Source: Ignavibacteriota bacterium (GTDB lineage: Bacteria; Bacteroidota; Ignavibacteria; UBA10030; SZUA-254). Taken from it: a stretch of 64,000 nt of DNA. Positions 1-64,000 of the stretch are shown piece by piece; the stretch's first letter is position 1, and every line of letters begins with the position of its first letter. A program made the translations under genes and the position numbers. The notes under the pieces were generated by a model. That model did not search any database, was not told the DNA's origin, and worked only from the letters and a program-made list of their open reading frames with translations. The stretch covers positions 62,001 through 126,000 of the forward strand of contig JACREZ010000023.1 of assembly GCA_016212665.1 (NCBI GenBank). Direction: 5' to 3'.

Positions 1-118
1 GAACGCAGAAACAATTCTTTCACGCGGAGAAGTTATTGCTGATAAAGGCAAATGGTTTGGTAAAGCCGGTCGAGGAAAGTTTATCAAACGGGATGTGTTC
101 GCAGGAGCGTGGAAATAA
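1..118 (+). CDS. hydA: Hydantoinase/dihydropyrimidinase, C-terminal end only
   Basis: Only the last 38 codons lie in the window, in frame from base 2 to the TAA at 116-118. The peptide contains ILSRGEVIADKGKWFGKAG and ends GRGKFIKRDVFAGAWK. This is the typical C-terminal lobe of the hydantoinase/dihydropyrimidinase family (cyclic amidohydrolases that open dihydropyrimidine or hydantoin rings), where a GKGKF(I/V)KR motif near the end is characteristic. The catalytic metal centre lies outside the window, so substrate cannot be judged. The NCS1-type nucleobase/hydantoin transporter at 5032 on the same strand fits a pyrimidine or hydantoin catabolic locus. Family assignment is fairly secure from the tail alone. 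The gene symbol is conventional and less certain. Confidence 0.7.
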   Translation, partial: NAETILSRGEVIADKGKWFGKAGRGKFIKRDVFAGAWK

Positions 119-177
119 AATTACTGCTTCTATTTACATGAAGATAAGTATTTTCTGGTAAATGAAGATGAGGTAGT

Positions 178-933
178 GTGAGTAAAAAGAAAAAAGTAAA
201 AAAACCTAATAATTCTAACTCTGTGCCAATAGAATTAGAAAAGAGGAATCAAAACAAACATGCTTATAAAGTTTTGGTTGGGATAATCTCCATTTTCTTT
301 ACTATTACGATATCGTTGTATTCAACAGAGTTGAGGGGATTCGTTGACTCGATCTTTGGGTGGACTCGTCTTCAATTTGCAACAGATCCGGAAATGAAAG
401 TGGTAAGGTCAATGTTTGGACATGATTTTTCTGTTATTAAGTCATCTTTAGGAAAAGATTCTATAGTTGTACCATATGAAGGAGCAACTACTTACCAAAT
501 TATTTTACACATAAAAAACTTATCTGAAGAAGAGTTAATTATCCAAAATGCTAATATTATTAATGATACTGAAAACAAAGTATTTCTTGATCTGGGAGTA
601 CCTCAGAAAATTAATGATAAAGACCTAATAAATCACCTTAAATATGAAGAAACTACTTATTTACGGTTTGAAAGATATATTAATAAGATTGAATTGAGTC
701 AACGCAACGAGCTATTAAAATGTATTGAGTCAGCTAATTTAAAAATTCAACTTCAAACTAATTTTAAAAAATACATATTAGCAGTTAATTGTATTTGGTT
801 TCATAATGGGGACAGATATTCAATAATAGGAACAGACACAAACATCGCCAATTTTGAATATAATGATTCTGAAGGAGTAAAAGTTGGAGGACTTCTTACA
901 CAACAGCCATTACAGTGGCCCAATTTTAAATAA
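178..933 (+). CDS. Hypothetical single-pass membrane protein
   Basis: A 251-residue protein starting at GTG 178, with a GAGG motif a few bases upstream. The first 30 residues are rich in lysine and asparagine. They are followed by one hydrophobic segment at about residues 31-49 (VLVGIISIFFTITISLYS). The remaining 200 residues look soluble and mixed alpha/beta, with no motif I recognise. The likely topology is cytoplasmic N-terminus, one membrane anchor and an exported C-terminal domain. The gene is visibly more AT-rich than the genes on either side and uses many AAT/ATT/AAA codons, which suggests recent transfer. It interrupts what may once have been a hydantoinase-transporter cluster. No function can be given. 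Confidence 0.7.
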   Translation: MSKKKKVKKPNNSNSVPIELEKRNQNKHAYKVLVGIISIFFTITISLYSTELRGFVDSIFGWTRLQFATDPEMKVVRSMFGHDFSVIKSSLGKDSIVVPYEGATTYQIILHIKNLSEEELIIQNANIINDTENKVFLDLGVPQKINDKDLINHLKYEETTYLRFERYINKIELSQRNELLKCIESANLKIQLQTNFKKYILAVNCIWFHNGDRYSIIGTDTNIANFEYNDSEGVKVGGLLTQQPLQWPNFK

Positions 934-988
934 TAAAATAGAACCTAAGTTTTAGTTGATTCAATTTATTCTCTATCTTCGGGGGGCG

Positions 989-3049
989 ATGAACGGTAAC
1001 TTGTTCAAATATTCATTTGTGTTCAGCCTCTTGGTGTTGGCTATGTACTGCTCTGGATATTTCTATCCCGTGAGCTTGAGTTGGGGATTTCATTTCTTAG
1101 GATTTCTACCGCCGTTTATATTTATATCATTCCTTGTTGTCTCTCCCCTTGTGCTTCTACTCATCTGGAAAAATTATCTTGACAAGCCGGTAGAGATTGT
1201 TTCAAGTTTAATGGAGAGGAAACCGTTTCTCTTTCTTACGGCTGTAATTGGATTGTTCGTATTGTTTGCAGTTTTTCTTCGAGTGAACATTCCATTGCTC
1301 GGCGATAGCTTTGTGTTGCTCAATAATTATGAGTTCACCTTCAGCGGCGACCATGAATTGTATTTACATCGTTCCCCTCTTTCGTTCTTCTATTTTTATA
1401 TCATCGCATCGTTGTTGAATGTGACAAGTTACCCCGCGTTAATGGATGCGTTCCTTGTCGGTGAACTGTTGCTCGGCGGGGGATTCATCGTGAATACCTT
1501 TTTTACTGTTAAACATTTATTTGAAGAACCCAAGGCACGACTTGTTATCTTCTGCTTTCTTCTGACTCTGCCGTATATGCAATTGTTCTTCGGCTATGTT
1601 GAATTGTATTCGGTCGTGTTGTTTGCGCTTTCATTATTCACACTTGTATCAGTTTTATCAATGAAGAAAATATTGCCGTTTTATTTTGTACCACCGGCGT
1701 TTCTCTTTCTTCTCACTTCTAATTATTTAAACGTAATCCTTTCCTTTGCACTTCTCTTTGTAACGGTTCAGGAATTTCGGAATGGAAAAAAGTGGACGAT
1801 TCCGGTTGGTTATCTCCTTTGCGGCGTGTTCATCGTTGTGGTCTTTGCTCTTGTCGGATTTGATGTGCAAAGATTTTTTTCGGCGGCGGAACACAGTCAC
1901 TGGCTTTCGCTCACCCATGACAAAGGAGACGAGTTTCAGGCATATGGATTATTTTCGCCGTTTCATGTACTTGATTTGGTCAATCTCTTTGTCATGCTTG
2001 GCGCTTCGGCAACATTTCTTTTCGCGGTCGGTTTGATGAAAGAACGTCTAAACATCTTCAAAAGTGAAATAAATATTTTTTTCTTGTCAGCAATAATCCC
2101 TGTTCTTGGATTTATTGCCTTAGTGAAGTTTGACCTCGGATTTCCGAAAGACTGGGATGTGCCTGCGCCATACTTTTTTCTCTTCAACCTCTTTGCTCTT
2201 TTGATATTTTTTCAAACAGAATACTTAAACAAAATTACCATCGTTGCGTTGTTCACAATTGTTTCGCTGCTGACTTCGATGCCGTGGTTCCTTGTCAATG
2301 CAAACGCTGAAGCAACGTTGCAACGGACGGAAGCGTTGATTGATTCACGCATCACTTCTCCGAGCGGAATGTATCAATCGCAGTTTCATCGTTCGATGTA
2401 TTATCACAAACACAAAATGCTCGATAAACAAATTGATGTGTGGACGCGATACACAACGAATGTTCCGAACGATTGGCGAGGGTTAAAAAATCTTGCCAAA
2501 TCATATTATGAAGGCGGACCCACATACGATTCGCTAACGACCGCCGCGTTTGAACAATGGGTGAAAACCGATTCGTTGAAGAATGATGGTACAATTGAAT
2601 ACGCGAACTTCCTTTCCGAACGGGGATTATTGAACTATCGTGTCGGAAAAAAGGAGATTGCGGAAATGCAATTCCGGAAGGCGATTGCATTGAACCGTGA
2701 ACTCGTTGCCGCGTACAACAATCTCGGCATCCTCTATCTTGATATGCAACTGCCTGACAGTACAATTGTTTTTTGTCGAAAGGCGGTGAACATCAAACCT
2801 GATTATGTTCTCGCGTTTCAAAACATGGCGAACGCATTTGCACAAAAGAATGCGTTCGATTCAGCCATTGTGTATTATCAAAGAGTTATCAGCATTGACT
2901 CCAAGTATGTAAACGCATACGAGAATATGAGTCGTGCGTACTATCAAAAGGGCAACCAAATCCAAGCGCTTGTATTCTTGAAGCAAGCGGCAAGAATGGG
3001 AAGTATGAGCGCACAATATGTTTTGCGCGCTTCGGGAGAGAGTTGGTAA
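989..3049 (+). CDS. Polytopic membrane protein with C-terminal TPR repeats (paralogue 1)
   Basis: The frame is open from a TTG at 956, but ATG 989 (MNGNLFKYSF) is the better start because it aligns with the start of its downstream paralogue. The N-terminal 450 or so residues form about ten hydrophobic segments, with conserved loops GFHFLGFLPPF, PLLGDSF, QLFFGYVELYSV and KDWDV. The C-terminal 220 residues are soluble TPR-type repeats (AAYNNLGILYLDMQ, AFQNMANAFAQK, NAYENMSRAYYQ). An aspartate in the first large periplasmic loop (LLGD) resembles the layout of GT-C glycosyltransferases such as the PMT/ArnT group, but I see no diagnostic glycosyltransferase motif and do not assign one. It is separated from its paralogue by a single base, so the two are surely co-transcribed. 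Confidence 0.8.
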   Translation: MNGNLFKYSFVFSLLVLAMYCSGYFYPVSLSWGFHFLGFLPPFIFISFLVVSPLVLLLIWKNYLDKPVEIVSSLMERKPFLFLTAVIGLFVLFAVFLRVNIPLLGDSFVLLNNYEFTFSGDHELYLHRSPLSFFYFYIIASLLNVTSYPALMDAFLVGELLLGGGFIVNTFFTVKHLFEEPKARLVIFCFLLTLPYMQLFFGYVELYSVVLFALSLFTLVSVLSMKKILPFYFVPPAFLFLLTSNYLNVILSFALLFVTVQEFRNGKKWTIPVGYLLCGVFIVVVFALVGFDVQRFFSAAEHSHWLSLTHDKGDEFQAYGLFSPFHVLDLVNLFVMLGASATFLFAVGLMKERLNIFKSEINIFFLSAIIPVLGFIALVKFDLGFPKDWDVPAPYFFLFNLFALLIFFQTEYLNKITIVALFTIVSLLTSMPWFLVNANAEATLQRTEALIDSRITSPSGMYQSQFHRSMYYHKHKMLDKQIDVWTRYTTNVPNDWRGLKNLAKSYYEGGPTYDSLTTAAFEQWVKTDSLKNDGTIEYANFLSERGLLNYRVGKKEIAEMQFRKAIALNRELVAAYNNLGILYLDMQLPDSTIVFCRKAVNIKPDYVLAFQNMANAFAQKNAFDSAIVYYQRVISIDSKYVNAYENMSRAYYQKGNQIQALVFLKQAARMGSMSAQYVLRASGESW

Positions 3050-3050
3050 C

Positions 3051-5006
3051 ATGACGAAACCAATGCTTGCAGGTATGCTGGCAACAATGTTGCTTGTTCT
3101 GTTTTTTGTTGCCGGATATTTATTTCCGGCAAGCCTGAACTGGGGATTTCATTCGCTCGGTTTCCTTCCTGATTTTATTTTTGCGGCGTATCTCCTCGGA
3201 GCGTTTCTTTTGATTACATTCACGGTGAAAGGGAAAGCGGAGAACTTTCTTGAAAAAGTAGCGCTGTTTATGAAGAAGCATCCATGGAGATTTCTCTTTA
3301 TCTCTTTAGGAATCTTTCTACTCGTTTCGGCTATTTTCAAAATCAAAGCGCCGTTGCTTGGCGATGGTTTTTTTCTCGTACGAAATTTTTCAGAAGCGAT
3401 GCGCGGAATATCTCCGCTGTATCTGAGGAACGAACCGCTTGCAACGTATTATTACTACGGCTTTTCACTTTTGTTTGGCACAAGTTCGTTTGATGCTTTT
3501 CTCTTTTCGTTCTGGCTCGCATGTGTAGTCAGCGGGTTCGTCTTTCTTACCTGTTCGTTTTTTATTGTCCGGAATCTGTTTGAAGATTCCACGACTCAAC
3601 TGATTTCATTGTTGTTCGTCTCTACCGCATCGTACATGCAATTGTTTTTCGGATATGTTGAAACGTACTCGGTTGTACTTGCAGTCGTTTCGCTGTATGT
3701 ACTTTGTGCAATATTGTTTCTCAGGAAAAAGATAGATTTTGTTTGGGTTTCACTTTGCCTCTTCTTTGCATGTGTTGTGCACTATCTTTCTGTGTTGTTG
3801 CTCCCGTCATTCTTGTTTCTGATGATTCGGGAGTGGAAAGAACGCGGTCTCAAACAAATATCTGTTGGTACGATGTTGATAGCAATCGGTGTCTTCATCA
3901 CGCTCTGGCTTGCTGATTTCAACATCGAAAATCTTTCTTCATACGTTCCGCATCAGCATTATCTCTCTGTTGGAGAAAGTACGGAAGTGTTTGAATCGTA
4001 CTCGCAGGCATACACATTGTTTTCTCCATATCATTTCATTGATTGGTTCAATCTGTTCATTCTTCTTTCTCCTGTATCATTGTTCATGCTTGGTCTCTTG
4101 CTGTTCAGATGGCAAACAAACCAATGGAAATCTCCTGTTGTAGTATTTCTGGTTGCCATTGTTCTCCCGCTTATACTATTCACGTTTATTGCAAAATATG
4201 ATTTGGGCGCTGCGAAAGATTGGGATGTCGCCGCATCATTTTTCCCGACTCTCATTATTCTTGTTTGTCTGATGTTTTTCAATTCAGATTTGTCCGATAA
4301 AAAGAACGTTGCTTTGATGTTCCTCGGAATTACCATGCTTCATTCAACGGCATGGTTTACAATGAACGCAAGTACCGAACCGGCAATCACCCGTGTGAAA
4401 ACTTTGTTGGATACAAGAACTGTTTCTCAACTTGGACATTATGCTACGTCGCTTCACCTCGCTATGTATTATCATCAAATGAACAATCATCCGCCTGCAA
4501 TTGATGTGTGGAAAGAATACTCGAAAAAGTTTCCGTACGACCGCCGGGGATATTTGAATATCATTCAGAACATTAAGGTCGTGGATAAGAATGATTACAC
4601 GGCGATGAAAGAGGTATATGAGACGTGGCTTTGGGTGGATTCTCTGCGGCAGCAGACCTCCGAAGAGTTTTCAAAACTTTGCATTGAGGCAGGAAATTAT
4701 TTATTTGAAAAAGAACAAACTGAACAAGCAAAAGGATTTTACATTCGTGCGACGGAACTTACGCCGCAGTTTGCACGGGCGTACAATAATTTAGGAAGCG
4801 TCTATGCAGTTCAGGAAAGCACCGGATTGGCAATACAAAATTTCCTTCGTGCGGTTGAGTTGGATTCAACGTACGGCGATGCGTACTATAATCTTGGAAA
4901 TGCGTATAGTGATGTGCGGAAAAGTTCATTAGCAAAAAAATGTTATGAGATGGCTTCGCAACTCGGGAATACATTAGCAAAACAAACATTACAACATAGT
5001 CAATAA
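3051..5006 (+). CDS. Polytopic membrane protein with C-terminal TPR repeats (paralogue 2)
   Basis: ATG 3051 is chosen over an ATG at 3018 that would overlap the upstream gene. A GGGAGAG Shine-Dalgarno lies about 12 bases before 3051. The 651-residue product repeats the architecture of its neighbour: about ten transmembrane segments with shared loop motifs (GFHSLGFLPDF, PLLGDGFF, QLFFGYVETYSVV, KDWDV), then TPR repeats (AYNNLGSVYAVQES, AYYNLGNAYSDVRK). The tandem arrangement points to local duplication followed by strong divergence, with the KDWDV loop and the first-loop GD retained. That retention suggests these residues matter, possibly for catalysis or lipid-linked substrate binding in a GT-C-like fold. 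This is an inference from topology only. Some glycan- or lipid-modifying role at the inner membrane is plausible but unproven. Confidence 0.8.
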   Translation: MTKPMLAGMLATMLLVLFFVAGYLFPASLNWGFHSLGFLPDFIFAAYLLGAFLLITFTVKGKAENFLEKVALFMKKHPWRFLFISLGIFLLVSAIFKIKAPLLGDGFFLVRNFSEAMRGISPLYLRNEPLATYYYYGFSLLFGTSSFDAFLFSFWLACVVSGFVFLTCSFFIVRNLFEDSTTQLISLLFVSTASYMQLFFGYVETYSVVLAVVSLYVLCAILFLRKKIDFVWVSLCLFFACVVHYLSVLLLPSFLFLMIREWKERGLKQISVGTMLIAIGVFITLWLADFNIENLSSYVPHQHYLSVGESTEVFESYSQAYTLFSPYHFIDWFNLFILLSPVSLFMLGLLLFRWQTNQWKSPVVVFLVAIVLPLILFTFIAKYDLGAAKDWDVAASFFPTLIILVCLMFFNSDLSDKKNVALMFLGITMLHSTAWFTMNASTEPAITRVKTLLDTRTVSQLGHYATSLHLAMYYHQMNNHPPAIDVWKEYSKKFPYDRRGYLNIIQNIKVVDKNDYTAMKEVYETWLWVDSLRQQTSEEFSKLCIEAGNYLFEKEQTEQAKGFYIRATELTPQFARAYNNLGSVYAVQESTGLAIQNFLRAVELDSTYGDAYYNLGNAYSDVRKSSLAKKCYEMASQLGNTLAKQTLQHSQ

Positions 5007-5031
5007 ACAGGTTCTTTATTTAGGAGAAATC

Positions 5032-6444
5032 ATGAAACAATCACATCACGATTTAGTCGAAATCAATGTTGAAGAAATCCGGCACAGTCCGCTCGTCAAT
5101 GAAGACATAGCGCCGACAAAAATCTCGCAACGTACGTGGACGACGTACAACATCGCCGCGCTGTGGATTGGCATGTCAGTCTGTATTCCAACGTACATGC
5201 TTGCAAGCGGTTTAATTGCAGGTGGCATGAATTGGTGGCAGGCAATTCTCACCATCGCTCTCGGCAACATCATCGTTGTCATCCCGATGGTGTTGAACGC
5301 GCATGCGGGAACGAAATACGGAATTCCGTTTCCTGTTCTTGCACGCGCGTCGTTCGGTGTGCTTGGCTCGAACATCCCCGCGTTACTTCGCGCCATCGTC
5401 GCGTGCGGGTGGTTCGGAATTCAAACGTGGATTGGCGGACAGGCAATCAACGCGATGCTCGTTGTTCTCCTTCCATTTTGGAAAGAGTTGATGATTGGTC
5501 CATGGGTAAGTTTTGCAATTTTTTGGGCGATGAATGTCTATTTTATTGTGAAAGGAACGGAGTCCATCCGATGGCTCGAAGCGCTTGCCGCTCCATTCTT
5601 GATTGTCGTAGGACTTGCATTGCTTGGCTGGGCGTATGTCAATGGTGGCGGCTGGGGACCGATTCTTTCTCAACAAAGTAAATTCCAAACTGCGGGGGAG
5701 TTCTGGAAATTCTTTGTTCCGTCCCTCACCGGCATGGTCGGATTTTGGGCAACACTTTCGCTTAACATTCCTGATTTTTCCCGCTACGCGAAAAGTCAGC
5801 GGGCGCAAATGCTTGGTCAAGCACTCGGACTACCGCCGACAATGACGCTCTACTCGTTCATCGGTGTCGCTGTTACTTCTGCAACGATTGTCATTTTCGG
5901 GGAAGCTATTTGGGACCCAGTCGTTCTTCTTGCTAAGTTTGACAATCCCATCATCATTCTTCTTTCGATGCTGTCGCTTCTCGTCGCAACGCTGACAACG
6001 AACATTGCGGCAAATGTCGTTTCGCCCGCGAACGATTTTGCCAATCTTTTCCCGAAGAAAATCAGTTTCAAAACCGGAGGAATGATTACCGCCGTTATCG
6101 GAATTGTGATGATGCCGTGGAAACTCCTCTCCGATTTCGGAACATACATTTTCGGTTGGTTGATTGGCTACTCAAGTTTTCTCGGTCCCATCGCAGGAGT
6201 AATGATTGCTGATTATTTCATCATTCGTAAGCGCGAGATGAACCTGAAAGATTTATATCTCCGCAACGGCGAGTATGAATATTCCCGCGGGTTCAACTCG
6301 AAAGCAATCGTTGCATTGTTGGCTGGCGTTGTGGTTGCGCTCATCGGTTTATTTGTTGAGCCGCTTCGCTTCTTGTATGATTACGCGTGGTTTGTCGGGT
6401 TTGGAGTTGCGTTTGTGGTGTATGTGGTGGTGATGAGGAAGTAA
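5032..6444 (+). CDS. NCS1 family nucleobase/hydantoin:cation symporter
   Basis: A 470-residue, roughly 12-helix transporter with a good AGGAG ribosome site six bases before ATG 5032. It carries the N-terminal signature of nucleobase:cation symporter-1 proteins: a short cytoplasmic arm (NEDIAPTKISQRTWTTYNIAALWIG is in place), then MSVCIPTYMLASGLIAGGM, the helix-3 stretch FPVLARASFGVLGSNIPALLRA and the GWFGIQTWIGG motif. LNIPDFSRYAKSQ, also typical of NCS1, follows near residue 245. Family members take up uracil, cytosine, allantoin or hydantoins with Na+ or H+. The preceding hydantoinase tail makes a pyrimidine or hydantoin substrate the best guess. Length and topology are normal and no key segment is missing. 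Confidence 0.9.
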   Translation: MKQSHHDLVEINVEEIRHSPLVNEDIAPTKISQRTWTTYNIAALWIGMSVCIPTYMLASGLIAGGMNWWQAILTIALGNIIVVIPMVLNAHAGTKYGIPFPVLARASFGVLGSNIPALLRAIVACGWFGIQTWIGGQAINAMLVVLLPFWKELMIGPWVSFAIFWAMNVYFIVKGTESIRWLEALAAPFLIVVGLALLGWAYVNGGGWGPILSQQSKFQTAGEFWKFFVPSLTGMVGFWATLSLNIPDFSRYAKSQRAQMLGQALGLPPTMTLYSFIGVAVTSATIVIFGEAIWDPVVLLAKFDNPIIILLSMLSLLVATLTTNIAANVVSPANDFANLFPKKISFKTGGMITAVIGIVMMPWKLLSDFGTYIFGWLIGYSSFLGPIAGVMIADYFIIRKREMNLKDLYLRNGEYEYSRGFNSKAIVALLAGVVVALIGLFVEPLRFLYDYAWFVGFGVAFVVYVVVMRK

Positions 6445-6523
6445 TTAGCTGCTCTATCTGAAGAGTGGTTTTAATTGTTTGAATTGAAAACAAATTGTAT
6501 TTTTCTTTTGAAAGGAACACTAT

Positions 6524-6760
6524 ATGACATACGAACTACAACAGAGAATTACCATCAATGAAAATATTTGCCACGGAAAACCATGTATTCGAAACACGCG
6601 GATTATGGTTACGAATATTTTGAGTCTTTTCGCCGGTGGTTATGATATTCCTAAAGTGTTGACGTATTACCCCGAACTTCAGGAAGACGACGTGCGTGCC
6701 GCGATTGAATATTCGATTGAATCAATTCAAAATGAAGATGTACAACTATTACAAGTATAG
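6524..6760 (+). CDS. DUF433 protein, antitoxin-like partner
   Basis: A 78-residue protein with a GAAAGGAAC ribosome site upstream. The sequence ITINENICHGKPCIRNTRI followed by VTNILSLFAGGYDIPKVL and YPELQEDDVRAAIEYS is the complete DUF433 pattern. These small winged-helix-like proteins are commonly found directly upstream of a DUF5615/PIN-like partner and are treated as VapB-type antitoxins. That is the arrangement here: the next gene starts 20 bases downstream on the same strand. The family is known, and antitoxin function is inferred from gene pairing. No truncation is visible. Confidence 0.88.
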   Translation: MTYELQQRITINENICHGKPCIRNTRIMVTNILSLFAGGYDIPKVLTYYPELQEDDVRAAIEYSIESIQNEDVQLLQV

Positions 6761-6780
6761 CATTCAAAGTCCGTATCGCG

Positions 6781-7140
6781 ATGTTACGACTTCTTCTTGA
6801 CCAAAACCTTTCGCCCTTAACGACTTCCTTTCTTCGTACTCTCGGGTATGATGTTACAGATACAAGAGAACTTGGACTCTCCACTGCTGAAGATCCATTA
6901 ATACTCAATCGTGCAAAAGAACTTGATCGAATTATCATCACATATAATGGTGACTTTGCTGACATTAAGGAAGTTCCGCTCGGTACGCATCCCGGTGTGA
7001 TACGATTAAAGGTGATTCCGCAGACCGAAGATATTTTACATCCGATTCTCGAACATCAGTTGAAGATACTTTCTCGACAAGATATTTCTGGTTGTCTAAT
7101 CGTTATTGATAATTGGAAAATGCGTATCAAGAGAAAATGA
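6781..7140 (+). CDS. DUF5615 PIN-like protein, toxin-like partner
   Basis: A 119-residue protein starting MLRLLLDQNLSPLTTSFLRTLG and continuing with DTRELGLSTAEDPLILNRAKE and IIITYNGDFADI. The N-terminal DQNLS aspartate and the later D in the NGDFAD stretch (usually T-x-D-x-DF in relatives) mark the DUF5615 family, a PIN-domain offshoot. These proteins occur with DUF433 partners as presumed toxin-antitoxin pairs. Toxicity of DUF5615 members is mostly inferred from the PIN fold. Its end overlaps the possible upstream starts of recQ, so the three genes may be one transcript. The pair appears intact. Confidence 0.85.
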   Translation: MLRLLLDQNLSPLTTSFLRTLGYDVTDTRELGLSTAEDPLILNRAKELDRIIITYNGDFADIKEVPLGTHPGVIRLKVIPQTEDILHPILEHQLKILSRQDISGCLIVIDNWKMRIKRK

Positions 7141-7159
7141 ACATTTCGAATCCCCCCAA

Positions 7160-9169
7160 GTGAATCTCCACACCACTCTCCACCAATATTTCGGCTACAC
7201 ATCTTTCCATCCGTTGCAGGAAGAAATCATCTCCGACCTGCTGAACGATAAAGATGTGTTCGTGCTGATGCCGACGGGCGGAGGAAAATCGTTGTGCTAT
7301 CAACTGCCTGCAATCATGCGTGAAGGAGTTACGGTTGTAATTTCTCCGCTCATCGCTCTGATGAAAGACCAAGTGGACGGATTGCGGAGGAACGGCGTGC
7401 GCGCATCGCTCATCAACAGTTCGATGAACGATGGAGAAATTGAATCGGTGCGGAGGGAATTGCTGGCGAAGAATATTCAGTTACTGTATGTTGCGCCGGA
7501 GAGAATCAAACTCGGAACGTTTTTACCGTTTCTCAAACAACTCAACGTCCGTCTTTTTGCAATTGATGAAGCGCATTGTATTTCGGAATGGGGGCATGAT
7601 TTCCGACCTGATTACCGTCAACTGGCGGTGCTGAGGAAGGAATTTCCATCGGTTCCTGTCGTTGCGCTCACCGCGACAGCCGTTCCCGCCGTGCGCGAAG
7701 ATATTCTCACGCATCTTCATTTGCGGCAACCGAAAACGTACGTTGCAAGTTTCAACCGGCAAAATCTGTTTTATCAGGTTCAGCCGAAACAGCAGACCTA
7801 TCAACAACTGCTCACGTATCTCAACAATCATAAAAACGATTCGGGAATTATTTATTGCTTTAGCAGGAAAGGGACGGAATCGCTTGCAGAGAAATTGAAA
7901 GAAGACGGATACAAGGCGTTGCCGTATCATGCAGGACTTGATGCGACAACGAGAACAAAGCATCAGGAAATGTTCATTAATGATGATGTGAATATTATTG
8001 TCGCGACGATTGCGTTCGGGATGGGTATTAATAAATCGAATGTACGATTTGTGATTCATCATGACCTGCCGAAGAACATCGAAGGATATTATCAGGAGAC
8101 GGGGCGCGCCGGAAGAGATGGTTTGCCGAGCGATTGCATTTTGTTTTTCGGGTATGGTGATACCGTGAAAATTGAACACTTTCTTGAATTAAAGCCCGAT
8201 GCGCACGAACGGGAAATTGCAAGCGCAAAGTTGAAGGAACTCGTTCGCTATGCCGAAAGCCGTATCTGCCGGAGAAAAATTCTCCTGAATTATTTCGGCG
8301 AAAAGTATTCCGTTCCCAACTGCGGCAATTGTGATAACTGCCTGAACACCCGCGATATGATTGACGGAACAATCATCGCGCAGAAAATTCTTTCGTGCAT
8401 TACTCGTACGGGTGAACGCTTCGGGATGAATTACATTGTAGATGTCCTGCTTGGAAATCCGACGGACAAAATATTACAGAACCGTCATGGGGAAATTAAA
8501 ACATTCGGAGTTGGGAAAGAATATTCAAAAACTGAATGGCAGAGATTTATTCGTGAACTGACAAGTTTGGAAGTGATTACCGTTCAGCAAGAACCGTATC
8601 CGATTCTCAAATTGAACGAGACGAGCATGAGAGTTCTGAGAGGAGAGAAAGTTCTTCTGACGAAACATCACGCAGAGAAAATAGTGTATGAGAAAAAAGA
8701 TGAAGGAATAATTGACAGAGAGTTGTTCGAAAGTCTCCGTCGGTTGCGGAAAGAACTTGCCGTGCGGGAAAACGTTCCGCCATATCTCATTTTTTCCGAT
8801 GCAACGTTGAAAGAACTCGCAAGCAAAAAGCCGACCGAGGTAGCTGAACTCAGCACTATTACAGGAATGGGGCAGGTGAAATTGCGGCGCTACGGAAATA
8901 TCTTTCTTGAAGAAATTCAGAATCATATTCAACCGTATGACAATGTTACAGTTGATAAACATGAGCGTGATTATTTCTCTGCTGATACTAGTGAGTATGC
9001 AAAGATGGGGACGAAGTGGACAGAAGAAGACGAGCAGTTACTTGTTCGGGAATATTCTAATGGGAAATCCATAGCCGAACTTTCGATACTGTTGCAAAGA
9101 AGAGAAGGTGGAATCCGTTCCCGCTTGGTCAAGTTAGGATTGATTGAAGACGAGAATTATTCTCAGTAA
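7160..9169 (+). CDS. recQ: ATP-dependent DNA helicase RecQ
   Basis: A 3'-5' DNA helicase of recombination and repair. The frame is open from TTG 7106, but homology begins at VNLHTTLHQYFGYTSFHPLQ. GTG 7160 is therefore given as the start, and anything from 7106 to 7160 is possible because no clear ribosome site is visible. Counted from 7160, the Walker A TGGGKS is near residue 40 and the DEAH box (FAIDEAHCISEWGHDFRPDY) near residue 136. The helicase C domain has YYQETGRAGRDG. A cysteine cluster (CRRK...CGNCDNC) marks the RQC zinc-binding domain, and an HRDC domain follows. A C-terminal 45-residue extension (KWTEEDEQLLVREY...GGIRSRLVKLGL) looks like a Myb/SANT-type helix-turn-helix, seen in some Bacteroidota RecQ proteins. 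Confidence 0.95.
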   Translation: MNLHTTLHQYFGYTSFHPLQEEIISDLLNDKDVFVLMPTGGGKSLCYQLPAIMREGVTVVISPLIALMKDQVDGLRRNGVRASLINSSMNDGEIESVRRELLAKNIQLLYVAPERIKLGTFLPFLKQLNVRLFAIDEAHCISEWGHDFRPDYRQLAVLRKEFPSVPVVALTATAVPAVREDILTHLHLRQPKTYVASFNRQNLFYQVQPKQQTYQQLLTYLNNHKNDSGIIYCFSRKGTESLAEKLKEDGYKALPYHAGLDATTRTKHQEMFINDDVNIIVATIAFGMGINKSNVRFVIHHDLPKNIEGYYQETGRAGRDGLPSDCILFFGYGDTVKIEHFLELKPDAHEREIASAKLKELVRYAESRICRRKILLNYFGEKYSVPNCGNCDNCLNTRDMIDGTIIAQKILSCITRTGERFGMNYIVDVLLGNPTDKILQNRHGEIKTFGVGKEYSKTEWQRFIRELTSLEVITVQQEPYPILKLNETSMRVLRGEKVLLTKHHAEKIVYEKKDEGIIDRELFESLRRLRKELAVRENVPPYLIFSDATLKELASKKPTEVAELSTITGMGQVKLRRYGNIFLEEIQNHIQPYDNVTVDKHERDYFSADTSEYAKMGTKWTEEDEQLLVREYSNGKSIAELSILLQRREGGIRSRLVKLGLIEDENYSQ

Positions 9170-9185
9170 ATTTCTTACATTCACG

Positions 9186-9210
9186 AGGACATGCAAGAAT
9201 GCGTGTCCTA
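9186..9210 (+). terminator. Stem-loop after recQ
   Basis: AGGACATGCA and TGCGTGTCCT form a 10-bp stem with one G-T pair around an AGAA loop, 17 bases after the recQ stop. There is no strong T-run, so it may be a weak terminator or a 3'-end protecting hairpin. Confidence 0.45.
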
Positions 9211-9243
9211 TCGTTGTATACAAATTATTAATATCTCTAAACC

Positions 9244-9660
9244 ATGACTAAAATATTTCTCTCTTTGTTTGTTCTCATTTTGATTTCATTTTCAAGTCAA
9301 GTCTGTATAGCCCAGCACGATGATTCATCAAAAAATAAATCTCCCGAAAAGAAGTACGACATGAAAACTTACTACATGGTTTTCCTGAAAAAGGGACCGA
9401 ATCGTGACCAGGACTCAGTGACGGCGGCGAAGATTCAGGAAGGACACCTTGCGAACATCGGACGACTTGCAGAGTTAGGAAAGATTGCCATCGCCGGACC
9501 GTTCTTAGATGAAGGAGACGTTCGCGGAATCTTCATCATGGATTGCAGTTCGAAGGAAGAAGCGGACTCGCTTTGTCAGACCGACCCGGCTGTGAAAGCA
9601 GGAAGACTGAAAGCGGAAGTGCGTCCGTGGATGAGCGCACGAGGAGCGAAACTACCGTGA
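9244..9660 (+). CDS. Secreted YciI-like domain protein
   Basis: A 138-residue protein with a clear signal peptide (MTKIFLSLFVLILISFSSQVCIAQ). It is followed by a short polar linker and a YCII-related domain: YYMVFLKKGPNRDQD, then HLANIGRLAELGKIAIAGPF and the EADSLCQTDPAVKAGR segment. YciI proteins are small dimeric alpha/beta-barrel proteins with a conserved His-Asp pair that may be catalytic. H in GHLANI and D in QTDPAV are present here. Exported versions are common in Bacteroidota and their substrate is unknown. The stop codon TGA is itself the beginning of a 7-nt-phased repeat array. Confidence 0.8.
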   Translation: MTKIFLSLFVLILISFSSQVCIAQHDDSSKNKSPEKKYDMKTYYMVFLKKGPNRDQDSVTAAKIQEGHLANIGRLAELGKIAIAGPFLDEGDVRGIFIMDCSSKEEADSLCQTDPAVKAGRLKAEVRPWMSARGAKLP

Positions 9661-9692
9661 TTTGTGATTGGTGATTAGTGATTCGTGAATCA
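9658..9692 (+). repeat. 7-nt-phased degenerate array
   Basis: Five consecutive 7-base units of the form TGANTNR, for example TGATTTG and TGATTAG. The first three bases are the stop codon of the YciI-like gene. Phase is exact although the units differ from one another. Confidence 0.85.
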
Positions 9693-9778
9693 TTTAGTTT
9701 CAATCATTCCTTTCATATTGTATGTATTTCTTTGTTTCAAAAATATATTGCTAAATCTTACATCTCAAGTCATGAATC

Positions 9779-11014
9779 ATGAATAAACAAAAGACTCACC
9801 ACTCACGACTCACCACTCACGACTCACCTTTACAAGGAATTAAGGTTCTCGATTTAACGCGAATCCTTTCCGGTCCTTTCTGCACTATGAAGTTGGGTGA
9901 CATGGGTGCGGAAGTCATCAAGATTGAACAACCGGGGAAAGGGGACGACACTCGTTCGTGGGGACCGCCGTTCGTGAAAGGTGAGAGCGCGTATTTTCTC
10001 AGTGTCAACCGGAACAAGAAAAGCGTTACACTTGATTTGAAAGCGAAGGAAGGAAAAGAAATTCTCACAAAGCTCATCAAGTCGTGTGATGTGTTGGTGG
10101 AAAATTTCCGTGCGGGAGTGATGGAGAGTTTGGGATTTGATTACGCAAAAGCAAAAAAGTTAAATCCGAGACTTGTGTATTGTTCGATTTCCGGCTACGG
10201 ACAGACGAGCAGTCGCAGCCATCAACCGAGCTACGATTTGATTGTGCAGGGCGAATCGGGATTGATGGATGTAACGGGATTTCCTAACGGAGCGCCGACA
10301 AAAGCAGGAATTTCTCTCGCCGATGTTACGGCGGGAACACTTGCGTTCGAAGGAATTCTGCTTGCATTATTTCATCGAGAACGAACAGGGAAAGGTCAGC
10401 AAGTTGATATTAGTTTGCTCGATGGTTTGCTTTCGCTGTTCGCGTATCAATCGCAAATTGCACTTTCATCAGACAGAAAAGTGACACGCAAAGGAAATCG
10501 CCATCCGACTATTACGCCGTACGAAACGTTTGAGACGAAAGACGGATTCATCAACGTAGCCGTGGGAAGCGAATCTCACTGGAAGAATTTTTGTACAGCG
10601 ATCAAGCGAGATGATTTAATCCAACATGAACAATTTGCAACCAACTCGAAACGGGTTGAGAACCGCGAAGCGTTAGAGAACATTCTTGTTCCCATCATGA
10701 AATCAAAAAAGAGGAGTGAGTGGCTGAAGATTTTATTAAAGGCAGATGTTCCGGTGGGAAATATCAATTCACTTTCGGAAGCGTTGCAAATGGAAACGGT
10801 AGCCGAACGTGAGATGGTTGTAGCAGTGAAACACCCGGCTATCGGAACTTTGAAGATGGTTGGTAATCCCATCAAATTATCAACCACGAAGGACATCAAG
10901 CGCACGAAGTTTTCACCGCCGCCGTTGTTAAGTCAGCACACGAATGAAGTATTGGGGTTGCTTGGATATTCTGACTCCGACATTAACGAGTTGAAGCGAC
11001 ACAAAATAATTTGA
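9779..11014 (+). CDS. Class III CoA-transferase (CaiB/BaiF family)
   Basis: A 411-residue family III acyl-CoA:carboxylic acid CoA-transferase. The conserved core starts at PLQGIKVLDLTRILSGPF near residue 17 and includes GDMGAEVIKIEQPGKGDDTR, the SVNRNKKSVTLDLK block and VLVENFRAG. The catalytic aspartate of this family is expected in the segment around YDLIVQGESGLM. The first 16 residues (MNKQKTHHSRLTTHDS) match nothing in the family. They are encoded by five exact 7-base units of the ACTCAC(C/G) type at 9794-9828. Either translation really begins at 9779 and reads through the repeat, or an unusual start lies downstream; no good ATG is available after the repeat. The substrate cannot be read from the sequence. 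Confidence 0.88.
   Translation: MNKQKTHHSRLTTHDSPLQGIKVLDLTRILSGPFCTMKLGDMGAEVIKIEQPGKGDDTRSWGPPFVKGESAYFLSVNRNKKSVTLDLKAKEGKEILTKLIKSCDVLVENFRAGVMESLGFDYAKAKKLNPRLVYCSISGYGQTSSRSHQPSYDLIVQGESGLMDVTGFPNGAPTKAGISLADVTAGTLAFEGILLALFHRERTGKGQQVDISLLDGLLSLFAYQSQIALSSDRKVTRKGNRHPTITPYETFETKDGFINVAVGSESHWKNFCTAIKRDDLIQHEQFATNSKRVENREALENILVPIMKSKKRSEWLKILLKADVPVGNINSLSEALQMETVAEREMVVAVKHPAIGTLKMVGNPIKLSTTKDIKRTKFSPPPLLSQHTNEVLGLLGYSDSDINELKRHKII
9794..9828 (+). repeat. 7-nt-phased array inside the CoA-transferase N-terminus
   Basis: Five contiguous 7-mers alternating ACTCACC and ACTCACG. This is the most homogeneous heptamer array in the window. It is read as the non-homologous N-terminal peptide of the CoA-transferase. 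Confidence 0.9.
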
Positions 11015-11022
11015 ATTCGGCA

Positions 11023-14000
11023 ATGAACCTGCTACAACAGCACAGAGATAGATATTTGTTCAACATATTGCTCTGTGCTTTCCTTCTTTTGAATGTTTCA
11101 ACAGCCCAACTCCGTGAACCGTTTCTTCAACATATAACTGTCGAGGAGGGGCTTTCACAAAGTTCCGTCTATTGTATTCTTCAAGACAGGCAAGGATTTC
11201 TCTGGTTCGGCACCGGTGATGGATTGAACAAATATGACGGATACGAAATAACTGTGTATCGTCATCATCAATCTGACAAAAACTCCCTCTCCGATAATAC
11301 CATTCGGTCTCTTATGGAAGATAACGACGGGAATTTGTGGATTGGAACAAACGATGGATTGAATAAGTATGAACCCCGCACAGGAAAATTTTCCTTTTAT
11401 GATTTGAAAAATGTTGAATCATTGTTTCAGGATTCGAGGGGAACAATTTGGGCGAGCAGTTATCTCAGGTTATTACAATTCAATACGGACAAGAAGTTAT
11501 TTGAACCCTATGTATTTCCAACAACTCATCGGCAGATGATTGAACATCAGTCTGTGAAATCGCTCTTCGAGGATAAAAAGGGAAATATTTGGATGGGAAA
11601 ACTTGATGGCGTTGATGTTCTGGAAAAATCCGGTTCACTTCGATGTCTTTCCTCAACTCTGAACTCACTACTTGGAAATCAGTCTTACGTTAGCGCTATA
11701 GCAGAGACCCGGGAAGGCGATATTTGGTTCGCTACGATGGGCAAGGGTTTGTTCCGCATGAAACAGAACACGGAGGATGTTCAACAAATCAGCATCAACA
11801 ATTATTCTGATGTTCCCTCGAACGAACTGTTTGTTTCTTCCTTATTGTATGATGGGAAGAATACATTATGGATAGGAACGAAGAAGAGCGGAGTACTGAA
11901 GTACGATATTCAAACTGAGAAATTCTCGCGGCTTCTCGATGCTGATGGATATTCCGAATTGCTTACAACCTACGATAACCGATACATCATGGAAGACCGT
12001 TCAGGATTACTCTGGATTGGAACCGACGGCGATGGAGTGTATAAGTATGACCCGCGTCCGAGGAAATTCAAACATCTGTTTTCTGATGCGAGTAATAGAA
12101 ATTCTCTCAGCGGAAACTTTCTGAAATCAATCTATGAAGACAGGCGGCAACGCGTCTGGATTGGAACATACGAATATGGATTGACGATGTGGGACAAAAG
12201 GGATGATACTTTCAAACAATATTTGAACACAACGAACACAACAACCGGAAAAGGGGAAACAGTGTATGCTGTGACCGAGGATGCAGCCGGAACAATTTTC
12301 TTCGGAACGGAACGCGGACTGGCACGTTTCGACGAACGAACAGAAGAGGTAATATTTTTCTCCTATGGTGAAGGTATGCCAAACAAGAAAACTATTCATC
12401 TGCTTCCTTCGACCCACGGTTGGCTCTGGGCAACCGTGATATCGAATTTATACAAATACCGGAGAGAGACTAACGAACTTACGCCTGTAGTGTTTACGCA
12501 AGAGCGTTACCCTTCGATGAAGGGGGCGACTATCGTTTGCTTGTTTGAAGATTCGCATGGCATTCTCTGGTTTGGAACATACGATGGTGGTTTGAACAGA
12601 TACGACCCCACAAGTGAACAATGCACAACTTTTGTTCATGATAAAAATAATCTCAGTTCGTTGAGTCATAATGGAGTGAAAGTGATTTATGAATCACGAG
12701 ACGGATTGTTGTGGATTGGAACCGGGCACGGATTGAATACGTTCGAACAGGGGACGAGCACATTCACGCGCTACTTTGAGGAAGATGGATTGCCGAGCGC
12801 CTACATCTATGGAATTCTTGAAGACGGAAGTGGAAATCTCTGGCTTAGTACGAACAAAGGCATTTCGAAATTCAATCCGACCACAAAACAATTCAGAAAC
12901 TATGGTGTGGAAGACGGACTACAATCGAACGAATTTAATTCCGGTGCGTGTTTCAAAAATAGAAGCGGCGAAATGTACTTCGGCGGAATCAACGGCATGA
13001 ATGTTTTTCATCCCGATTCTGTGAGAGATAATCCTTCGTTGCCCAATATCGTTTTGACCGGCTACAAGAAACTTGATTTGCCGGTTGAAATGAATGGAGA
13101 AATATCAACGATGAATTCCATCGTGCTTGAGTATGAAGAGGGGATATTCTCTCTTCGGTTTGCCGCACTCGAATATTCAAACCCGGAGAAAAATCAGTAT
13201 GCGTACATTCTCGAAGGATTTGAACAGAACTGGGTGTACAGCGGAACTCGGCGTGAAGTCCGCTACACGCATCTCGACCCGGGTGAGTATGTGTTCCGGG
13301 TGAAAGGTTCCAACAACGATGGTGTTTGGAATGAAGAAGGATTTGCAATCACCGTGGTGGTTGTCCCACCGTTTTGGAGAACGTGGTGGTTTTTGAGTTT
13401 GACAGGAATCGTAGCATTGATTTCTGTCGGCGGAACAATTCGGTTTTTCGAGATGAGAAAAGTCCGCCGTCGGGTAGAATTCCTTGAGCGAGAGCGAGAG
13501 ATGGAACGCGAGCGTGCGCGCATCTCTCAGGATATGCACGACGAAATTGGCGCAAGTCTCACACAGATTGCAATCCTGAGTGAAATTGCGCGCCGCGAGT
13601 TAGATGACCGTTCTGCGTCGGAACGCCATCTCCAGAAAATATCCAACACCGCCCGCGGCGTCGTTGATAGCATCAGTGAAATTGTCTGGGCAATCAACCC
13701 GAAGAATGACAGTCTTGATAATCTCATTTCATTTATTCGCGAATACGCGGCTGGTTTATTTGAAGGAACGGAAACCCGTTGCCTGTTTTCCATTCCTGAT
13801 ACGATTCCGGTTGTAACTCTCTCCGGTGAACATCGAAGAAATATATTTCTTGTGGTGAAAGAATCGCTCAACAATATTATGAAACACGCGCAAGCGGGTG
13901 AAGTTCATCTTCGGTTCAGTTCAACAGTTGACACGTTTTCCATCGTCATTCAGGATAATGGCAAGGGATTTTGTATAAAAGAAATTTCCGTTTTCAGCAA

Positions 14001-14121
14001 TGGATTGAGTAACATGAAACGAAGAATGGAAAGCATCGGAGGGACATTTACCATTGAATCTATTCCACATGTTGGAACGATTGTGCAGGTTCACTTTAAG
14101 TTGAATGTGCATGAAAGTTAG
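11023..14121 (+). CDS. Reg_prop/Y_Y_Y sensor histidine kinase (HisKA_3 type)
   Basis: ATG 11023 is preferred to the TTG at 11011 that overlaps the previous stop. The 1032-residue protein has a signal peptide (residues 1-29). About a dozen two-component-regulator-propeller repeats follow (GFLWFGTGDGLNKYD, GNLWIGTNDGLNKYE, GLLWIGTDGDGVYKYD), forming a periplasmic double beta-propeller. Then come a Y_Y_Y domain (about 690-770) and one membrane span near 785-805. The kinase core has the HisKA_3 motif QDMHDEIGASLTQI with phospho-acceptor His839, followed by an HATPase domain (FLVVKESLNNIMKHAQ, DNGKGF). There is no receiver domain, so this is not a full hybrid. Its partner is the LuxR-type regulator 130 bp downstream. 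Such kinases often sense polysaccharides or peptides, but the ligand here is unknown. Confidence 0.93.
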   Translation: MNLLQQHRDRYLFNILLCAFLLLNVSTAQLREPFLQHITVEEGLSQSSVYCILQDRQGFLWFGTGDGLNKYDGYEITVYRHHQSDKNSLSDNTIRSLMEDNDGNLWIGTNDGLNKYEPRTGKFSFYDLKNVESLFQDSRGTIWASSYLRLLQFNTDKKLFEPYVFPTTHRQMIEHQSVKSLFEDKKGNIWMGKLDGVDVLEKSGSLRCLSSTLNSLLGNQSYVSAIAETREGDIWFATMGKGLFRMKQNTEDVQQISINNYSDVPSNELFVSSLLYDGKNTLWIGTKKSGVLKYDIQTEKFSRLLDADGYSELLTTYDNRYIMEDRSGLLWIGTDGDGVYKYDPRPRKFKHLFSDASNRNSLSGNFLKSIYEDRRQRVWIGTYEYGLTMWDKRDDTFKQYLNTTNTTTGKGETVYAVTEDAAGTIFFGTERGLARFDERTEEVIFFSYGEGMPNKKTIHLLPSTHGWLWATVISNLYKYRRETNELTPVVFTQERYPSMKGATIVCLFEDSHGILWFGTYDGGLNRYDPTSEQCTTFVHDKNNLSSLSHNGVKVIYESRDGLLWIGTGHGLNTFEQGTSTFTRYFEEDGLPSAYIYGILEDGSGNLWLSTNKGISKFNPTTKQFRNYGVEDGLQSNEFNSGACFKNRSGEMYFGGINGMNVFHPDSVRDNPSLPNIVLTGYKKLDLPVEMNGEISTMNSIVLEYEEGIFSLRFAALEYSNPEKNQYAYILEGFEQNWVYSGTRREVRYTHLDPGEYVFRVKGSNNDGVWNEEGFAITVVVVPPFWRTWWFLSLTGIVALISVGGTIRFFEMRKVRRRVEFLEREREMERERARISQDMHDEIGASLTQIAILSEIARRELDDRSASERHLQKISNTARGVVDSISEIVWAINPKNDSLDNLISFIREYAAGLFEGTETRCLFSIPDTIPVVTLSGEHRRNIFLVVKESLNNIMKHAQAGEVHLRFSSTVDTFSIVIQDNGKGFCIKEISVFSNGLSNMKRRMESIGGTFTIESIPHVGTIVQVHFKLNVHES

Positions 14122-14129
14122 TGTTGCTG

Positions 14130-14199
14130 GTTTTCAGTTTCCCGTTTTTGTTTATCATCAACGATCCGAAATTAACAATTCGAAATCCGCAATCAGGTG
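14130..14199 (+). repeat. 7-nt-phased degenerate array (10 units)
   Basis: Ten 7-base units in exact phase between the kinase and response-regulator genes. Early units are of GTTTNNN type (GTTTCCC). Later ones are of TTNNNAA/TCCGNAA type (TTCGAAA, TCCGCAA). The unit family changes along the array without loss of phase. Confidence 0.8.
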
Positions 14200-14252
14200 A
14201 AATACTACTTTCGTGTGATTGATTACCATCGGAAAATCATCTATCTTAAATC

Positions 14253-14879
14253 ATGCCGATAACAGTTGCTCTCGTTGAAGATAACAAAGAAATTCGGGAG
14301 GGATTAACCGTGCTTATCAATGGCTCGGAGGGATTTGAGTGCGTTGCGGCATATCCGACAGCGGAAGAAGCATTGAGGAAAATTGAGAGCGATGACCCTG
14401 ATGTTGTTATGATGGATATTCAACTTCCCGGGATGTCAGGGATTGAGTGCGTTCGACAACTCAAAGCGAAGCTTCCTAAACTGCAAATTATGATGCAAAC
14501 CATTTACGAGGATGACGAACGCATTTTTGACTCGCTTCTTGCGGGGGCAAGCGGTTACATCTTAAAAAAAACTCCGCCAACGAAATTTCTTGAGGCAATT
14601 CAGGATTTGCACAACGGCGGTTCGCCGATGTCGAGCCAGATTGCGCGTAAAGTTGTTCAATCATTTCAAAAATTGGGGACTTCCTCCAAGGAAACTGAAA
14701 ACCTTACATCGCGTGAACACGAAATTCTTTCTCTGCTTGCCAAAGGCTACCGTTACAAAGAGATAGCTGAAATGCTTTTCATCAGCATCGAAACGGTTCG
14801 AACACATCTCAGAAACATCTACGAAAAGTTGCAAGTCCGCTCGCGCACAGAAGCAGTTCTCAAGTTCCTTAATAGGTGA
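14253..14879 (+). CDS. NarL/LuxR-family response regulator
   Basis: A 208-residue DNA-binding response regulator. The receiver domain starts ITVALVEDNKEIREGL. The phosphorylation site is Asp55 in VVMMDIQLPGMSG, and the conserved lysine is in GYILKKTPP. The C-terminal LuxR-type helix-turn-helix is LTSREHEILSLLAKGYRYKE followed by ETVRTHLRNIYEKLQVRSR. The upstream HisKA_3 kinase is the cognate sensor by position and class. Target genes are unknown. The T9SS-exported protein immediately downstream is a reasonable candidate, but this is inference. Confidence 0.93.
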   Translation: MPITVALVEDNKEIREGLTVLINGSEGFECVAAYPTAEEALRKIESDDPDVVMMDIQLPGMSGIECVRQLKAKLPKLQIMMQTIYEDDERIFDSLLAGASGYILKKTPPTKFLEAIQDLHNGGSPMSSQIARKVVQSFQKLGTSSKETENLTSREHEILSLLAKGYRYKEIAEMLFISIETVRTHLRNIYEKLQVRSRTEAVLKFLNR

Positions 14880-14911
14880 TTGGTTTTCGGTCATAGGGGG
14901 TAGGTAAGTTT
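14877..14911 (+). repeat. 7-nt-phased array starting on a stop codon
   Basis: Five 7-base units, mostly ending in GG (TGATTGG, TTTTCGG, and so on), whose first three bases are the TGA stop of the response regulator. Confidence 0.65.
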
Positions 14912-15059
14912 TTTATTACGAGACACGTTGTGTCGCCCTGGAACCTATTGCCTATCACATAAGAGAAAAATTACTACTAATATGCTATTGATAGCAAGCG
15001 TCCCCCGTTCTATATTGTGAGTAAAATTTTTTACCAAATTTTATCATCACAAAGTTATT

Positions 15060-16304
15060 ATGGAAAAATTAGTTCATCGCTTGTTCATTTTTATTTTGAT
15101 AAATTTTATTTCCCTGAATGCCCAGGATTTCTGGCAAGCAACTTCCGTTACCACCGGCGCCGGTGCATTTGCAGGCAGAGACGGATATTTGTACTTCACC
15201 AATGGTGTATCGCTTTATCGAACTCTCGATTATGCCACTACGTGGGATTCTCTCCTCACTCTACCAAGCGGTACATATTTTAACGGTGGATTGGCAACAA
15301 CCATAGGGAATATTTTTATTGCTACAAATGGTTCGGGAATGATTCGCTCGACCGACGACGGAGCAACGTGGTCTGCAATTAACACGGGATTTTCGGGCAC
15401 TGAAGCACGGTGGCCCACAATGAGTCCTTCCGGAACTTTATTTATCGGCTCGGTCAGTAACGGAATCTTTCGTTCGACAAATAACGGAGATAGCTGGACA
15501 CAAGTTAATTCCGGCCTAACAAATTTGAATATCGGTTCGCTTGCTGTCACTTCTTCCGGAATTCTGTTTACCGGAGTGAAAGGAAGCAACGGTGTCTTTA
15601 CATCAACAGATAACGGTGACTCGTGGACGCAAACCAGTTTGACGACGTCGGTGCGTATTTATTCTCTTTCAGTTGACAACAATGGTTACATTTATGCCGG
15701 AAGCAGATATGACCCGAACGCTCCTAATCCTAATGGTTTTTATCGCTCAACAGACAACGGCGGAACATGGACGCACTATGGTTTAGCCGGACAATCAATC
15801 AACACGTCAGGAGCTATTTTTGTAAACGGAAAAATTTATGCTGCAACCGATGCTAACGGTATTTTCAAATCGGCAGACAATGGCGCGACATGGGATAGCA
15901 TCAACACGGGATTACCAACTCGGGGAATATTAACTCTGTCTCTTTCAAACGGACATCTGTTTGCCGGAACGTATAATGGATTATTCAAGAGTTCAGAAAA
16001 TGTTACTGCAATAACTGAAGACAGAAACAGTATAATTCCCTCCACTGTTTCTCTGCTTCAAAACTATCCGAATCCATTCAACCCGACAACGAATTTTGGA
16101 TTTCGAATTGCCAATTTCGGATTGGTGACGATGAAGGTGTTTGATGTTTTGGGGAGAGAAGTAGCAACGCTTGTCAACGAAGAACTTCATCCGGGTATGT
16201 ATTCGGTCACGTGGGATGCTTCTGCTCAACCGAGCGGAATGTACTATTACAAACTTCAAACTGCCGATGTTGAGAAAACAAAACCGATGGTTCTCATAAA
16301 GTAA
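15060..16304 (+). CDS. T9SS-secreted BNR/YCF48-type beta-propeller protein
   Basis: A 414-residue protein with a signal peptide (KLVHRLFIFILINFISLNA) and seven or so short repeats ending in S-T-D-x-G-x-T-W (RSTDDGATW, RSTNNGDSW, KSADNGATW). These are the Asp-box/YCF48-like blades of a beta-propeller. The last 85 residues are a type A T9SS sorting domain (LLQNYPNPFNPTTN, VFDVLGREVATLVNEE, PSGMYYYKLQT), so the protein should be exported across the outer membrane and anchored or released. The sorting domain contains an odd FGFRIANFGL segment coded by five ATTNNNN heptamers at 16093-16127. No enzymatic residues are recognisable. Confidence 0.88.
   Translation: MEKLVHRLFIFILINFISLNAQDFWQATSVTTGAGAFAGRDGYLYFTNGVSLYRTLDYATTWDSLLTLPSGTYFNGGLATTIGNIFIATNGSGMIRSTDDGATWSAINTGFSGTEARWPTMSPSGTLFIGSVSNGIFRSTNNGDSWTQVNSGLTNLNIGSLAVTSSGILFTGVKGSNGVFTSTDNGDSWTQTSLTTSVRIYSLSVDNNGYIYAGSRYDPNAPNPNGFYRSTDNGGTWTHYGLAGQSINTSGAIFVNGKIYAATDANGIFKSADNGATWDSINTGLPTRGILTLSLSNGHLFAGTYNGLFKSSENVTAITEDRNSIIPSTVSLLQNYPNPFNPTTNFGFRIANFGLVTMKVFDVLGREVATLVNEELHPGMYSVTWDASAQPSGMYYYKLQTADVEKTKPMVLIK
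16093..16127 (+). repeat. 7-nt-phased array inside a T9SS domain
   Basis: Five exact 7-base units all beginning ATT (for example ATTTCGA and ATTGCCA). They are translated as FGFRIANFGL, where the family normally has a variable beta-strand such as I-x-Y-x-L. Confidence 0.8.
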
Positions 16305-16331
16305 AGGTCGTGTAAAAAATTGAAAGATGTG

Positions 16332-16365
16332 AAGCCGGTTCATAAGTGAGAATTGGCTTTTCTTT
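16332..16365 (+). terminator. Intrinsic terminator after the T9SS protein
   Basis: AAGCCGGTTC pairs with GAATTGGCTT (two G-T pairs) across an 8-base loop, followed by TTTCTTTTT. Confidence 0.6.
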
Positions 16366-16403
16366 TTGTCTCTCACGGAAGTTTCCTCTATATTCTCCCC
16401 GCT

Positions 16404-17045
16404 ATGAGTTCAAAAATGTTTGTTGCTGTTGCCGGAAATATCGGTTCCGGAAAATCTTCTCTTACCAGAATGCTGGGAAATTACTACAATTGGAAAACGT
16501 ACTTCGAATCGGTGGATGATAATCCGTACCTCTCGGATTTTTACGGAGATATGAATCGCTGGTCGTTCAACTTGCAAGTTTATTTTCTCTCCAAACGATT
16601 CAATGACCATAAGAAGATTGTCGAATCTCCCGAAAGTTCGATTCAAGACCGTTCGATTTATGAAGATGCGGAAATCTTTGCGCGCAATCTTCACCTCATC
16701 GGGAAAATGGATAAGCGTGATTACACGAACTATGTCGAGTTGTTCAAGGTGATGATGCAATATCTTAAGCCGCCCGATTTGTTAATCTATCTTGAAGCGA
16801 GAATTGAAACGCTCCTCACGCAAATTTCCCGGCGCGGAAGAGAGTACGAACAATCCATTCCCCGCTCCTATCTTGAACAGTTGGATGAACATTACAAGGA
16901 ATGGATTTCAAATTATAAGAGTGGTCCTCTTCTTATTATTCCTTCCGATGAGGTTGATTTTGTCCATGAGCGGGGAGATTTCAACCGGGTTCTTCTTCTC
17001 ATTCAGAGCAAATTGATGGAGCTAGGATACTCGAAGAAAGAGTAA
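16404..17045 (+). CDS. Deoxynucleoside kinase
   Basis: A 213-residue P-loop kinase of the deoxyadenosine/deoxyguanosine kinase group, which phosphorylates deoxynucleosides for salvage. ATG 16404 is preferred to an ATG at 16353, because the P-loop (AVAGNIGSGKSSL) should lie close to the N-terminus and the earlier start overlaps the preceding terminator. Other landmarks are YFESVDDNPYLSDFY (substrate-site acidic loop), the DRSIYEDAEIFARN motif with the dNK-type DRS, and RRGREYEQSIP (lid region with arginines). Length is normal for the family. Which deoxynucleoside is preferred cannot be decided from the sequence. Confidence 0.9.
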   Translation: MSSKMFVAVAGNIGSGKSSLTRMLGNYYNWKTYFESVDDNPYLSDFYGDMNRWSFNLQVYFLSKRFNDHKKIVESPESSIQDRSIYEDAEIFARNLHLIGKMDKRDYTNYVELFKVMMQYLKPPDLLIYLEARIETLLTQISRRGREYEQSIPRSYLEQLDEHYKEWISNYKSGPLLIIPSDEVDFVHERGDFNRVLLLIQSKLMELGYSKKE

Positions 17046-17046
17046 G

Positions 17047-17081
17047 GTTCCTGTTTCCGGTTTACAGTTTCCTGTTAAAGG
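17047..17081 (+). repeat. 7-nt-phased array
   Basis: Five 7-base units of TTTNCNG type (TTTCCGG, TTTACAG) starting two bases after the deoxynucleoside-kinase stop. Confidence 0.75.
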
Positions 17082-17101
17082 ACAAACTGGAAAGAATGAA
17101 C

Positions 17102-18781
17102 TCAATGTTCTTCTTTCATTGAGAGAATTGTTCTATACGCCGGTTGATTTTTGAGGAACGATTTCGCCGTCTCGACTTGCATATCATCAACAAGCGTAGC
17201 GGAGATTCTTCCATGTTCCCCTTTAAAGCGGGACATGATTTCGCGGCGGGCGGAACGGAGAATTTCTTTCCTGTTTCGCTGAACGCCGTTTTCTTTTTCT
17301 GATGCTACCTTTGTTTTCAGTTGTTCGATTTCATCCATAACAGACTTGCTGTATTTTGCCGTTGTCCCTATTTCTGAAAGTTCGGAGAGTTTCTTTTCCC
17401 CTTCATCCTGATACGTGAATTGCAAACTGTCGAGAAACGAGTCGAATTCTTTCAACAAGTTATCATCACTGATAAGCAATGAATCCCGGTGATTGCTGAT
17501 GTACTTGTTGGTAAACCGGTAGAAGATAGAACGACGAAGGAGTTCTTTCATCATTGCGCTTTGTTCGGTCTCAGCAATTGTTGAATCGGGAGTAACGCCG
17601 CCTGCTTCAAACACCGAGCGTCCGTTTTTTGTTTTGAATTCGTGGCGCAAACTTTCGGGCGTTACGGCAAACACGCCTGCTTTATCTTTGTGCATGTAAT
17701 CAATTTCCTGGATGCACCGACCGCTTGGCGTGTAGTATTTTGCTGTCGTCATTTTCAACTGGGAGCCGTATGCAAGCGGAACAACCGTCTGTACCAAGCC
17801 CTTGCCGAAACTCCGCGTTCCGATAATAACGGCACGGTCTAAATCCTGCAACGCGCCGGCGACAATTTCACTTGCGCTCGCGCTGTTTTTATTCACAAGC
17901 ACGACCAAGGGAACATCGGGAAGCATCGGTTCTTCTTCGGCAGAATATTTTTTCTCAGTTTCTTTTTTTCGTCCCCGGGTTGTGACAATCAAACTCCCTT
18001 TTGGAACAAATTTTTCAACAATATCCGTTGCCGATTCAAGCAAACCGCCCGGATTATCGCGCAGGTCGAGAATTAATCCGTTCAATGTTCCCTTCAATTT
18101 TAATTCTTTGAGAGCGAGGCGCACTTCATCTCCGGCGGTGCGGGCGAAACGTTCGAGTTTGATGTAACCGATACCGCTATCAACATAATCGGCAAACGTG
18201 ACATTCTTCAACCGGATTTCTTCACGCATCAGGATAAAGGTGAGTGGTTCTTTTTCTCCGTCCCGTTCGATTTTCAATGTTACTTCAGTTCCGGGTTCGC
18301 CGCGGGTCAGCGGACGAATCTGGTCGGCTTTCATTCCCGAAACAGATTTCCCGTCAACTTCTACAATTCTGTCTCCGGGTTGCAAGCCCTGACGTTGCGC
18401 GGAGTATCCTTCCATCAATGTTGTGATAGTGACTTTTTCATCGCGGATGCCGATGGTGATTCCGATGCCGCCGTATTTTCCGGAAGTTATCAGTTCAACT
18501 TCACCGATTTCCTCTTCGGCGATGAAATTTGTATATGGGTCGAGTCCTGCCAACATGCCGTCAATGCCGGAGTGCATGAACTTCTCCGGGTCAAGTTCAT
18601 CAACATAGTTCATCGTGATTTCTTTATAGACCCGTCCATATACTTCGATGCTTTTGTTAATCTTGAAGAAAAAATCTCCTTCAAACTTTTTGAAGCCGAC
18701 AAATATTCCAGCAAGCAACAGAATGAATGTAAGTGAAAGAACGGTGAACGTTCTTGAAAAATGTCTGAACAGCTGTTTCAT
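17102..18781 (-). CDS. ctpA: C-terminal processing peptidase (S41 family, Ctp)
   Basis: A 559-residue exported serine protease. An N-terminal hydrophobic segment (residues 12-30) anchors or exports it. A PDZ domain follows (GGIGITIGIRDEKVTI, GLQPGDRIVEVDGKSVSG). The S41 catalytic core has LDLRDNPGGLL, then NKNSASASEIVAGALQD carrying the nucleophilic serine and RSFGKGLVQ carrying the catalytic lysine. A C-terminal helical region of about 150 residues completes it. Ctp proteases trim or degrade periplasmic proteins after recognising C-termini with the PDZ domain. The start overlaps the tmk stop by four bases (ATGA), so the two genes are translationally coupled. Confidence 0.93.
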   Translation of the reverse strand: MKQLFRHFSRTFTVLSLTFILLLAGIFVGFKKFEGDFFFKINKSIEVYGRVYKEITMNYVDELDPEKFMHSGIDGMLAGLDPYTNFIAEEEIGEVELITSGKYGGIGITIGIRDEKVTITTLMEGYSAQRQGLQPGDRIVEVDGKSVSGMKADQIRPLTRGEPGTEVTLKIERDGEKEPLTFILMREEIRLKNVTFADYVDSGIGYIKLERFARTAGDEVRLALKELKLKGTLNGLILDLRDNPGGLLESATDIVEKFVPKGSLIVTTRGRKKETEKKYSAEEEPMLPDVPLVVLVNKNSASASEIVAGALQDLDRAVIIGTRSFGKGLVQTVVPLAYGSQLKMTTAKYYTPSGRCIQEIDYMHKDKAGVFAVTPESLRHEFKTKNGRSVFEAGGVTPDSTIAETEQSAMMKELLRRSIFYRFTNKYISNHRDSLLISDDNLLKEFDSFLDSLQFTYQDEGEKKLSELSEIGTTAKYSKSVMDEIEQLKTKVASEKENGVQRNRKEILRSARREIMSRFKGEHGRISATLVDDMQVETAKSFLKNQPAYRTILSMKEEH

Positions 18782-19404
18782 GATGATATCTTGTTACTCA
18801 ATCGTTGTTGAATACTATTCCAAATTGTGTTGTGAACTTCTTCCTTCGTTTGCATTCCGTTGATGACGACAAAACGGGAAGGTTCTGCTGTTGCTAATTG
18901 TTCAAAGCCATGAAGAACGCGTTCGTAAAACTGAATGCCTGATGATTCCATCCGGTCAATTCCTTTTTTGATTTGTTGCCGTCGAAGAATTTCATCGAGC
19001 GGTACAGAGATGAACAAGGTCAGGTCGGGAATTGTTCCGTCAACGGCAATGCGGTTGATTGCATGAATCTCTTCAAGGTTAATACCGCGCCCGAATCCCT
19101 GATATGCCGTTGTCGAATCGTAGAAGCGGTCGCAGATGACAAACGTTCCTTCTGCAATTGCGGGCTTGATGACTTGGGAAACCAATTGCGTTCGTGCGGC
19201 GGAGAAAAGAAAGAGTTCCGCTTTAGCAGACATTTCGGAATGACGTAAGTCCAACAAAATATCTCTGATTTTTTCCGAGATTTCGGTGCCGCCCGGTTCG
19301 CGCAAATAGACAACCCGTTTGCCGAGCGATGTGAGCCGCTCGACAAGTAACTGCGATTGTGTTGTCTTACCGCACAGGTCGAGACCTTCAAATGAAATAA
19401 ACAT
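18778..19404 (-). CDS. tmk: Thymidylate kinase
   Basis: dTMP to dTDP kinase, essential for dTTP synthesis. The frame is open up to 19473, but ATG 19404 gives the normal family start (MFISFEGLD) and a 208-residue product of standard length. Motifs: P-loop FEGLDLCGKTTQ, REPGGTEISEKIR, and DRFYDSTTAYQGFGRG. The P-loop has L-C where most thymidylate kinases have G-S or G-A, but the GKTT core is intact. The gene overlaps ctpA by four bases. The deoxynucleoside kinase on the opposite strand about 1.7 kb away makes this a small nucleotide-salvage neighbourhood, possibly by chance. Confidence 0.93.
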   Translation of the reverse strand: MFISFEGLDLCGKTTQSQLLVERLTSLGKRVVYLREPGGTEISEKIRDILLDLRHSEMSAKAELFLFSAARTQLVSQVIKPAIAEGTFVICDRFYDSTTAYQGFGRGINLEEIHAINRIAVDGTIPDLTLFISVPLDEILRRQQIKKGIDRMESSGIQFYERVLHGFEQLATAEPSRFVVINGMQTKEEVHNTIWNSIQQRLSNKISS

Positions 19405-19689
19405 GTATGAGCCGAATCCAAAAACTATTATGACAAAAATATATGTTGAGTTAAAACAAAAAAAACTATCCACGATGGTTAGAGTAGGCTCATGGATAAA
19501 ATTCTTGAATGAAATGTGTTTGAATCAAAGTAGGGAAAAATGGGAAATTATTCAACAAAATATTTTATGAAATTGCTTGATTATTGCTCTCTCATTTCGT
19601 ATAATGCCACCGAATTTACTATGGCATTATGATGAATGTAGGCAGAAAATACAATCCTCCTAATGATACGCAGTTAAACGAGTTTACAA

Positions 19690-19729
19690 AAAACCCGCTC
19701 TGGGACATATACGCCCTGATGCGGGTTTT
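19690..19729 (+). promoter_or_regulatory. Terminator-like hairpin spanning a probable start codon
   Basis: A perfect 9-bp inverted repeat (AAAACCCGC / GCGGGTTTT) followed by G and TGTTTT. It encloses the ATG at 19719 of the next gene. It has the shape of an intrinsic terminator but no upstream gene on this strand to terminate. It could act as a leader attenuator or a start-site mask. Confidence 0.4.
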
Positions 19730-22136
19730 GTGTTTTATGTTGCTTACCTCGACTTTGTGTAGTGCGGGAGACAATAGCATTGAAAAAATAAAACAACGAT
19801 ATTCAGAATTGTACAATAGATGGCAACACAAACAAACGGCACAGCCGTTGGCGAACGACAGTGTATTTACATTGCTTGGGCGATGGGCTTGGGGTCCTTG
19901 TGAAGCGGTTGATGTGAAAGATAATTATGCATTTATTGGTAATGGACCGACGTTCCATGCGCTTGATGTTTCTAATCCTACAACTCCGACTATTATTGGA
20001 GAATATCTTACGGATGGTATAATAATAGATCTTAAAATAAAAAATAATATCGCATACCTTTGCATAGGTAATAATTTGTTATTGGTTGATATTTCAATTC
20101 CAAGTAATCCTTCGAAGCTATCGGAAATATATATCAACGGTTTTACAACCAATGTTGCATTTGGTGACTCACTCGTTTATGTTGCTACATGGGGAGGAAC
20201 ACTATTCGTTGTAGATGCTTCGGAACCTTCTTCACCTCAGATTAAAAAAACGATTGGAGCAAGTTCAAATCTTTTTTGGTGTATTGCCGCAAAAGGGGAC
20301 TACGTTTATGTAAGTGACTTGGAATGGTGGGGAACCAGAGCAATTAATGTTGTTCATCCGGAAAGTGTGTTTGTAACATTCGGATATGACCTGGGATTAT
20401 CCGCGTATGTAATAGATACACTTCTTTTTATTGGAGGATATGGATATATAAATACCTACAGTATATCAAATCCATCGGCACCGGTATTGGTGAACACACT
20501 TGATTCACCCTCTGGCGCTATAACGGGAATGACCTCGAAAGATTCAATTGTTTACGCAGTCACAGATGCGGGGAGTGTGTATGCAATTGATATAACAACT
20601 CCCGATTCATTAGTTGTTCGCGGAAGTTTACAGGGAGGAAAAATTTTTGGCACAGCGCCTTTGGATATCGCTGTAGGAAATGAACTCTATGTTACACGTT
20701 CAAACGGTTTGCAGATAGTTGATATTTTACTGCCGGACTCACTAGAACAATTATCCTTTTTTCCAACGAGCGGAGATGCAGAAAAAGTAACTGTTTCCGG
20801 GAATAAAGCATATCTCGCTTGCGGGTATGCAGGTTTATGGATTATTGATATTTCTGATGTATTACGACCGGTTGCTCTTGGCAATATAAATACAGGTGGA
20901 TTTATGACAGATGTTCTTGTTTCCGGTAACTATGCTTACACAGTAAATTACCCCTTTTATGAGAATGATACAACGGATGGTGTTTGGATAATAGATATTC
21001 AAAACCCGCAAATGCCAAATATAGTAAGTCATTATATCGGTATCAATCGTTATTCTGGTAATAGTGGTCCTAATTCATTGGCTATATCTGGAACAACGCT
21101 CTTCATGACACAAGTAGCAACGACTCAAAATGATTATAGTACTTTAGAGTTGATAAATATTAATCAACCCACACATCCATTGAGAGCGGGGGTCTATGAC
21201 AACAATAACTCTGCTATTACATATCATGTAAGTGTTTTAGATAGTTTTGCCTATCTTGCCATTGGCAATCGAGGATTGAAAATAATTGATTGGCATAGCT
21301 CCTCAAATCTGCAAGAAATAGGGACTGTGTTAAATTTTGCAATCGGTGTTGGCTCAAAAGATTCACTTATGTTTGCATTTTCTCCTCCTGTATTTACTGT
21401 ATTTAATGTTTCAAATCCTTTTTCTCCTGACACTCTTGGCATAGTTACAATTGCTAATGCACCATCAACTGAATTAGACGTGGCTCTTTCAGGAAATTTT
21501 GTCTATTGGGCAGAAACATATTTAGGGGCGATAGATATTTCGGATGTAAGAAATCCTGTCCAAACTGCTTTTTATAGTCCACCATATTTTGATGGGTATG
21601 TAAGAAGTGTTGATGTAACCGGTGATACCATTTTCACAGCTAATTTTTATAATGGAATGTCCATACTCCGACGGGATTCGACAACAACCAATGTGCAGTT
21701 AGTTGCTACAGGCTGGAATCTCTTATCGTTGAGCCTTGAAATTTTTGATCCAAGGAAAAACACTCTCTACCCAACCGCAACTTCGAATGCATTTATTTAT
21801 AATGATACTTATATACAAACAGATACTCTGCCGTATGGAACAGGATATTGGATAAAATTCGGAGAGAATCAATCTATTACAATGAGGGGGAAACTGCGAT
21901 TGAGTGATACCATTGCAGTAAACAAAGGTTGGAATATTATTGGAGGTTTATCGGAAACAATTTCAGTCAATTCCATTTCATCGGTTCCCGATAGTATTAT
22001 TGCATCCGGTTTTTACAAATATGAAGGTTCATACGTTTCGTCGGATTCGATAGAATCGGGCAAAGGTTATTGGGTCAAGTGTGCGAGTGACGGGGTCATA
22101 ATATTTATTTCACAAAAAAATAAAAAGAAAAATTGA
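19719..22136 (+). CDS. Secreted LVIVD-repeat beta-propeller protein without a T9SS tail
   Basis: ATG 19719 is chosen from an open frame that begins at 19629, because it starts the signal peptide (MRVLCFMLLTSTLCSAG). The 805-residue product consists of LVIVD-like repeats (AYLCIGNNLLLVDISIPSNP, AYLACGYAGLWIIDISD, AYLAIGNRGLKIIDW), predicting one or two large beta-propellers. They are followed by two GWN...GYWIKF modules (ATGWNLLSLSLEIF, GTGYWIKFG; KGWNIIGGLSE, GKGYWVKC) of a kind usually found just before a T9SS sorting domain in this group. Here no sorting domain follows; the protein ends with a lysine-rich tail (SQKNKKKN). It may be periplasmic, or it may have lost its sorting domain. The next gene starts 12 bases later, so the two form an operon. 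The region is AT-richer than its surroundings. Confidence 0.75.
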   Translation: MRVLCFMLLTSTLCSAGDNSIEKIKQRYSELYNRWQHKQTAQPLANDSVFTLLGRWAWGPCEAVDVKDNYAFIGNGPTFHALDVSNPTTPTIIGEYLTDGIIIDLKIKNNIAYLCIGNNLLLVDISIPSNPSKLSEIYINGFTTNVAFGDSLVYVATWGGTLFVVDASEPSSPQIKKTIGASSNLFWCIAAKGDYVYVSDLEWWGTRAINVVHPESVFVTFGYDLGLSAYVIDTLLFIGGYGYINTYSISNPSAPVLVNTLDSPSGAITGMTSKDSIVYAVTDAGSVYAIDITTPDSLVVRGSLQGGKIFGTAPLDIAVGNELYVTRSNGLQIVDILLPDSLEQLSFFPTSGDAEKVTVSGNKAYLACGYAGLWIIDISDVLRPVALGNINTGGFMTDVLVSGNYAYTVNYPFYENDTTDGVWIIDIQNPQMPNIVSHYIGINRYSGNSGPNSLAISGTTLFMTQVATTQNDYSTLELININQPTHPLRAGVYDNNNSAITYHVSVLDSFAYLAIGNRGLKIIDWHSSSNLQEIGTVLNFAIGVGSKDSLMFAFSPPVFTVFNVSNPFSPDTLGIVTIANAPSTELDVALSGNFVYWAETYLGAIDISDVRNPVQTAFYSPPYFDGYVRSVDVTGDTIFTANFYNGMSILRRDSTTTNVQLVATGWNLLSLSLEIFDPRKNTLYPTATSNAFIYNDTYIQTDTLPYGTGYWIKFGENQSITMRGKLRLSDTIAVNKGWNIIGGLSETISVNSISSVPDSIIASGFYKYEGSYVSSDSIESGKGYWVKCASDGVIIFISQKNKKKN

Positions 22137-22148
22137 AAGGAATAAGTC

Positions 22149-24827
22149 ATGTTAAATAGATGTTTGTATTTACTTTTTGTTGAGTTTTTTTTCTTCGTGA
22201 CAATAAATTCACAACCCGTTAATAGGCCTGTGGTAACACTGCCTAATAATCAAAGCGAACCATTTATTGCTATCAATCCATCAAATAATAATGTCATGTT
22301 AGCTACATGGACTGAAAATATTAATAGAAGTCCTGGTTATGCGTTTTCTACCGATGCAGGCTTTACGTGGACTCCGTCAATTATACTTGCACATGACGGA
22401 AGTCCATCGGGTTGGGATCCTTCTGCCGCATTTGATAATGCCGGGACAGCTTATTATTGCTATGCGCACACCGTTTCATTTGGTCCTGTCTATGTATCAC
22501 GTACATATGATTTTGGGCAAAATTGGTTCCATAAAAAAGTCAGTGAAGACTTCTTCACTTATAATGATAAACCAGTAATGACCGTTGATAATGGTAACAG
22601 TCAATTTAATGGGAGGATTTATGTCAGCTATACAAAAATAGCAGAAGGAGGAGTAGATAGTGTTATGATTAAATTCGCTTCTTCAACTGATGGAGGTATT
22701 AATTTCGATATTAGATACACAATATCCACGTTTATTGGCACACGGGGAGGTTGTGCAGGTGTGTCAGCTTCTATGCCTGCAGTTGGTCCAAATGGGGAAG
22801 TATATGTTGTTTGGTTGGATGTAGCCAATTGTGATTTTAATGGGGGTACATACAAAATTAGAAAATCAACAAATGGTGGTTTAACATTCAGTTCAGCTAC
22901 AAGTATTAGTAATGTCACAATGCGAAAAATTACTTTCGGAAGTGATAGAGCAGTGAATCCTATTTCTTCACTTGCAGTAGATCAAATGACTGGGATTCTT
23001 TATCTTGTTTATACTGATTGGGCGAGTCAAATAGACACAAGTAAACGAATAAAATTCGTACGTTCAACTAACAATGGTTTATCTTGGACATCTCCATTGA
23101 ATATAGGAAATTTTGCATATGGTACATGGCAATTTCTTCCTGTAGTAACATCTGAACCGTCTGGAAGAGTATGGATCACTTTCATGCACTCACCAAACCC
23201 ACTCGATACAGTATATAAATATATGGACTCGTATATTGTAGAATCCACAGACGGTGGAGTTTCTTTTAGTATGCCTACCCGTGTTTCCTCAGTATCTTCT
23301 TATCCAACAAATATTACTGAGCATAGTTCAAATCATTATATTGGAATGACAGCAAAAAATGGTTTTGCTTATCCAATATGGACAGACTATAGGAACACTA
23401 GTGATGATATTTATAGCGCGGAAGTATCCGGTGGTCCAATGAAACCTTTAACAAATACTTCTACAGCTACCGCTTATGGGAGTACACCTAAATCATTGTA
23501 TAGCACCATTTCAAATCGCTGGCATTCTGTTTTTACAAGTAATGCTAATCTCTATTATGTTTATTCAACTGATGAGGGAAATTCATGGAACGATTATTCC
23601 CGCATAAGCGGCACAGTAGGAGGAGTAAAAGACTTCAGCAACCCCACTCTCTTTGAAACAGGAAACGGAACTCTTCATGTTCTTTTTGCCTCCGAAGGGA
23701 AAGGATTGTATTACACCAGCAAGACAACATCTGGGAATTGGACGACACCAAGAAAAACTCGAACTGTGCCAACAGCAAAATATCCTTCTTTCACAGTTGA
23801 TGGAAACGGAACAGGACATGTTGTATTCACTAGCGAAACGGCAATGGAAGTGCCTTTCACATATTTGTATTATGGAAACTTTAATACAGCTGATAGTACA
23901 GATACATTAATTATCAGAAAAACATTGAGTTCCGGTACTGGCATTATTACCGGTATTTCACTTACACAAGTGTTATCAGGCGGGCTTCACGTCATCTGGT
24001 CGGTCAACAATGAGATTTATTACAAAACAGGCACAGGAAGCAGTTGGTCCAGCACAACAAATATCAGTAACAACACTGGTTCTTCTGTGTATCCTTGTTT
24101 AATAAGCACAAGCGACCAATCATCATATGTTCTTCATGCTGTTTGGCAAGACAATACTCCTGGAAATAACGAGATTTATTATACCACCAGAACGAATTTG
24201 GTATCATGGCAAACACCAACCAATGAAAGTAATAATTCAAACAATTCCCGTTATCCAATTATTCGCGCTACTCCTTGGGGTGGAGTTCCGTTTTTTACCA
24301 TCATGTGGTCTGATAATCGAGATAACTCGGACCCATCAAACTTCGATATATGGTACAAGATAGGTCAAGGTACTACACCGTATAGACTTTCATCGACATC
24401 GGCTCTTTCAAATTATCCGAGTTTAACATTCAGAACAATAACTAATGGTATTCGTTTGCTACCAATTTGGACTGAAAGTTTTTCTACACCATATCTTATT
24501 TCAAGTTCGTTTGTTGATTATGACCCATTCGGAAAACGAATCATCGCCTCTCGTGAACAGCCAACAAGATTTGAGTTGATGAATAATTATCCCAACCCAT
24601 TCAATCCAATGACGACGATTAAATATTCATTGTCAGAATTAGTTCATGCACGATTGTCAATTTACAACACACTCGGACAGGAAGTTGCAACACTTGTGAA
24701 TGATGTTCAGGAGGCAGGTTTCAAATCGGTGGAGTGGGATGCATCTAGTATTCCGAGCGGGGTATATTTCTACAAACTAACGGCTGGTTCATTTATTAAT
24801 ACAAAAAAGATGTTGCTTGTCCGATGA
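22149..24827 (+). CDS. T9SS-secreted sialidase-fold (BNR) protein
   Basis: An 892-residue protein with a good AAAGGAATAAGTC ribosome site, a signal peptide (residues 1-22) and two successive sialidase-like beta-propellers marked by Asp boxes (STDAGFTWTPS, SSTDGGINF, KSTNGGLTF, RSTNNGLSW, STDEGNSWNDY). The end is a canonical T9SS type A sorting domain (MNNYPNPFNPMTT, NTLGQEVATLVNDVQ, PSGVYFYKLTAG). The conserved sialidase arginine triad is not evident, so enzymatic activity on sialic acid should not be assumed. Many such proteins in this phylum are surface adhesins or binding proteins. It is co-transcribed with the upstream LVIVD protein and both end at the strong terminator at 24900. Confidence 0.85.
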   Translation: MLNRCLYLLFVEFFFFVTINSQPVNRPVVTLPNNQSEPFIAINPSNNNVMLATWTENINRSPGYAFSTDAGFTWTPSIILAHDGSPSGWDPSAAFDNAGTAYYCYAHTVSFGPVYVSRTYDFGQNWFHKKVSEDFFTYNDKPVMTVDNGNSQFNGRIYVSYTKIAEGGVDSVMIKFASSTDGGINFDIRYTISTFIGTRGGCAGVSASMPAVGPNGEVYVVWLDVANCDFNGGTYKIRKSTNGGLTFSSATSISNVTMRKITFGSDRAVNPISSLAVDQMTGILYLVYTDWASQIDTSKRIKFVRSTNNGLSWTSPLNIGNFAYGTWQFLPVVTSEPSGRVWITFMHSPNPLDTVYKYMDSYIVESTDGGVSFSMPTRVSSVSSYPTNITEHSSNHYIGMTAKNGFAYPIWTDYRNTSDDIYSAEVSGGPMKPLTNTSTATAYGSTPKSLYSTISNRWHSVFTSNANLYYVYSTDEGNSWNDYSRISGTVGGVKDFSNPTLFETGNGTLHVLFASEGKGLYYTSKTTSGNWTTPRKTRTVPTAKYPSFTVDGNGTGHVVFTSETAMEVPFTYLYYGNFNTADSTDTLIIRKTLSSGTGIITGISLTQVLSGGLHVIWSVNNEIYYKTGTGSSWSSTTNISNNTGSSVYPCLISTSDQSSYVLHAVWQDNTPGNNEIYYTTRTNLVSWQTPTNESNNSNNSRYPIIRATPWGGVPFFTIMWSDNRDNSDPSNFDIWYKIGQGTTPYRLSSTSALSNYPSLTFRTITNGIRLLPIWTESFSTPYLISSSFVDYDPFGKRIIASREQPTRFELMNNYPNPFNPMTTIKYSLSELVHARLSIYNTLGQEVATLVNDVQEAGFKSVEWDASSIPSGVYFYKLTAGSFINTKKMLLVR

Positions 24828-24899
24828 GGATAGTCAGGGTACAAGTAATCCCGTAAAGCGGGGTTGCTCGTCCGGTAAATACACCATTTGTTATTAAAG

Positions 24900-24933
24900 A
24901 AAGAGCATCGGTACACCACCGATGCTCTTTTTT
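24900..24933 (+). terminator. Strong intrinsic terminator
   Basis: A perfect 13-bp stem (AAAGAGCATCGGT / ACCGATGCTCTTT) with a 5-base loop and a T-run, about 70 bases after the sialidase-fold gene. Confidence 0.92.
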
Positions 24934-24995
24934 ATCCCCTGCCGAACGTAGGCAATTCTCTTCTCCCCCTCAAAAACGAAGCAATTTCAGCATAT

Positions 24996-25394
24996 TCTCA
25001 GTCCTGAGCGGCGCAGGGAAAATCCTGTACGGTGCAGGACAAAGTCCGATTTACTCAGTCCAAAGTTCGTCGTGCGTAGTCCGAAGCCTCAACCATTCAG
25101 TCCAATGTTTTTGACTTGCAGTCCAAAGACCGGGCTTCTCAGGGCGGGGCTGTATCGCTCGCTCCGTGTCCTGCGTTGTTCCGTCTCATCCCTGCACAGT
25201 TCCGTCCAAGTCCTGAGCGACACAGCCAAGGGAAGATGCCTCTTCTCTTCAGCCTGAGGTGTCCGGGATTCAGCCTGCGCGGTTCAGGCTTTTCCCTGTA
25301 GTCTGTTATCTTGAGACGGAGGGTTGTGGAATTTAGTATGAGGGATTCAGGCTTGAGATAGAATGCTACGGAGTTGAGATATAAAAGATGGAGG
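24996..25394. repeat. Degenerate tandem array with an exact 21-bp period
   Basis: About nineteen consecutive units each exactly 21 bases long, with no insertion or deletion that breaks phase. In the first seven units the right end is CAG or TAG at 25014, 25035, 25056, 25077, 25098, 25119 and 25140. The middle units share GTCCTG or TCCCTG at the same offset (25168, 25189, 25210). The later units begin TTCAGCCTG or TTGAGA at 25248, 25269, 25311, 25353 and 25374. Overall identity between distant units is low. Short open frames across it translate as loose heptapeptide repeats but have no ribosome sites and contain in-phase stops. The array fills most of the 911-bp gap between the terminator at 24900 and the gene at 25739. 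The remainder of the gap (25504-25738) shows nothing recognisable. Confidence 0.8.
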
Positions 25395-25424
25395 AAGAGG
25401 ATGTTTCAACAAGCCATATATACC

Positions 25425-25503
25425 GTCATGCCGAATTTATTTCGGCATCCGTATGGTGGAAACGTAGCAGGTTCTCCCGATATTCATCGGGATCGGAATG
25501 ACA
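25425..25503. repeat. Composite hairpin repeat (REP/MITE-like), copy A
   Basis: The left part is a hairpin with stem ATGCCGAA / TTCGGCAT around TTTAT. The right part is a second hairpin, TCCCGAT / ATCGGGA. The outer ends GTCATGCCGA and TCGGAATGAC are inverted repeats with one mismatch. A related hairpin lies inverted at 26366. Confidence 0.8.
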
Positions 25504-25738
25504 AATTATTTTTTATTGTTTGAAACAACATCTAAGCGGATGCAGAAGATGGAGTCCACTTCATTTCGTTGAAAAAGAACTATGTGAAAACTTCATCTCT
25601 TTAATCAGAGAAAGTGGACTCCATCTAACAACATCAAAAATATTTTCTTCATCTAAACAAATTGGGAACTTTGGAAAATTGTTCTTCGTTGTAACAATAC
25701 AATTCACATAATTTTATTAATCATTAAGAGGAAATCTT

Positions 25739-26353
25739 ATGGATTACGTTCCAAAACCCGATCTGGGATTTCTCCAGTGGGGTGAAACATTCAACAAAAA
25801 CCTTGAACCGTATGAAGGACAACTTGGGATTACGGGCGAGGTAAAGACGCAGATTCAAAATCACTTAGATGGGGTGAAACTACGACTAAGTGAAGTTGAC
25901 GGTCAGAAAAAAACGTTGCAAGGATTGACGAAGTTGAAGAATCAGGTAGTCGCCGAGGCGAAACAATTCTTCAGAAATCTTGCCAACAAAATTAAAGCAC
26001 ACGATAGTTATACACCCGCCATCGGTGAAGCGTTAGGCATCGTCGGAGCGGAAGATACATCCATGCAATCCATCAACGATGCGATGCCGGAGTTCTGGCT
26101 CACCTTGCTCTCAGACCACATTCGTGTTGATTGGAAGAAGGGAATCTTTGATGGAGTGAAAATCAGGTGCAAGCGTGGAAATGAAATAACCTTTACTACG
26201 CTCGGTACAGACAATTATTCACCGTATGAAGATACACGGAAAAATCTTGTCGCCGGTGTGCCGGAAATGCGTGAGTATGAACTCATATATATGTTAGACG
26301 ATAAAGAGGTTGGCAAGCCATCAGCAGTGAAGAATATCGTGTGTAATCTGTAA
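25739..26353 (+). CDS. Conserved hypothetical protein of the Y-x-P-K-x-D...W family
   Basis: A 204-residue soluble protein with a clear ribosome site (AAGAGGAAATC). It begins MDYVPKPDLGFLQWGETFNKN. It has a helical middle part with a coiled-coil tendency (residues 30-100) and an Ig-like C-terminal half ending with SPYEDTRKNL, PEMREYELIYMLDDKEVG and a terminal strand. I recognise this layout from uncharacterised roughly 200-residue proteins that recur in Bacteroidota and related genomes, often in several copies. I know no assigned function. The gene sits between two inverted copies of a hairpin repeat (25425 and 26366). The stop codon falls inside a 7-nt-phased triplet of units (26343-26363). 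Confidence 0.75.
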   Translation: MDYVPKPDLGFLQWGETFNKNLEPYEGQLGITGEVKTQIQNHLDGVKLRLSEVDGQKKTLQGLTKLKNQVVAEAKQFFRNLANKIKAHDSYTPAIGEALGIVGAEDTSMQSINDAMPEFWLTLLSDHIRVDWKKGIFDGVKIRCKRGNEITFTTLGTDNYSPYEDTRKNLVAGVPEMREYELIYMLDDKEVGKPSAVKNIVCNL

Positions 26354-26363
26354 TCTGTATTAA
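26343..26363 (+). repeat. Short 7-nt-phased array over a stop codon
   Basis: Two identical GTAATCT units and a third related one. The TAA stop of the preceding gene lies inside the second unit. Confidence 0.6.
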
Positions 26364-26365
26364 CA

Positions 26366-26390
26366 GATGCTGAAATAAATTCAGCATGAC
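26366..26390. repeat. Hairpin repeat, copy B (inverted relative to copy A)
   Basis: Stem ATGCTGAA / TTCAGCAT around a 5-base loop. On the reverse strand it matches the 25-base left part of the element at 25425 except for one base pair, which is changed on both sides of the stem (C-G to T-A). Confidence 0.85.
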
Positions 26391-26413
26391 GATAATTCGT
26401 GCTATCGGAAAAG

Positions 26414-26448
26414 TCGGAGCGATGGGTAACTGTCGCTCCGATTTTTTT
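26414..26448 (+). terminator. Intrinsic terminator
   Basis: Stem TCGGAGCGA / TCGCTCCGA with a 10-base loop followed by seven Ts. It ends transcription of the hypothetical gene at 25739. Confidence 0.9.
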
Positions 26449-26606
26449 CCCGGTACAAGAAACCGAAAATTATTCTTTCTCGTGAGGAGATTTGCCGCAA
26501 GCGTCGTGGTGTAAATAACGACCCTTTTCCGATGCATCCGCGGTCTGATTAACAATCTTGCAATGCTTGTTCATTCTGCCTTTTTTCCGTAATTTCATCA
26601 GCGAAA

Positions 26607-27284
26607 ATGAAATCAAGAATGGCAACATCAAGCAAGAAGAAACCCGTACGAGCGAAAAAGAAACAACCGCCTCAGAGACAACTCACGTTGACGAAAGCAC
26701 AACTGAGTTCCCGTGCGGAAGATTCGGAACTCATTCATGCCGCCATCAAAGGTAATCAGGAAGCGTACAAGCGACTGATGAAAAAGTATTATGTCTCGCT
26801 TACGCATCTGATTTACAAACTTGTTCACGATAAAGAAGAAATTGAAGACCTGACGCAGGAGGCGTTTATCAAAGCGTTTGCTTCGTTAAAGAATTTCAAT
26901 GAAGAGTATGCTTTCTCGACATGGCTTTTTAAAATCGCCACCAACAATGCGATTGATTATCTCCGGAAGAAAAAATTGGATGCATTCTCCATCGATAAAC
27001 CGCTCGAATCGGAAGATAGCGATTACACATTTGAACTTCCCGATTCGACCTACGAGCCGGACAAGGACATCATCGGGAAACAACGCTCACAGTTTATCGA
27101 AGAGGCGATTCAATCGCTCCCAGAAAAATACCGGAAAGTTATTTTACTGCGTCATAAAGAAGAACGTGATTACGCTGAAATAGCAAAAATGCTGAAACTT
27201 CCCATAGGAACGGTAAAAGCGCATATTTTCCGTGCGCGGGAAATTCTCTATAAAAAACTTCGTCACCAGATGACACAATATTGA
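26607..27284 (+). CDS. ECF-type RNA polymerase sigma factor
   Basis: A 225-residue sigma-70 family protein with a basic N-terminal extension of about 35 residues (SSKKKPVRAKKKQPPQ). Region 2 follows: AYKRLMKKYYVSL, then DLTQEAFIKAFASLKNF and STWLFKIATNNAIDYLRKKK. Region 4 is SLPEKYRKVILLRHKEERDY with AEIAKMLKLPIGTVKAHIFRA. ATG 26607 or 26619 could be the start; neither has a strong ribosome site. There is no adjacent anti-sigma gene, unlike the second ECF factor at 61367. The gene just downstream encodes a LiaF-like envelope protein and is probably in its transcript or regulon. Confidence 0.92.
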   Translation: MKSRMATSSKKKPVRAKKKQPPQRQLTLTKAQLSSRAEDSELIHAAIKGNQEAYKRLMKKYYVSLTHLIYKLVHDKEEIEDLTQEAFIKAFASLKNFNEEYAFSTWLFKIATNNAIDYLRKKKLDAFSIDKPLESEDSDYTFELPDSTYEPDKDIIGKQRSQFIEEAIQSLPEKYRKVILLRHKEERDYAEIAKMLKLPIGTVKAHIFRAREILYKKLRHQMTQY

Positions 27285-27321
27285 AACATTATTTCTCAGG
27301 CATCCGTACGTAACAATAGCC

Positions 27322-28218
27322 ATGAACAAGAATCATGTTTCATATTACCGCTCCTTTACGATGCTGTCCGCGCTCATGTTGGCGCTGACAGCATTTGTTT
27401 TTGCATCCTCCGGGAAAAAACAAAAACAGATTGAACACACAAACGAGCGTGAGTTGAAAGTAACAATGGAAGCGGCGCTTGGTGATGTCAATATTGTGAA
27501 GGGGAAAGGAGATATCATTCTCAAGGCGACTGTCGAAACAGATCGTTCGCTGAATCTGGATGATTGTATCGAGTATGAAGTTCGCGACAAAATCGGTTTC
27601 CTGAATTTTGTTACCGATTGCGAGGAAGGCGGTCGAAAGAAACAGAAGAAAAGCAATGTCCACATGAACGATCTGGAATCGTCCGATTGGTGGTTGGATA
27701 TTACCGACGATATCCCGGTTTCGTTCGACCTTGAACTTGGATTGGGAAAAGCCGATTTGAATCTGACCGGTTTGGCAGTGAAAGATTTGAATCTTTCCGC
27801 CGGCGCAAGTTCTGTGAGGTTGCGGTTTGATGAACCGAATACTTCAGTCATTGAAGATATGTCCATCGAAGCGGGCTTGAGTAAATTCACGGCAGTAGGT
27901 TTGGGCAATGCAAATTTCAATCACTTCAAATTCGAAGGCGGAGTCGGAAGTTACTCGCTTGATTTCAGCGGAAAGTTAGACCACGAAGTTGATGTCGAAG
28001 TGGAAATCGGTTTGGGTTCGGTGACAATCATTGTCCCGAAGAATGCCGGTGCGAAAGTCTATTGCGAGAAGAATTGGATTTCGCATTTGAATATTGATGA
28101 TGACTTCAAAGAGCGTGAAGATGACACCTATTACACGGCGAACTACAAATCTGCCGAAGGCAAAATGAACATTCATATCGAAGCCGGACTTGGTAGCGTG
28201 AAAGTCAAAAGAAAGTAA
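27322..28218 (+). CDS. Exported LiaF-like/toast-rack domain protein
   Basis: A 298-residue protein with a signal sequence (SFTMLSALMLALTAFVFASS) and a repetitive beta-solenoid built of glycine/serine-rich strands: MEAALGDVNIVKGKGD, LELGLGKADLNLTGL, LSAGASSVRLRFDEP, IEAGLSKFTAVGLGNANF, VEIGLGSVTIIVPK, IEAGLGSVKVKRK. This pattern matches the toast_rack (DUF2154) and LiaF/DUF4097-type envelope proteins, which in Gram-positives report cell-wall stress. It follows the ECF sigma factor by 37 bases and probably belongs to the same envelope-response unit. Its molecular role in this phylum is unknown. Confidence 0.8.
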   Translation: MNKNHVSYYRSFTMLSALMLALTAFVFASSGKKQKQIEHTNERELKVTMEAALGDVNIVKGKGDIILKATVETDRSLNLDDCIEYEVRDKIGFLNFVTDCEEGGRKKQKKSNVHMNDLESSDWWLDITDDIPVSFDLELGLGKADLNLTGLAVKDLNLSAGASSVRLRFDEPNTSVIEDMSIEAGLSKFTAVGLGNANFNHFKFEGGVGSYSLDFSGKLDHEVDVEVEIGLGSVTIIVPKNAGAKVYCEKNWISHLNIDDDFKEREDDTYYTANYKSAEGKMNIHIEAGLGSVKVKRK

Positions 28219-28245
28219 TGTAGCAACTGGATTAGTTGGTTGAAG

Positions 28246-28287
28246 AAATCCCGTCTTGAAAGTACTCAGGGCGGGATTTTGTTTTTT
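28246..28287 (+). terminator. Intrinsic terminator
   Basis: AATCCCG...CGGGATT stem with a T-rich tail (TTTTGTTTTTT), shortly after the toast-rack gene. Confidence 0.8.
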
Positions 28288-28316
28288 GTTCCGAAATGAA
28301 GATTTTCTCTCGCACA

Positions 28317-28393
28317 TGATTGGTGAGTAGTGAATAGTTAGTAGTAATTAGTGATGTTGGTCTGAAACACAAAACACAAAACTCAAACCCGAA
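28317..28393 (+). repeat. 7-nt-phased array (11 units) abutting uvrA
   Basis: Eleven units in exact phase. It begins with TGANTAG-type units (TGAGTAG, TGAATAG), changes to TTAG types, and ends with AACACAA and AACTCAA types. The last unit ends one base before the uvrA ATG at 28395. Confidence 0.85.
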
Positions 28394-28394
28394 C

Positions 28395-31232
28395 ATGAAA
28401 TCTGAGATCAAACAAACCAAAGACAAGAAACGAAAAACAAAAAACAATCAACCTGACGGCAAGAACATTGTCATACGCGGCGCGCGCGTCCATAACCTCA
28501 AAAACATCTCGCTTGAACTTCCGAGAAACAAACTGATTGTCTTTACAGGAGTGAGTGGCTCGGGGAAGTCATCGCTCGCGTTTGATACGATCTATGCTGA
28601 AGGGCAACGCCGCTTTGTTGAAAGTCTCTCCTCATATGCGCGGCAGTTCCTTGAACGGATGGAGAAACCGGAAGTGGATTTCATTCAGGGAATCAGTCCG
28701 GCGATTGCGATTGAACAAAAGACTTCGACGCGCAATCCACGTTCAACCGTTGGCACAAGCACGGAGGTGTATGATTATCTTCGTTTGCTGTACGGAAGAA
28801 TCGGGAAAGTATTCTGCTCGAACTGCGGGAAGGTTGTTCAGCGCGATTCCGTGCGAACTGTTGTTGAACGATTGAATGAAACGTACGCAGGGAAGCCATC
28901 AACAAAAATTTATGTGATGTTTCCTGTGGCTGAACATCCCAAAACGAAAATGACGGATGAACTTGCCCGCTTAAAGCAACAAGGATTTGTCAGAATACTT
29001 TTCAAGAATGAACTGATTGACGTCTCGGAAACGGATTTCACAGAAACGACATCGAAGGAAAAAGTTACTGTCGTTGTTGACCGGCTCACCTTCAAACCCG
29101 GAACGAACGACTCGCGTTTTGCCGATTCCGTGGAAACGGCTTTTCGGGCGGGAGAAGGTTCACTGATAATTCATGATGTCGGGACGGGAAACAATATTCC
29201 GTTCAATCAGCAATTCGCGTGTGCCGACTGCGGAGTTAAATACGAAGAGCCCGATCCGCGATTGTTTTCGTTCAACAATCCGTTTGGTGCGTGTCCCAAG
29301 TGCGAAGGGTTTGGTCGTTCCATCAGTCTTGATTTGGATTTAGTCATTCCCAACAAAAACCTCTCGCTTGAAGAAGGAGCCATCCATCCATGGACGATGC
29401 CCAAGTGGAAAGAGAACCTCAACGACTTGCTGAAGATTGCAGGCGATGTCGGTGTTCGAACTGATGTTCCCTTCAGGGAGTTATCAAAAAAAGAATTGGA
29501 TGTTGTGTTTAACGGTTGTAAAGGATTCGATGGAATTTTTCGCTTCTTCAAATTCATCGAGTCGAAATTATACAAAGTGCATTACCGTGTGTTTCTCAGT
29601 CGCTTCCGTCGTTACACGACATGCGATACGTGCGGTGGTTCGCGGCTTCGCCCTGCCGCGCTGAATGTATTTGTTGGTGAGAAATCCATCGGTGAGATTG
29701 TTCGTTTGCCGATTGAAGAAGCACGAAAGTTCTTCGAGCAGATTCAACTTTCGGAATATGAAACGGAAGTAGCAAAACGAATTTTGGATGAACTGAAACG
29801 ACGGCTTACCTATCTCGATGAAATCGGAATCGGATATTTGACACTCGACCGGCTTTCCAACACGCTTTCCGGAGGCGAGTCTCAGCGAATCAATTTATCC
29901 ACTGCGCTTGGTTCTTCGCTTGTCGGTTCGCTCTATGTTCTTGATGAGCCGAGCATCGGACTGCATCCGCGCGATACGCAACGACTTGTCAATATTATGA
30001 AATCGCTGAGAGATGTCGGTAACACGGTGCTGGTCGTTGAGCATGATTCGGATATCATGAACAGCGCTGATTACATTGTTGATATGGGACCGGCGGCGGG
30101 CGAGTTGGGCGGCGAAATTGTGTTTGAAGGAAGTCCCGACAAGTTATCTTCAAGCAAAACGCTGACGGCAAAGTATCTTCGCGGCGAACTGAACATTTCC
30201 GTTCCAACTGAACGGAGAACGAAGAAGGCAGAGTCAATCAAGGTGCGAAACGCAATGGCGCATAATCTCAAATCCATTGATATTGAAATCCCGTTGAAGA
30301 AGTTTGTTTGTGTAACAGGTGTGAGCGGTTCGGGTAAAAGTACGCTCGTGCATGAGATTGTATTCCCTTCAATAAAGGCGATGAAAGAATCGGGGAGCGA
30401 ACTTGCGGGAGTAAAAGGAACGGTGGAAGGCGCGCATCATGTGGATGCAGTCGAACTTGTTGACCAATCGCCGATTGGAAAAACTCCCCGCTCGAATCCG
30501 GCAACCTACATCGGCGCGTACGATGTGATTCGCGAAGTGTTCGCCAACACGCAAGCCTCGAAGATTCGCGGGTTCAAGCCGGGCTCGTTTTCGTTCAACG
30601 TCCCCGGCGGGCGGTGCGATACGTGCGAAGGAAGCGGCATACAAACAATCGAGATGCAGTTCCTTGCCGATTTGGAACTGACGTGCGAGAGTTGCAACGG
30701 CAAGCGATTCAAGAAAGAAATTCTCGCCGTTCACTATCACGACAAAAACATTGACGACGTGCTGAACATGACTGTCTCCGATGCGATTCTGTTTTTTCGT
30801 CAGCAACAGACGGGAAGGAAAATTGTGCAGAGATTGCAAGTGCTTGAAGATGTCGGCATGGGTTACATTCGTCTCGGTCAATCGGCGACGACTCTTTCGG
30901 GCGGCGAAGCACAGCGCGTAAAGTTAGCCGCGCATCTTGCCGAGCAACAACAAGGAAAGCACACGCTCTACATTTTTGATGAGCCGACCACCGGCTTGCA
31001 CTTCGACGACATTGTAAAACTGTTGAGATGCTTCAACGCACTGCTCGAAAAAGGAAACTCGCTTCTCATCATCGAGCATAACATGGAAGTGATTAAATGC
31101 GCGGATTGGATACTTGATTTAGGTCCCGAAGCAGGAGACCGCGGTGGAGAAGTTGTTGTTGCCGGAACGCCAGAGACCGTGGCGAAGTGTGAGAAGTCGT
31201 TTACGGGTGTGTTTTTGAGGAAGTATTTATGA
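28395..31232 (+). CDS. uvrA: Excinuclease ABC subunit A
   Basis: The damage-recognition ATPase of nucleotide excision repair, 945 residues. Homology starts at [18 protein letters not shown] near residue 24. The preceding lysine-rich extension ([18 protein letters not shown]) lies directly after a 7-nt-phased array and may be repeat-derived. Two ABC modules are complete: Walker [17 protein letters not shown] and [13 protein letters not shown], signatures [16 protein letters not shown] and [15 protein letters not shown], and Walker B regions [12 protein letters not shown] and [12 protein letters not shown]. Zinc modules include [13 protein letters not shown]...CPKC and CDTCEGSG...CESC. No ribosome site is obvious. 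No uvrB or uvrC is nearby, as is usual. Confidence 0.97.
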
Positions 31233-31242
31233 TGAGCATATG

Positions 31243-31318
31243 TGCGACTCACTTGCCCATGAATTGTTTGACAAATCCCGACATTTTGTTTGCATTTGAA
31301 AGAGAAGTGAGTCGCACC
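31243..31318. repeat. REP-like hairpin element, left of the RAYT gene
   Basis: A perfect 13-bp inverted repeat, GTGCGACTCACTT (31243-31255) and AAGTGAGTCGCAC (31306-31318), encloses 50 bases. The same element is present to the right of the transposase gene at 32010-32086 in the same orientation, and the enclosed sequences are also alike. Confidence 0.92.
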
Positions 31319-31390
31319 TTCCGTCTCACTTCAAAACTTTTTGAAATAAACAACATTTGTCTATCCTTCAAATAACGAGTTGTACTTTCT

Positions 31391-31969
31391 ATGCTTCGTA
31401 AAGTTATCTTCGCACAAGACGAATATTACCACATCTATAATCGTGGTTGCAACCGGGAAAATATATTTCTGTCGGATGAAAATTACCGTTTTCTTCTGAG
31501 AAACCTTAAATCGTTGGTTGAAGAATATAATGTTTGTGTAATAGCATACTGTCTCATGCCCAATCATTATCACTTTCTGCTCAGACAAGATGGTGAGAAA
31601 AACTCGGGTAAACTCATTCAGTTTCTCTTCAACAAATACACGAAGGCATTTAATGCAATGCATAAACGAACCGGAACATTGTTTGAGGGTCCATTCAAAG
31701 CAATTCATGTTGACAAGCAGGAGTACTTGATACACCTCTGTCGTTATATTCATCGTAACCCTCTCGAGGCGGGATTAGTTGCAAACATCGAAGATTGGGA
31801 ATACACAAATTATTTGGAATGGATTGGAAAACGAAAAGGGATGTTATGGGATAAAGAATTTGTCAATGATAATTTTAGAACGGCGGAAGAGTACAAAAAA
31901 TTTGTTCTTGAATATATTTCTCCTAAAAAGTTGGAGGAGGAATGGAGGAAATACAGAATAGAACGATAG
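31391..31969 (+). CDS. REP-associated tyrosine transposase (RAYT, Y1/IS200-like)
   Basis: A 192-residue single-domain HUH-type transposase. Motifs: HIYNRGCNRENIF near the N-terminus, CLMPNHYHFLLRQ with the metal-binding His-x-His pair, then FNAMHKRTGTLFEGPFKAI and LCRYIHRNPLEAGLV, which together define the TnpA-REP/RAYT group of Y1 transposases. RAYTs are domesticated single-copy relatives of IS200 transposases that bind and nick REP hairpins. They usually sit between REP elements, as this one does (hairpins at 31243-31318 and 32010-32086). The frame is intact. There is no partner tnpB and no insertion-sequence left/right end structure beyond the hairpins. Confidence 0.93.
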   Translation: MLRKVIFAQDEYYHIYNRGCNRENIFLSDENYRFLLRNLKSLVEEYNVCVIAYCLMPNHYHFLLRQDGEKNSGKLIQFLFNKYTKAFNAMHKRTGTLFEGPFKAIHVDKQEYLIHLCRYIHRNPLEAGLVANIEDWEYTNYLEWIGKRKGMLWDKEFVNDNFRTAEEYKKFVLEYISPKKLEEEWRKYRIER

Positions 31970-32009
31970 AAGTGTGACATCGTGAATGAGCATAGTGTAT
32001 GTGCAGTAT

Positions 32010-32086
32010 GTGCGACTCACTTTCCCTTGAAAGATTTTACAAATCTTGACCTTTTATATTACTTTTGAAGGAGAAGTGAGTCGCAC
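32010..32086. repeat. REP-like hairpin element, right of the RAYT gene
   Basis: The same perfect 13-bp arms as the left copy (GTGCGACTCACTT at 32010-32022 and AAGTGAGTCGCAC at 32074-32086), with a 51-base spacer related to that of the left copy (shared ACAAATC, TTGAC/CCGAC, TTTTGAA/TTTGAA words). Confidence 0.92.
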
Positions 32087-32100
32087 GTTCTTCCCGCGTG

Positions 32101-32400
32101 TTATTTTGCTAACAACATTTTTCTCGTCTCGACATAGTTCTCGGTCACGATTCTGTACACATAAACGCCGCTCTCTCTGTTTGAAGCATCCCAATTGACA
32201 ATGTGTTCTCCCGTTTCCATCTTGCTGTTTAACAATATTGCAATTTCCCTTCCAAGTAAATCATAAACTTTGAGTGATACGAATGATTGTGATGGTAAAG
32301 TAAAACTGATTTTTGTTGAAGGGTTGAAAGGATTGGGATAATTCTGTTTGAGGAAAATGTCTGAAGGAACGAGTGCCGATTGCCATCCCAAACAATGGTT
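32101..32400 (-). pseudogene. Orphan T9SS sorting domain, remnant of a secreted protein gene
   Basis: The frame encodes a complete type A T9SS sorting domain (KQNYPNPFNPSTKISFTLP, KVYDLLGREIAILLNS, ESGVYVYRIVTENY) but no passenger. The frame remains open upstream to 32481. However, those extra residues are an out-of-frame reading of the neighbouring gene (32399-32902), and there is no signal peptide or ribosome site. It is best read as the last exon-like scrap of a decayed secreted-protein gene, or the frame-shifted end of the neighbour. The RAYT-REP element lies immediately beyond its 3' end. Confidence 0.7.
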
Positions 32401-32902
32401 ATCTATTTTGTTGACGTTTCTGAATTTCTTCCGGTGTTCCCAACGGGAAAATATAAAGGATTTCTCCTGAAACTGCGTCAATAAAAACCTCTTTATCTGA
32501 ATCTAATACAAGTTCCCGAGAACTAACAGTACATCTCCAAAAACTTTTATTTAACAACTTTCCATGGCTCGCTTCAATAAGTTCTAAATCTGTTTCTCTA
32601 TACGAAGTAATTACCTTTTTCTGTTTTATAGAGTCGAGTGTAATCGGGTGTTCCGGCTCTAATTTTATAATTTCATTAACATCATTGAATGGAGAAATGC
32701 TTTGCAGATACGTACGGCAAATATTTATGACTTGCACTTTATTAAAGTTTCCATTCTTTCTGTTACAATTTACCGACAACAATGGAAGCACAATGAAAAT
32801 GCTAAACAATAAAAAGGCTAAATCAATTCTGTTTTGTTTGCGAATTCTTAATTGATTTAGAACGTCAATATTTTTTAGTCTTATCTTTATCATACATGTC
32901 AA
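32399..32902 (-). CDS. Hypothetical membrane-anchored protein with PepSY-like end
   Basis: A 167-residue protein with one hydrophobic segment at about residues 28-45 (LAFLLFSIFIVLPLLSVNC) after a basic N-terminus. This suggests a membrane anchor; the cysteine after it lacks a good lipobox. The C-terminal 90 residues end with SDKEVFIDAVSGEILYIFP, which resembles the closing strand of a PepSY domain. An orphan T9SS sorting domain follows in another frame with a two-base overlap, so the original gene could have been a longer secreted protein split by a frameshift. The start could also be the second ATG, three codons downstream. Function unknown. Confidence 0.6.
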   Translation of the reverse strand: MTCMIKIRLKNIDVLNQLRIRKQNRIDLAFLLFSIFIVLPLLSVNCNRKNGNFNKVQVINICRTYLQSISPFNDVNEIIKLEPEHPITLDSIKQKKVITSYRETDLELIEASHGKLLNKSFWRCTVSSRELVLDSDKEVFIDAVSGEILYIFPLGTPEEIQKRQQNR

Positions 32903-32935
32903 ACATAAAAAAATAAACTAATGCACGTTGACAAC

Positions 32936-33640
32936 CTACCACGCGCTTCCCACACTCAGCGAAATAAACAAACCGCCGAACTCGTTTTTGTATTCGACGT
33001 TATTTCCTTGTTTCATGCTTTCAATTCCGCCTGAGTAAGGAACAAAGTAGTAGCGAACGTTCATTCCGAACAGCGTAGAACGTTCCGAGCCGAAGAACGC
33101 ACCGAAACCGAGATAGCCGCCAACGGTATAGCGAGGCTGTCCTTTGCCAAGCGCTGTAAAATATTCTTCACGGTACGGAAACACATACACCATCGTCGGT
33201 CCGGCGGCGGCGTTTACATACGGACGAAAATTATCCATAATATCTTCCCGGAACAGACGATACTGCACTCCGACAAACAACGGCATCACGAGAAAACGAT
33301 TTTCTTTTCCCAATACGTACGATTGCCCTGTCCAGTAATCGTACCGTTCAACTTCCCGCTCATCTTTCGATTCGGAAATTGAGAAGTCAACAAAGCCGGC
33401 AAGTTCGGGCGTGTATTCGTGTCGGTAGAAAAATCCGAGACCGAAACCGTTTGTGGAAACGAGAATGTCGGTTCCCCATGAATTATTGAATGGAAGAGTT
33501 GGTTGCTCAACTTCCTCGCCAGTGAGTAGAGTGGGAACGAGGTTACTGTCGTTTTTATCTTGCGTGAAAGATGGTTGATTGAGAACCATCAAGAAAGAAA
33601 AAAGGAGAAGGATAGTTTTCGTTTGCATAAAGAAACTCAT
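32936..33640 (-). CDS. Outer-membrane beta-barrel-like hypothetical protein
   Basis: A 234-residue protein with a signal peptide (MQTKTILLLFSFLMVLNQPSFTQ). It is followed by alternating aromatic/glycine beta-strands typical of a small 8-stranded outer-membrane barrel (GFGLGFFYRHEYTPELAGFVDFSI, LVMPLFVGVQYRLF, VNAAAGPTMVYVFPY, VGGYLGFGAFFG and a final strand ending VGSAW). ATG 33628 is the probable start; 33640 is an alternative five codons upstream. No enzymatic motif is seen. Similar small barrels are widespread as uncharacterised porin-like or OmpA-like membrane proteins. Confidence 0.7.
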   Translation of the reverse strand: MSFFMQTKTILLLFSFLMVLNQPSFTQDKNDSNLVPTLLTGEEVEQPTLPFNNSWGTDILVSTNGFGLGFFYRHEYTPELAGFVDFSISESKDEREVERYDYWTGQSYVLGKENRFLVMPLFVGVQYRLFREDIMDNFRPYVNAAAGPTMVYVFPYREEYFTALGKGQPRYTVGGYLGFGAFFGSERSTLFGMNVRYYFVPYSGGIESMKQGNNVEYKNEFGGLFISLSVGSAW

Positions 33641-33712
33641 TCGTGGTTGATTGTTGAGTTAATATACTTTGGTTTTTTTGCAAAATCAACTTGCAAAGCA
33701 GTTCTCAGCGCG

Positions 33713-33754
33713 CTTTGCGTCTTCGCGGTTAATTTCAACCGCAGAGACGCAAAG
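33713..33754. repeat. CGCAGAGACGCAAAG-type palindromic repeat
   Basis: Arms CTTTGCGTCTTCGCGGTT and AACCGCAGAGACGCAAAG pair at 16 of 18 positions around six bases. Related copies occur at 34382-34446 and 43716-43746. The family resembles dispersed repeats I know from many unrelated bacterial genomes. Confidence 0.8.
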
Positions 33755-33764
33755 TTCGCAGAGG

Positions 33765-34358
33765 TTATTCCTCCAGTGTGAATGGAGTGGCGGGAGATGG
33801 ATGCCGATACGATTCGATGGCAATAAAGAGCCCCGCGCCGATTGCACCGATGCCAAGAACAATTCCAAGAACGAAGGTGATGTCGGCAAATGTTTCAGCC
33901 GAGTCGAGCATGTTCCATGAACGGAAAAGATTCCACCAATCATGCGTAGAAATATCCCGTGTGATGAGCGGAAGATGCCGGTACGGCGCATCACGCATAT
34001 ACACACTGACATCCATCATGTTGAAGCCGGTGAGAAACAGCGGGAGCGGAGCGAGTTTGCTCTTCTCTTTCACCGCGATGATGAACGAGAGAAGCGGGAA
34101 CATAATCTGCCAAAACGAACCGCCGAGCAAATGCAATGTCCTCCCGAAAAAACTGAAAAGAAAATGTCCACCTTCGTGAATGAAAAGAAAGACAGAGCGA
34201 ATGACGAAGATGAGTGTCGGCAGTCTGGTAAAGTGCGCAACATCCTGAAAGGAGATGATGGAAAGGATGAGGACGTAAACAAGAAAACTGTAGAACACTA
34301 ATTCGATGGTTAGTCTTGTTTGGTTTCCTTTGGTTGATGTTGGTTTTGGTGGAAACAT
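33765..34358 (-). CDS. Membrane protein with an HEGGH motif
   Basis: A 197-residue protein with about five hydrophobic helices. In helix two, VFLFIHEGGHFLFSFFGR contains HEGGH, which fits the HExxH zinc-protease pattern. Its position in a membrane helix recalls site-2 (M50-type) metalloproteases or their inactive relatives. I see a possible third ligand region (FNMMDVSVYMRDAP) but no classic NxxPxPxLDGG motif. The protein is therefore M50-like at most and its function is unproven. The C-terminus (PATPFTLEE) runs up to a palindromic repeat, and the 5' flank also carries a copy, so the gene is bracketed by two members of the same repeat family. Confidence 0.65.
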   Translation of the reverse strand: MFPPKPTSTKGNQTRLTIELVFYSFLVYVLILSIISFQDVAHFTRLPTLIFVIRSVFLFIHEGGHFLFSFFGRTLHLLGGSFWQIMFPLLSFIIAVKEKSKLAPLPLFLTGFNMMDVSVYMRDAPYRHLPLITRDISTHDWWNLFRSWNMLDSAETFADITFVLGIVLGIGAIGAGLFIAIESYRHPSPATPFTLEE

Positions 34359-34381
34359 CTGATGTGATTTCTTAGCGTCTG

Positions 34382-34446
34382 CTTTGCGTCCTCAGCGGTA
34401 TATTTTTTACCGCAAAGTTCACAAAGGAGACGCATAGGACGCAGAG
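34382..34446. repeat. CGCAGAG-type palindromic repeat, second copy
   Basis: Core hairpin GCGGTA...TACCGC with outer words TTTGCGTCCT and AGGACGCA. Same family as 33713-33754. Confidence 0.7.
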
Positions 34447-34447
34447 G

Positions 34448-36031
34448 TTATTTTTTCTCGACTCGTTTCAAGTCCAACTCCTTGAAATCGAAATCGAAGT
34501 TGGGAATGTCAATCTTCAACTCGGTGACGTTTCCTTTTGCATCGAGGAGAAACTGAGCGAATCCTTTGCCGAAAGGATAATTCATTGGGCGGACAGTTGC
34601 GCGAAAAGTATCGAAGTGCCAATGTTCAAGGTCGGCGACGAGATTTTCCGTCGGGTTGAACGTTACGACGAGTTTCTTATTCTCGACCGAAACGGTAACA
34701 TCGCCGTACAACTCACCCGAATATGTTCCTGCATATCTCTCCAATGCCAGTGATGGCTTGGTTCCTTTCACACGAGAAGAGTCCAGCTTTTTCTCTTCTT
34801 CAATTTTGAGTGAGTCGTTATCGTGTTTATCTTTGAGATTACGCGCGTTCCAATCAATCTTTGAAACTCCGAGAAACACATCAACAACTTTCCGTGTGAT
34901 GATTGAAGAAAGCGACGTCTCGCTGTTCGTCAGAACGACCACGCCCAGACTTTCTTCGGGACAAAGAATAATACGCGAAATCATCCCATCAATTGCGCCG
35001 CTGTGACTGAGAAGTTTTCGTCCTTCATAATCGCTCATGCCCCAGCCGAGTCCGTAGCCCTGAAAATGAATTGAAGGAAACAATTTTTCGGATTGCTCGC
35101 TTACGCCGACCGGCGTATGAACAGTCCACATTGTGCGGGATGTTTGCTTGCTGAATAGTTCCTTGCCGTTGAATGTGCCGCGTCCAAGTTGAAGTCGCAT
35201 CCACTGAGCCATATCATGCGCTGATGAATTGATTGCGCCTGCGGGTCCGAGTTCTTCGTTCGGAAAATGCTTGACGACTCGTAATGCGTTTTGATATTCA
35301 TTGTGTGGCGTTGCAATGTTCTCTGCCGCCATCAGTTCGGCAAGCGAAGTATTGGTTCGTGACATTCCCAGCGGTTGAAAAATCCGTTCACGCACAAACG
35401 CTTCCCAACTTTTTCCTGTCACCGAAGGAATAATTTCTCCCGCCGCCACGAACATGATGTTTTGATACCCGTATGTTGTTCTGAAACTCGAAGTCGGTTT
35501 CAAATACTTCACGCGACGAAGCACTTCTTTCCTGTCATACTTCGTCCAGTACCAAACAAGGTCGCCGCCGAATGTTGCAAGTCCGCTCCGGTGACTGAGC
35601 AAATCACGCACCTGCATTTCTCTTGTCACCCACGAGTCATACATTTGAAAATCAGGAAGATGTTTGATGGCTGCATCGTCCCATTTTATTTTTCCTTCAT
35701 CAACTAACATGGCGAGCGAAGCGGAAGTAAATGCTTTGCTGAGCGAAGCAATGGCAAACAGTGTGTGTTCATCAACGGGAGTTTCTCTTCCCATCTCACG
35801 AACGCCGTATCCTTTTTCTAACCAGATTGAATCGTTCTTCACTATCGAAACAGCACAGCCGGGAACGTTCCAATCCTTCTGCGCTTGCTTAATGTATGAT
35901 TCGATTTCTCTGAGTTTTGCTTCATCGGATGATTGGGCAAAGAGTGTAAGGGATGTGAGAAGAAGGAGAATGATGTGAGTTTTGAGATGTGAGATATGAG
36001 GCATCATGGGGCGATTTGGTTTGTTATTCAT
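34448..36031 (-). CDS. Exported class C beta-lactamase-fold serine hydrolase
   Basis: A 527-residue protein with a signal peptide (IILLLLTSLTLFAQS). The catalytic motifs are SxxK in FAIASLSKAFTSA, Y-x-N in TYGYQNIMFV and H-x-G in LLSHSGAIDGM. These place it with class C beta-lactamase/DD-peptidase/esterase proteins. The C-terminal 120 residues (ERYAGTYSGELYGDVTVS) form a DUF3471-type lipocalin-like domain often found in such hydrolases. Beta-lactam resistance should not be assumed; peptidase or esterase roles are at least as common. The first 12 residues (MNNKPNRPMMPHISHLKTH region) are coded partly by 7-nt-phased units at 35974-36008, and a downstream start is possible. Confidence 0.88.
   Translation of the reverse strand: MNNKPNRPMMPHISHLKTHIILLLLTSLTLFAQSSDEAKLREIESYIKQAQKDWNVPGCAVSIVKNDSIWLEKGYGVREMGRETPVDEHTLFAIASLSKAFTSASLAMLVDEGKIKWDDAAIKHLPDFQMYDSWVTREMQVRDLLSHRSGLATFGGDLVWYWTKYDRKEVLRRVKYLKPTSSFRTTYGYQNIMFVAAGEIIPSVTGKSWEAFVRERIFQPLGMSRTNTSLAELMAAENIATPHNEYQNALRVVKHFPNEELGPAGAINSSAHDMAQWMRLQLGRGTFNGKELFSKQTSRTMWTVHTPVGVSEQSEKLFPSIHFQGYGLGWGMSDYEGRKLLSHSGAIDGMISRIILCPEESLGVVVLTNSETSLSSIITRKVVDVFLGVSKIDWNARNLKDKHDNDSLKIEEEKKLDSSRVKGTKPSLALERYAGTYSGELYGDVTVSVENKKLVVTFNPTENLVADLEHWHFDTFRATVRPMNYPFGKGFAQFLLDAKGNVTELKIDIPNFDFDFKELDLKRVEKK
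35974..36008. repeat. 7-nt-phased array at the N-terminus of the serine hydrolase
   Basis: Units of T-NTGAG-N type on the + strand (TGTGAGT, TGTGAGA and related). On the minus strand they are read as PHISHLKTH. Confidence 0.65.
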
Positions 36032-36071
36032 AACAGAATGAGTTTATCAGGTGGACCATGAACATCCACGT

Positions 36072-37244
36072 TTAGATCACCCGAAAAATTCCAAACTTCA
36101 GATATTTTGTTTCAGGCAGAGAAGGAAGTACGGGATGGTCAGGCGAGGCGCCGTGCCACTCGAGCAGGCTGATTTGCCTTCCTGCTTTCTTTGCGGTTGA
36201 CTGAATGATTTCTAAATATTTGTCTTCATAGACATGATGCGAGCAGGAAGCAGTTGCAAGAATTCCGCCGGGAGAGAGTAACTCGTATGCGAGCGAGTGA
36301 AGTTGCCGGTATCCTTTTATTGCTTTGTTGACGGTCTTTTTACTTTTGGCAAACGATGGCGGGTCAAGATTAATGACATCGAATGTTTTTTTCTGCTCAA
36401 TCATTGCGTTGAGATAATTAAACGCATCAGCAACGATGAATTGTGTCGTTGATTCAAGTTGATTCAATTTCGCGTTCGCTTTTGCATGTTCGATGACATC
36501 CGATGAAATATCAACGCCGACAACTTCTTTTGCGCCCGCAGATGCGGCGTGAAGCGCGAAGCCGCCGGCATTACAAAAGCAATCCAGCACGGAACTTTCG
36601 CGAACGTATCGTCGGAACGCCTTCCTGTTTTCCCGTTGGTCGAGGAAGAAAGCCGTCTTTTGTCCCTGAAGCAAATCAACGGAGAATTGAATTCCGTATT
36701 CCGAGATGATTGTCGGTTCGACAGCGCCGCGAAGTACTCCCGCACGTTGAGCGAGTCCTTCGTATGTTCGGATGACTGCTTCGTTTCGTTCGACAATTCC
36801 TTTTGGTTGGAGAAGTGATTCAAGTACATCGCAAATCATCGGCAGCCGTTGGTCCATTCCGGCAGAAAATGTTTGAACGGAAAGAAAATCGTTGTACTTA
36901 TCAACAATTAAGCCGGGAAGAAAATCCGCTTCGCCATGAACGACACGGTAACTTGTTTCTTCGGGATAGATTTTTTTCCTGAGTTGAAAAGCCGATTCAA
37001 TTCGCTTTCTGAAAAATTCCGAATTAATTTCTTCCTGCTGTCGCGAAAGTAATCGGACAGCAATAAGTGAATGTGGATTGTAAAACCCAATGCCGAGAAA
37101 TTCATTAGAAGAATTTTTTACTTCCACCACTTCGCCAATGAGAGGTTCGCCTTCGATTTTTTCAATCTCATTGCTGAATGCCCAGAGATGTCCCGCGGCG
37201 ATGCGATGGTGTTCGTTTTTTTTGAGAGTGATGAGTTTGTTCAT
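36072..37244 (-). CDS. rlmI: Class I rRNA cytosine-C5 methyltransferase (RlmI-type)
   Basis: A 390-residue SAM-dependent methyltransferase. Residues 1-75 are a PUA RNA-binding domain (HHRIAAGHLWAFSNEI, GEVVEVKNSSNEFLGIGFYN). The central part has RENRKAFRRYV and the SAM-binding block VLDCFCNAGGFALHAASAGA. Motif IV is NLDPPSFAKSKK and a later TASCSHHV carries the catalytic cysteine region. This is the RlmI/YccW family, which makes 5-methylcytosine at position 1962 of 23S rRNA in E. coli. The exact target in this organism is inferred. A bidirectional hairpin separates it from the aldolase gene upstream. Confidence 0.9.
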   Translation of the reverse strand: MNKLITLKKNEHHRIAAGHLWAFSNEIEKIEGEPLIGEVVEVKNSSNEFLGIGFYNPHSLIAVRLLSRQQEEINSEFFRKRIESAFQLRKKIYPEETSYRVVHGEADFLPGLIVDKYNDFLSVQTFSAGMDQRLPMICDVLESLLQPKGIVERNEAVIRTYEGLAQRAGVLRGAVEPTIISEYGIQFSVDLLQGQKTAFFLDQRENRKAFRRYVRESSVLDCFCNAGGFALHAASAGAKEVVGVDISSDVIEHAKANAKLNQLESTTQFIVADAFNYLNAMIEQKKTFDVINLDPPSFAKSKKTVNKAIKGYRQLHSLAYELLSPGGILATASCSHHVYEDKYLEIIQSTAKKAGRQISLLEWHGASPDHPVLPSLPETKYLKFGIFRVI

Positions 37245-37256
37245 TGGGACAAAAAG

Positions 37257-37286
37257 AAAAGACGTCTCATCGGTGAGACGTCTTTT
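37257..37286 (-). terminator. Intrinsic terminator between aldolase and rlmI
   Basis: Perfect stem AAAAGACGTCTCA / TGAGACGTCTTTT with a TCGG loop. On the minus strand it is followed by CTTTTTG, so it terminates the aldolase transcript. Confidence 0.9.
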
Positions 37287-37303
37287 CCTAGATATAATAG
37301 TGG

Positions 37304-38362
37304 TTAAGCCACCGTTACTTCTTTACACAGATACACATCCTGAATCGCATTCAGAATTTTCACTCCTTCATCCATCGGTTTTTGGAACGCTTTGCGACCG
37401 GAAATCAATCCCATGCCGCCTGCGCGTTTGTTGATGACTGCTGTGCGAACTGCTTCTGCCATATCGGATGCACCTTTACTTTCGCCGCCGGAGTTAATCA
37501 ATCCTGCGCGACCCATGTAACAATTGGCAACTTGATAACGACAGAGGTCAATTGGATTTTCGCTTGATAATTCTGTGTACATTTTCTTGTGGAATTTCCC
37601 ATACTTTAATGCTTCGTAGCCGCCGTTGTTTTCCGGTAGTTTTTGTTTGATGATGTCCGCTTCGATGGTGACGCCGAGATGATTTGCCTGCCCGGTTAAA
37701 TCGGCAGAGACGTGAAAATCTTTTTCTGCTGTTTTGAACGCATTATTTCGAATGTAGCACCAGAGAATTGTCGCCATGCCGAGTTCGTGCGCTTGTTGGA
37801 ACATCAAACTGACTTCCTGAATTTGCCGCTTCGATTCTGCGGAGCCGAAATAAATTGTCGCACCGACTGCAACTGCACCCATATCGTACGCTTGTTTGAT
37901 TCGCCCGAAAATAATTTGGTCGTATGTGTTCGGGTACGAGAGAAATTCGTTGTGGTTGAACTTGAGGACAAACGGGATTTTGTGTGAATATTTTCGGGCA
38001 ACAGCCCCAAGCACTCCGAGTGTCGAAGCAACCGCGTTGCATCCGCCCTCGATTGCTAACTTAACAATGTTCTCCGGGTCGAAGTAAATCGGGTTCGGTG
38101 CGAACGATGCGCCGGCTGAATGTTCAATCCCTTGGTCGACGGGAAGAATCGAAACATAACCGGTGTGTGCAAGTCGCCCGTGATGAATCATCCATGCAAG
38201 ACTTTGCAGAACCGGAGTTGGTCGGTCAGATAGTGCATATACGTCATCTACATAGTTCGGTCCGGGGAGATGAAGCATCTCTTTCGGAATCGTTTTACAT
38301 TTATGTTTGAGAAGTTTCTTGGCATCTGCGCCAAGGAGTTGTTCGATTTGATTGATAGTCAT
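37304..38362 (-). CDS. fbaB: Class I (DhnA/FbaB-type) fructose-bisphosphate aldolase
   Basis: A 352-residue Schiff-base aldolase that cleaves fructose-1,6-bisphosphate in glycolysis and forms it in gluconeogenesis. It shows the family blocks [53 protein letters not shown] with a probable active-site lysine region, [16 protein letters not shown] and a C-terminal [18 protein letters not shown] / [16 protein letters not shown] stretch that binds phosphate. Length is as in E. coli FbaB. It stands alone with its own terminator and is probably a housekeeping enzyme. Confidence 0.93.
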
Positions 38363-38527
38363 ACTGTTCTTTCAATAAGGTTAGTTTCTAAGTCTGAAAT
38401 AAAAATGTGTGAACAATATACAAAAATGAGGTTTATCGGTGAAATTGAATTTCACGATAAGAATCCCTACATTTTGCACCATCAATTTACAGTTCTATCT
38501 TTTTCATCAATTATTAAGGAAATGCAC

Positions 38528-39475
38528 ATGCGTTCTTTTGTATTATTCACACTTTTCATGTTATCACTTTCTTTTTCTGTCTTCGGCGGAGAACCTGTTC
38601 TCTACCGTATGGACGACTCACACTCAAGCGTTACGTTTTCACTCAAGTATTTGAAGTTTGTCAATTTTGATGGACGTTTTGATGTTGTTCGCGGCGCGTT
38701 CATGGTTGATACAAGTGACATCACGAAAACATCGTTTACGGCAATTATCAAAACAGAAAGCATCAACACGGCAAGCGAAGGTCGGGATGAAGATTTACGG
38801 GGCGAAGATTTCTTCGATGTTGCAAAACATCCGGCAATAACATTTCAGAGCAAGAGAGTTGAAAAACAAGGGGACGGGTATGTTGCTATCGGTTCCTATA
38901 CCATGCGAGGCGTAACGAAAGAAATCGCATTGCCGTTTACCTATCTCGGAACGATGGTTGACCCGCGCGGGAATGTTCGCGTCGGCTTTGAATCGAAATC
39001 GAAATTGAAACGTTCGGAATACGGAGTGAGCGGTTCAAGCATGACGGTGGATGACGAGGTGAATGTCAATCTCAACATCCTTGCTGTCCGACAAAATCCT
39101 GACAGCGCGAGAATGTCATTCGGAAAAAAGAAATCCATCGCTCAGGCGATGCTCGAAACAATGAATACGAAAAGTGTGAAGGAGGCAATCGAACAATATC
39201 AAACATTGAAAGCGGACACGACGTACGATTCAGGTCCGAATCAACTCGGAATTCTCACCATGCGATTTGCCGAAAAGGGAAAAACAAAAGATGCAATTGA
39301 AATCGGCAAGGTAGGTGTTGAGGCATATCCGAATGATACTCAGCAATATTTCCGTTTGGGCTACGCGTATCAAAAGGACGGGAACAAAACGTTAGCAAAA
39401 GAAAATTACAAGAAGGCATTGGAACTCGACGCGTTCAATGCATCGGCGATGGAGATGCTAAGGTGGGTGGAGTAA
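38528..39475 (+). CDS. Secreted YceI-like protein with C-terminal TPR
   Basis: The frame is open from 38270, but ATG 38528 has an AAGGA site seven bases upstream and starts a signal peptide (MRSFVLFTLFMLSLSFSVFGG). Residues 22-190 are a YceI lipocalin-like domain (YRMDDSHSSVTFSLKYLKFV, FDVRGEDFFDVAKHP-type block GEDFFDVAKHPAITF, and RSEYGVSG). Such domains bind isoprenoid or polyprenyl lipids in known cases. The last 100 residues are TPR-like (LRFAEKG...QYFRLGYAYQKDGNKTLAKE). The YceI-TPR fusion suggests a ligand-binding domain tethered to a protein-interaction module in the periplasm; this is inference. Confidence 0.85.
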   Translation: MRSFVLFTLFMLSLSFSVFGGEPVLYRMDDSHSSVTFSLKYLKFVNFDGRFDVVRGAFMVDTSDITKTSFTAIIKTESINTASEGRDEDLRGEDFFDVAKHPAITFQSKRVEKQGDGYVAIGSYTMRGVTKEIALPFTYLGTMVDPRGNVRVGFESKSKLKRSEYGVSGSSMTVDDEVNVNLNILAVRQNPDSARMSFGKKKSIAQAMLETMNTKSVKEAIEQYQTLKADTTYDSGPNQLGILTMRFAEKGKTKDAIEIGKVGVEAYPNDTQQYFRLGYAYQKDGNKTLAKENYKKALELDAFNASAMEMLRWVE

Positions 39476-39476
39476 G

Positions 39477-39560
39477 ACTTGATGTGCGATACTTGATGCT
39501 GGATGCTCGTTTTATCACATTCATAGTTATCAATTGACCGTTCACAATTGACAATTTTCT
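39477..39560 (+). repeat. 7-nt-phased array (12 units)
   Basis: Twelve 7-base units in phase, starting one base after the YceI-TPR stop. Early units are ACTTGAT and GCTGGAT. Late ones are ATTGACC, GTTCACA and ATTGACA. Unit identity drifts along the array. Confidence 0.75.
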
Positions 39561-39573
39561 AAAATCTATAAAC

Positions 39574-39603
39574 AAAAAACCCCGCACGTGTGCGGGGTTT
39601 TGG
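39574..39603. terminator. Bidirectional intrinsic terminator
   Basis: Stem AAACCCCGCAC / GTGCGGGGTTT with A-run and T-run on the two sides. It serves both the YceI-TPR gene (+) and the cold-shock gene (-). Confidence 0.93.
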
Positions 39604-39622
39604 TTATAGTACAGAATCTCGT

Positions 39623-39820
39623 TTAGAGAACTGAAACGTTCGCAGCCTGAAATCCTTTCGGACCTTTCTCGACATCGAACTCTACCTTATCACCCTCGTT
39701 GAGAGTTTTAAGTCCGCCGGAGAGAGCTTTGTAATGAACAAAGACATCTTCGCCATTGGGACGTGCGATAAAGCCGAAGCCTTTAACTGTGTTAAACCAT
39801 TTGACTGTTCCTGTTTCCAT
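39623..39820 (-). CDS. cspA: Cold-shock domain protein
   Basis: A 65-residue single cold-shock domain that binds single-stranded RNA or DNA. RNP1 is KGFGFI and RNP2 is VFVHY. It starts [17 protein letters not shown], with an AAAGGT ribosome site upstream. The 350-bp region upstream of the start (39821-40172) contains no other gene apart from a 7-nt-phased array at 40073-40156. A long 5' leader, as known for cold-shock genes, would fit there, but I could not identify a promoter with confidence. Gene symbol by family only. Confidence 0.93.
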
Positions 39821-40072
39821 GGAACGACCTTTCTTAATTGTATTGTAAAAGTGTACGCCGCAGTTCTGTGTTAGTAGTAAATATCAATCATTGACGATTG
39901 AAAGTGCTGGTGACCGACTTGTACCGTGAAAGGTGTTAGAGGTAACTTGAGCAGGGTTCAAAAAGCGTTTAAATGCTGAAAATTTAACAAAACGTCAGTT
40001 GGACATAACGGTGTACTGTTATTTGACGCACAAACATACACATATCTTTCCTCAATACCAAACTGTCTTAGT

Positions 40073-40156
40073 CATTGGTCATTTGTTATTGGTGATTTGT
40101 GAGTAGTGAGTAATAATCTTCAATCTTGAATCAGAAATCAGAATTCAACATTCAGC
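40073..40156. repeat. 7-nt-phased array (12 units), clearest drift
   Basis: Exactly 84 bases, twelve 7-mers. The family moves stepwise from CATTGGT through GATTTGT and GAGTAGT to AATCTTG, AATCAGA and ATTCAGC without a single phase break. Confidence 0.9.
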
Positions 40157-40172
40157 AATGGGGAATCACTTA

Positions 40173-41396
40173 TCACCGATGACCTACATCCTTCATTCTG
40201 TAATAAGAGAACACTCCGAACGCCCGCGCCGCTTCGCCTTGTGCATGAACGGTTCCGACAGCACCAACGTTGTAGCCGTCTTCTCCGCCGTGCGGGTTCC
40301 AACCGTTGCGGATTGCATGGTCGGCTTCTCGGTGAAGTGTAAGCGATGCGTTGCCCTGATTGTTCGTCCAAACATGTTCAAGCATCGTTTCGATTTTCGG
40401 AAGGAGGTCGTGTAAACTATCCGGAGCGATGGAATAACCATCAAGCAGGAAATTGACAAACGCTCCGTTTCCGTCCATGTGGATTTGATAGAAATCGCCT
40501 CCATCTACCCAACCTGTTGTTGGGTCCATAATTCTCCGTGCTGTTTCAATGACAATATGTTTGTACTTTTCATCATTTGTTACGCGGTAGAGCGCGCCTG
40601 CAATCGAACAAAACTCCGTTCCATTCCACGGAATTTGTTTTCCGAACGCGGCAAGCCCCGGCGCACCTTCCCATTTGCCATTTCCTTTGTACAATGTCTT
40701 TTCGATGCCGGGAAATTTTTTATCGCCGTTCCAGACAAGAAGCGCATCGTCAAGGAATTGTTTTTCTCCGGTTGCTTCAAATAAATAACATGCAACTGTC
40801 GCCATCTGGTTCATGTTGCTGTTGGTGAAGATGCGTTCGTTCACACGATGTTGCGGTGCCCAGTTGTACCAACTCCAGAATCCTTCATGATTCGAGAGTC
40901 GCCCTTCCGCTTTTGCTTCGAGGTATCTCTGCTTTGCATCTGCGACAAGCCATCCATATTGTTTGCCCGTGAAGTTCCACCAAATCAATTCCGCGAGAGC
41001 TACCCACGCGCGGTCATCAACCCACGTACCGACACACATCTTTCGCATGTCATGCTCATACAAATGAAATCGAAGGAGCGAAGAATCATTTGTTGCTTTG
41101 AATAAGTACGCGTCGCCGATAGCGCCGTACGCGCCTTCCCAACACGGAGTATAGACTTGATGGAAACGAACGGACACTAACTTTGCACGCTCAAGCCATA
41201 TATCGGTTTGCGGTTTCGGGTTTGTAGTTTGGGGGATTGTGTGATTAGTGAATTGTGATTGGTCTTTTTGGTTGAGAAAAAAGAAATAGAAGAGCAGGAA
41301 CAGAACAGAGAAAGTTCCACCCATTATGTAAATAGATTTCCGGTGTGGCTTTTTTCTTTCCGTTTGATGCTGTTTTGATGTGCGTTTCGGTGACAT
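40173..41396 (-). CDS. Membrane-anchored (alpha/alpha)6 glycoside hydrolase, GH76-like
   Basis: A 407-residue protein. A basic N-terminus is followed by one transmembrane helix (about 24-42, YIMGGTFSVLFLLFYFFF), a short linker, and a helical-repeat catalytic domain. The domain shows DDRAWVALAELIWWNFTGKQY (an Asp-Asp pair as in GH76 alpha-1,6-mannanases), NEFCS/NGTEFCSIAGALY, then VDGGDFYQIHMDGNGAFVNFL. The layout fits the six-hairpin fold of GH76 and related families, but I cannot prove the family or substrate from the sequence. The linker SQFTNHTIPQTTNPKPQTD is coded by 7-nt-phased units (41204-41259). It is probably a periplasmic carbohydrate enzyme tethered to the inner membrane. Confidence 0.6.
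   Translation of the reverse strand: MSPKRTSKQHQTERKKPHRKSIYIMGGTFSVLFLLFYFFFLNQKDQSQFTNHTIPQTTNPKPQTDIWLERAKLVSVRFHQVYTPCWEGAYGAIGDAYLFKATNDSSLLRFHLYEHDMRKMCVGTWVDDRAWVALAELIWWNFTGKQYGWLVADAKQRYLEAKAEGRLSNHEGFWSWYNWAPQHRVNERIFTNSNMNQMATVACYLFEATGEKQFLDDALLVWNGDKKFPGIEKTLYKGNGKWEGAPGLAAFGKQIPWNGTEFCSIAGALYRVTNDEKYKHIVIETARRIMDPTTGWVDGGDFYQIHMDGNGAFVNFLLDGYSIAPDSLHDLLPKIETMLEHVWTNNQGNASLTLHREADHAIRNGWNPHGGEDGYNVGAVGTVHAQGEAARAFGVFSYYRMKDVGHR
41204..41259. repeat. 7-nt-phased array inside the GH76-like gene
   Basis: Eight 7-base units in phase, from CGGTTTG and GGGTTTG types to TAGTGAA and TTGTGAT types. They encode the linker between the membrane anchor and the enzyme domain. Confidence 0.85.
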
Positions 41397-41523
41397 AGGG
41401 CAAAGAATTTAACGTCTCATAGTAACAGGTTCTTTTGAGGATTGCAAATTCAAAGAGAGATTGGTATCATGGGGCGGCTCAATTGTACCTCTGTCTCACA
41501 GTCAAAAACTCAAAGGAAAATTT

Positions 41524-43641
41524 ATGAAAACAATGCTACGCCTTCTTCTCATCGTCGGAGTTATTGCTTCGACACTCACCGCTCAATCGTTACACTATCC
41601 TCCAACAACAAAAGTCGAACAAGTTGATACGTACTTTGGAACGCAGGTCGCCGACCCGTATCGTTGGCTTGAATTTGACACAGCAAAAAATGTCGGAGAA
41701 TGGGTGAGGGCACAGAACGAAGTGACGTTCTCGTATCTTGAACAAATCCCGTTTCGCAATCAAGTGAAAGAACGGATGACAAAGTTATGGGACTATCCGA
41801 AATACTCGACGCCGTTTCGCGCGGGGAGCAATTATTTCTTTTTCAAAAACGACGGGTTGCAAAATCAAAGCGTGTTGTACATTCAAAAAGGATTAGACGG
41901 AGTGCCGGAAGTGTTTCTCGACCCGAACAGATTTTCGAGCGATGGAACTGCTTCGCTCGGCGGACTCGCATTTTCGAAAGACGGAAAGTATTGTGCATAC
42001 GGAATTTCCAAGAGCGGTTCCGATTGGAGAACGTTCTATGTCATGGAAGTAGAATCAAAAAGAAAATTGGATGAGGAATTGCAGTGGAGTAAGTTTTCCG
42101 GCATCGCATGGTACCGGGACGGATTTTATTACAGCCGCTACGATGCACCGACGGACGAAGCAACGGCAATGTCGAACAAGAATGAGAATCATAAGGTTTA
42201 TTATCATGTTCTCGGAGCAAAACAAAGCAGTGATATTCTTGTCTATGAAGACAAAGCAAATCCGCAGCGACTTCACGGATGCGGCGTTTCGGAGGATGAG
42301 CGATTTCTGTTTCTTAGTTCGTCGCAGGGAGGAACCCGCGGCAACTCGCTGTACTATCGTGATTTGAAATCCGGTCGTGACATGTTTGTTCCTATTTCTC
42401 AAACATTTGATGACCAATTCTCCGCTGTGAATAATTTCGGAGACAAAATCCTCATTCGTACAAACAAGAACGCGCCGAATGGAAAACTTCTCCTTGTTGA
42501 TACAAGAGACCCGCGCGAGCAGAATTGGGCGGAATTACTTCCCGAAGCGAAAGAGCCACTCAGCAGCGTTACAACTGCCGGAGAGAAAATTTTTGTAACG
42601 TACATGAAAGATGTTATGCCGCGCGTGTACGTGTACAATATTTCAGGAGTGATGGAAAATGAAATACCGCTTCCGATGGTCGGTTCGGTCGGCGGTTTCG
42701 GTGGGAAAAAGGAAGATGCTTTTGTGTTCTTCACGATGACTTCGTTCACGACTCCGTCTGCAATTTACAAGTATGATTTAGCGACGCGGCAAATAACTCT
42801 GTTCAGAAAAACGGAATTAGATTTTAATGATGATGAGTATGAAACGAAGCAAGTGTTTTTCAATAGCAAAGACGGCACTCGCATTCCAATGTTTATCATC
42901 CATAAGAAAAATGTGAAGTTGAACGGAAAGAATCCGACGATGTTGTACGGCTACGGCGGCTTCAATGCAAGTATGAATCCGTCGTTTGACCCCGCACGAT
43001 TAGTGTGGCTTGAACAAGGTGGTGTGTATGCAATTGCCAATTTGCGCGGCGGAAGCGAATACGGAGAAAAATGGCACGAAGCCGGAACGAAATTGAACAA
43101 GCAAAATGTGTTCGATGATTTCATTGCCGCGGCGGAATATCTTATCAAACAAAAATATACATCATCGGAAAAGTTGGGAATCTACGGTCGCTCGAACGGC
43201 GGCTTGCTTATCGGCGCCGTGATGAATCAGCGTCCTGATTTATTTCGCGTTGCACTTCCGGCTGTGGGCGTGATGGATATGCTTCGATTCCACAAATTCA
43301 CTATCGGTTGGGCATGGACAAACGATTACGGTTCGAGCGATGATGAAGCACAGTTCAAATATCTCTACAAATATTCTCCGCTCCATAATGTTCGTTCAAA
43401 GGTTGATTATCCCGCTACACTCGTCACAACCGCAGACCACGATGACCGCGTTGTGCCGGCACATTCCTTCAAATATATTGCGACGTTGCAGGAGAAATAT
43501 AAAGGCAATAATCCCGTTCTCATCCGCATCGAAACAAAAGCCGGGCACGGCGGCGGCAAACCGACATCCAAGATTATCGAAGAGAACGCGGATATGTTCG
43601 CGTTTACATGGTACAATATGGGATTTACTCCTAAGTGGTGA
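41524..43641 (+). CDS. Prolyl oligopeptidase (S9A)
   Basis: ATG 41524 (strong AAAGGA site, signal peptide MKTMLRLLLIVGVIASTLTA) is preferred to the open frame start at 41461. The 705-residue enzyme cleaves after proline in short peptides. N-terminal motif ADPYRWLEFD precedes a seven-bladed propeller. The alpha/beta-hydrolase domain has YGYGGFNASM, the nucleophile in YGRSNGGLLIG, the aspartate in TADHDDRVVP and the histidine in KAGHGGGKP. The complete triad indicates an active, exported enzyme. It lies near an S46 dipeptidyl-peptidase and an S41 protease is elsewhere in the window, consistent with peptide use as a nutrient source. Confidence 0.94.
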   Translation: MKTMLRLLLIVGVIASTLTAQSLHYPPTTKVEQVDTYFGTQVADPYRWLEFDTAKNVGEWVRAQNEVTFSYLEQIPFRNQVKERMTKLWDYPKYSTPFRAGSNYFFFKNDGLQNQSVLYIQKGLDGVPEVFLDPNRFSSDGTASLGGLAFSKDGKYCAYGISKSGSDWRTFYVMEVESKRKLDEELQWSKFSGIAWYRDGFYYSRYDAPTDEATAMSNKNENHKVYYHVLGAKQSSDILVYEDKANPQRLHGCGVSEDERFLFLSSSQGGTRGNSLYYRDLKSGRDMFVPISQTFDDQFSAVNNFGDKILIRTNKNAPNGKLLLVDTRDPREQNWAELLPEAKEPLSSVTTAGEKIFVTYMKDVMPRVYVYNISGVMENEIPLPMVGSVGGFGGKKEDAFVFFTMTSFTTPSAIYKYDLATRQITLFRKTELDFNDDEYETKQVFFNSKDGTRIPMFIIHKKNVKLNGKNPTMLYGYGGFNASMNPSFDPARLVWLEQGGVYAIANLRGGSEYGEKWHEAGTKLNKQNVFDDFIAAAEYLIKQKYTSSEKLGIYGRSNGGLLIGAVMNQRPDLFRVALPAVGVMDMLRFHKFTIGWAWTNDYGSSDDEAQFKYLYKYSPLHNVRSKVDYPATLVTTADHDDRVVPAHSFKYIATLQEKYKGNNPVLIRIETKAGHGGGKPTSKIIEENADMFAFTWYNMGFTPKW

Positions 43642-43661
43642 GCACGTGAGTAATAGAGAAA

Positions 43662-43701
43662 TGGAATGATGGAGTGATGGAGTTGTGGAGTGACGGAGTG
43701 C
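43662..43701 (+). repeat. 8-nt-phased tandem array
   Basis: Five 8-base units of TGGAGTGA type (TGGAATGA, TGGAGTTG and similar). It looks like the heptamer arrays but with a period of eight. Confidence 0.8.
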
Positions 43702-43715
43702 AAACTCTTGTTCTG

Positions 43716-43746
43716 TAAACTCTGCGCTCTCTGCGTCTCTGTGAAA
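43716..43746. repeat. CTCTGCG-type dispersed repeat
   Basis: Contains AACTCTGCG, CTCTCTGCGTCTCTG and GTGAAA, matching the wording of the palindromic repeats at 33713 and 34382, but only one arm is present. Confidence 0.6.
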
Positions 43747-43769
43747 CAAAATATTTTCGAATGTATATT

Positions 43770-44663
43770 TTATGGTTTTCCGTGCCGGGAAGTCTGTGGT
43801 TCTCGACGACCTGAATTTGAAGCATTCTCAGTTGATTCGTGACGTGTTGTACCGAAATCTCTTCTCTTGTTTTCGATTGGCGGTGCAGGATTAACAGGAT
43901 AATAAACCGGTATTGCGATAGGAAGAGGAGGGGGACATGGCGGGTGTGGTTCTGGTCTGGGTTGTGGTGGTGGTCCCGGTGATGGTAGTGGCGTCGGTTC
44001 ATCACTTGTATCATCCTTGGGTTCTTGAGTAAAAATTAATTCCCGGTCAAATAATTTTTCTCTAAAAAGTAATCCGTCAACTAATCCATCGGATGAATGG
44101 AACCGAATGAATGCCTGTTCAATCTCTCCATCATCAAATGCAAGAATGACTGATTTGTCTTCAGCCCGAAAGTAGCCGTCTCTTCTTGAAAAGTTACTCG
44201 TCGAATTTTCCGTCGGCTCGGTCAATGTAAATTTCATATCATCATAAAATTGAAGACACGACGCAAACCAAGATGTATCTTCAGACGGATAAAACGCTCC
44301 AACGCATAGTTGTTCAACCTCTCCGAACTTTTTTCTGTTGAATTTTCTCTGAACTCCATCCGGGTAGGTTACAAGTAACCTGTTTCTCTCTATGGAACAA
44401 AGGAAATCGTTATTCTCACCTTCATCAGAAATACGAATCGAGTTTTGAGAAAGTGAATATGATTGCGGGAGCCCATCCACTTCAATCTTTGTATCTGAAA
44501 GAAAGCGAAACGTATGCACTTCCTCGAACGTCGGATATTCCCACTCTCCGCGAAGGAGTGTCAGAAGGCGTTGTTCTTCAAATGAAGTTTGGCTTTGTAC
44601 TGTCGAAGCGATGACAAGTAGAGCCGAAAGTAAAACCGTAAACGAAAGTAAAACGTGTTTCAT
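43770..44663 (-). CDS. Secreted protein with a proline-rich tail
   Basis: A 297-residue protein with a strong AGGAGA ribosome site and signal peptide (HVLLSFTVLLSALLVIASTVQS). Residues 28-210 look like a beta-rich lipocalin-type domain (GEWEYPTFEEVHTFRFL, VTYPDGVQRKFNRKKFG, FTLTEPTENSTS). Residues 215-265 are strongly proline-rich (PLPSPGPPPQPRPEPH, PPCPPPLPIAIPVYYPV), and the tail is polar and basic. Proline-rich stretches like this can span peptidoglycan or act as flexible arms. There is no T9SS domain. I do not recognise the family. Confidence 0.75.
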   Translation of the reverse strand: MKHVLLSFTVLLSALLVIASTVQSQTSFEEQRLLTLLRGEWEYPTFEEVHTFRFLSDTKIEVDGLPQSYSLSQNSIRISDEGENNDFLCSIERNRLLVTYPDGVQRKFNRKKFGEVEQLCVGAFYPSEDTSWFASCLQFYDDMKFTLTEPTENSTSNFSRRDGYFRAEDKSVILAFDDGEIEQAFIRFHSSDGLVDGLLFREKLFDRELIFTQEPKDDTSDEPTPLPSPGPPPQPRPEPHPPCPPPLPIAIPVYYPVNPAPPIENKRRDFGTTRHESTENASNSGRREPQTSRHGKP

Positions 44664-44834
44664 TGATTTCTCCTGAATTTTAGTCGTTCGGCTATGGACA
44701 ACTACAGTGCCATTTTCTTCTTTTTATATCGAAATGAAATCGAAGAAATCAATTCAAATTCATTACATGAGAAGAAACCTCATTGGCAGTTGTCCACAGA
44801 ACTCAACAACGTTTCGGGAAAAACCGACACAAAG

Positions 44835-46994
44835 TTAATCAGAAGTTCCGACTCCCATCTCTTCCAATAAAAATCCCGCGCCGCCGACCATTTCCGTTAC
44901 CCACAGAACGTACCGAATGTCCACAGCAATCGAGCGGCTGTAATCCTGACTCCATGCGTAATCGTTAATCGTTGCTTCAAACGCGCGGTCGAAGTTCACG
45001 CCAATGAGTTCTCCGTCCGCATTCAAGACTGCGCTTCCGGAGTTACCACCTGTTGTATCGAGATTGTAGAGCATCGCAACCGGAACGTCATTCAATTTTT
45101 TGTTCTTGAATCGTCCGAGGTTTTTCGCTTTGTACTGCTCGATGAGTTTCAGTGGAGTGTTGTACGGCTCGACTCCCGTTGTTTTATCCAACACACCGCG
45201 TATGGTTGTAAAGGGAGAAGCATACAACGCATCGGCAGGAGAGTAGCCCTGAATTTTCCCGAACGTCAGTCGCAATGTGCTGTTTGCATCAGGAATAAAA
45301 TCTTTCTTCATGAATTGCTGTTTTATGTCAACAAGCAGCGCGTACAATTTTGAAAGCGCCCCATCCCGCTTTTGCCGGGTTTGCTTGAGTTGTTGATACG
45401 CGGGATACAACGCTCGCGCAAGATTAACGAACGGTTCATTGGACTGTTCAAGTTCTTCCGGCTTTTTCATCAAAGATGTTAACACAAAATTTTCATCTTT
45501 TAATGTTGATGATGAATATATTTGTTCGATGAATCGTGAAATTGACTGCTCAGAATAATCATTTGTGAGAAGACTATCGAGTTGGAATATCCTCTGCCCG
45601 ACAGGAAGTTTGCCGGCGCGTGTGAGCAATTCTTTGAAAAAGATTTTGTCCACCGGTTCGTGGTAATTCTTCACGCTGAGTTGCAGTGATTCTTTCATTC
45701 GGACAATGTTCCGTTCCATATATGCAGACTCGCGTTCGAGGTCGGGCTTTTGTAATTCCCGTGTCCCTTCAAACAACGTGTAGCCAAGAGAAAACAATGT
45801 TGATGCAGACCGGAGATAATCCAGCGTCATTTCGTAGTCGAAGCGTGCACGCATTTCCTGAAAGACAGTTCCGATTTCCTGAAGAATTGTGCCGCATTGT
45901 GTCTTTCGTTGTGTATCTTCATCTATAAATGATTGCAATCGTTTCTCTTCTTCCTCTTTCTTCGAGACAAGGTCAATCCGTTTCATTCCTTTAAGTTTGC
46001 CGCGGTAATTTTTCATCGTGTTGGCAAGTCCTTTAATTCTGCCATCAAGTTTGATTCCGACAGCGCGATCGTTTTCGCTCATCGTTTGCATCGTTTCGAT
46101 TTGCCATTCAAACAAATCGGCAATGTAGGGCATCCGTAGTTCCTGCTCGAACGAAAGATAATGCGACGTGCGATGCCGGAACGTTCGCCCCGGATAGCCA
46201 AGAATAAACACTGCATCATTTTCTTCTACGCCGTCGGGATTTACTTTGAGAAACTTTTTCGGATGATAAGGAACATTCTCTGTTGAATACTCAGCAGGCG
46301 AACCATCTTTCCCGACATACGCACGCAGGAACGAAAAATCACCTGTGTGACGGGGCCACATCCAGTTGTCATCTTCGCCGCCAAATTCACCGATGCCCCT
46401 TGGCGGAATATACACCATGCGAACATCTTTCAAATATGTATAGATGAACAGGATGTATGATTTGCCCGCGAACATTTCTGAAACCTCCGCACGCTTGCCT
46501 GCATTTTGTTTTTCCGTTTCTGCGACAATCTCTTTGATGCGTTTGTCAATTGCTTTTGAGCGTGAAGCAAAGTCCATCGTATCGCTGATGGCGCTGAGAA
46601 CATCGCCTGAAACATCTTTGTACGAATCGGTAATGCGAACAGTAATTCCTTTTGCAGGAAGTTCCTCGCCGCGTGTCTTTGCCAGAAATCCGTCGGTGAT
46701 GTAATCATGCTCGGCGGTGCTTGCCTGCTGCACAGCGCCGAAAGCGCAATGATGATTGGTAATCATCAATCCCTCCGGCGAAACAAACGAACCGCTACAG
46801 CCGCTCAGTTGAACGATTGCGTCAATCAACCCGACGTCCCCCGACTCATAAATGTCTTTTGCGGTGAGATTCAATCCCTTCGCTTTGAGATTGAGTTTCC
46901 CGATTTCACTGAGCGGGTACATTCCTTCATCGGCGAGGAGTTGGAACGAAAGAAATAAGAAAAGGAGTACGGTTGCTGAAAAATGTTTGAACAT
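44835..46994 (-). CDS. S46 dipeptidyl-peptidase, DPP11-like
   Basis: ATG 46994 with an upstream AGGA site and a signal peptide (FKHFSATVLLFLFLSFQLLA) is preferred to the frame start at 47054. This gives 719 residues, the usual S46 length. Landmarks: ESGDVGLIDAIVQLSGCSGSF, catalytic His82 in ITNHHCAFGAV, EDDNWMWPRHTGDFSF, and the nucleophile serine in GGNSGSAVLNADGELIG (Ser654). Arg670 in VNFDRAFE aligns with the arginine that gives Porphyromonas DPP11 its preference for Asp/Glu at P1, whereas DPP7 has glycine there. Release of acidic dipeptides in the periplasm is therefore the likely activity (inference from one residue). The family is a hallmark of Bacteroidota-type protein degraders. Confidence 0.92.
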   Translation of the reverse strand: MFKHFSATVLLFLFLSFQLLADEGMYPLSEIGKLNLKAKGLNLTAKDIYESGDVGLIDAIVQLSGCSGSFVSPEGLMITNHHCAFGAVQQASTAEHDYITDGFLAKTRGEELPAKGITVRITDSYKDVSGDVLSAISDTMDFASRSKAIDKRIKEIVAETEKQNAGKRAEVSEMFAGKSYILFIYTYLKDVRMVYIPPRGIGEFGGEDDNWMWPRHTGDFSFLRAYVGKDGSPAEYSTENVPYHPKKFLKVNPDGVEENDAVFILGYPGRTFRHRTSHYLSFEQELRMPYIADLFEWQIETMQTMSENDRAVGIKLDGRIKGLANTMKNYRGKLKGMKRIDLVSKKEEEEKRLQSFIDEDTQRKTQCGTILQEIGTVFQEMRARFDYEMTLDYLRSASTLFSLGYTLFEGTRELQKPDLERESAYMERNIVRMKESLQLSVKNYHEPVDKIFFKELLTRAGKLPVGQRIFQLDSLLTNDYSEQSISRFIEQIYSSSTLKDENFVLTSLMKKPEELEQSNEPFVNLARALYPAYQQLKQTRQKRDGALSKLYALLVDIKQQFMKKDFIPDANSTLRLTFGKIQGYSPADALYASPFTTIRGVLDKTTGVEPYNTPLKLIEQYKAKNLGRFKNKKLNDVPVAMLYNLDTTGGNSGSAVLNADGELIGVNFDRAFEATINDYAWSQDYSRSIAVDIRYVLWVTEMVGGAGFLLEEMGVGTSD

Positions 46995-47047
46995 GTTAAA
47001 ATTCCTATAGCTAATTTTGGTGATGAAAATAATAAGAAGCGCGCAGA

Positions 47048-47103
47048 GTTTCAAGTTTACAGTTTCCGGTTTTCAGTTTCGCGTTTGTCGTTCTGGGTTG
47101 TTC
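47048..47103. repeat. 7-nt-phased array (8 units)
   Basis: Eight consecutive units all beginning GTT, such as GTTTACA, GTTTCCG, GTTTGTC and GTTCTGG, in exact phase. Confidence 0.88.
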
Positions 47104-47160
47104 GCTTATGGATACCTTTCTAATGTTACGATTAAATCAAAACAGGATGAAGTCAATGCG

Positions 47161-47195
47161 GCTGATAATCATCCATGTGGTGGTTGATTATCAGC
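47161..47195. repeat. Isolated hairpin
   Basis: Perfect 11-bp inverted repeat GCTGATAATCA / TGATTATCAGC around 13 bases, in the 533-bp gap between the S46 peptidase and the gene at 47528. No T-run. Confidence 0.6.
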
Positions 47196-47234
47196 CAAAG
47201 AAGAAAATCATAACTGACGTTACGCATACTTTCT

Positions 47235-47333
47235 AACCCCAACGGGGTGAAATAATTATAGAAATGAATAACAATCAAGCTAAAACTCCGTAGGAGTGAT
47301 ATAGAAATTCCTATTTCACCCCTATCGGGGTTT
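47235..47333. repeat. MITE-like element with inverted termini and three hairpins
   Basis: About 99 bp. The ends are inverted repeats: AACCCC then GGGGTGAAATA on the left (47235-47254), and TATTTCACCCC then GGGGTT on the right (47312-47332). Each end is itself a small hairpin (ACCCC-AAC-GGGGT, ACCCC-TATC-GGGGT), and a third lies in the middle (ACTCC-GTA-GGAGT). It carries no gene. I recognise the wording from dispersed repeats in Bacteroidota/Chlorobi-group genomes. The rest of the 46995-47527 gap, other than the array and hairpin listed, shows nothing. Confidence 0.85.
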
Positions 47334-47527
47334 ATAATTTTGTTTTGAAATTTTTCTACAATTATGATATCCTTACAGAATTTTTCATTCAATGGTGTTC
47401 CTTACATAACATCACATCATAAATCTTGAATACTCAATCATTACCACCAACCATTTCCCAAACTCTTCGTATCTTGCTTGAAAACTATTAAACCAAAAAT
47501 CGTCAACCAGTTAACCTCTCACCAACC

Positions 47528-48181
47528 ATGTTCATCGGACACTTCGCCGTTGGTTTTGCCGTAAAGAAACTTGCGCCAAAATCTAATCTTGCAACTAATT
47601 TTATCGCCGTACAATTTCTTGATTTGCTCTGGCCCCCACTCCTGTTGCTCGGCGTAGAACGAGTCGCGATTGAGCCGGGGAATACCGCAGTTACTCCGCT
47701 CAACTTTATTTCATATCCGTACTCTCACAGTTTGTTGATGACTGCCTTATGGGCAACACTTGTTGCAGGCGTATATTTTCTTGTTCGAAAAGAAAAGAGA
47801 GAAGCAATGGTGTTATGGTTCGCTGTGTTAAGTCATTGGATATTGGATGTCATCACGCACCGTCCTGATTTGCCGTTGACACCGGGCAGTTCTTCATTCT
47901 TCGGTTTCGGGTTGTGGAACTCTGTTGCGGCAACAGTCATCATTGAAGGAGGTCTGTTTGCTCTGGGAATTTATTTTTACACCATCGCAACGAAGGTAAA
48001 GAACAAAAAAGGAATAATTGGATTCTGGAGTCTCATCGCATTTCTTCTCCTCATTTATTGCATGAATCTTTTCGGACCGCCTCCGCCAAATGTTGAAGCA
48101 ATTCCGTGGGCGGGATTGAGTCTGTGGCTGTTGGTTCTCTGGGCGTGGTGGGTGGAACGGAATAGAGAAGAATTGAGTTGA
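47528..48181 (+). CDS. Membrane protein related to YdjM/DUF457 hydrolase-like proteins
   Basis: A 217-residue protein with about five membrane helices. It opens with MFIGHFAVGFAVKKLAPKS and has FLDLLWPPLLLLGVER, YPYSHSLLMTALWATLV and LSHWILDVITHRPDLPL. The pattern of histidines and aspartates (GHFAVG, SHS, SHW..DVITHRPD) follows the DUF457/YdjM-like family, sometimes annotated as metal-dependent membrane hydrolases. In this branch the activity is not demonstrated. It ends 39 bases before the hypothetical gene at 48221 but probably belongs to a different functional unit. Confidence 0.75.
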   Translation: MFIGHFAVGFAVKKLAPKSNLATNFIAVQFLDLLWPPLLLLGVERVAIEPGNTAVTPLNFISYPYSHSLLMTALWATLVAGVYFLVRKEKREAMVLWFAVLSHWILDVITHRPDLPLTPGSSSFFGFGLWNSVAATVIIEGGLFALGIYFYTIATKVKNKKGIIGFWSLIAFLLLIYCMNLFGPPPPNVEAIPWAGLSLWLLVLWAWWVERNREELS

Positions 48182-48220
48182 ACAATTTGATTAAATCAGA
48201 AATATTTTCTTTTTTGGGAC

Positions 48221-49285
48221 ATGGAATTAACAATTATCAATAGAAAAGATACGAAGATTTCCGATGAAGACGACGCAGCATTACTTACGACGGGATTTTG
48301 TTTTGCGACTCATGTTCATTTCGCGGCAGTTGGCGCTACTTTCATATCGTTATACAGGGATTTTCCTACGTTACCTGAAAACCTTAAACGCGGTCTGATT
48401 AAAACAATCGTCCCTGGAAAGAATACTTCTATAACAGAGGAGAGAATTGATGAAGTCTATACCCGGTTGAAAGCGTTGAGGAAACAACGGGGAAAAATAA
48501 TTGAGGAAATAAAACTGATTCGAGCTTCTGAAAAATTTATTAAGTCAATGGAAGAGCATGTTCAACAAACGTTTGAGAACTTTCTTACACATTTTCATTT
48601 AATGAATATTGTGAAGTTTACTAATGATGACGAATCGAACATAATACAGACGTGGACCCTGAACGGATATAATCCTGATTCTGACCATCCGGATTATTAT
48701 CTTCATTGTGTTGCCACTACATTGTATCACCTGGAAGAACTACCATTCTTTCCCTCAGTAATGGAAACGGTAGCATGTAAATTTACGGCGAGTAATCAGG
48801 ATGGACTCCCTTTGCAACATCAGGATGAGATAGTTTTCCTCAGCGAGCCATTATTTTTTCTTCCGCTTGTAGGAAAACTGGAAGAATCCCAGATACTTAT
48901 CTTCCGAAACGATTTCTTCGCGGAAATGATAACGTGGCATGATCTTGTATTAGCAAAAGCTAAGGAGCTTTCTACGGTTGAATTTACATCTGAACAAATT
49001 CCTTATCTCAACAAGACACTTCACCAGTTTCAGCAGGTATGTGAATCAATACAGACGCTCATCGATGCTCATCCTTTTATCCATTTATTAAAGAGTAAGG
49101 AAGGAGAGGTCAAACAATATTGTGTGCATCTCGGAATTACTTCGTTCAGAAATCTCCTTTCAATATATCGGTTGCTGGGTATTATCAATGAACAGGAAAC
49201 GCTCTACATTCTGGAAGAAACAGAACAGCACGTAAACTTGCAGAATTGCGGCTTGTTTCTGTATCTTCAATCGTACGAATCATAA
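48221..49285 (+). CDS. Unknown protein paired with an NYN ribonuclease
   Basis: A 354-residue soluble protein that I do not recognise. Helical content dominates. There is a probable coiled coil at residues 75-125 (ITEERIDEVYTRLKALRKQR), a region with several His/Cys residues (TGFCFATHVHFAAVG; YYLHCVATTLYHLEELPFF), and a helical C-terminus (IPYLNKTLHQFQQVCESIQT). There is no signal peptide and no membrane segment, so it is cytoplasmic. The next gene, a Regnase-like NYN ribonuclease with helical repeats, starts 14 bases after its stop, so the two are almost certainly co-transcribed. Partner, regulator or antitoxin of the nuclease is the natural hypothesis. Confidence 0.7.
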   Translation: MELTIINRKDTKISDEDDAALLTTGFCFATHVHFAAVGATFISLYRDFPTLPENLKRGLIKTIVPGKNTSITEERIDEVYTRLKALRKQRGKIIEEIKLIRASEKFIKSMEEHVQQTFENFLTHFHLMNIVKFTNDDESNIIQTWTLNGYNPDSDHPDYYLHCVATTLYHLEELPFFPSVMETVACKFTASNQDGLPLQHQDEIVFLSEPLFFLPLVGKLEESQILIFRNDFFAEMITWHDLVLAKAKELSTVEFTSEQIPYLNKTLHQFQQVCESIQTLIDAHPFIHLLKSKEGEVKQYCVHLGITSFRNLLSIYRLLGIINEQETLYILEETEQHVNLQNCGLFLYLQSYES

Positions 49286-49299
49286 CATGAAAGGCGCGT

Positions 49300-50718
49300 A
49301 TGGCATCAAAAATAAAGTTCGAATATATCGAGACTAAAGAGTATCTCGATTTCCCGGTTATCGTGGTGAGCGATATTTTCGGTTTCACCCGGTTTGCCGA
49401 ATTTCATAATGTGAAGTTCATTTTCCGTGTACATGAAAATGAGTATCCTTCTTTTGTCTTCCCTCATGACGGAGCGATGTATAAAATTGACGGGCAGGGT
49501 TACCGCGAGGTTGAAGATTACTGTGAAAGTATGAAAAACGGTTTTCCCAACGCGGCGCTATTTTACGAAGCAAAGAAAAGCGGTTGTGAATCATTTACAG
49601 AGTTCGAGGAACTGAAGAAAACCGGGGTGGAAAGCAAGGAGGATTTTCTTCAGGCGCAGAAGGGTGGTTTTGTAAAAGGGTTCGATGAATTCAAGAAGAA
49701 GTTTGAACAGTACAAGAGCAATAAAAATACAGCAATCATTCCCGATAGTATTGATAATGCAACGAAACTGATGAAATACGCGATGAGCAAAGGATTGAAA
49801 ACGTATCAGGAATTTGCAAAAGTGTACGATGCCGGTTACCCGGATGTGATGATGTTTACCGAGGCGAACACCAAGGGATTTGCTCACTCGCATGATTTTT
49901 ATTCCGCTCTGAAAGCAGGCTTTTCCGAGGTGAAAGAATATGAGGATGCGAAGCGACTCGCCATTGCAACAAAAAAAGAATATGAAGATTTCCGCAAATT
50001 GAAGAATGCCAATATCGGACAATACGCGATGGATGTTTTTCAAGTAATTGAATTGCTCAAAGCGCAGGAAAACGGGAGCCGGCTCAGTCTCGCGCAGATA
50101 CGTGAACTTCTTAGTAACGAGCAGGAAAAATATAAACGCGCATTCATCGGCAACGATATGAAAGTACTTCCGCTCTGGTATTCGCGGCAGTTGGAAACAC
50201 AGGAACAGTTGCAAAATTTTTTTCTGAATCACGCGGAAGCGAAGAAGAATGGTTTCTATGACAAAGAGACGGAGATGTTTGAAATCTTCCGGCTTTCCAA
50301 AAGCAAGGTGTATATTGACGGAAGTAATGTGGCAATGCATGGCAAAGAGGAAAAGAGCGAATCGGCGCGTGCAGAAAATCTCCGAAAAGTTATTGATGCT
50401 TTGAAGGGGCGCGGCTTCAAGGATATAACAATCATCGCCGATGCTTCGCTTCGTTATCGCTTTCACGATAAGGAGATATTGGAAAGCGTAAAACAGTCTG
50501 TGAATTATTATGAAGTTCCCTCGCATACTTCTGCAGACGATTTTCTTATCGAACATGCGCGATTAGATAAGTGTTTTATCATTTCTAACGATACGTTTAC
50601 CGATTGGAAAGTGAAAGATAAATGGATTGCCTTGAATATTGACCACATCCGAATCCCGTTTTTGATAACGGAAGGACGCGTCACGTTTACCGGATTGGAA
50701 AACGGAAACGGCGGTTAG
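49300..50718 (+). CDS. NYN/Zc3h12a-like ribonuclease with 14-residue helical repeats
   Basis: A 472-residue cytoplasmic protein with an AAGG site 8 bases upstream. Residues 335-465 form a Regnase-1-type NYN (PIN-like) RNase domain: VYIDGSNVAMHGKEE with Asp340 and Asn343, ITIIADASLRYRF with Asp381, HTSADDFLIEH with Asp413/414, and CFIISNDTFTDWK with Asp431. All expected acidic positions are present. Residues 74-129 and 158-241 contain about ten tandem 14-residue units with the consensus F-x-x-A-x-K-x-G-F-x-x-x-x-E (for example FYEAKKSGCESFTE, FTEANTKGFAHSHD, FYSALKAGFSEVKE). One more related unit lies at about 309-322. The first 70 residues are a separate beta-rich part. The repeats suggest a helical-hairpin scaffold that selects an RNA or a protein. 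I know of no described system with this fusion. Confidence 0.85.
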   Translation: MASKIKFEYIETKEYLDFPVIVVSDIFGFTRFAEFHNVKFIFRVHENEYPSFVFPHDGAMYKIDGQGYREVEDYCESMKNGFPNAALFYEAKKSGCESFTEFEELKKTGVESKEDFLQAQKGGFVKGFDEFKKKFEQYKSNKNTAIIPDSIDNATKLMKYAMSKGLKTYQEFAKVYDAGYPDVMMFTEANTKGFAHSHDFYSALKAGFSEVKEYEDAKRLAIATKKEYEDFRKLKNANIGQYAMDVFQVIELLKAQENGSRLSLAQIRELLSNEQEKYKRAFIGNDMKVLPLWYSRQLETQEQLQNFFLNHAEAKKNGFYDKETEMFEIFRLSKSKVYIDGSNVAMHGKEEKSESARAENLRKVIDALKGRGFKDITIIADASLRYRFHDKEILESVKQSVNYYEVPSHTSADDFLIEHARLDKCFIISNDTFTDWKVKDKWIALNIDHIRIPFLITEGRVTFTGLENGNGG

Positions 50719-50802
50719 TTTGGAGAGGAACGTGCAACATGCACCATGTAGAATTCCAACAAATTGTAGAAGAAACGGTCAGGAATCCTGCTTCAAAGGG
50801 TT

Positions 50803-52311
50803 TTAATCTTCTTCCTCAAACACGCCACGCGGAGGAAAGATACTTCCCACCATGTCTTTGTACAATGTTTGATTGTCAACTTCGTCCTTCGCGATTTTGG
50901 AGAATTGATGCAAGCCATCTAACAAGAACTCCATGGATGATGCAAGGAGGTGCTTGTTCATCTCGACTGCTTTCATAAATTTGAGTGTCGTTTCGCGAAG
51001 CCCGCGTACTTTGCTCAACTCGTTTGCATAGACATCAAACTTCATATCATCGGCAATCTGAATATTGTTGCCCGATTCAAACCAGCGAATGATGGGAGTG
51101 TACTCAGAATCTTCCATTCGATTCTTTTGTTCGGGCGTTTGTCCGCGCACCGGTTTTCGTGCAAGCGGGTCGGGAAAATATTGTTTGAATATCTCCCGGA
51201 CGGCTTTTCCTATTAACGCCTTGCTGACTTTTGCCGAACCTTCCTGCTCACCCTCGAACACCAACTCGACTTTTCCTGTCATTGCCGGAAGTACGTGTTG
51301 TAAATCGCAAATACGCGGCACGATAACTTCTTCGTGATTGATGATGGCGCGCCGCTCGGCATTGCTGATAAGATTTTCCATCGCGGAGATTGTTAGCCGC
51401 GCGCTGACGCCGGATTTCTGGTCAACATATTCGCTCTTACGCGCTTCAAATGCAATCTGTTCGATTATCTGTTTGAAGAAATGCGGAATGTGAATCTCTC
51501 GTCCGTCCCGTTGAACAGAGGCTTCTTGTTCTGTAATGGAGATTGCTTCTTCAATCGTGCGCGGGTAATGAGTGAGAATTTGAGAATCAATTCTGTCTTT
51601 CAACGGCGTGATGATGTTTCCTCGATTGGTGTAATCTTCCGGGTTTGCGGTGAAGACAAGAATGATGTCGAGCGGAATGCGGATGCTGAACCCGCGAATC
51701 TGAATATCTTTTTCTTCGAGGATGTTGAACAAACCGACCTGAATGCGCGGCTGTAAATCGGGAAGTTCGTTGATGGCAAAAATACCGCGGTTCGTTCTTG
51801 GAATAATTCCGAAATGAATCACTCCCTCGTGCGAGTAATGAAGTCGTTGCGATGCGGCTTTAATGGGGTCAATGTCGCCGATGAGGTCTGCGATGGTGAC
51901 ATCGGGCGTGGCAAGTTTTTCCCCCAGTCGTGCATCTCGGTGAAGCCAGTCAATCTCAACAGCATCGCCATGGTCGTTTGTCAAATCAACACAACGCTTA
52001 CATACAGGATGAAACGGATTGTCATTGATTTCACATCCCTTGATGACGGGAATGTACTCATCGAGCAACGAAGGAAGTTGACGCACGAGGCGCGACTTTG
52101 CTTGTCCTCGCAATCCCAACAGCATAATATCATGCTTCGCAAGAATCGCGTTGACGAGCGACGGAATTACCGTCTCATCGAATCCGATAATTCCCGGAAA
52201 AAGTTTCTCTTTCTGCCGGAGTTTCCTGATGAGATTGTTCCGCATCTCATCTTTGACGGAGACAACGGTATAGCCGGATGTTGTTAATTGACCAAGTGTT
52301 TGTGCGCGCAT
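50803..52311 (-). CDS. AAA+ ATPase of the Mg-chelatase I/MoxR type
   Basis: ATG 52311 (MRAQTLGQLTTSGYTVVSVK) is preferred to an ATG at 52323. The 502-residue protein has a Walker A region LLGLRGQAKSRLVRQL (variant GxxGxxKS) and a Walker-B-like GIFAINELPDLQPRIQVGL with Asn in place of the usual Asp. It also has FTANPEDYTNRGNIITPLKDR (sensor/ChlI-type loop) and RLTISAMENLISNAERRA in the lid. A cysteine cluster (CEINDNPFHPVCKRC) near residue 100 may bind zinc. Such MoxR/ChlI-like proteins normally work with a VWA-domain partner as a chelatase-like chaperone. No VWA gene is visible in the window. The C-terminal 150 residues are helical and not assigned. Confidence 0.85.
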   Translation of the reverse strand: MRAQTLGQLTTSGYTVVSVKDEMRNNLIRKLRQKEKLFPGIIGFDETVIPSLVNAILAKHDIMLLGLRGQAKSRLVRQLPSLLDEYIPVIKGCEINDNPFHPVCKRCVDLTNDHGDAVEIDWLHRDARLGEKLATPDVTIADLIGDIDPIKAASQRLHYSHEGVIHFGIIPRTNRGIFAINELPDLQPRIQVGLFNILEEKDIQIRGFSIRIPLDIILVFTANPEDYTNRGNIITPLKDRIDSQILTHYPRTIEEAISITEQEASVQRDGREIHIPHFFKQIIEQIAFEARKSEYVDQKSGVSARLTISAMENLISNAERRAIINHEEVIVPRICDLQHVLPAMTGKVELVFEGEQEGSAKVSKALIGKAVREIFKQYFPDPLARKPVRGQTPEQKNRMEDSEYTPIIRWFESGNNIQIADDMKFDVYANELSKVRGLRETTLKFMKAVEMNKHLLASSMEFLLDGLHQFSKIAKDEVDNQTLYKDMVGSIFPPRGVFEEED

Positions 52312-52394
52312 AGGTATCTGCAATGAAGAACAAGAATGAATGATAGATTTACATCAAAGAACGGAAAAAAGCGGGTAGAAATCAACTTTGCAAT

Positions 52395-52910
52395 TCATTC
52401 ACGGACGAGAGCGTAAATCAAGTCGTCGAATGTCTGTCCGTTTTTAGTGATGTTCTTCCGGAGGCGGGCTTCAAACCGATACCCTGCTTTTTCAAGAACA
52501 CGCATCGAAGCGATGTTTGTCTCGAACACGCTTGCATAAATTCTCGCAAGGTCAAAGTTGGTGAACGCATATTCGGTCAATCCTTTTACTGCTTCTGTCA
52601 TAATTCCTCTCCCGCGATATTCCTCGCCGAGCCAATAACCAATTTCTGCTGTACGTCGGTACACATCTTCTTTGAAGATCAACCCGATTCCACCAACCGC
52701 TTTCCCCTCCACTTCGATTGCAAGATTGAACGTCCCTTGTATTGTACTTCCCTCCTGAATCCACCACGTTGCTTTTTCCATTGTGTACGGATGCGGAAAT
52801 ACATCACGCATGTTGTTCCAGATGTTGAGATTATTTGCGTGATAGGAGAGCGATTGTTCATCGCCTTCTTGCCAGGGGCGGAGGGTGCAGTTACTGAGTT
52901 GAATGTTCAT
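52395..52910 (-). CDS. GNAT N-acetyltransferase (RimJ/RimL type)
   Basis: A 171-residue acetyltransferase. It begins with MNIQLSNCTLRPWQEGDEQS. The acetyl-CoA pyrophosphate-binding loop is EIGYWLGEEYRGRGIMTEAV, and the C-terminal strand region is IYASVFETNIASMRVLEKAGY followed by FEARLRKN. This is the RimJ/RimL group, which acetylates protein N-termini or small amines. The substrate is unknown. The start has no strong ribosome site. It stands alone between the ATPase and the MazEF locus. Confidence 0.92.
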   Translation of the reverse strand: MNIQLSNCTLRPWQEGDEQSLSYHANNLNIWNNMRDVFPHPYTMEKATWWIQEGSTIQGTFNLAIEVEGKAVGGIGLIFKEDVYRRTAEIGYWLGEEYRGRGIMTEAVKGLTEYAFTNFDLARIYASVFETNIASMRVLEKAGYRFEARLRKNITKNGQTFDDLIYALVRE

Positions 52911-52980
52911 AGTTCTCTTTAGGGATAGAGAAAACTTCCGGTATTTACAAGAGAAGAATGGTAAGCGAAAAGAAAGTCTA

Positions 52981-53325
52981 TCAGAAATTTAACAACGCAC
53001 TGATTTTATTTAACGTCTCTCGAAAAAGATGGTTTGGCAGTTTACAAATAAACTCGGCTTCTCTCGACTTCCAATCAAGACTTTTGATTTGGTCGGATAA
53101 AATAACACCGCTGATTTCCAAATCATCAGAAAGCCGCACCTCAAACGGATAACCTTTTTCCTGACTTGTTATTGGACAAAAGATTGCCAAGTCAGTTTTG
53201 TTGTTGTAGATCAAGGGTGAAATTACTAAAGCAGGTCTTCTCCCGGTTTGTTCATGTCCCGATTGTGGATTGAATGTCAGCCAAACGATGTCGCCTGCAT
53301 CGGGAACATATCGTTTTGGTTTCAC
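52981..53325 (-). CDS. mazF: MazF/PemK-type toxin endoribonuclease
   Basis: A 114-residue protein of normal MazF length. Conserved segments are DAGDIVWLTFNPQSGHEQTGRRPALVISP and NNKTDLAIFCPITSQEKGYPF, then ISGVILSDQIKSLDWKSR. The arginine and threonine of the MazF active site (R in GRRPALV, T in CPITS) are present. MazF cleaves mRNA at short sequence motifs. Its start overlaps the mazE stop by four bases, as is usual for this toxin-antitoxin operon. Confidence 0.93.
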   Translation of the reverse strand: MKPKRYVPDAGDIVWLTFNPQSGHEQTGRRPALVISPLIYNNKTDLAIFCPITSQEKGYPFEVRLSDDLEISGVILSDQIKSLDWKSREAEFICKLPNHLFRETLNKISALLNF

Positions 53326-53564
53326 CAGAGTTCCACCCCAACCCTATTCCCCGAATCAAATTCCCTGTGAAGGTTGGATTTCTTTATTCCTGAAATCAAT
53401 TCATCCAAAGTAAATTTCTTCTCCTCAATCGGCTCGACGGTAATTTTATTATCTTCCAATGTAAGATTAACAAACTCATCCTGTCTGATTCTTGATTGGA
53501 AAGCAAATGCTTTGGGGATTCTTAACGCTAAACTATTTCCCCACTTTTGAATTTTGATACGCAT
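53322..53564 (-). CDS. mazE: MazE-type antitoxin
   Basis: An 80-residue SpoVT-AbrB-fold DNA-binding protein (KIQKWGNSLALRIPKAFA; VNLTLEDNKITVEPIEEKKF). The C-terminal 30 residues should be the flexible MazF-binding tail. It is first in the operon and probably autoregulates it together with MazF. Confidence 0.93.
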   Translation of the reverse strand: MRIKIQKWGNSLALRIPKAFAFQSRIRQDEFVNLTLEDNKITVEPIEEKKFTLDELISGIKKSNLHREFDSGNRVGVELW

Positions 53565-53643
53565 ACGTGACTTTCTTTTTGTTTCTACAAGAAAGATACA
53601 TATTCTTTCAGAAAATCGAAAGAGTCTTATGTGCTAGTGAAAA

Positions 53644-56100
53644 CTACATATTATACTTCAACAAAAAGCTCACAATCGAGTCTGTCGAACCGTTTGTGTT
53701 ATCTATTAGGCTTGCATCGAACGAGGCGACGAGATTGGTAAGCAGACTGTAATCAGCAACGAACGAAATGACCGAGCGCTGTACATCGCCAAAGGTCGGG
53801 ACGAACGTTCCGGAGAGACGGAGTTTTTCCTGAAGCAAACGATACCGCGCTCCAAGCGTGAGCGTTGTATAGTTGAAATCTCTTTGAACCGATGCTGTCT
53901 GCCCGGGAAGTTTGCTGTTGCTGAAGGATAAACCGACCGTGGACTGCAACGGGAATTTCCACGTGGACATCAACATCGTTGTAACAATCGTGCTTTTTGT
54001 GTCGAAACTTCTGAATGTCTTATCATCGGTGTTGCTCGTGCTGAAACTGAACGACGCGTTGTGTCGTGCAACTGCATTGAAATCATATCCCAACTGAACG
54101 AACAAACGACTTGTTAAATCTTCTCTAGCACTTCGCGCTTTTGTGCTGTCGGGTCCGTTCGGATCAAGCGTGTATAATCCGTTTGAACTTGTATTTTGTC
54201 CGTACCCCACGGTGATGTTCGGGAAGTTGAAGCGCGGATAATATGCAACGCTTCCGTTCCAGTTGGTGAAGGTCGTTGTTGCAAGTTTTGTCTCGTCTGT
54301 GTTATCCTTCAACTGTTCAAACGAACCGGTGAGGAAAAGTTGATTCTTTATCAACCGCAGGCGGTCGAACACGTTAAAGCCCTTCACATCTTTTCTGAAA
54401 TATGTCTGCCCAAACGATTGGTACTGACTTCCATGAAAGAGATACGTCCCTTTCAAATAGTTATCGAACATATCAAGTGCAATCCCGCCTTCGTACGACG
54501 TGATGGAACTGATTTTATCAATAGAAAGCGGCACAAGATTTTCGTTCACCGTGATATATTTGGAAACGATGTCCCGGATGTCTTTGAAATCTTTCCGCTT
54601 GTCAGCCGAGTCGGCATCTGTGAAGAGCGAATCAATTTGAGCATCGGTGATGTTTCCTTTTTGAATGTTTGAATTGAATACACTCGCTCCTCCTTGCGCT
54701 GTGAGTTGCAATTTTCTATCGAACATGCCGATGAAGATGTCGGAGCCGAGGACGAGATTTTCCTGCGGCTTGATTCCGTACTTGAGCGACCCAACATCAT
54801 CTTTTGATTTCAAATAGGTGAAACCAAGTTGAAACGATTCACCGCCGCCAAAACTCGGTCGCACTGCCGTCAGTTGTCGCTTGAATGTTCCGTAGCGGTA
54901 TTCCGCCCAGAAATTATTTCCGTTCGTCGTATCGTACGGGCCGAACGCGCCGGTCGGGTTCGGGCGCGTTGTGTCGTTCTGTACGAACGTCAGACTATCT
55001 TTAGAGAAAATGCGAATCGCTTCTCCTTCGATTGTCCGAATGACATCGCCGCTTGCAACATCAACATTAAAGAAACCTAATTTCAGATTTGATGAAACGC
55101 CGCGTAGTCGTTTGCCGCTCATAATCATACTTGGAAACACGGGATAATCATCGCCATACCCGATGCGGAACCAGGGCGTTTTTGCCTCGATGAAGTAACG
55201 GTTCACCGGCTGACGGTCGGTTTGTTCTTCACTGCTTGCAAAGACCTTCCCGCTCAATGTCAACGCGCCTCGTTGGGTTGAAAGATTGAGCCATCCGCGA
55301 TTGTACGGCTTCCATGAATTGGTAAATCGTTCATGGCGAGATTCAACCTTTGCGCTAAGGTTGTACAAAAACTTCGACGGTTCTTCTTCATACGAGAAGA
55401 GCGGACCCTGACTGAACTTCAATGTCTGTGTGTAATAGAGTTGCCCTTTTTTGCTGAACAAATCAACGCGAAACACATGGTTCCCGTCTTCAAGGGCGGG
55501 TTGAACTTTCTGCGGGTCAAGAGTAATCAGGCTGTCGGCAATGGAAGCGATTTTTGTTACATCGTTCCCGTCAATAAATAATTTCATCGTCGAAATATCA
55601 ACCAGCGGGCTGACATTTTTCAGTGCGAGCGCAATCATCAACTCATCTGCGGGAACCGCGCGACCTGTATCGGGGCTGAGGAATACCACCATCCGTTCTT
55701 TCGGCGATGCAGGATGAACAACGAGCCGCAATGGATTGTTCTTTGGATTTTCCGCAGGATACGTATCGTAACCATCTTTCAGCATTATTGTCATCACGAA
55801 ATAATATTCAATTTCGGTCGGGACAACTTCCTCGCCGGAGATTGTTGCTGTAGCAGAGTTTCCGGTGAGCGTCATCTCGACTCGTTTGTAGTCACTCATG
55901 CCTGGCGTCCTGTAGTTCAAAAACATTTGGTTGACACTGATTGCATTCGTCAGGTCAACCTTGACTTCAACCGGTTCGCCTTCTCTTCCTTCGCTTGTGT
56001 TGATGGAGAGAATTTTATCGCTCACTTGCGCGAACATCGGAACGCTCAACATCATGAGCAGGAAAACAGGAACTATTTTTCGTAGAAACAAATTCATCAT
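53644..56100 (-). CDS. Large outer-membrane beta-barrel with N-terminal Ig-like domains
   Basis: An 818-residue protein with a signal peptide (PVFLLMMLSVPMFAQ). Residues 25-230 contain two Ig/fibronectin-like domains (INTSEGREGEPVEVKVDL, MTLTGNSATATISG, VFRVDLFSKKGQLYY). The last 570 residues alternate hydrophobic and polar residues in beta-strands ending in a C-terminal strand FLLKYNM, which is typical of a large outer-membrane barrel. There is no TonB box or plug domain, so it is not a classical TonB-dependent receptor. It follows the FecR-domain gene with 52 bases between, and the upstream secreted gene also belongs to the unit. Function unknown. A role as secretion pore or surface receptor is speculation. 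Confidence 0.75.
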   Translation of the reverse strand: MMNLFLRKIVPVFLLMMLSVPMFAQVSDKILSINTSEGREGEPVEVKVDLTNAISVNQMFLNYRTPGMSDYKRVEMTLTGNSATATISGEEVVPTEIEYYFVMTIMLKDGYDTYPAENPKNNPLRLVVHPASPKERMVVFLSPDTGRAVPADELMIALALKNVSPLVDISTMKLFIDGNDVTKIASIADSLITLDPQKVQPALEDGNHVFRVDLFSKKGQLYYTQTLKFSQGPLFSYEEEPSKFLYNLSAKVESRHERFTNSWKPYNRGWLNLSTQRGALTLSGKVFASSEEQTDRQPVNRYFIEAKTPWFRIGYGDDYPVFPSMIMSGKRLRGVSSNLKLGFFNVDVASGDVIRTIEGEAIRIFSKDSLTFVQNDTTRPNPTGAFGPYDTTNGNNFWAEYRYGTFKRQLTAVRPSFGGGESFQLGFTYLKSKDDVGSLKYGIKPQENLVLGSDIFIGMFDRKLQLTAQGGASVFNSNIQKGNITDAQIDSLFTDADSADKRKDFKDIRDIVSKYITVNENLVPLSIDKISSITSYEGGIALDMFDNYLKGTYLFHGSQYQSFGQTYFRKDVKGFNVFDRLRLIKNQLFLTGSFEQLKDNTDETKLATTTFTNWNGSVAYYPRFNFPNITVGYGQNTSSNGLYTLDPNGPDSTKARSAREDLTSRLFVQLGYDFNAVARHNASFSFSTSNTDDKTFRSFDTKSTIVTTMLMSTWKFPLQSTVGLSFSNSKLPGQTASVQRDFNYTTLTLGARYRLLQEKLRLSGTFVPTFGDVQRSVISFVADYSLLTNLVASFDASLIDNTNGSTDSIVSFLLKYNM

Positions 56101-56152
56101 GGCAGTTTCAAAAATTATGTGTGGTCATTTATGAAGTATGTGAAGCGGCGGC

Positions 56153-56851
56153 TCAATCGCGATAGCGGATGCGTAAACGCTTTTTGTTGTTGCCGTCATC
56201 CTTCAGTTCGATATCGAGAAGATTTTCCCGACCTGTCCCGCTTCCGGCGTTGATAGAACGGCGGGCATCGTCCGTTTCGTTTGATGTTGCATCACGGACA
56301 AACACTCGTCCGTCGGTGTAGGAAATTCCGGTCTGTCCCGGACCGACATCAACTCCTGTGTTGGAAATTGAATTCAGCAGGTTCACCAATCCTTCAAGAA
56401 CGACAACAACATCGCCGCTATCGAGTCGCACCATTGTTCCGCGTGTTCCGCGGATTGCCGCAACGGAAGTCGGTGAAGTAAAAATAAATTTTTCATTCTC
56501 TTGCTTTTGAATATCAAACGAGAACTCACCGCGTGTGAGATGAACATTCTTTTCAAGCGCGCCTTCTTTCTGTTCGCCGAGAATCTGGAGTTCCGATTTC
56601 TCCCGCACGCGCAGAATGCTGTTGTCGGTAAATTTCACAATCGCAATCGAACGGTCACCTGTGCGCACTTTATCGCCTGAATACATCAGTTCTCCCTTTT
56701 TCACCGATGCCCAATCAATCGTCTCGGTTCTTCGGGAAACCTCGCGTATGACTTTCACTGCGAGCGCAATTGATTTTTCTCCGGCAGTCATCATGAAGCC
56801 GAATATCAAACCAATGGCAAGAATGGAAATTGTTATTAATATCTTTTTCAT
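56153..56851 (-). CDS. Exported FecR-domain protein
   Basis: A 232-residue protein with a clean GAAGGAG ribosome site and an N-terminal membrane/signal segment (ILITISILAIGLIFGFM). A FecR domain covers about residues 35-170 (ELMYSGDKVRTGDRSIAIVKF, SELQILGEQKEGALEKNV, FTSPTSVAAIRGTRGTMVRL). FecR proteins usually relay a signal from an outer-membrane receptor to an ECF sigma factor, but FecR-only proteins in this phylum are often structural or of unknown role. No sigma gene is adjacent. The neighbouring barrel and secreted proteins suggest an envelope complex. Confidence 0.85.
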   Translation of the reverse strand: MKKILITISILAIGLIFGFMMTAGEKSIALAVKVIREVSRRTETIDWASVKKGELMYSGDKVRTGDRSIAIVKFTDNSILRVREKSELQILGEQKEGALEKNVHLTRGEFSFDIQKQENEKFIFTSPTSVAAIRGTRGTMVRLDSGDVVVVLEGLVNLLNSISNTGVDVGPGQTGISYTDGRVFVRDATSNETDDARRSINAGSGTGRENLLDIELKDDGNNKKRLRIRYRD

Positions 56852-56865
56852 AGTTACTCCTTCTC

Positions 56866-57987
56866 TTACTCAATCACTTTCATTTCAATAATACGGTCTG
56901 GGTTTCTCATGAGCTCCTCAAGTATCAGTCGTAATTCCATCACCGATATTTTTTGCCCGTTGATATAAATCTCGCCGGTCATCTGATATTCTTCCAGTAA
57001 TCGTTGTAACGCTCCGGCATCCATCCCCGGAATATCATTGAGAATGCTTGATAACCTCTCCGTTGAGACAAATTCTTCTGCGAGATTATTGGTCGTTCCG
57101 CCGCCCGATTGAGAAACTGTGAACTTCCAGACTTCACTATTCAATCCGGCATCGCTTCCGCCTGTTCCTGTTGAAAGCGAACGAACAACCCACACGTATG
57201 ATTTGCCGAGTTCCAACGCACGCACACCTGCCGTCGGATATTGAAAAGTCTGCACACCGACTGGTAATCCTGCATCGCCCGTACGAACGACAAGCAACGG
57301 CGTTCCGCTCAATGCTTCTTCGTTCGATTGATGATGCGTCATTTTTTCATAGATGGAAAGTTCTACTTGCTCGCCATCAAACGCCCATTGAAATAACGGG
57401 AAAGGCGTTGAAATATCGCTGTTGTCCAAAGGGCTGAGGAGTTCGATGCGCGAAAAACTTCTGATAGTGAGAACGATTTCACGTGAATCATAAACGGCCG
57501 GCGTAATTGGATTTACATCTTCAATTCGTAAATGAAATGTGTACGTTCCGTCGGGAAGTTTTCCGGTTGCAAGTGCAAGGTTCTGAATTTTATCTTTCGC
57601 TTCCTGACTGAACACGAACGTTCCCGTTTGAATTGCTACCGAACCATCACGACCAATGTCGGTGTTGCTGATACTCTTCGGAAGTTGAAACGACTCTGTG
57701 TTGAATCGAACCGCATCAATATATTGAGCATCGGCAAGAGCGATATCAACGTTCACAAACAATCGTACTGTTGTGAGCGGCAGACAGTTTTCACAACTCA
57801 TGTCGAGCGTGAAAAACCAGTTCTGACTTCCGAAATTTTCAAAATCTATATCGCCGATAGTAAGTTGATTGATATCGGCATGGGTTTCGTTCAAACGAAG
57901 TTGCTGAGACTTCGCCTGTTCACCGAATAAGAACAGAACGAAACAAGAGATGAAGATGGGTAACCATCGTTTTAAGAGTGGAGACAT
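56866..57987 (-). CDS. Secreted protein of the FecR-barrel operon
   Basis: ATG 57987 has an AAGGA site and starts a signal peptide (LLKRWLPIFISCFVLFLFGEQAKS); the longer frame to 58020 is less likely. The 373-residue product has several Ig-like segments (TLDMSCENCLPLTTVRLFVN with a Cys pair, SPLDNSDISTPFPLFQWAF, GKSYVWVVRSLSTGTGG) and an acidic helical tail. The SPxDN...PxFxW motif is common in extracellular proteins that bind or pattern surface polymers in Bacteroidota. No T9SS domain is visible. The gene lies 14 bases from the FecR gene, so they form an operon. Confidence 0.72.
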   Translation of the reverse strand: MSPLLKRWLPIFISCFVLFLFGEQAKSQQLRLNETHADINQLTIGDIDFENFGSQNWFFTLDMSCENCLPLTTVRLFVNVDIALADAQYIDAVRFNTESFQLPKSISNTDIGRDGSVAIQTGTFVFSQEAKDKIQNLALATGKLPDGTYTFHLRIEDVNPITPAVYDSREIVLTIRSFSRIELLSPLDNSDISTPFPLFQWAFDGEQVELSIYEKMTHHQSNEEALSGTPLLVVRTGDAGLPVGVQTFQYPTAGVRALELGKSYVWVVRSLSTGTGGSDAGLNSEVWKFTVSQSGGGTTNNLAEEFVSTERLSSILNDIPGMDAGALQRLLEEYQMTGEIYINGQKISVMELRLILEELMRNPDRIIEMKVIE

Positions 57988-58100
57988 TGTGTTTCCTTTT
58001 AATTGAATGCTACAATACATAGTGCATAAAAAACGAAATTTTCTGAAAAGTTCGGGTGATTGTTCTCACCGTGCTTCATGCAACGGAACAGGAAGCGAAA

Positions 58101-59417
58101 TCAAAAACTCGCGATATCATTATAAATCACAAACGCCATAAAAGCAAGAAGCAGAACAAATCCGACTTTTTGAATTCCTAACTTCACTTTCAATGGAATT
58201 TCCCGGCGCGTAATCTTTTCATAAATCATCAGCGTCAGATGTCCGCCATCGAGCGCGGGAATCGGGAGAATGTTCAGCACGGCGAGCGAGACGCTGAGCA
58301 TTGCCATGAACGTGAGAAAACTTCCGAGTCCGTACTCGGCAGATTGCGTCGCCATCTGTGCGATGCGAATCGGACCGCCGAATGATTCTTTCACCGTTGC
58401 TTTCCCGAAAATAATATTTCCCACCGATTGAATTATCAAATCAACAACCCGAACGACTTCCCGCACACCCTGTCCCATCGCCTCGAAGAACGAATATTCA
58501 ATCCGCTTCGATGGTCCTGTGTACATTCTTCCGATGCTGATGCCGATGCGTCCCGATTCGTTCACCGTCACTGCGCCGGAATACGTTGAGTCTTTCCGCT
58601 TCCATTCGACGTTGAGCGTGTTGTTCGCGTTGGCGCGGATGATTTTTATGATTTGATGGTCGGAATAAATTTTTGTCTCATTGATTGCCGTAATAACATC
58701 GCCCGGTGCAAGCCCCAATTTCTCGGCGGGTTTGCCAAGTTCGACTGCCTGAATAACCGGTACAGTAAACGCTTCAACGATACCGATTCCGTCACGGAGG
58801 GTATCATTTGGGTTGATTGCAGAGACCATCAACATTTGCTGACTTCCCGAACGCTGAACCGCAATCTGTAAATCTTTCCCGATGTTATCAAGATAGACTG
58901 CATCGTTCACTTCTCCCCAATGTGCAACATTCTTTCCGTTCACCGAGATAATCTTATCGCCGATTTGAAATCCTGCTTGCGCGGCGGCGCTTTCTTCAAC
59001 AACGTATCCGACTTCCGTTGTCTCTTCGATGTACTTCCCGCGTGAATAATGAATTCCCCAGAAAATTCCGATTGCGAGGAGAAGATTCATAATCACTCCG
59101 GCGGAAATGACAATCGAACGCATCCACAACGGCTTTGCGCGAAACTCCCATGGTTGTACCTGAGCGTTCGCGAACTCCGTATCAAAACTTTCGTCCACCA
59201 TGCCTGCGATTTTCACATAGCCGCCGAGCGGAAGCCACGAGATGCAATAATCTGTCTCACCGATTTTTTTCCCGAACGCACGCGGCGGAAATCCGATGGA
59301 GAAAACGTCCACTCTCATCCCTGTCAGTTTTGCGGCGATGAAGTGTCCGAACTCGTGAATGAATACTAACACTCCGAGCGTAATACCTGTGTATAAAATT
59401 GTGTTCAAAAAATCCAT
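58101..59417 (-). CDS. rseP: Site-2 protease RseP
   Basis: A 438-residue intramembrane metalloprotease. His21, Glu22 and His25 in VFIHEFGHFIAAKL are the HExxH motif. Two PDZ domains follow (AGFQIGDKIISVNGKNVAH; LGLAPGDVITAINETKIYS). The third metal site lies in the last membrane region (NILPIPALDGGHLTLMIYE). RseP cleaves anti-sigma factors and leftover signal peptides in the membrane. It sits downstream of dxr with 9 bases between, the common dxr-rseP order. ECF sigma/anti-sigma pairs elsewhere in the window (61367-62748) are possible substrates, by inference. Confidence 0.96.
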   Translation of the reverse strand: MDFLNTILYTGITLGVLVFIHEFGHFIAAKLTGMRVDVFSIGFPPRAFGKKIGETDYCISWLPLGGYVKIAGMVDESFDTEFANAQVQPWEFRAKPLWMRSIVISAGVIMNLLLAIGIFWGIHYSRGKYIEETTEVGYVVEESAAAQAGFQIGDKIISVNGKNVAHWGEVNDAVYLDNIGKDLQIAVQRSGSQQMLMVSAINPNDTLRDGIGIVEAFTVPVIQAVELGKPAEKLGLAPGDVITAINETKIYSDHQIIKIIRANANNTLNVEWKRKDSTYSGAVTVNESGRIGISIGRMYTGPSKRIEYSFFEAMGQGVREVVRVVDLIIQSVGNIIFGKATVKESFGGPIRIAQMATQSAEYGLGSFLTFMAMLSVSLAVLNILPIPALDGGHLTLMIYEKITRREIPLKVKLGIQKVGFVLLLAFMAFVIYNDIASF

Positions 59418-59426
59418 AGTTTCTTT

Positions 59427-60581
59427 TTATTTGATTGATGAAAGAACAAACGCACGCGCTTGTTTGTCCGCTTCAATGATTGCTTCGAGCGATGCGTTCG
59501 TCTCGTGCGGAACCGAATCCAACGCCTGTTCGATGAGTTGTGGAATTTGTGTGAAGCGAATTTGCTTCTTCAAAAATAAATCCACTGCGACTTCATTCGC
59601 CGCGTTGAGAATTGCCGGTGCAGTTCCGCCTTGCTTCAATGCCTGATACGCAAGATTCAAACACGGAAACTTCTCCGTGTCCGGTTCAAAGAATGTCATT
59701 TCGCGGAGTTGGGCAAAATCCACACGCGGGTGCGGAGCGGGCAATCGTTCGGGATACGTGAGCGCGTACTGAATCGGAATTTTCATATCAGGGACGCCGA
59801 GTTGCGCCTTCACCGAACCGTCCACAAACTCCACCATCGAATGAATGATGGATTGCGGATGAATCACCACGTCAATCTTTTCCGGCGGAAGATTGAACAG
59901 CCAGTGGGCTTCAATCACTTCAAGACCTTTGTTCATCATCGTTGCCGAGTCAATGGTGATTTTGTTTCCCATGTTCCAGTTCGGATGTTTCAACGCATCT
60001 TCCACCCGAATAGTTTCAAACTTCGATTTGTCGAGATGAAGGAACGGTCCGCCCGATGCCGTGAGAATCAATTTGGAAATATGCCGGGCGTCTTCTCCCG
60101 ATAAACATTGAAGAATAGCACTGTGTTCGCTATCTACAGGAACAAGTGTCGAGTTATACTCTTTTAATAGAGCCGTAATCAACGCGCCTGCAACAACGAG
60201 CGTTTCCTTGTTTGCCAGCGCAATTGTTTTTCCTTGTTTGATTGCTTCAATGGTCGGCTTCAATCCCGCAAATCCGACGAGCGAATTAATGACGATGTCG
60301 CTCGTTTCAATTTGCACAAGTTCCTGCAATCCGTTTTCGCCTACGAACAACTCCACCGAACCATTGAGCCGTTGTTTAAGCGATGCCGCTGCAGATTCAT
60401 TCATCACACCAACGCGCTCCGGTTTGAATCTCGCAATCTGCTCTTCAAGTAGAGCAATGTTTGAATTGGTTGTGAGAGAAGTCGGACGGAAACGCTCAGG
60501 AAACCGGGCAATCACTTCGAGACTGTTTTTCCCAATCGAGCCTGTCGAGCCGAGGATGCAAATATTCTTTGTTTTACCCAT
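59427..60581 (-). CDS. dxr: 1-deoxy-D-xylulose-5-phosphate reductoisomerase
   Basis: The first committed step of the MEP isoprenoid pathway, NADPH- and metal-dependent. 384 residues, normal length. Motifs: NADPH-binding ILGSTGSIGKNSLEV, ALANKETLVVAG, metal/substrate sites in PVDSEHSAILQCL and LTASGGPFL, the flexible-loop HPNWNMGNKITIDSATMMNK and GLEVIEAHWLF, and IIHSMVEFVDGSVKAQLG. All key segments are intact. The gene is immediately upstream of rseP. Confidence 0.97.
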   Translation of the reverse strand: MGKTKNICILGSTGSIGKNSLEVIARFPERFRPTSLTTNSNIALLEEQIARFKPERVGVMNESAAASLKQRLNGSVELFVGENGLQELVQIETSDIVINSLVGFAGLKPTIEAIKQGKTIALANKETLVVAGALITALLKEYNSTLVPVDSEHSAILQCLSGEDARHISKLILTASGGPFLHLDKSKFETIRVEDALKHPNWNMGNKITIDSATMMNKGLEVIEAHWLFNLPPEKIDVVIHPQSIIHSMVEFVDGSVKAQLGVPDMKIPIQYALTYPERLPAPHPRVDFAQLREMTFFEPDTEKFPCLNLAYQALKQGGTAPAILNAANEVAVDLFLKKQIRFTQIPQLIEQALDSVPHETNASLEAIIEADKQARAFVLSSIK

Positions 60582-60701
60582 TAAAAAGCATAATCCCCTT
60601 CAAATGTTCGAAGAGGACAGAAACAAGGTACAGAAATCTTGAGAGGATTGCAAAGGGAAAAACGATGTGTGGATTGTAAAGTAAACTTGAAAACTCAAAT
60701 A

Positions 60702-60932
60702 CTAAAGTCTGCTCCACTCTTCAAGAGAGATTTCCTTTTCTGTGATAGATTCAATTTCATTCATCATCATTCGTAACTGTGGAATTGTGTATTCAGCATT
60801 GGAAGGAATAGCAAGACGATGATGGTTGAAAAGCATAAACTGATGCTTGGTTCCGCTGTATGGTCCCTCGAAACCGAGACGACGAAGTCGCCTGATAAAA
60901 TCCTGTCGTTTACAAGGCGCCCACCGGCTCAA
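60702..60932 (-). CDS. hicA: HicA-type toxin with a non-ATG start
   Basis: A 76-residue HicA mRNA interferase-like protein (RWAPCKRQDFIRRLRRLGF, then YSGTKHQFMLFNHHRLAIPS, which carries the catalytic His). The frame is open from TTG 60956. TTG 60932 has an AAGGA site eight bases upstream and fits the short family N-terminus better. Both choices overlap the end of hicB. The start lacks ATG or GTG, which is unusual; low-level initiation would limit toxin production. HicA degrades mRNA in a dsRNA-binding-fold toxin-antitoxin pair. Confidence 0.82.
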   Translation of the reverse strand: MSRWAPCKRQDFIRRLRRLGFEGPYSGTKHQFMLFNHHRLAIPSNAEYTIPQLRMMMNEIESITEKEISLEEWSRL

Positions 60933-61182
60933 GTTCAGGTTCCTTGTTGAGGTCAAGGTTATTGATGACGGGCAACGGATGACGTAATTTTAGACCAAGA
61001 AGAATCCATTCTTCAAGCGTCGAACGTAAATCATTCTCACATTCTTTGAGTGATTTCCCAAACGCTATTACTCCTTTGCACAGAGGAATTCTTCCGCTAT
61101 ATGAATTATCTTCGAGTTTGTCGTAGAGCGCCATTGCCATTGCCTGCTCAATATACTCGCTGAGGATATATGTTGTCGTCAT
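60910..61182 (-). CDS. hicB: HicB-type antitoxin
   Basis: A 90-residue HicB-like protein with the partial RNase-H-fold segment YSGRIPLCKGVIAFGKSLKECENDLRS. It has no C-terminal ribbon-helix-helix or HTH extension, so it is the short HicB form. It is encoded upstream of hicA (HicB-HicA order) with an overlap of 23 bases to the TTG 60932 start. The proteins would form the toxin-antitoxin complex. Confidence 0.85.
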   Translation of the reverse strand: MTTTYILSEYIEQAMAMALYDKLEDNSYSGRIPLCKGVIAFGKSLKECENDLRSTLEEWILLGLKLRHPLPVINNLDLNKEPELEPVGAL

Positions 61183-61366
61183 AGTTGTTTGAAAATTGCA
61201 GAACTAACATAGAGAACTAAAAAGAATTTTCCAAGAATATCCACCGTTGCCCGACACCCTGCGACCCCTAACTTTGAAGTCACCAAGTCATTTCCAATAT
61301 TCCTGTAACCTTTCAGCCCATACTGAGTTTATTAGATAACGGATCCTTCAACTATTTCGATACTTT

Positions 61367-61915
61367 GTGAGTTTTTCATCGGATACTCAAATTATGATAC
61401 AGGTTCGGGACGGCGAGTTGCATAAGCTCGCACTCTTGTTCGAGCGGCATCATGTCGCTCTCTATAATTATTATGTTCGGCAAACTGGCGACCGCGACCT
61501 TAGCGAAGATTTCGTGCAGGAAGTGTTTCTCCGCATCATGAAATACCGCCACACGTTTCGCGGCGAAGGGGAGTTTCTTCCGTGGATGTATCACATCGCC
61601 CGCAATGTGCAGATTGACCACGCACGGAAATGGGGACGGGAAACAAAACTCGATAAAGAAACACACGACCAAATCGGTGACGACCCGATTCCCGACGCAC
61701 ACGTCGAGCAATTGCAAAATGTCGGTATGTTGCAAAAAGCACTCGCAAAACTATCGCCGGAAAAACGGGAAGTGTTACTCCTCAGCCGCTATCAGGAAAT
61801 GAAATATACCGCCATTGCAGAACTGCTTGGCTGTACGGTTGAAGTGGTCAAGGTTCGTGTTCATCGTGCGATGAATGATTTGAGAAAATATTATTTCCAA
61901 CTTGCAGGAGAATGA
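61367..61915 (+). CDS. ECF-type RNA polymerase sigma factor
   Basis: A 182-residue sigma factor. GTG 61367 gives the complete frame; ATG 61394 (MIQVRDGELHKLALLF) is an alternative. Region 2 is SEDFVQEVFLRIMKYRHTF and EFLPWMYHIARNVQIDHARK. Region 4 is LSPEKREVLLLSRYQEMKYT with AIAELLGCTVEVVKVRVHRA. The next gene encodes its anti-sigma factor with a 4-base ATGA overlap, so both are translationally coupled. The downstream DUF4097-type envelope genes are the probable regulon core. Confidence 0.93.
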   Translation: MSFSSDTQIMIQVRDGELHKLALLFERHHVALYNYYVRQTGDRDLSEDFVQEVFLRIMKYRHTFRGEGEFLPWMYHIARNVQIDHARKWGRETKLDKETHDQIGDDPIPDAHVEQLQNVGMLQKALAKLSPEKREVLLLSRYQEMKYTAIAELLGCTVEVVKVRVHRAMNDLRKYYFQLAGE

Positions 61916-62748
61916 CTATGAACAACAATCATATAAAAGAATACTTGCTTGAATACATCAACAACAATTTGGACACACCAACGGAAACATCGGTGCAACA
62001 ACATCTTGCCTCGTGCGAACCATGCAGGAAAGAATATGAATTGCTGAACACGTGGTGGACTGCGCTCGAACAACTTCCGAATGAAAAACCATCGGAAGAA
62101 GTACGCGAAAAGTTTTACAAAGTGTTGCAGGAAGAAATAGAAGCGACACTACGGTTGAAAACATACGCGCATCAAAAGCCGAAACGAAATTGGCTCGAAT
62201 TTCTTTTCCCGCAACAGGTTGCAGGACGATTTGCTTTTGCACTCGTCCTCATCGTTCTCGGCGGTTTCGTTGGCTACGTGATGAAGCAAGAGCCGCAGAT
62301 TGTTCAGACCGAAAACAAAACAGAATTAACACAACTTCACGAAGAAGTGATGATGATGAACCGACTGTTGACGGTATCGCTTCTTCAACAGCAATCTGCA
62401 AGCGAGCGTTTGAAGGGCGTCAGTTTGAGCTACCGTTCCGAAGGATCCGACCCGGAAATCACGGCGGCGCTTCTTCAGGCGCTCAAATATGACCCGAATG
62501 TCAATGTACGTCTTGCCGCGCTCGATGCGCTCGTTCGAAATGACGGGGAACAGACAATCAAAAAGGAATTACTCGAATCGCTTCCCAAACAATCTTCGCC
62601 GCTCGTGCAGATTGAAATCGTGGATTGGCTCATTCAGGTACGAGAAAAAACATCGCTCAACATTCTCAATCGGATGTTGAACAATCCTGATGTAAATAAA
62701 GCGGTCAAGGAACGGATAGAGTTGGGGATTCAGGAGATGAACTCTTGA
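61912..62748 (+). CDS. Anti-sigma factor with zinc-finger and HEAT-like region
   Basis: A 278-residue membrane protein. The N-terminal anti-sigma domain has the zinc motif H-x3-C-x2-C in VQQHLASCEPCRKEYE. A transmembrane helix lies at about 104-122 (FAFALVLIVLGGFVGYV), and the C-terminal periplasmic part contains HEAT-like helices (LLQALKYDPNVNVRLAALDAL; LVQIEIVDWLIQVREKT). The domain pair fits signal-controlled release of the cognate sigma factor 61367. HEAT repeats in this position are less usual and may bind a periplasmic partner. Confidence 0.88.
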   Translation: MTMNNNHIKEYLLEYINNNLDTPTETSVQQHLASCEPCRKEYELLNTWWTALEQLPNEKPSEEVREKFYKVLQEEIEATLRLKTYAHQKPKRNWLEFLFPQQVAGRFAFALVLIVLGGFVGYVMKQEPQIVQTENKTELTQLHEEVMMMNRLLTVSLLQQQSASERLKGVSLSYRSEGSDPEITAALLQALKYDPNVNVRLAALDALVRNDGEQTIKKELLESLPKQSSPLVQIEIVDWLIQVREKTSLNILNRMLNNPDVNKAVKERIELGIQEMNS

Positions 62749-62764
62749 CAATTCAAAATTCAAA
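62744..62764 (+). repeat. Short 7-nt-phased array over a stop codon
   Basis: Three units, one containing the TGA stop of the anti-sigma gene and then two ATTCAAA copies. Confidence 0.55.
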
Positions 62765-62795
62765 ATGAAAAAGTAAAAATATATTGGAGTAATTT

Positions 62796-63653
62796 ATGAA
62801 GAATGTAATAGTTTCGTTGTTGATGCTGATTGCAATTCCTTCTCTTACTGTTCAAAGTGAAGAGTTGACTGAGAAATTGGAAATCAGACGGTCGCTGAAG
62901 TTTATCAACGCGAACGATGCGAATAATTCGTTGCTTGTTGATAACATCAATGGCTCGATTGAAGTGACAGGATACGACGGCGATGTTGTGGAGTTGGTAG
63001 TTCATGAAACTATCACTGCTGAATCGAAGCGGAAGATTGAAGAAGCAAAACAAAAAGTGCGTGTTGATATCGAAGAAGAGGGAGATAGAATTCTTCTCTT
63101 CGTTGATGCGCCGTGGCGATGCGAAGACGGCTCGACAAATTACCGTGGCTACGATTATTATGGGTATGAAGTTGAATGTGATTTTGTGTTGAAAGTCCCA
63201 CGTAAAGTTGACATTCGTTTGAAAACGATTAATGATGGAACCATCAAAGTAACAAATGTTGAGGGAGCCTTTGTCGTCGAGAACGTGAATGGCGATGTGC
63301 GGTTACGCGATGTCAGCGGTTCGGGGAAAGCGCGAACAGTCGACGGCGATGTTGAAGTGAGTTTCAAGAAAAATCCGACCGAAGAATCATCGTTCAAGAC
63401 TATCAACGGCGAAGTAACCGTCAGACTTCAGGAAAACCTCTCTGCCGTTTTGGAATTTAAAACGATGAACGGAGAAGTCTATTCCGATTTTGATGTACAA
63501 TCGCTTCCGCTCAAATCTCCAACGATGAAACGACGAAACGGGATGAAAGTGTATAGAAGCGGCGACTCGTTCTCTGTGCGTGTCGGCAGCGGCGGACCGG
63601 AACTTTCGTTCGATACCTTGAACGGCGATATTTATGTTTCTAAGTATGAGTAA
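62796..63653 (+). CDS. Exported DUF4097-type beta-solenoid protein
   Basis: A 285-residue protein with a signal peptide (VIVSLLMLIAIPSLTVQS). It is followed by short repeats of the DUF4097 kind: VDNINGSIEVTGYDGDVVEL, LKTINDGTIKVTNVEGAF, VENVNGDVRLRDVSGSG, FKTINGEVTVRLQENLS and FDTLNGDIYVSKYE. Each repeat is a strand-turn-strand with NG at the turn, giving a right-handed beta-solenoid. Such proteins are thought to be envelope or stress-associated scaffolds. It belongs to the sigma/anti-sigma operon; ribosome site TTGGAG at 62783. Confidence 0.85.
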   Translation: MKNVIVSLLMLIAIPSLTVQSEELTEKLEIRRSLKFINANDANNSLLVDNINGSIEVTGYDGDVVELVVHETITAESKRKIEEAKQKVRVDIEEEGDRILLFVDAPWRCEDGSTNYRGYDYYGYEVECDFVLKVPRKVDIRLKTINDGTIKVTNVEGAFVVENVNGDVRLRDVSGSGKARTVDGDVEVSFKKNPTEESSFKTINGEVTVRLQENLSAVLEFKTMNGEVYSDFDVQSLPLKSPTMKRRNGMKVYRSGDSFSVRVGSGGPELSFDTLNGDIYVSKYE

Positions 63654-63663
63654 CAGACCACAA

Positions 63664-63680
63664 CCCCCTCTCAAGAGGGG
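63664..63680. terminator. Short hairpin after the DUF4097 gene
   Basis: CCCCTC / GAGGGG stem with a TCAA loop, followed by an A-rich run. This resembles a dispersed repeat more than a terminator, because the T-run lies on the wrong side. Confidence 0.35.
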
Positions 63681-63711
63681 ATTTAAAAAAAGATATTTTC
63701 AAAGGATAATT

Positions 63712-64000
63712 ATGAACACTAAAATCTTTCTTGCAATTTTCATTCTTGTATTCACTGCGTTCACGTTCAGCCAAACGGCAGGCGATGACAAAATCGTTGT
63801 TCCTCTCAGCGACCCATCGCGCCCGGTGTTTTTGAAAGTAAGCATTCTTAACGGCGGAATCACGGTGAAAGGATATTCCGGCAACGAAGTGATTGTCGAA
63901 GAACGGATTCGGGAATCCGACGAAGACCACGATGGAAAGAATGAAAAGAAGCGCGGACTGAAACGCATCCCAAACATGAGCACCGGCTTAACGGTTGAAG
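63712..64000 (+). CDS. Second DUF4097-like envelope protein, cut by the window end
   Basis: The first 96 codons only. AAAGGATAATT ribosome site, signal peptide (TKIFLAIFILVFTAFTFSQ) and then strands of the same kind as the preceding gene (VFLKVSILNGGITVKGYSG, where the LNGGITV turn matches the VNGDV-type repeat). It is therefore probably a paralogue of the DUF4097 protein and the fourth gene of the sigma operon. An insertion rich in charged residues (ESDEDHDGKNEKKRG) follows. Confidence 0.8.
   Translation, partial: MNTKIFLAIFILVFTAFTFSQTAGDDKIVVPLSDPSRPVFLKVSILNGGITVKGYSGNEVIVEERIRESDEDHDGKNEKKRGLKRIPNMSTGLTVE

Follow-up and report, generated by a model that had tools for sequence, protein, structure and literature searches.

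Arrays with a seven-nucleotide period in a Bacteroidota genome: unit structure, preferred direction and candidate origins

The window analyzed here is a 64,000-nt stretch of DNA, positions 62001–126000 of contig C23 in a genome (G000) of 3.91 Mb assembled in 45 contigs. The nearest relatives of the UvrA protein encoded in the window are found in Bacteroidetes and Ignavibacteria MAGs (54–66% identity), and the host was placed in Bacteroidota. Tandem arrays were scored locally (+1/-1.5) at a single lag, with shuffled sequence as the control, and segments scoring at least 11 were taken as arrays. Tandem Repeats Finder was also run; it and the lag score each find most of the 14 heptameric loci listed in the first-pass annotation, of which about 11 or 12 stand. 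The strong loci (shuffle p about 0.005 or less) are 9657–9691, 9770–9827, 26342–26359, 28317–28387, 40068–40157, 47047–47092 and 62750–62779, and the moderate ones (p 0.0025) are 17048–17076, 35976–36000 and 41204–41231. Loci 39477 (p 0.015) and 16093 (p 0.02) are weak by the shuffle comparison, while the lag-7 scores at 14130 (p 0.09) and 14877 (p 0.17) were no better than those of shuffled sequence and fall within chance.

The first array (9657–9691, plus strand) is GT-rich, comprises five units of GTGATT followed by T, G, A or C, and spans the stop codon of a YCII gene. It is faced by an AC-rich array (9770–9828, with the core GACTCACC at 9793–9828) that is GT-rich on the minus strand and sits within the 5′ end of a CoA-transferase ORF (9779–11014). 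The core lies among the first codons of this ORF and, with the ATG at 9779 taken as the start, encodes THHSRLTTHDS. The N-terminus of the CoA-transferase is, by eye, seven codons longer in G000 than in G002, which together with G001 represents sister species of the same genus. A second facing pair lies upstream of uvrA and consists of a GT-rich plus-strand array of GTGAGTA, GTGAATA and GTTAGTA units (28317–28355) and, immediately upstream of the gene, an AC-rich AAACACA array (28365–28387) that is GT-rich on the minus strand. In the third pair, the plus-strand units GTCATTG, GTCATTT, GTTATTG, GTGATTT, GTGAGTA and GTGAGTA (40068–40112) are faced by the AC-rich array AATCTTCAATCTTGAATCAG (40115–40157), again GT-rich on the minus strand.

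The remaining arrays are distributed along the window. A GTTTCCN-type array (17048–17076, plus strand), located between two gene 3′ ends, is also found in G002 with one unit altered. The short TGTAATC array at a gene end (26342–26359, plus strand) has only 2.6 units, and the corresponding place in G002 carries no repetition. The array GAGATGTGAGATATGAG (35976–36000, plus strand) is kept in G002, and CAATTGACCGTTCACAATTGACAATT (39531–39556) is almost identical there. The plus strand also carries GGTTTGCGGTTTCGG (about 41204–41234) and, at a gene start, AGTTTCAAGTTTACAGTTTCCGG (47047–47092). The last array, AATTCAAAATTCAAAATGAAAAA (62750–62779), lies at a gene end and is GT-rich on the minus strand.

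The scan of G000 covered 1.61 Mb of its 3.91 Mb, taken in stretches. It revealed 230 arrays at lag 7, compared with 2 and 12 at the shorter lags 5 and 6 and with 37 and 10 at the longer lags 8 and 9, while shuffled sequence gave a single segment at lag 7 and 1–3 at the lags tested. The numerous segments at lags 14 (146) and 21 (104) are harmonics of lag 7. Within the window, 8 segments reached the threshold at lag 7 versus 0–1 at lags 4–6 and 8–13. An excess at lag 7 was likewise present in G001 and G002, in G016, a member of another family (74 segments, with 4 and 7 at the flanking lags 6 and 8), and among loci from other Bacteroidota (39 versus 0–11 at other lags). Heptameric arrays at many loci, as first described from the window alone, are therefore real, with lag 7 far above lags 6 and 8. 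The accompanying claim that their phase never slips was too strong: there is a true 8-nt class (for example TGGAGTNN and CTACTCAN), represented in the window by the plus-strand array ATGGAGTG (43648–43700) as a minor class, and the period switches between 8 and 7 inside arrays L112 (10552–10639) and L097 (14679–14755).

In a typical unit about four (three or four) positions hardly vary, one is fairly constant and one or two are free. The sorted column conservation was.99,.98,.95,.90,.77,.65 and.51, versus.97,.91,.82,.72,.64,.57 and.48 under chain copying at a uniform rate. The proportion of 464 transitions to 790 transversions indicates that the free columns are near saturation. Each unit is most similar to its neighbor: identity falls from 0.79 through 0.74, 0.71, 0.66 and 0.59, reaching 0.53, over distances 1–8, and the profile becomes nearly flat when the order of units is permuted. 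Words thus shift stepwise along an array. The high divergence of units had been thought to exclude slippage, but similarity that falls with distance, as if each unit were copied from its neighbor and then altered, does not uphold this.

Recurrent words on the GT-rich strand are GTCATTN, GTGATTN, GTGAGTN, GATTTCG, GTTTCCN, GATATGN and GAGTTTT, and the overall composition of this strand is T 0.45, G 0.25, A 0.20 and C 0.10. No single motif is common to all of the 230 G000 arrays. The words do differ from locus to locus, as noted in the first-pass annotation, but each of the 230 arrays has a unit in common with another array when sharing is scored up to rotation and strand. Neither directional base drift along the arrays nor a difference between their inner and outer ends in homogeneity or composition was found. 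A G-quadruplex basis was rejected, this motif being present in only 2 of the 230 arrays, which do not belong to the G4 subtype of the Xanthomonas and Nostoc repeats.

About three quarters of the arrays are intergenic, although genes cover 82% of the sequence according to our own, approximate gene calls. Arrays adjoin gene starts and gene ends alike. Where two G000 arrays are less than 300 nt apart, the GT-rich array precedes the AC-rich one in 29 cases and follows it in 3; the same order prevails in other genomes (14 versus 2) and is independent of gene direction. Lone arrays also show a preference, with the GT-rich strand pointing outward from the nearer gene in 48 cases versus 21 (p 0.0016, on the approximate gene calls). 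The GT-rich strand therefore tends to run 5′ to 3′ away from the nearest gene, a rule that is statistical and not absolute. Background strand composition was rejected as its source, since intergenic flanks devoid of arrays have almost no skew (GT fraction 0.51–0.52 versus 0.47–0.50).

The comparisons for this genome are with sister species. Most of the coding DNA matched between G000 and G002 is about 80–88% identical at the nucleotide level. Most of the compared G000 arrays are already in place in G002. At 40068 the unique flank before the array is nearly identical in the two genomes, while the units differ one by one and the alignment contains a 7-nt gap; at 28317 the G002 units are wholly different heptamers. 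Both species also have the facing pair L200/L231, but its length differs between them and the alignment includes a gap of 21 nt. The arrays at 9657 and 9794 are absent from G002 together with the preceding YCII gene. Orthologous arrays thus hold their position and period while their units turn over between species. At the fourfold sites of uvrA the two genomes are only 60% identical, and over this distance a period lacking renewal would be expected to decay; continuing renewal or selection is therefore required.

A change by one whole unit was seen between near-isogenic Providencia plasmids, in which (TTTGTTA)n is repeated 11 or 12 times while the 700 bases compared contain 0 mismatches. This array comes from a phylum other than that of the host and is itself nearly perfect. 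A megablast search with the Nostoc plasmid region C052, made to find another strain, returned only the self-match. The dominance of lag 7, the one-unit plasmid difference and the ortholog gaps of 7 or 21 nt agree with the earlier proposal of a process with a 7-nt step.

The reading that we favor, tentatively and at somewhat less than even confidence, is that these simple-sequence repeats are resident and mostly intergenic, and that slippage in 7-nt steps, templated by the array itself, makes them lengthen and turn over where they stand. It is favored because of the lag-7 excess, the decaying unit identity, the uneven conservation of columns, the directional counts for facing and lone arrays, the orthologs that hold position and period while their units change, and the one-unit difference between plasmids. 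A new unit would be a copy of the adjacent one, with a step of 7 nt or, rarely, 8 nt; changes would gather at one or two tolerant columns, three or four columns remaining fixed. The length of the step may be set by the primer duplex that a putative DNA polymerase needs past the slipped loop. In PMC4692102 the over-representation of heptamers is credited to a 2007 survey, whose idea, as cited there, was that the step reflects the segment of DNA touching the polymerase. The preferred direction could arise if the GT-rich strand grows at its 3′ end, as gap filling or repair synthesis comes in from both flanks of the intergenic region. Taken alone, this 3′-extension account of direction is doubtful, and one-ended growth has left no direct trace, because the inner and outer ends of arrays are alike. 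Counting against the favored reading as a whole are the gaps between G000 and G002 orthologs that are not multiples of 7, the statistical nature of the direction, the likeness of the two ends of an array, and the plasmid example, which is from another phylum and nearly perfect.

The near-fixed columns could instead reflect selection on words. The arrays might then be functional: a regulator, protein or RNA, with a 7-nt reading step would use them as binding sites or as leader or trailer elements, and selection would hold the fixed columns and the spacing. The near-fixed columns, three or four in each unit, and the retention of orthologous positions are in line with such a role, and MacGregor proposed a translational function for the TAACTGA repeats that lie immediately before start codons (PMC4679880). 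However, there is no word common to all arrays, units have been swapped wholesale at the same place between sister species (28317), no Rfam family matches were found in the window, and the arrays adjoin gene ends as well as gene starts. A functional origin is judged unlikely.

Facing pairs could also represent the two arms of stem-loops, shaped by hairpin-driven template switching or by selection for the stem. The facing order (29:3) suggests this, as do the 70–75 facing pairs reported in Xanthomonas (PMC4692102). Neighboring arrays are complementary locus by locus in G016 (p 0.0016), in G001 and G002 (p 0.0024) and in other Bacteroidota (p 0.004), and locus-specific complementarity appears in G000 when all neighboring pairs at a lower threshold are considered (p 0.006–0.008). 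In the GT-then-AC pairs of G000, however, complementarity between partners does not exceed that with other arrays (p 0.46; p 0.17–0.70). Stem-loops therefore occur, yet leave the direction in G000 unexplained: lone arrays keep the outward direction, and a hairpin by itself does not set which arm is GT-rich. As an explanation, hairpins seem rather improbable.

A broader proposal is that in array-rich bacteria an as yet unrecognized process other than reverse transcription extends extragenic 3′ ends by copying the last seven bases at a time with tolerated error at set positions, so that GT-rich strands grow outward from the flanking genes. It would then also lie behind the heptamers of Xanthomonas, Nostoc and Bacteroidota. 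We regard this as distinctly unlikely.

Healing of broken ends, in which a dedicated enzyme would add 7-nt GT-rich repeats to 3′ ends before joining, in the manner of interstitial telomeric repeats or DRT10, predicts GT-then-AC order, non-complementary arms and free columns, as in G000. Bacterial DRT10 is known to synthesize tandem-repeat DNA by telomerase-like repeat addition (PMC12632851). In the G000 genome, 99.65% complete, neither reverse transcriptase (RVT_1, PF00078, at E 0.001) nor Ku (PF02735) was matched, and neither family tracks the number of arrays over 60 relatives; a telomerase-like reverse transcriptase and Ku end joining were both rejected on these grounds. Moreover, a fixed RNA template would not yield drifting words, and most of the compared arrays were already present in G002. 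End healing is very improbable.

The gene-content correlations over the 60 relatives were stratified by family only, and the array counts in these genomes were obtained by adding the matches of a single degenerate pattern to those of its reversed form, used as control, and not by a full lag scan. On this basis, the number of arrays correlates more closely with the number of Y1 transposase genes (Y1_Tnp; Spearman 0.63, p 8e-8; partial correlation 0.58 given DDE_Tnp_1; family-stratified permutation p 0.0005 or less) than with that of DDE_Tnp_1 genes. Spread of the arrays as mobile or REP-type elements by Y1 (REP-associated tyrosine) transposases nevertheless has the least to commend it, because array density near Y1 genes is the same as elsewhere (1.44 versus 1.43 per 10 kb, with 0 arrays within 800 nt of 22 genes), the Y1 gene of the window bears its own, different palindromes, G009 has arrays and no Y1 match, and units differ by locus, unlike copies of a single element. 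Y1 transposases were thus rejected as the direct agent, and the correlation is read as reflecting a shared condition, perhaps tolerance of extragenic repeats. PolX (PF14791) was rejected for lack of correlation with array number over the same relatives, and so was DinB (PF00817), which is weakly associated with it (p 0.007, ignoring kinship) and absent from the array-bearing genomes G003, G011 and G034.

Small intergenic repeats of several kinds resemble these arrays. Like REP/BIME palindromes with their RAYT transposases, the arrays are small, intergenic and inverted, and Y1 gene number tracks their number; unlike them, they lack a conserved palindrome and Y1 adjacency and are 7-nt periodic. 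TAACTGA direct repeats, known from Beggiatoaceae, Cyanobacteria and some Bacteroidetes (MacGregor, 2015; PMC4679880), are also intergenic heptamers, show 7-nt indels between Cyanothece strains and are often mixed with other heptamers. They have one dominant unit and in the BOGUAY genome lie mostly just upstream of start codons, whereas G000 has many units, at gene starts and ends; the exact TAACTGA unit is found in 1 of the 230 G000 arrays (L110, 10513–10538) and is not dominant here. Cyanobacterial STRRs are heptameric too, a likeness judged by period. The word GTCATTG/GTCATTA also occurs on Nostocaceae plasmids (L211, L212 and L213); these plasmid stretches hold very few arrays, too few for direction counts.

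The closest counterparts are the (GGGANTN)n repeats of Xanthomonas and the GGGGA(C/T)T repeats of Nostoc PCC 7120 (Rehm et al., 2015; PMC4692102). For Xanthomonas, and in part for Nostoc, an excess of heptamers, units that vary, facing pairs and a position next to genes have already been described, so the view that known heptamer repeats have conserved units only is not upheld. G000 shares with this type a period of 7 far exceeding neighboring periods, fixed and free positions within the unit, mostly intergenic location, facing pairs and outward lone arrays (48:21). It differs in its many words, their drift along the array, the rarity of G-quadruplex motifs (2/230) and facing pairs that are often non-complementary. 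No earlier description of the many-word drifting form, of neighbor inheritance or of a direction rule without G-tracts was found in the open literature, to which the search was confined. The reason why bacterial intergenic repeats prefer seven bases is an open remark in the literature, and hundreds of many-word arrays allow step, direction and neighbor inheritance to be separated from any one sequence, such as a G-quadruplex. In Xanthomonas and Nostoc, too, the array lies near an ORF on its 5′ side (PMC4692102). The same direction rule with different words in three groups, these two and Bacteroidota, points to a common generating process, which makes clear predictions for a slippage assay; the pattern thereby narrows the possible origins of a kind of repeat that is known yet unexplained.

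The number of heptamer arrays in the 60 relatives compared correlates with that of Y1 transposase genes (Spearman 0.63), yet the arrays do not lie close to these genes. A Y1 transposase of the REP-associated type is encoded on the plus strand of the window (31391-31969), with near-identical palindromes, GTGCGACTCACTT...AAGTGAGTCGCAC, located on either side of the gene (at about 31242-31317 and 32010-32086). Further copies of this palindrome are present at several other sites within the 1.61 Mb of the genome read.

Arrays with an eight-nucleotide unit, TGGAGTNN, form a minor class alongside the 7-nt arrays and are located at window positions 43648-43700 and at 17005-17162 of L091, a stretch numbered separately from the window.

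The array CAATTGACCGTTCACAATTGACAATTTTC (39528-39557) has an almost identical counterpart in the sister species G002 of the same genus, with matches at three sites spaced 82 nt on contig C449. The YCII-domain gene (9244-9660) is absent from G002 between the equivalent neighbour genes.

A small gene is encoded on the minus strand (39623-39820), and the stretch upstream of it, 39830-40062, is nearly identical in G002, against an identity of only about 84% for coding DNA. An Rfam search returned no match for this stretch, which is possibly a structured leader.

Follow-up and report, generated by a model that had tools for sequence, protein, structure and literature searches.

Plasmid iterons are tandem sites of 17–22 bp, or approximately two helical turns, that lie beside a protein gene and on which Rep proteins assemble in a phase-dependent manner, binding being cooperative and lost when half a helical turn separates the sites (PMC4980987). 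In type III toxin–antitoxin (TA) systems such as ToxIN and AbiQ, an array of system-specific repeats lies directly upstream of a gene for a protein of ~200 aa (PMC8860590). REP, BIME and REPIN sequences, which go with RAYT, are intergenic palindromic repeats that often lie behind genes and are tied to a gene family (in part from PMC3116915), and archaeal Borg elements carry many rapidly evolving, independently arising tandem arrays (PMC9879509).

The array described here lies within the window, by which we mean the whole 64,000-nucleotide stretch of Ignavibacteriota bacterium DNA that was analysed. Like iterons, it consists of direct repeats at a two-turn step, the period being 21 bp both in the window and across a class of such arrays; however, these arrays are chromosomal, usually have more units and differ in sequence at each locus, and their partner (predicted to combine a helical hairpin with a fibronectin-III (FN3) domain) lacks winged-helix Rep domains, with neither an origin nor plasmid features. 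Among known systems, iterons come closest as a working analogue, and any binding by the partner here is putative. Relative to those of Borg elements, the arrays differ in having a nearly fixed single period and a linked gene family on a bacterial chromosome. This uncultured bacterium and some of its relatives contain dozens of such short arrays, and nearly every member of the gene family adjoins one. The array and its gene point to an undescribed two-part genetic module, with no matching system in the family libraries, Rfam, PDB or literature searched. Repeat families normally conserve sequence; a fixed period combined with free sequence is unusual, and implies either that helical phase is selected regardless of sequence or that the arrays are copied in two-turn steps. 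Annotation would overlook both halves of the module: the units of the window array have diverged, so Tandem Repeats Finder misses it, and the type 1 proteins described below have no family model.

A Diverged 21-bp Array in the Window

The array spans positions 24996–25394 of the window (core 25000–25384; no strand assigned) and comprises ~18–19 diverged units at a 21-bp step, as judged from autocorrelation against shuffles, its extent, local lags and a unit table. Identity at lag 21 is 0.462 across 24986–25400, versus 0.251 ± 0.022 (maximum 0.315) in 1,000 dinucleotide shuffles; lags 42 and 63 come next, in that order, and lag 21 is the highest among lags 15–27 in 13 of 16 sub-windows. The maximal segment runs from 25000 to 25384 (~18 units). 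An earlier reading of the DNA from its letters (hereafter the sequence-only reading) had proposed an array of this extent with an autocorrelation peak at 21, and both proposals were borne out. It had also called the 21-bp phase exact: the period stands, but not the exactness, as the CCTG word shifts by a single base near unit 8 and once more near unit 12, giving two 20-bp steps. Phase slips resembling these are found in the related arrays of C34 and of a sister species. The array is GC-richer than its flanks, as had been remarked (0.50–0.58 versus ~0.38), and carries a weak 7/14 signal (0.34) that is peculiar to it.

The array was correctly placed behind a terminator: sequence and homologous loci delimit a terminator-like hairpin at 24900–24933 (AAAGAGCATCGG...CCGATGCTCTTTTTT; no strand assigned), which bounds the homologous segment on its left and is kept at all four homologous loci introduced below. 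Between hairpin and array, a short segment at 24966–24997 (CATCAAAAACAAAGCAATTTAG-CACATT; no strand assigned) is likewise kept in the homologous arrays. The upstream neighbor (22149–24827, plus strand) encodes a protein of 892 aa that carries a sorting tail for type IX secretion (Pfam Por_Secre_tail) and lies outside the module. Downstream, on the plus strand, a leader (25385–25738) connects the array to the module gene (25739–26353), an open reading frame (ORF) for a 204-aa type 1 protein without a family model, characterized through Pfam, paralogues, alignment, AlphaFold and Foldseek. The array is noncoding, but it is not the lone site in a gene-free gap that the sequence-only reading described: it heads a module of array plus gene that recurs elsewhere. 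A second terminator-like hairpin lies 3′ of the gene (26412–26448, plus strand), at the right edge of a segment duplicated elsewhere in the genome. The gene that follows (26607–27284) encodes a sigma-70 family (ECF-like) factor, as it does at the orthologous locus of the sister species; a separate idea of an ECF-sigma promoter, based on GGAAC words before genes, proved not to be general.

Spacing in Homologous Arrays

We compared the window array with its homologues in its own genome (G000, 3.9 Mb) and in the sister species G002 (an Ignavibacteriae groundwater MAG, JACPVN01). The own genome holds two further copies, one at C16 (92%) and a diverged one at C34, and G002 has an orthologue at C145, beside the same downstream gene, and another homologue at C499. 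When the own C34 and G002 C145 arrays are aligned over 305 bp, 107 substitutions and no indels separate them, an absence measured on this one array pair; gaps occur in the short flank and none within the array, so the spacing appears to have been kept while the sequence drifted. The 21-bp phase, which on the sequence-only reading should persist at homologous loci, is retained at C145; the shorter C499 homologue has no significant lag-21 peak by itself. Substitutions between C34 and C145 are spread evenly over codon positions and stops occur in the frames. In this sub-family the units lean toward palindromes, their arms being matched more often than chance would give (z 4.3), and their wobble pairs show no strand preference. 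At two loci, L017:5121-5435 (G000 C34) and L020 (G002 C499), the array stands without a module gene; an IS-type transposase ORF adjoins the C34 array in G000, and what appears to be the start of a PIN-type gene is found at G002 C499.

A Class of Arrays with a Fixed Period and Variable Sequence

A local autocorrelation scan over 1.26 Mb of the own genome (about a third of it; threshold z ≥ 6.5) returned 50 hits, at periods of 7 (27 hits), 21 (19), 8 (2), 22 (1) and 15 bp (1). The 19 period-21 hits resolve into 16 distinct noncoding arrays (two of which gave two hits each) and one coding array, and the single period-15 hit resembles a coding repeat. Tandem arrays in this sample, apart from those of 7 and 8 bp, thus amount to 16 noncoding 21-bp arrays, one 22-bp array and two coding repeats, with almost no period between 9 and 60 represented except 21. 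Small families excepted, unit sequences vary by locus and the period stays at 21. The palindromic character of the units reaches significance in about half of the arrays. The sole 22-bp-step array (L079:1877-2110, G000 C37:84443; GGGATGTcTCCCtgaacgctga) is strongly palindromic, and in another genome of the order a 19-bp array, CCCACGCTGTGAAGGACTC, lies at L088:2900-3290 (G030 C98) beside REP-like-looking ACTCCGTCCTTCAGGGCGGAGTT hairpins. A strict two-unit pattern search found no match in the order, the own genome included; a covariance model, used after the strict pattern, pointed to further arrays of other sequence, most of its weak matches being due to chance. No strong 21-bp array was present in samples of 120–200 kb from G008, G009, G022 and G024, genomes with one or no member of the gene family described below, and we found no report of such arrays in the non-subscription literature searched.

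The sequence-only reading had linked the array to heptamer arrays and a 7-nt process, 21 being three times seven, and a related explanation would derive it from a decayed seven-codon coding repeat. The 27 local 7-bp arrays of the 1.26-Mb sample and the weak lag-7 signal of the window array would fit a 7-nt origin; across 20 arrays, however, 7-bp substructure is absent and the mean lag-7 z is −0.74, below chance. A coding origin, as a heptad-protein repeat, was rejected because the arrays show no coding signal: several have stops in every frame, there is no codon-position pattern and no open frame runs through the array. For the class, these origins are largely refuted, and we regard them as very improbable. 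The period-7 arrays are a separate kind; they use many words (GTCATTN, GTGATTN, GAGCAAT and AAAACCC among them), lie in the window at 9656-9828, 28281 and 40071 as well as across the genome, and are accompanied by the two period-8 arrays in the scanned sample.

The constancy of 21 bp across unrelated array sequences and bacterial families, with neither strand bias nor coding signal, favors the two-helical-turn idea of the sequence-only reading and is why a protein-binding scaffold, as a candidate role, appears to be the best reading of the arrays. Its alternative suggestion of a small-RNA source fared worse, as the arrays have no GU/AC asymmetry, no consistent skew and no Rfam match, and overall the earlier interpretation is partly supported. 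Arrays of this kind might also be functionless minisatellites produced by miscopying at a two-turn step. Such birth and decay would give arrays of almost uniform units (C34:190580) as well as strongly diverged ones like that of the window, both of which are observed, and many arrays do lie outside modules, but neutrality predicts neither the absence of indels at 35% divergence nor an association with one gene family across bacterial families, and we consider it decidedly unlikely.

The Arrays Adjoin a Gene Family

A listing of neighbors places several arrays directly upstream of genes for proteins of ~205 aa. Family searches of the own genome, which used two small alignments, recovered nine full-length type 1 genes (including that of the window) and three type 2 genes, all 12 of which have a 21/42-bp array within ~500 bp, upstream in 10 cases and downstream in two. 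By sequence search, type 1 occurs in seven of the 98 genomes of the order, with 14 matches in the own genome, 17 in G021, four in G002, two in G030, one each in G009 and G092 and a broken one in G016; 15 of the 16 members in those genomes with usable upstream sequence have a 21-bp-periodic array there. When the genes first noticed through their own arrays were excluded by hand as seeds, 20 of 23 members had an upstream array, versus 15 of 710 control ORFs (p = 8.5e-27), the controls being crude ORFs from one genome. For most genes, the 21-bp score tops all other periods tested, the exceptions being the two genes with downstream arrays and one at G021 C63. The arrays thus adjoin this gene family much more often than chance would give, in six genomes that belong to four families of the order, and our confidence in the association is very high; it provides an experimental handle on the arrays. 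One G021 member has no upstream array, and for nine of the 16 arrays sampled no partner gene was recognized. The profiles may not capture the whole partner family, as suggested by a gene assigned to type 3 on size and context only (C9, 221 aa) and by a gene next to C32:69455 whose 244-aa product looks helical.

Close paralogues can have wholly different array sequences: three from G021 that are 84–87% identical have much of their leader in common and different arrays. The leader of the window module is itself uneven, as its part at 25384–25636, which contains two inverted repeats (~25425–25503 and ~25548–25625), is unlike the C16 copy, and its final ~100 bp are 97% alike. A few arrays are alike across bacterial families (own C34 and G021 C1, z 4.9). 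In 25 modules, array composition showed no consistent skew relative to the gene (p 0.16), a result in favor of a role as duplex DNA.

The gene order recalls type III TA systems, in which the repeats are transcribed and processed into pseudoknot RNA. An RNA model of this kind accounts for the position of a system-specific array directly upstream of a ~200-aa gene, as in ToxIN (PMC8860590), and the C34 and G002 arrays do fold strongly. Folding is, however, about equally strong on the two strands and is not seen in the window array, and there is neither strand skew nor an Rfam match to any array. The 21-bp repeat here is present in many more copies, many arrays are nonpalindromic, two lie downstream of their gene, and an RNA antitoxin needs no exact 21-nt step. 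Nor does the protein resemble a ToxN-like endoribonuclease: it has no Pfam or PADLOC match, and its predicted fold is different. We therefore judge the RNA model to be quite unlikely.

The Module Protein and a Possible DNA Platform

AlphaFold models of type 1 (pLDDT 84) and type 2 (pLDDT 86) proteins both show a long helical hairpin and a beta-sandwich, a shared architecture at the level of prediction, and the type 1 sandwich matches fibronectin-III domains in Foldseek. Profile comparison detected no sequence link among types 1, 2 and 3. Type 1 has no match in Pfam, and none that convinces was found in NCBIfam, PADLOC or PDB; type 2 has a sub-threshold match to Pfam fn3 and weak matches in its FN3 region to PHROGs tail proteins, and no relatives of the module protein were found in plasmid and viral collections. 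Because most members are acidic (pI 5–6, with a near-neutral helical half) and the predicted structure contains no known DNA-binding fold, the module protein itself may not bind DNA. Near a type 2 module and off its array, at L236:981-1015 (G000 C32), there is an Rfam DUF805b RNA match above the gathering score.

We propose, at a probability that we place just below even, that array and gene form a two-part chromosomal module in which the array acts in cis, as a helically phased DNA element for protein assembly comparable to an iteron or operator array; our confidence in the mechanism is moderate. The module would be laid out as a locus-specific array with a 21-bp step, a leader of ~20–380 bp and a gene for a ~205-aa protein with a helical hairpin and an FN3-like domain. 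The array would act as double-stranded DNA, its two-turn step setting every unit on one face, and the module protein, a recruited partner or a nucleoid protein could assemble along it cooperatively and phase-locked, in analogy to Rep proteins on iterons. Units vary from module to module, so each array may provide a private address, whether for control of its own gene or for the separation of paralogous copies. A DNA platform would account for the fixed step, the missing indels and the lack of strand bias and coding, and the absence of strand skew and wobble asymmetry is the expectation for duplex DNA. The two downstream arrays of the own genome, the G021 exception, the nine arrays of 16 without a partner and the acidity of the protein count against it, and sequence-specific recognition by the module protein alone is hard to reconcile with the unrelated arrays of close paralogues. 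A broader formulation, which we advance tentatively and at somewhat less than an even chance, is that these loci constitute a new class of Ignavibacteria module, in which hypervariable two-turn-step arrays each accompany a member of the helical-hairpin/FN3 family, the sequence being rewritten while the period, leader and protein are kept, and in which the array would be a private DNA address for a nucleoprotein assembly serving self-regulation, copy discrimination or defence.

Gain and Loss of Modules

The window module was duplicated at C16 from hairpin to hairpin (BLAST limits 24906–25383 and 25637–26448), and an array upstream of miaB in the own genome is missing from that site in five relatives, so modules appear to come and go. 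Array and gene may be spreading jointly as a mobile cassette in which the array is a substrate for recombination or end recognition, comparable to REP/REPIN sequences and RAYT, a reading that can coexist with the DNA platform. The patchy distribution of the family, with 14 and 17 matches in two genomes and none in most, the empty miaB sites and the position of the C16 copy inside a truncated ORF, with a CATCGG word shared at the left joint, would all fit such a cassette. In contrast, the fold of the module protein is neither that of a transposase nor that of a recombinase, the protein lacks the Y1 (IS200-like) transposase domain of RAYT, and Y1 transposases are present in the genome without a link to the arrays. 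Neither conserved array ends nor target duplications were found, and close paralogues with different arrays are the opposite of what a copied end sequence would give. The arrays also depart from REP/REPIN sequences in their fixed two-turn step, in varying between loci and in having no single conserved palindrome, about half of them not being significantly palindromic. We consider the cassette unlikely as the explanation of the arrays. At the C16 site, the ORF truncated at the left edge of the module copy (L016:4821-5585, G000 C16) is beta-propeller-like, and the CATCGG word at the left joint is shared with the hairpin.

Follow-up and report, generated by a model that had tools for sequence, protein, structure and literature searches.

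Degenerate heptanucleotide arrays have been described in cyanobacteria, where the P6b region of the trnL intron of Nostoc and Calothrix carries Class I (TDNGATT) and Class II (NNTGAGT) units (PMC4476775), as well as in Xanthomonas and Nostoc (PMC4692102) and in Geobacter (PMC2700814). Heptanucleotide arrays are also known from the Beggiatoaceae (PMC4679880). As cited in the latter paper, units of seven nucleotides are the most frequent ones in long bacterial repeats, for which polymerase slippage has been proposed (Mrazek 2007), and Mrazek and colleagues put forward the contact length of the polymerase as the reason for 7 bp.

The window analysed here (the whole stretch of DNA, 64,000 nucleotides) belongs to a 3.9-Mb genome (G000, contig 23); the named relatives closest to it are metagenome assemblies of Ignavibacteria type. 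Its array at 40073-40156, and others dispersed through the genome, match the known kind, degenerate heptanucleotide tandem repeats, in a new lineage; a literature search, which was not exhaustive, found no earlier report of such arrays for it. The heptanucleotides responsible for phase variation of Haemophilus influenzae hmw1A are reportedly also 7-bp units of changing number. Unlike the present arrays, however, that repeat is said to be near-perfect, under selection and situated upstream of an adhesin gene.

The trnL P6b repeats share with our arrays degenerate 7-bp units with GATT or GAGT cores (and even AATCTTC), variable copy number and complementary blocks lying side by side, but they sit in a folding group I intron stem-loop, whereas the present arrays lie mostly in spacers and show no excess folding (PMC4476775). 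The likeness of the units to those of cyanobacteria may be convergent. The TAACTGA direct repeats of Beggiatoaceae, Cyanobacteria and some Bacteroidetes are likewise intergenic, near start and stop codons and patchy across lineages; they consist of a near-uniform single heptamer with related heptamers rare, in contrast to the many drifting units found here (PMC4679880). Similarly, the GGGNATC/GGGGAYT repeats of Xanthomonas and Nostoc are genome-wide, over-represented in non-coding DNA, variable in number and partly degenerate, yet G-rich and able to form G-quadruplexes, while the present units are mostly AT-rich (PMC4692102).

A sequence-only reading had proposed that 40073-40156 holds twelve heptamers whose identity drifts stepwise until the outermost units have almost nothing in common, and that this gradient arose by erroneous copying of neighbouring units and records the direction of growth. 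The coordinates and units proved correct: the interval comprises twelve 7-base units and is intergenic, lying in the spacer between an open reading frame (ORF) and a cold-shock protein gene. The features of the locus are as follows.

39623-39820, minus strand: cold-shock protein gene (65 aa), downstream of the array.
40073-40114, plus strand: left sub-array, six units of the form GTxxxxN (CATTGGT CATTTGT TATTGGT GATTTGT GAGTAGT GAGTAAT), unit identity 0.66 within the block.
40115-40162, minus strand: right sub-array, units of the form AATCNNN (AATCTTC, AATCTTG, AATCAGA twice, ATTCAAC, ATTCAGC, AATGGGG), identity 0.64 within units 7-12, closest to the left block as its reverse complement.
40163-40199, minus strand: weaker continuation of the array (AATCACT TATCACC GATGACC TACATCC TTCATTC), overlapping the end of the ORF.
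40173-41396, minus strand: ORF (407 aa) whose 3' end abuts the array; 22 of 40 relatives have it.

Across 40061-40170, identity at a lag of 7 bases was 0.63, with 0.51, 0.48 and 0.45 at lags of 14, 21 and 28 and 0.16-0.36 at all others. The array runs past 40156 to approximately 40199, where some 11-12 of 21 positions match at lag 7, and this continuation covers the stop and last codons of the ORF. No Pfam or NCBIfam family matched the ORF, and the matches of relatives outside the genus stop at about residue 398-403 of 407. On the other side, the leader or promoter region of the cold-shock gene (39821-40072) is well conserved in the sister species. Strong conservation in the sister species was also seen for the region upstream of this gene given by window positions 39573-39980 (minus strand), and the gene with its leader matched the Rfam cspA thermoregulator below threshold (47.7 bits; gathering threshold 78). 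Elsewhere in the window, 31391-31969 (plus strand) encodes an IS200-like protein with a Y1 transposase domain (PF01797); the genome has seven such matches, this one included.

Neighbouring units of the focal array are 0.714 identical, against 0.459 when unit order is permuted (p=6e-5), and mean unit identity falls from 0.71 at one unit apart to 0.21-0.32 at six or more. The likeness of neighbours thus stood, but the drift is interrupted by an abrupt break between units 6 and 7. Units 1-6 and 7-12 form two abutting blocks, and the identity between them is 0.30, the background level; at the junction, GAGTAAT and AATCTTC match at one of seven bases, as expected by chance. Adjacent units inside a block still resemble each other more than under permuted order (p=0.005). 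Units 1 and 12 are indeed nearly unrelated, largely because of this junction. In its best phase the right block matches the left at 0.51 as reverse complement, 0.37 directly and 0.45 as complement only.

Arrays were called throughout 1.50 Mb of G000 by requiring 26 matches in 42 positions, a threshold kept the same for all lags. At lag 7 we found 98 arrays in 826 kb and, in 672 kb of held-out sequence whose retrieval took no account of arrays, a further 77 (175 in total); the other non-multiple lags tested gave 0-14. Their units thus repeat head to tail in 7-bp register above chance, in many dispersed copies. With ORFs taken simply as the longest calls, 113 of the 175 arrays lie mostly outside ORFs and 57 inside, although non-ORF bases make up only about 10%. 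The spacer arrays stand at a median distance of 4 bp from stop codons and 17 bp from starts. Spacers outside called arrays displayed no lag-7 excess (0.272); a pervasive 7-bp periodicity of all spacers was rejected, the signal being confined to called arrays. Further arrays occur in the window, with no strand assigned.

9657-9693: heptamer array of the same kind as the focal one, unit GTGATTN.
9752-9827: heptamer array of the same kind, unit ACTCACN.
28365-28452: heptamer array (AAACACA...); the sister-species spacer also has heptamers, of different units.
47047-47092: heptamer array, unit AGTTTNN.

Many type-A sorting domains of the type IX secretion system (T9SS) in G000 also carry heptamers: a GATTTCG array encodes NFGFRISDFGL after NPFNPxT, where a VISYQLPVNSR-type segment is usual, with length and frame unchanged. 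This version accounted for 9 of 22 sorting-domain motifs in the G000 samples and one of eight in a sister species (G002). The arrays concerned are at the following positions.

Window 16054-16222: T9SS sorting-domain GATTTCG array.
Contig sample L011, 4051-4092: the same.
Contig sample L181, 8709-8739 and 17319-17352: the same.
Contig sample L214, 3772-3807 and 8552-8609: the same.

An array with a 21-base period (ATTCCGC ATTCCGA YTCCCTA) was seen within an open frame near a contig end (L228, 154-376).

Two sister species have 12.3 and 12.6 arrays per 100 kb, matching G000, though array hits guided the choice of some G002 stretches. In most of the other relatives, sampled over 40-80 kb, the density is 0-4 per 100 kb; one, G016, has a higher density in a single small sample picked by a BLAST hit. 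In a diverse set of contigs from other Bacteroidota and from Acidobacteriota (889 kb), 44 arrays were called at lag 7 and 18 at lag 8. GTCATTN was considered as a universal unit and dropped, being present in 15 of 296 genomes of the phylum, with a backwards-read control pattern also occurring in scattered genomes.

The likeness of neighbours extends to the genome as a whole. Held-out arrays selected on lag 7 gave identities of 0.590, 0.520, 0.450, 0.375, 0.340 and 0.319 at distances of one to six units. Selection on lag 14, a choice biased towards likeness between every second unit, gave 0.566, 0.596, 0.496, 0.449, 0.406 and 0.374, with off-register lags at about 0.30. Over many arrays, therefore, both genome-wide and in the 672 kb of held-out sequence, neighbouring units are more alike than distant ones.

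Comparison with sister species showed the array at the same site with its unit content largely changed. In G002 it is kept between flanks of 91% identity, but its units differ and aligned identity with G000 is 0.73 even with free gaps; in G001, a heptamer array is retained only at the end of the ORF. Among alignable locus pairs, some of them counted repeatedly, in-array gaps numbered 11 at 7 bp (the commonest size above 3 bp), six at 6 bp and two at 8 bp; copy number therefore differs between sister species in 7-bp steps, with other gap sizes also occurring. Clean gains of 7 and 15 bp were found in one pair (L235/L165). Exact 7-bp indels were also present just outside the trimmed arrays, so the array edges are imprecise. 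A sister-species locus (L157, 4417-4619) contains a long run of near-identical GATGCTT/GATGCTC units where the orthologous spacer of G000 (L020, 11074-11158) has a short degenerate array, making it a candidate recent expansion.

We consider it probable that the focal feature is a degenerate heptanucleotide tandem-repeat locus shaped by slippage-type 7-bp duplication and loss together with point mutation. Register, decay of similarity between neighbours, 7-bp indels between sister species and enrichment in spacers are all observed; slippage as the molecular step is inferred, and so is neutrality, no function having been found. A 7-bp unit, sometimes two, would be duplicated beside itself or lost by slippage anywhere in the array, and point mutations would build up between these events. 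Because the products of a recent duplication lie side by side, similarity would fade with distance, producing a local gradient that has no growth direction. Arrays would persist mostly in spacers, which tolerate length changes of 7 bp, and would fill them up to the stop and start codons; the focal locus would represent two slippage-grown sub-arrays that now abut. Copying of neighbouring units with errors is supported as the source of the gradient by the decay with unit distance and by the 7-bp gains and losses, evidence for turnover at the level of sister species in which single duplication events are not seen directly.

Simulations were compared with the real decay by eye, with no formal fit. 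Real identities at one to six units were 0.649, 0.564, 0.479, 0.396, 0.346 and 0.320. A stationary birth-death process with mutation came close (0.681, 0.549, 0.465, 0.420, 0.385 and 0.361), pure interior growth reached a plateau near 0.5, and one-ended growth fell too fast. Judged on these models, turnover by duplication and loss in both directions would best fit the decay, better than growth from one end. The columns of the unit are unequally conserved (z=14.6), with a ratio of 1.72 in the real arrays; simulated ratios were 1.5-1.7 for single-unit duplication and 2.6-2.8 for mixed block duplications. Fixed anchor positions were hence set aside as proof against slippage, since simulated slippage yields similar heterogeneity.

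Slippage acting separately at every locus leaves the vocabulary of units shared across loci unexplained. A 14-mer was shared by 279 pairs of arrays, against 42 in a reversed-sequence control, and either seeds in common or a degree of copying from locus to locus would account for this. Template switching or gene conversion might place copies of array segments at other loci, the arrays then being mosaics drawn from a shared pool of units, and we regard this account as rather unlikely. Multi-unit strings are common to arrays at different loci, the focal array has an abrupt block junction, and exact order is shared slightly more often than with unit-order-reversed arrays (21 versus 12 pairs at 18 bp; 13 versus 5 at 20 bp). 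What is shared, however, consists mostly of repeated units and remains shared after unit order is reversed; loci have no common flanks or element boundaries, and BLAST matches between them are confined to the heptamers. It is more doubtful still that the heptamer arrays of the genus constitute a self-propagating sequence in 7-bp register, in which template switching between loci would overwrite DNA at unchanged length, including 10-11 codons of T9SS sorting domains, with the vocabulary inherited from array to array.

Directional growth, whereby each new unit is copied with errors from the last unit at one end and the array becomes a time line, is highly improbable. It would produce the fading of neighbour similarity and is in keeping with the left block, where identity to unit 1 drops from 6 to 3 of 7, but it would demand 40-50% error per copied base, its simulated decay outpaces the real one, and the focal array breaks abruptly in the middle. 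The frequency of near-identical neighbours is the same at both array ends (0.32 and 0.32) and lower mid-array, a dip that is partly an artefact of trimming ends on matches. A recurring polarity, CATT>GATT>GAGT, appeared in a first pass (26 runs up, 4 down) and was abandoned when it vanished in held-out loci; that pass was circular because many loci had been fetched as BLAST matches of the focal array. Under a class order set in advance, the balance was 6 up to 5 down in held-out loci (p=0.22) and 7 up to 3 down in those earlier loci that BLAST had not picked (p about 0.04), while whole-genome counts for G000 retained a small excess (9 forward, 2 reverse) in which five or six forward cases came from the BLAST-chosen set. 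A fixed growth direction of the arrays is unsupported, and so is this part of the sequence-only reading.

We give very little credence to the arrays being a selected element whose function, say as a 3'-end or leader structure, would be that of a hairpin, a terminator or an array bound by protein; Csp-type proteins have been suggested as binders of heptamers. Arrays abut stop codons, the right focal block is most like the left one when reverse-complemented, and a cold-shock gene lies adjacent, CspB binding to heptamer repeats having been discussed elsewhere (PMC4679880). This adjacency is a single case, however, and the units are largely replaced in the sister species between the 91%-identical flanks. 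Folding z-scores of arrays do not differ from those of other spacers (mean -0.56 versus -0.88, p=0.29; focal array -1.6), and a hairpin or terminator function was rejected on this absence of excess folding. By the same measure, the arrays lack the palindrome with stable hairpin typical of REP/REPIN elements, nor does their presence track Y1 transposases: 40-kb samples of G006 and G024 contained no arrays, although these genomes have 11 and 13 Y1_Tnp matches, whereas G009 has arrays and no Y1_Tnp match, and mobilisation by RAYT was dismissed. A CRISPR array, in which identical repeats are separated by unique spacers of 25-40 bp, was ruled out by contiguous units, and a phage or plasmid origin was discarded, with no phage match in the focal array and plasmid matches limited to short, scattered ones in a sister-species array.

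Duplication and loss without any direction are thus expected to leave a gradient of unit identity such as that of the focal array, and growth direction should not be read from it. It has long been asked why degenerate bacterial repeats favour a 7-bp unit, and this genus (three species with about 12 arrays per 100 kb, versus 0-4 in most other relatives sampled) offers a lineage in which the question could be tested.

Follow-up and report, generated by a model that had tools for sequence, protein, structure and literature searches.

A bacterial Regnase-like ribonuclease on a 14-residue repeat solenoid and its proposed family of interchangeable partner proteins

A ribonuclease of the Regnase type that is fused to a short repeat, and preceded in a bacterium by a gene of an unnamed family, raises the question of what the two encoded proteins do together. 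The locus lies in a 64,000-nucleotide stretch of DNA (the window) and consists of two open reading frames (ORFs), gene 1 and gene 2, whose coordinates and common strand, with a spacing of 14 bases, bear out the two-gene unit proposed in the initial annotation. Our preferred reading, to which we give a probability of about 0.4, is that a single RNase works with many interchangeable partners, in which the C-terminal half would serve for docking and the N-terminal half for target reading, with RNA cleavage as the presumed outcome. The features of the locus are as follows.

48221–49285, plus strand: gene 1, partner protein of an unnamed family, 354 aa (ORF; 27 members without a consistent Pfam match; AF2 model with pLDDT 87.3)
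48221–48820, plus strand: gene 1 residues 1–200, diversified half (conservation below that of residues 201–350; paralogue pairs)
48821–49270, plus strand: gene 1 residues 201–350, conserved half, putative common docking part (conservation; paralogue pairs; recombination skew)
49300–50718, plus strand: gene 2, NYN ribonuclease with a repeat solenoid, 472 aa (ORF; PF11977; orthologues; AF2 model; fold match)
49300–49491, plus strand: gene 2 residues 1–64, β-rich N-terminal domain (AF2 strands; found in all eight orthologues)
49498–49707, plus strand: gene 2 residues 67–136, repeat block 1 of five 14-residue units (periodicity; roughly one modelled helix for each unit)
49708–49791, plus strand: gene 2 residues 137–164, spacer of 28 residues, equal to two unit lengths, with the register kept (periodicity; unit alignment)
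49792–50001, plus strand: gene 2 residues 165–234, repeat block 2 of five 14-residue units (periodicity; unit alignment; model)
50014–50295, plus strand: gene 2 residues 239–332, winged-helix-like middle domain (secondary-structure order in the model only)
50296–50697, plus strand: gene 2 residues 333–466, NYN/Zc3h12a ribonuclease domain (PF11977; fold match to MCPIP1 3v34_A)

The nuclease, its repeat scaffold, and the protein encoded upstream

The nuclease domain of gene 2 is a member of the Zc3h12a class, as judged from its profile, its fold, and its metal-binding acids. Residues 334–446 match PF11977 (RNase_Zc3h12a) with 56.1 bits (cut-off, 23), a match found in all eight gene-2 orthologues, in which D340, D381, D413, and D431 are invariant and D435 is Asp in seven and Glu in one; C425 is the sole invariant cysteine. 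The fold resembles those of MCPIP1 (3v34_A; Z-score, 16.4; rmsd, 2.2; 135 aligned) and PRORP2 (5diz_A; Z-score, 14.7; rmsd, 2.5; 138 aligned). The initial annotation had described a complete NYN/Zc3h12a-like RNase domain with its acidic residues and a Regnase-like RNase fused to a repeat scaffold; the former is confirmed by the PF11977 score and the conserved acids, and the latter is supported by the same profile together with the 14-residue series described below. No CCCH zinc finger was matched in gene 2 at E-values up to 10. The AF2 model of the whole protein (pLDDT, 79.6; pTM, 0.49, a value at which the domain orientation is unreliable) consists, in order, of a β domain, eleven helices spaced by ~14 residues, winged-helix-like elements, and the NYN domain. 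Strands of the N-terminal domain are placed at residues 8–12, 20–22, 40–44, 51–56, and 59–64, and the middle domain is composed of helices at 244–255, 264–278, and 301–310 and strands at 261–263, 318–321, and 326–329, with low model confidence at residues ~280–287.

The repeat is detected by BLOSUM autocorrelation over residues 61–235, which peaks at a lag of 14 (6.5 SD over shuffles) and again at 28 (5.2 SD). Ten units are arranged in two blocks of five, starting at residues 67, 81, 95, 109, and 123, and at 165, 179, 193, 207, and 221; single units are degenerate in the window's gene 2, with four exceeding the shuffled maxima on the unit profile. From 80 units of eight orthologues, all of which retain the solenoid, the consensus G-[FY]-x-[DSTN]-x-x-[ED]-[YF]-x-x-A-x-K-x is obtained, with Gly at position 1 in 58/80, Phe at position 2 in 50/80, Glu or Asp at position 7 in 59/80, Tyr or Phe at position 8 in 71/80, and Ala at position 11 in 51/80. 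The ten units, two blocks, and period of 14 given in the initial annotation thus stand, whereas its exact motif (F-x-x-A-x-K-x-G-F-x-x-x-x-E) is found only twice, and its view of the repeat as new-looking has to be given up, since two rhizobial plasmid proteins also carry it. Outside the orthologues of gene 2, matches to the repeat profile are only rhizobial, with scores of ~40 bits for the plasmid proteins P0001 and P0002 and of 29 bits for a short ORF from Rhizobium. Nine consecutive units are present in secreted-looking, peptidoglycan-binding-like plasmid proteins of Agrobacterium and Mesorhizobium (L003, 4323–7226; L004, 4323–7205), the former of which adjoins a His-Xaa-Ser (hxs) system.

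The order of solenoid followed by NYN domain, and the additional fold match to PRORP2, could also be explained by a cellular RNA-processing or turnover enzyme with a PRORP-like plan, to which the partner family would be loosely linked or regulatory, and the strong conservation of gene 2 and its position near housekeeping genes fit this explanation. The PRORP profile, however, gives 18 bits on gene 2, under its cut-off of 39.1. PPR repeats are ~35 residues long, whereas the period of gene 2 is 14, with about one helix per unit. In addition, gene 2 is missing from nearly all relatives and is thus not essential, and we consider a role of this kind quite unlikely.

For gene 1, the AF2 model is confident (pLDDT, 87.3; pTM, 0.85), and the 27 members in the alignment and profile, taken from among the gene-1 copies, give no consistent match in Pfam. 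Nor does the fold have a confident match among solved (PDB) or viral structures (best Foldseek E-values, 0.49 and 0.41; VIA Z-scores, <5), by which a new fold is not proven. Several fold-search hits pointing to bacterial glucosyltransferase toxins were at chance level (best E-value, 0.49; probability, 0.06) and were rejected, and neither the VIA-align hits (Z < 5) nor the viral hits (best E-value, 0.41) were taken as relatives. The family of the first gene, for which the initial annotation could offer no name, accordingly has neither a Pfam nor a PDB match. The profiles of gene 1 and gene 2 show no similarity to each other, the PHROGs search yielded nothing significant, and nothing convincing for gene 1 was found in plasmids, phages, and viral contigs, two plasmid hits at E-values of 1–2 being disregarded. 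Composition says little on origin, because gene 1 is low for the window (GC, 0.384; GC3, 0.372) and gene 2 is ordinary (GC, 0.424; GC3, 0.48). About 2.3 kb downstream, an ordinary MazF/MazE-type toxin–antitoxin pair (PF02452, PF04014) is encoded on the minus strand (window positions 52981–53564), for which no link to the pair was seen.

Distribution, co-occurrence, and gene order

Both genes are rare among the relatives of the host. Of the 100 genomes nearest to the host's, the other 99 gave no hit to PF11977, used for gene 2, or to the gene-1 protein. In the class, 1 of 391 genomes has gene 2, and in the phylum gene 1 was found in 1 of 242 sampled genomes, that of the window itself. PF11977 is present in 2 of 395 phylum genomes, and a protein search with gene 2 matched 2 of 296, the second in the NYN domain only. 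Because of this absence from nearly all relatives sampled, the pair was probably acquired, or kept by very few genomes. Among the best 80 of 159 loci from an alignment-based scan of 84,980 species genomes, seven near full-length orthologues of gene 2 (35–38% identity; six covering residues 1–467 and one 4–455) were identified, all in uncultured organisms, three with Bacteroidota-type names (Bacteroidetes, Rikenella, and Marinifilum) and four named ‘uncultured bacterium’. The remaining loci of these 80 cover the NYN domain or little more, except for a weak archaeal match to residues 60–438; this Thermoplasmata stretch (L039; tblastn; 22% identity) was rejected as an orthologue, having no match to the repeat profile and lying in a genome without gene 1. 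Single-protein searches of genome contigs, viral contigs, phages, and plasmids gave no full-length relative of gene 2. Other NYN proteins were met along the way. NYN/Zc3h12a-type matches are common in Rhodobacteraceae loci among the same best 80 (many of L021–L093), short stand-alone forms of ~195–206 aa are exemplified by L005 (3836–4423) and L010 (2821–3441), and a further bacterial layout, in which a long charged, probably coiled-coil region precedes the NYN domain, is found in the window's phylum (G081; L002, 652–1896) and on Pseudomonas plasmids (L006, 3164–4420).

Where gene 2 is present, gene 1 is present as well. Gene 2 is single-copy in all eight genomes carrying the full-length version (the window's and the seven others), and gene 1, searched with a profile from the upstream ORFs, occurs in each of them and is absent from the archaeal NYN-only genome. 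Among 149 genomes from the order to which G696 belongs, the 27-member profile found gene 1 in four, and full-length gene 2 is present in the identical four; a fifth genome (G772) has the NYN domain only, without full-length gene 2. Rare co-occurrence of the two genes had been named at the outset as what would tell against the pair, and the coincidence in these four genomes favours it. The corresponding Fisher probability of 5e-8 ignores kinship and the drawing of the sample, and overstates independence because the gene-1 profile was built from the scored genomes, which are related metagenome-assembled genomes (MAGs); for the same reason of relatedness, the eight genomes do not amount to eight independent events. 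In the set around G692, gene 1 is likewise found in 5 of 149 genomes, every one of them with gene 2.

The two genes adjoin each other in three of the six evaluable genomes, namely those of the window (14 bp), G694 (two copies), and G695 (7-nt overlap), and gene 2 is without an adjacent gene 1 in G690, G691, and G696; adjacency is not evaluable in G692 and G693, because their contigs begin 391 and 188 bases before gene 2. Two tandem ORFs upstream of gene 2 in L018, and the one upstream in L019, share homology with gene 1 at an identity of only 17–22%. Re-scanning of the fetched contigs, with fragments counted, gave 47 gene-1 ORFs in the eight genomes: 1 in the window's genome, 3 in G690, 1 in G691, 13 in G692, 12 in G693, 2 in G694, 1 in G695 (cut at the contig end), and 14 in G696, including pieces of 94 aa (G692, at a contig end) and 120 aa (G693) and excluding a 123-aa fragment with a stop in G696. 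Copies occur singly or as tandem groups of two to four, and around them lie varied genes that, as judged by eye, look like ordinary metabolic or housekeeping genes, and the solitary copies have no flanks in common.

These counts bear on the suggestion that gene 1 silences the RNase and frees it under stress or infection, as in an inhibitor or antitoxin-like pair. RNases are common toxins, and an RNase gene that follows its partner at 14 bp, or overlaps it, is arranged as in many regulated nuclease pairs. However, one RNase faces up to 13–14 partner ORFs that are mostly distant from it, three genomes have gene 2 without gene 1 beside it, the partners are ~350 residues long with a variable half, and gene 2 is strongly conserved, unlike a mobile toxin (dN/dS, 0.022). 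Simple inhibition of the RNase by gene 1, along the lines proposed in the initial annotation, is unsupported in that form, given the many dispersed partner copies per RNase in several genomes, and we regard an inhibitor pair as rather unlikely. Interchangeable partners fit better than a lone inhibitor, because there are many dispersed copies per RNase with a conserved and a variable half.

A second kind of repeat was seen at the DNA level in the related genomes, as tandem arrays, for the most part between genes, in which a unit of 21 bp (or 42 bp) recurs, often about ten times. The unit sequence is specific to each array, and several arrays have hairpin potential. Examples are as follows.

L169: 10352–10585, 12108–12261, and 7328–7406
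L172: 11157–11375, 15080–15309, and 18502–18723
L180: 50–267

In arbitrary stretches from seven gene-2 relatives, 25 such arrays were counted in 285 kb, against 8 in 624 kb of 41 genomes taken as lacking gene 2, a comparison set that included extra stretches of three array-positive genomes and G772 (NYN gene only); other tandem arrays are equal per base between the two sets (8 and 17). A direct link of the arrays to the gene pair was nevertheless dropped, because their density does not rise near gene 1 or gene 2 (26 in 323 kb), G691 has none, and the window's genome has few (4 in 191 kb).

A conserved and a diversified half in the partner proteins

Residues 1–200 of gene 1 are less conserved than residues 201–350. 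When ORFs of at least 290 aa were compared, the C-terminal part was more similar than the N-terminal part in all 182 within-genome paralogue pairs and in 566 of 638 between-genome pairs. The gene-1 tree, built from 45 of the 47 ORFs (those of at least 190 aa), mixes genomes with lineage-specific groups (19 label changes versus a shuffled mean of 25.7); the placement of the window's copy and those of G690 and G695 is unsure, because long branches meet there. For five close pairs from G692 and G693, dN/dS of gene 1 is 0.07–0.29, as compared with 0.022 for gene 2 (at dS 0.257), so that selection maintains both genes, with much the tighter constraint on gene 2.

The gene-1 family recombines and turns over. 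Five of the six reciprocal pairs were subjected to a codon-skew test, with the pair at 50% identity excluded, and in three of them a nearly change-free N-terminal part stands beside a diverged C-terminal part (p = 4e-6, 2e-11, and 4e-6); in the strongest case, differing codons number 0 of 193 in the N-terminal part and 31 of 159 in the C-terminal part (p = 2e-11). Of the other two pairs, one has no skew (p = 0.24) and one is reversed, with changes in excess in the N-terminal part (p = 0.006). Furthermore, at one locus in two sister genomes (L159, 4485–5537; L142, 6399–7454), the flank is 93–98% identical and the gene-1 proteins are 39% identical, a difference that represents replacement of the gene-1 allele.

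Such replacement, together with the diversification and recombination of the partners and the sporadic distribution of the pair, might be expected of an anti-phage defence in which one executioner RNase is served by many diversified sensors. Yet neither protein matches any PADLOC family at E-values up to 10, homology to the two genes in the phage and plasmid collections is limited to the NYN domain or the repeat, and the neighbouring genes are not recognisable by eye as defence genes, which makes a defence function unlikely. The same features could be turned around, with the gene-1 copies forming a selfish or rapidly duplicating family whose transcripts are silenced or processed by gene 2; the copies are indeed dispersed, arranged in tandem, turning over, and always accompanied by gene 2. 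On the other hand, gene 1 is under purifying selection, solitary copies share no flanks, and gene 1 adjoins gene 2 in three genomes, and this explanation appears highly improbable to us.

Returning to the interchangeable partners, we propose that gene 2 is a predicted metal-dependent Zc3h12a/NYN endoribonuclease mounted on an α-solenoid of 14-residue repeats and a winged-helix-like domain. In the gene-1 proteins, docking to the RNase, or else to a shared component, may be the task of the conserved C-terminal half, and the diversified N-terminal half may recognise a particular target or signal. The window's genome would then represent the simplest form, a putative operon with a single partner for the RNase; in the relatives one RNase would serve up to ~14 dispersed partners, a set that changes by duplication, recombination, and turnover. 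Against this reading stand the three of six evaluable genomes without gene 1 beside gene 2 and the codon skew, which does not always fall in the C-terminal part; the conserved half could instead be a structural core without a docking face. The fuller picture of a one-nuclease, many-partner network, in which a mosaic family plugs its common half into the NYN RNase and has the other half diversified for different targets, is doubtful at present. If it is true, exchange of the variable half in a partner protein would let a bacterium retarget its one RNase, a form of modular specificity, and two unnamed items, the single-helix repeat of 14 residues and the family of gene 1, would gain a home in which their function can be tested. 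On the more modest reading, the locus encodes a bacterial Regnase relative, rare in occurrence, and the partner linked to it.

Comparison with known systems

The nuclease domain is alike to those of Regnase-1/MCPIP1, ZC3H12B/C, and KHNYN (PF11977) by sequence (56.1 bits), fold (Z-score, ~16), and metal-binding acids. Gene 2 differs from the Regnase/ZC3H12 proteins in having no CCCH zinc finger, in carrying the 14-residue solenoid in front of the nuclease, and in its bacterial two-gene setting. The closest known plan is that of PRORP, including human mitochondrial RNase P, in which an α-solenoid is followed by an NYN nuclease as in gene 2; according to PMC10602865, the human mitochondrial enzyme also has non-nuclease subunits. 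Gene 2 is not a member of PRORP, from which it differs in the length and sequence of the repeat, the sub-threshold score, the absence of a conserved cysteine set for a zinc domain, and the lack of a known link to tRNA.

The Agrobacterium and Mesorhizobium plasmid proteins WP_174073217.1 and WP_199202647.1 share the 14-residue repeat of gene 2, in nine consecutive units, but have a signal-peptide-like N-terminus (by eye), a weak match to PG_binding_1, and no nuclease. Titles and abstract openings on PF11977, NYN proteins in prokaryotes and in anti-phage settings, 14-residue repeats, the PRORP architecture, and gene conversion in expanded families, in a collection that lies outside bioinformatics preprints and most subscription papers, contain no match for the pair, in agreement with the initial annotation, which knew of no description of it; within the same coverage, this weakly suggests that a plan of interchangeable partners for one RNase has no described counterpart.

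Toxin–antitoxin modules with NYN or PIN nucleases are likewise small gene pairs with the nuclease second. Here, in contrast, the partner protein is large and each nuclease has many dispersed partners: only 3/6 evaluable genomes have the two genes side by side, and most copies of gene 1 lie elsewhere, unlike the gene pairing of such modules. In its logic, the proposed network would be comparable to helper–sensor immune networks, although built from a new protein family.
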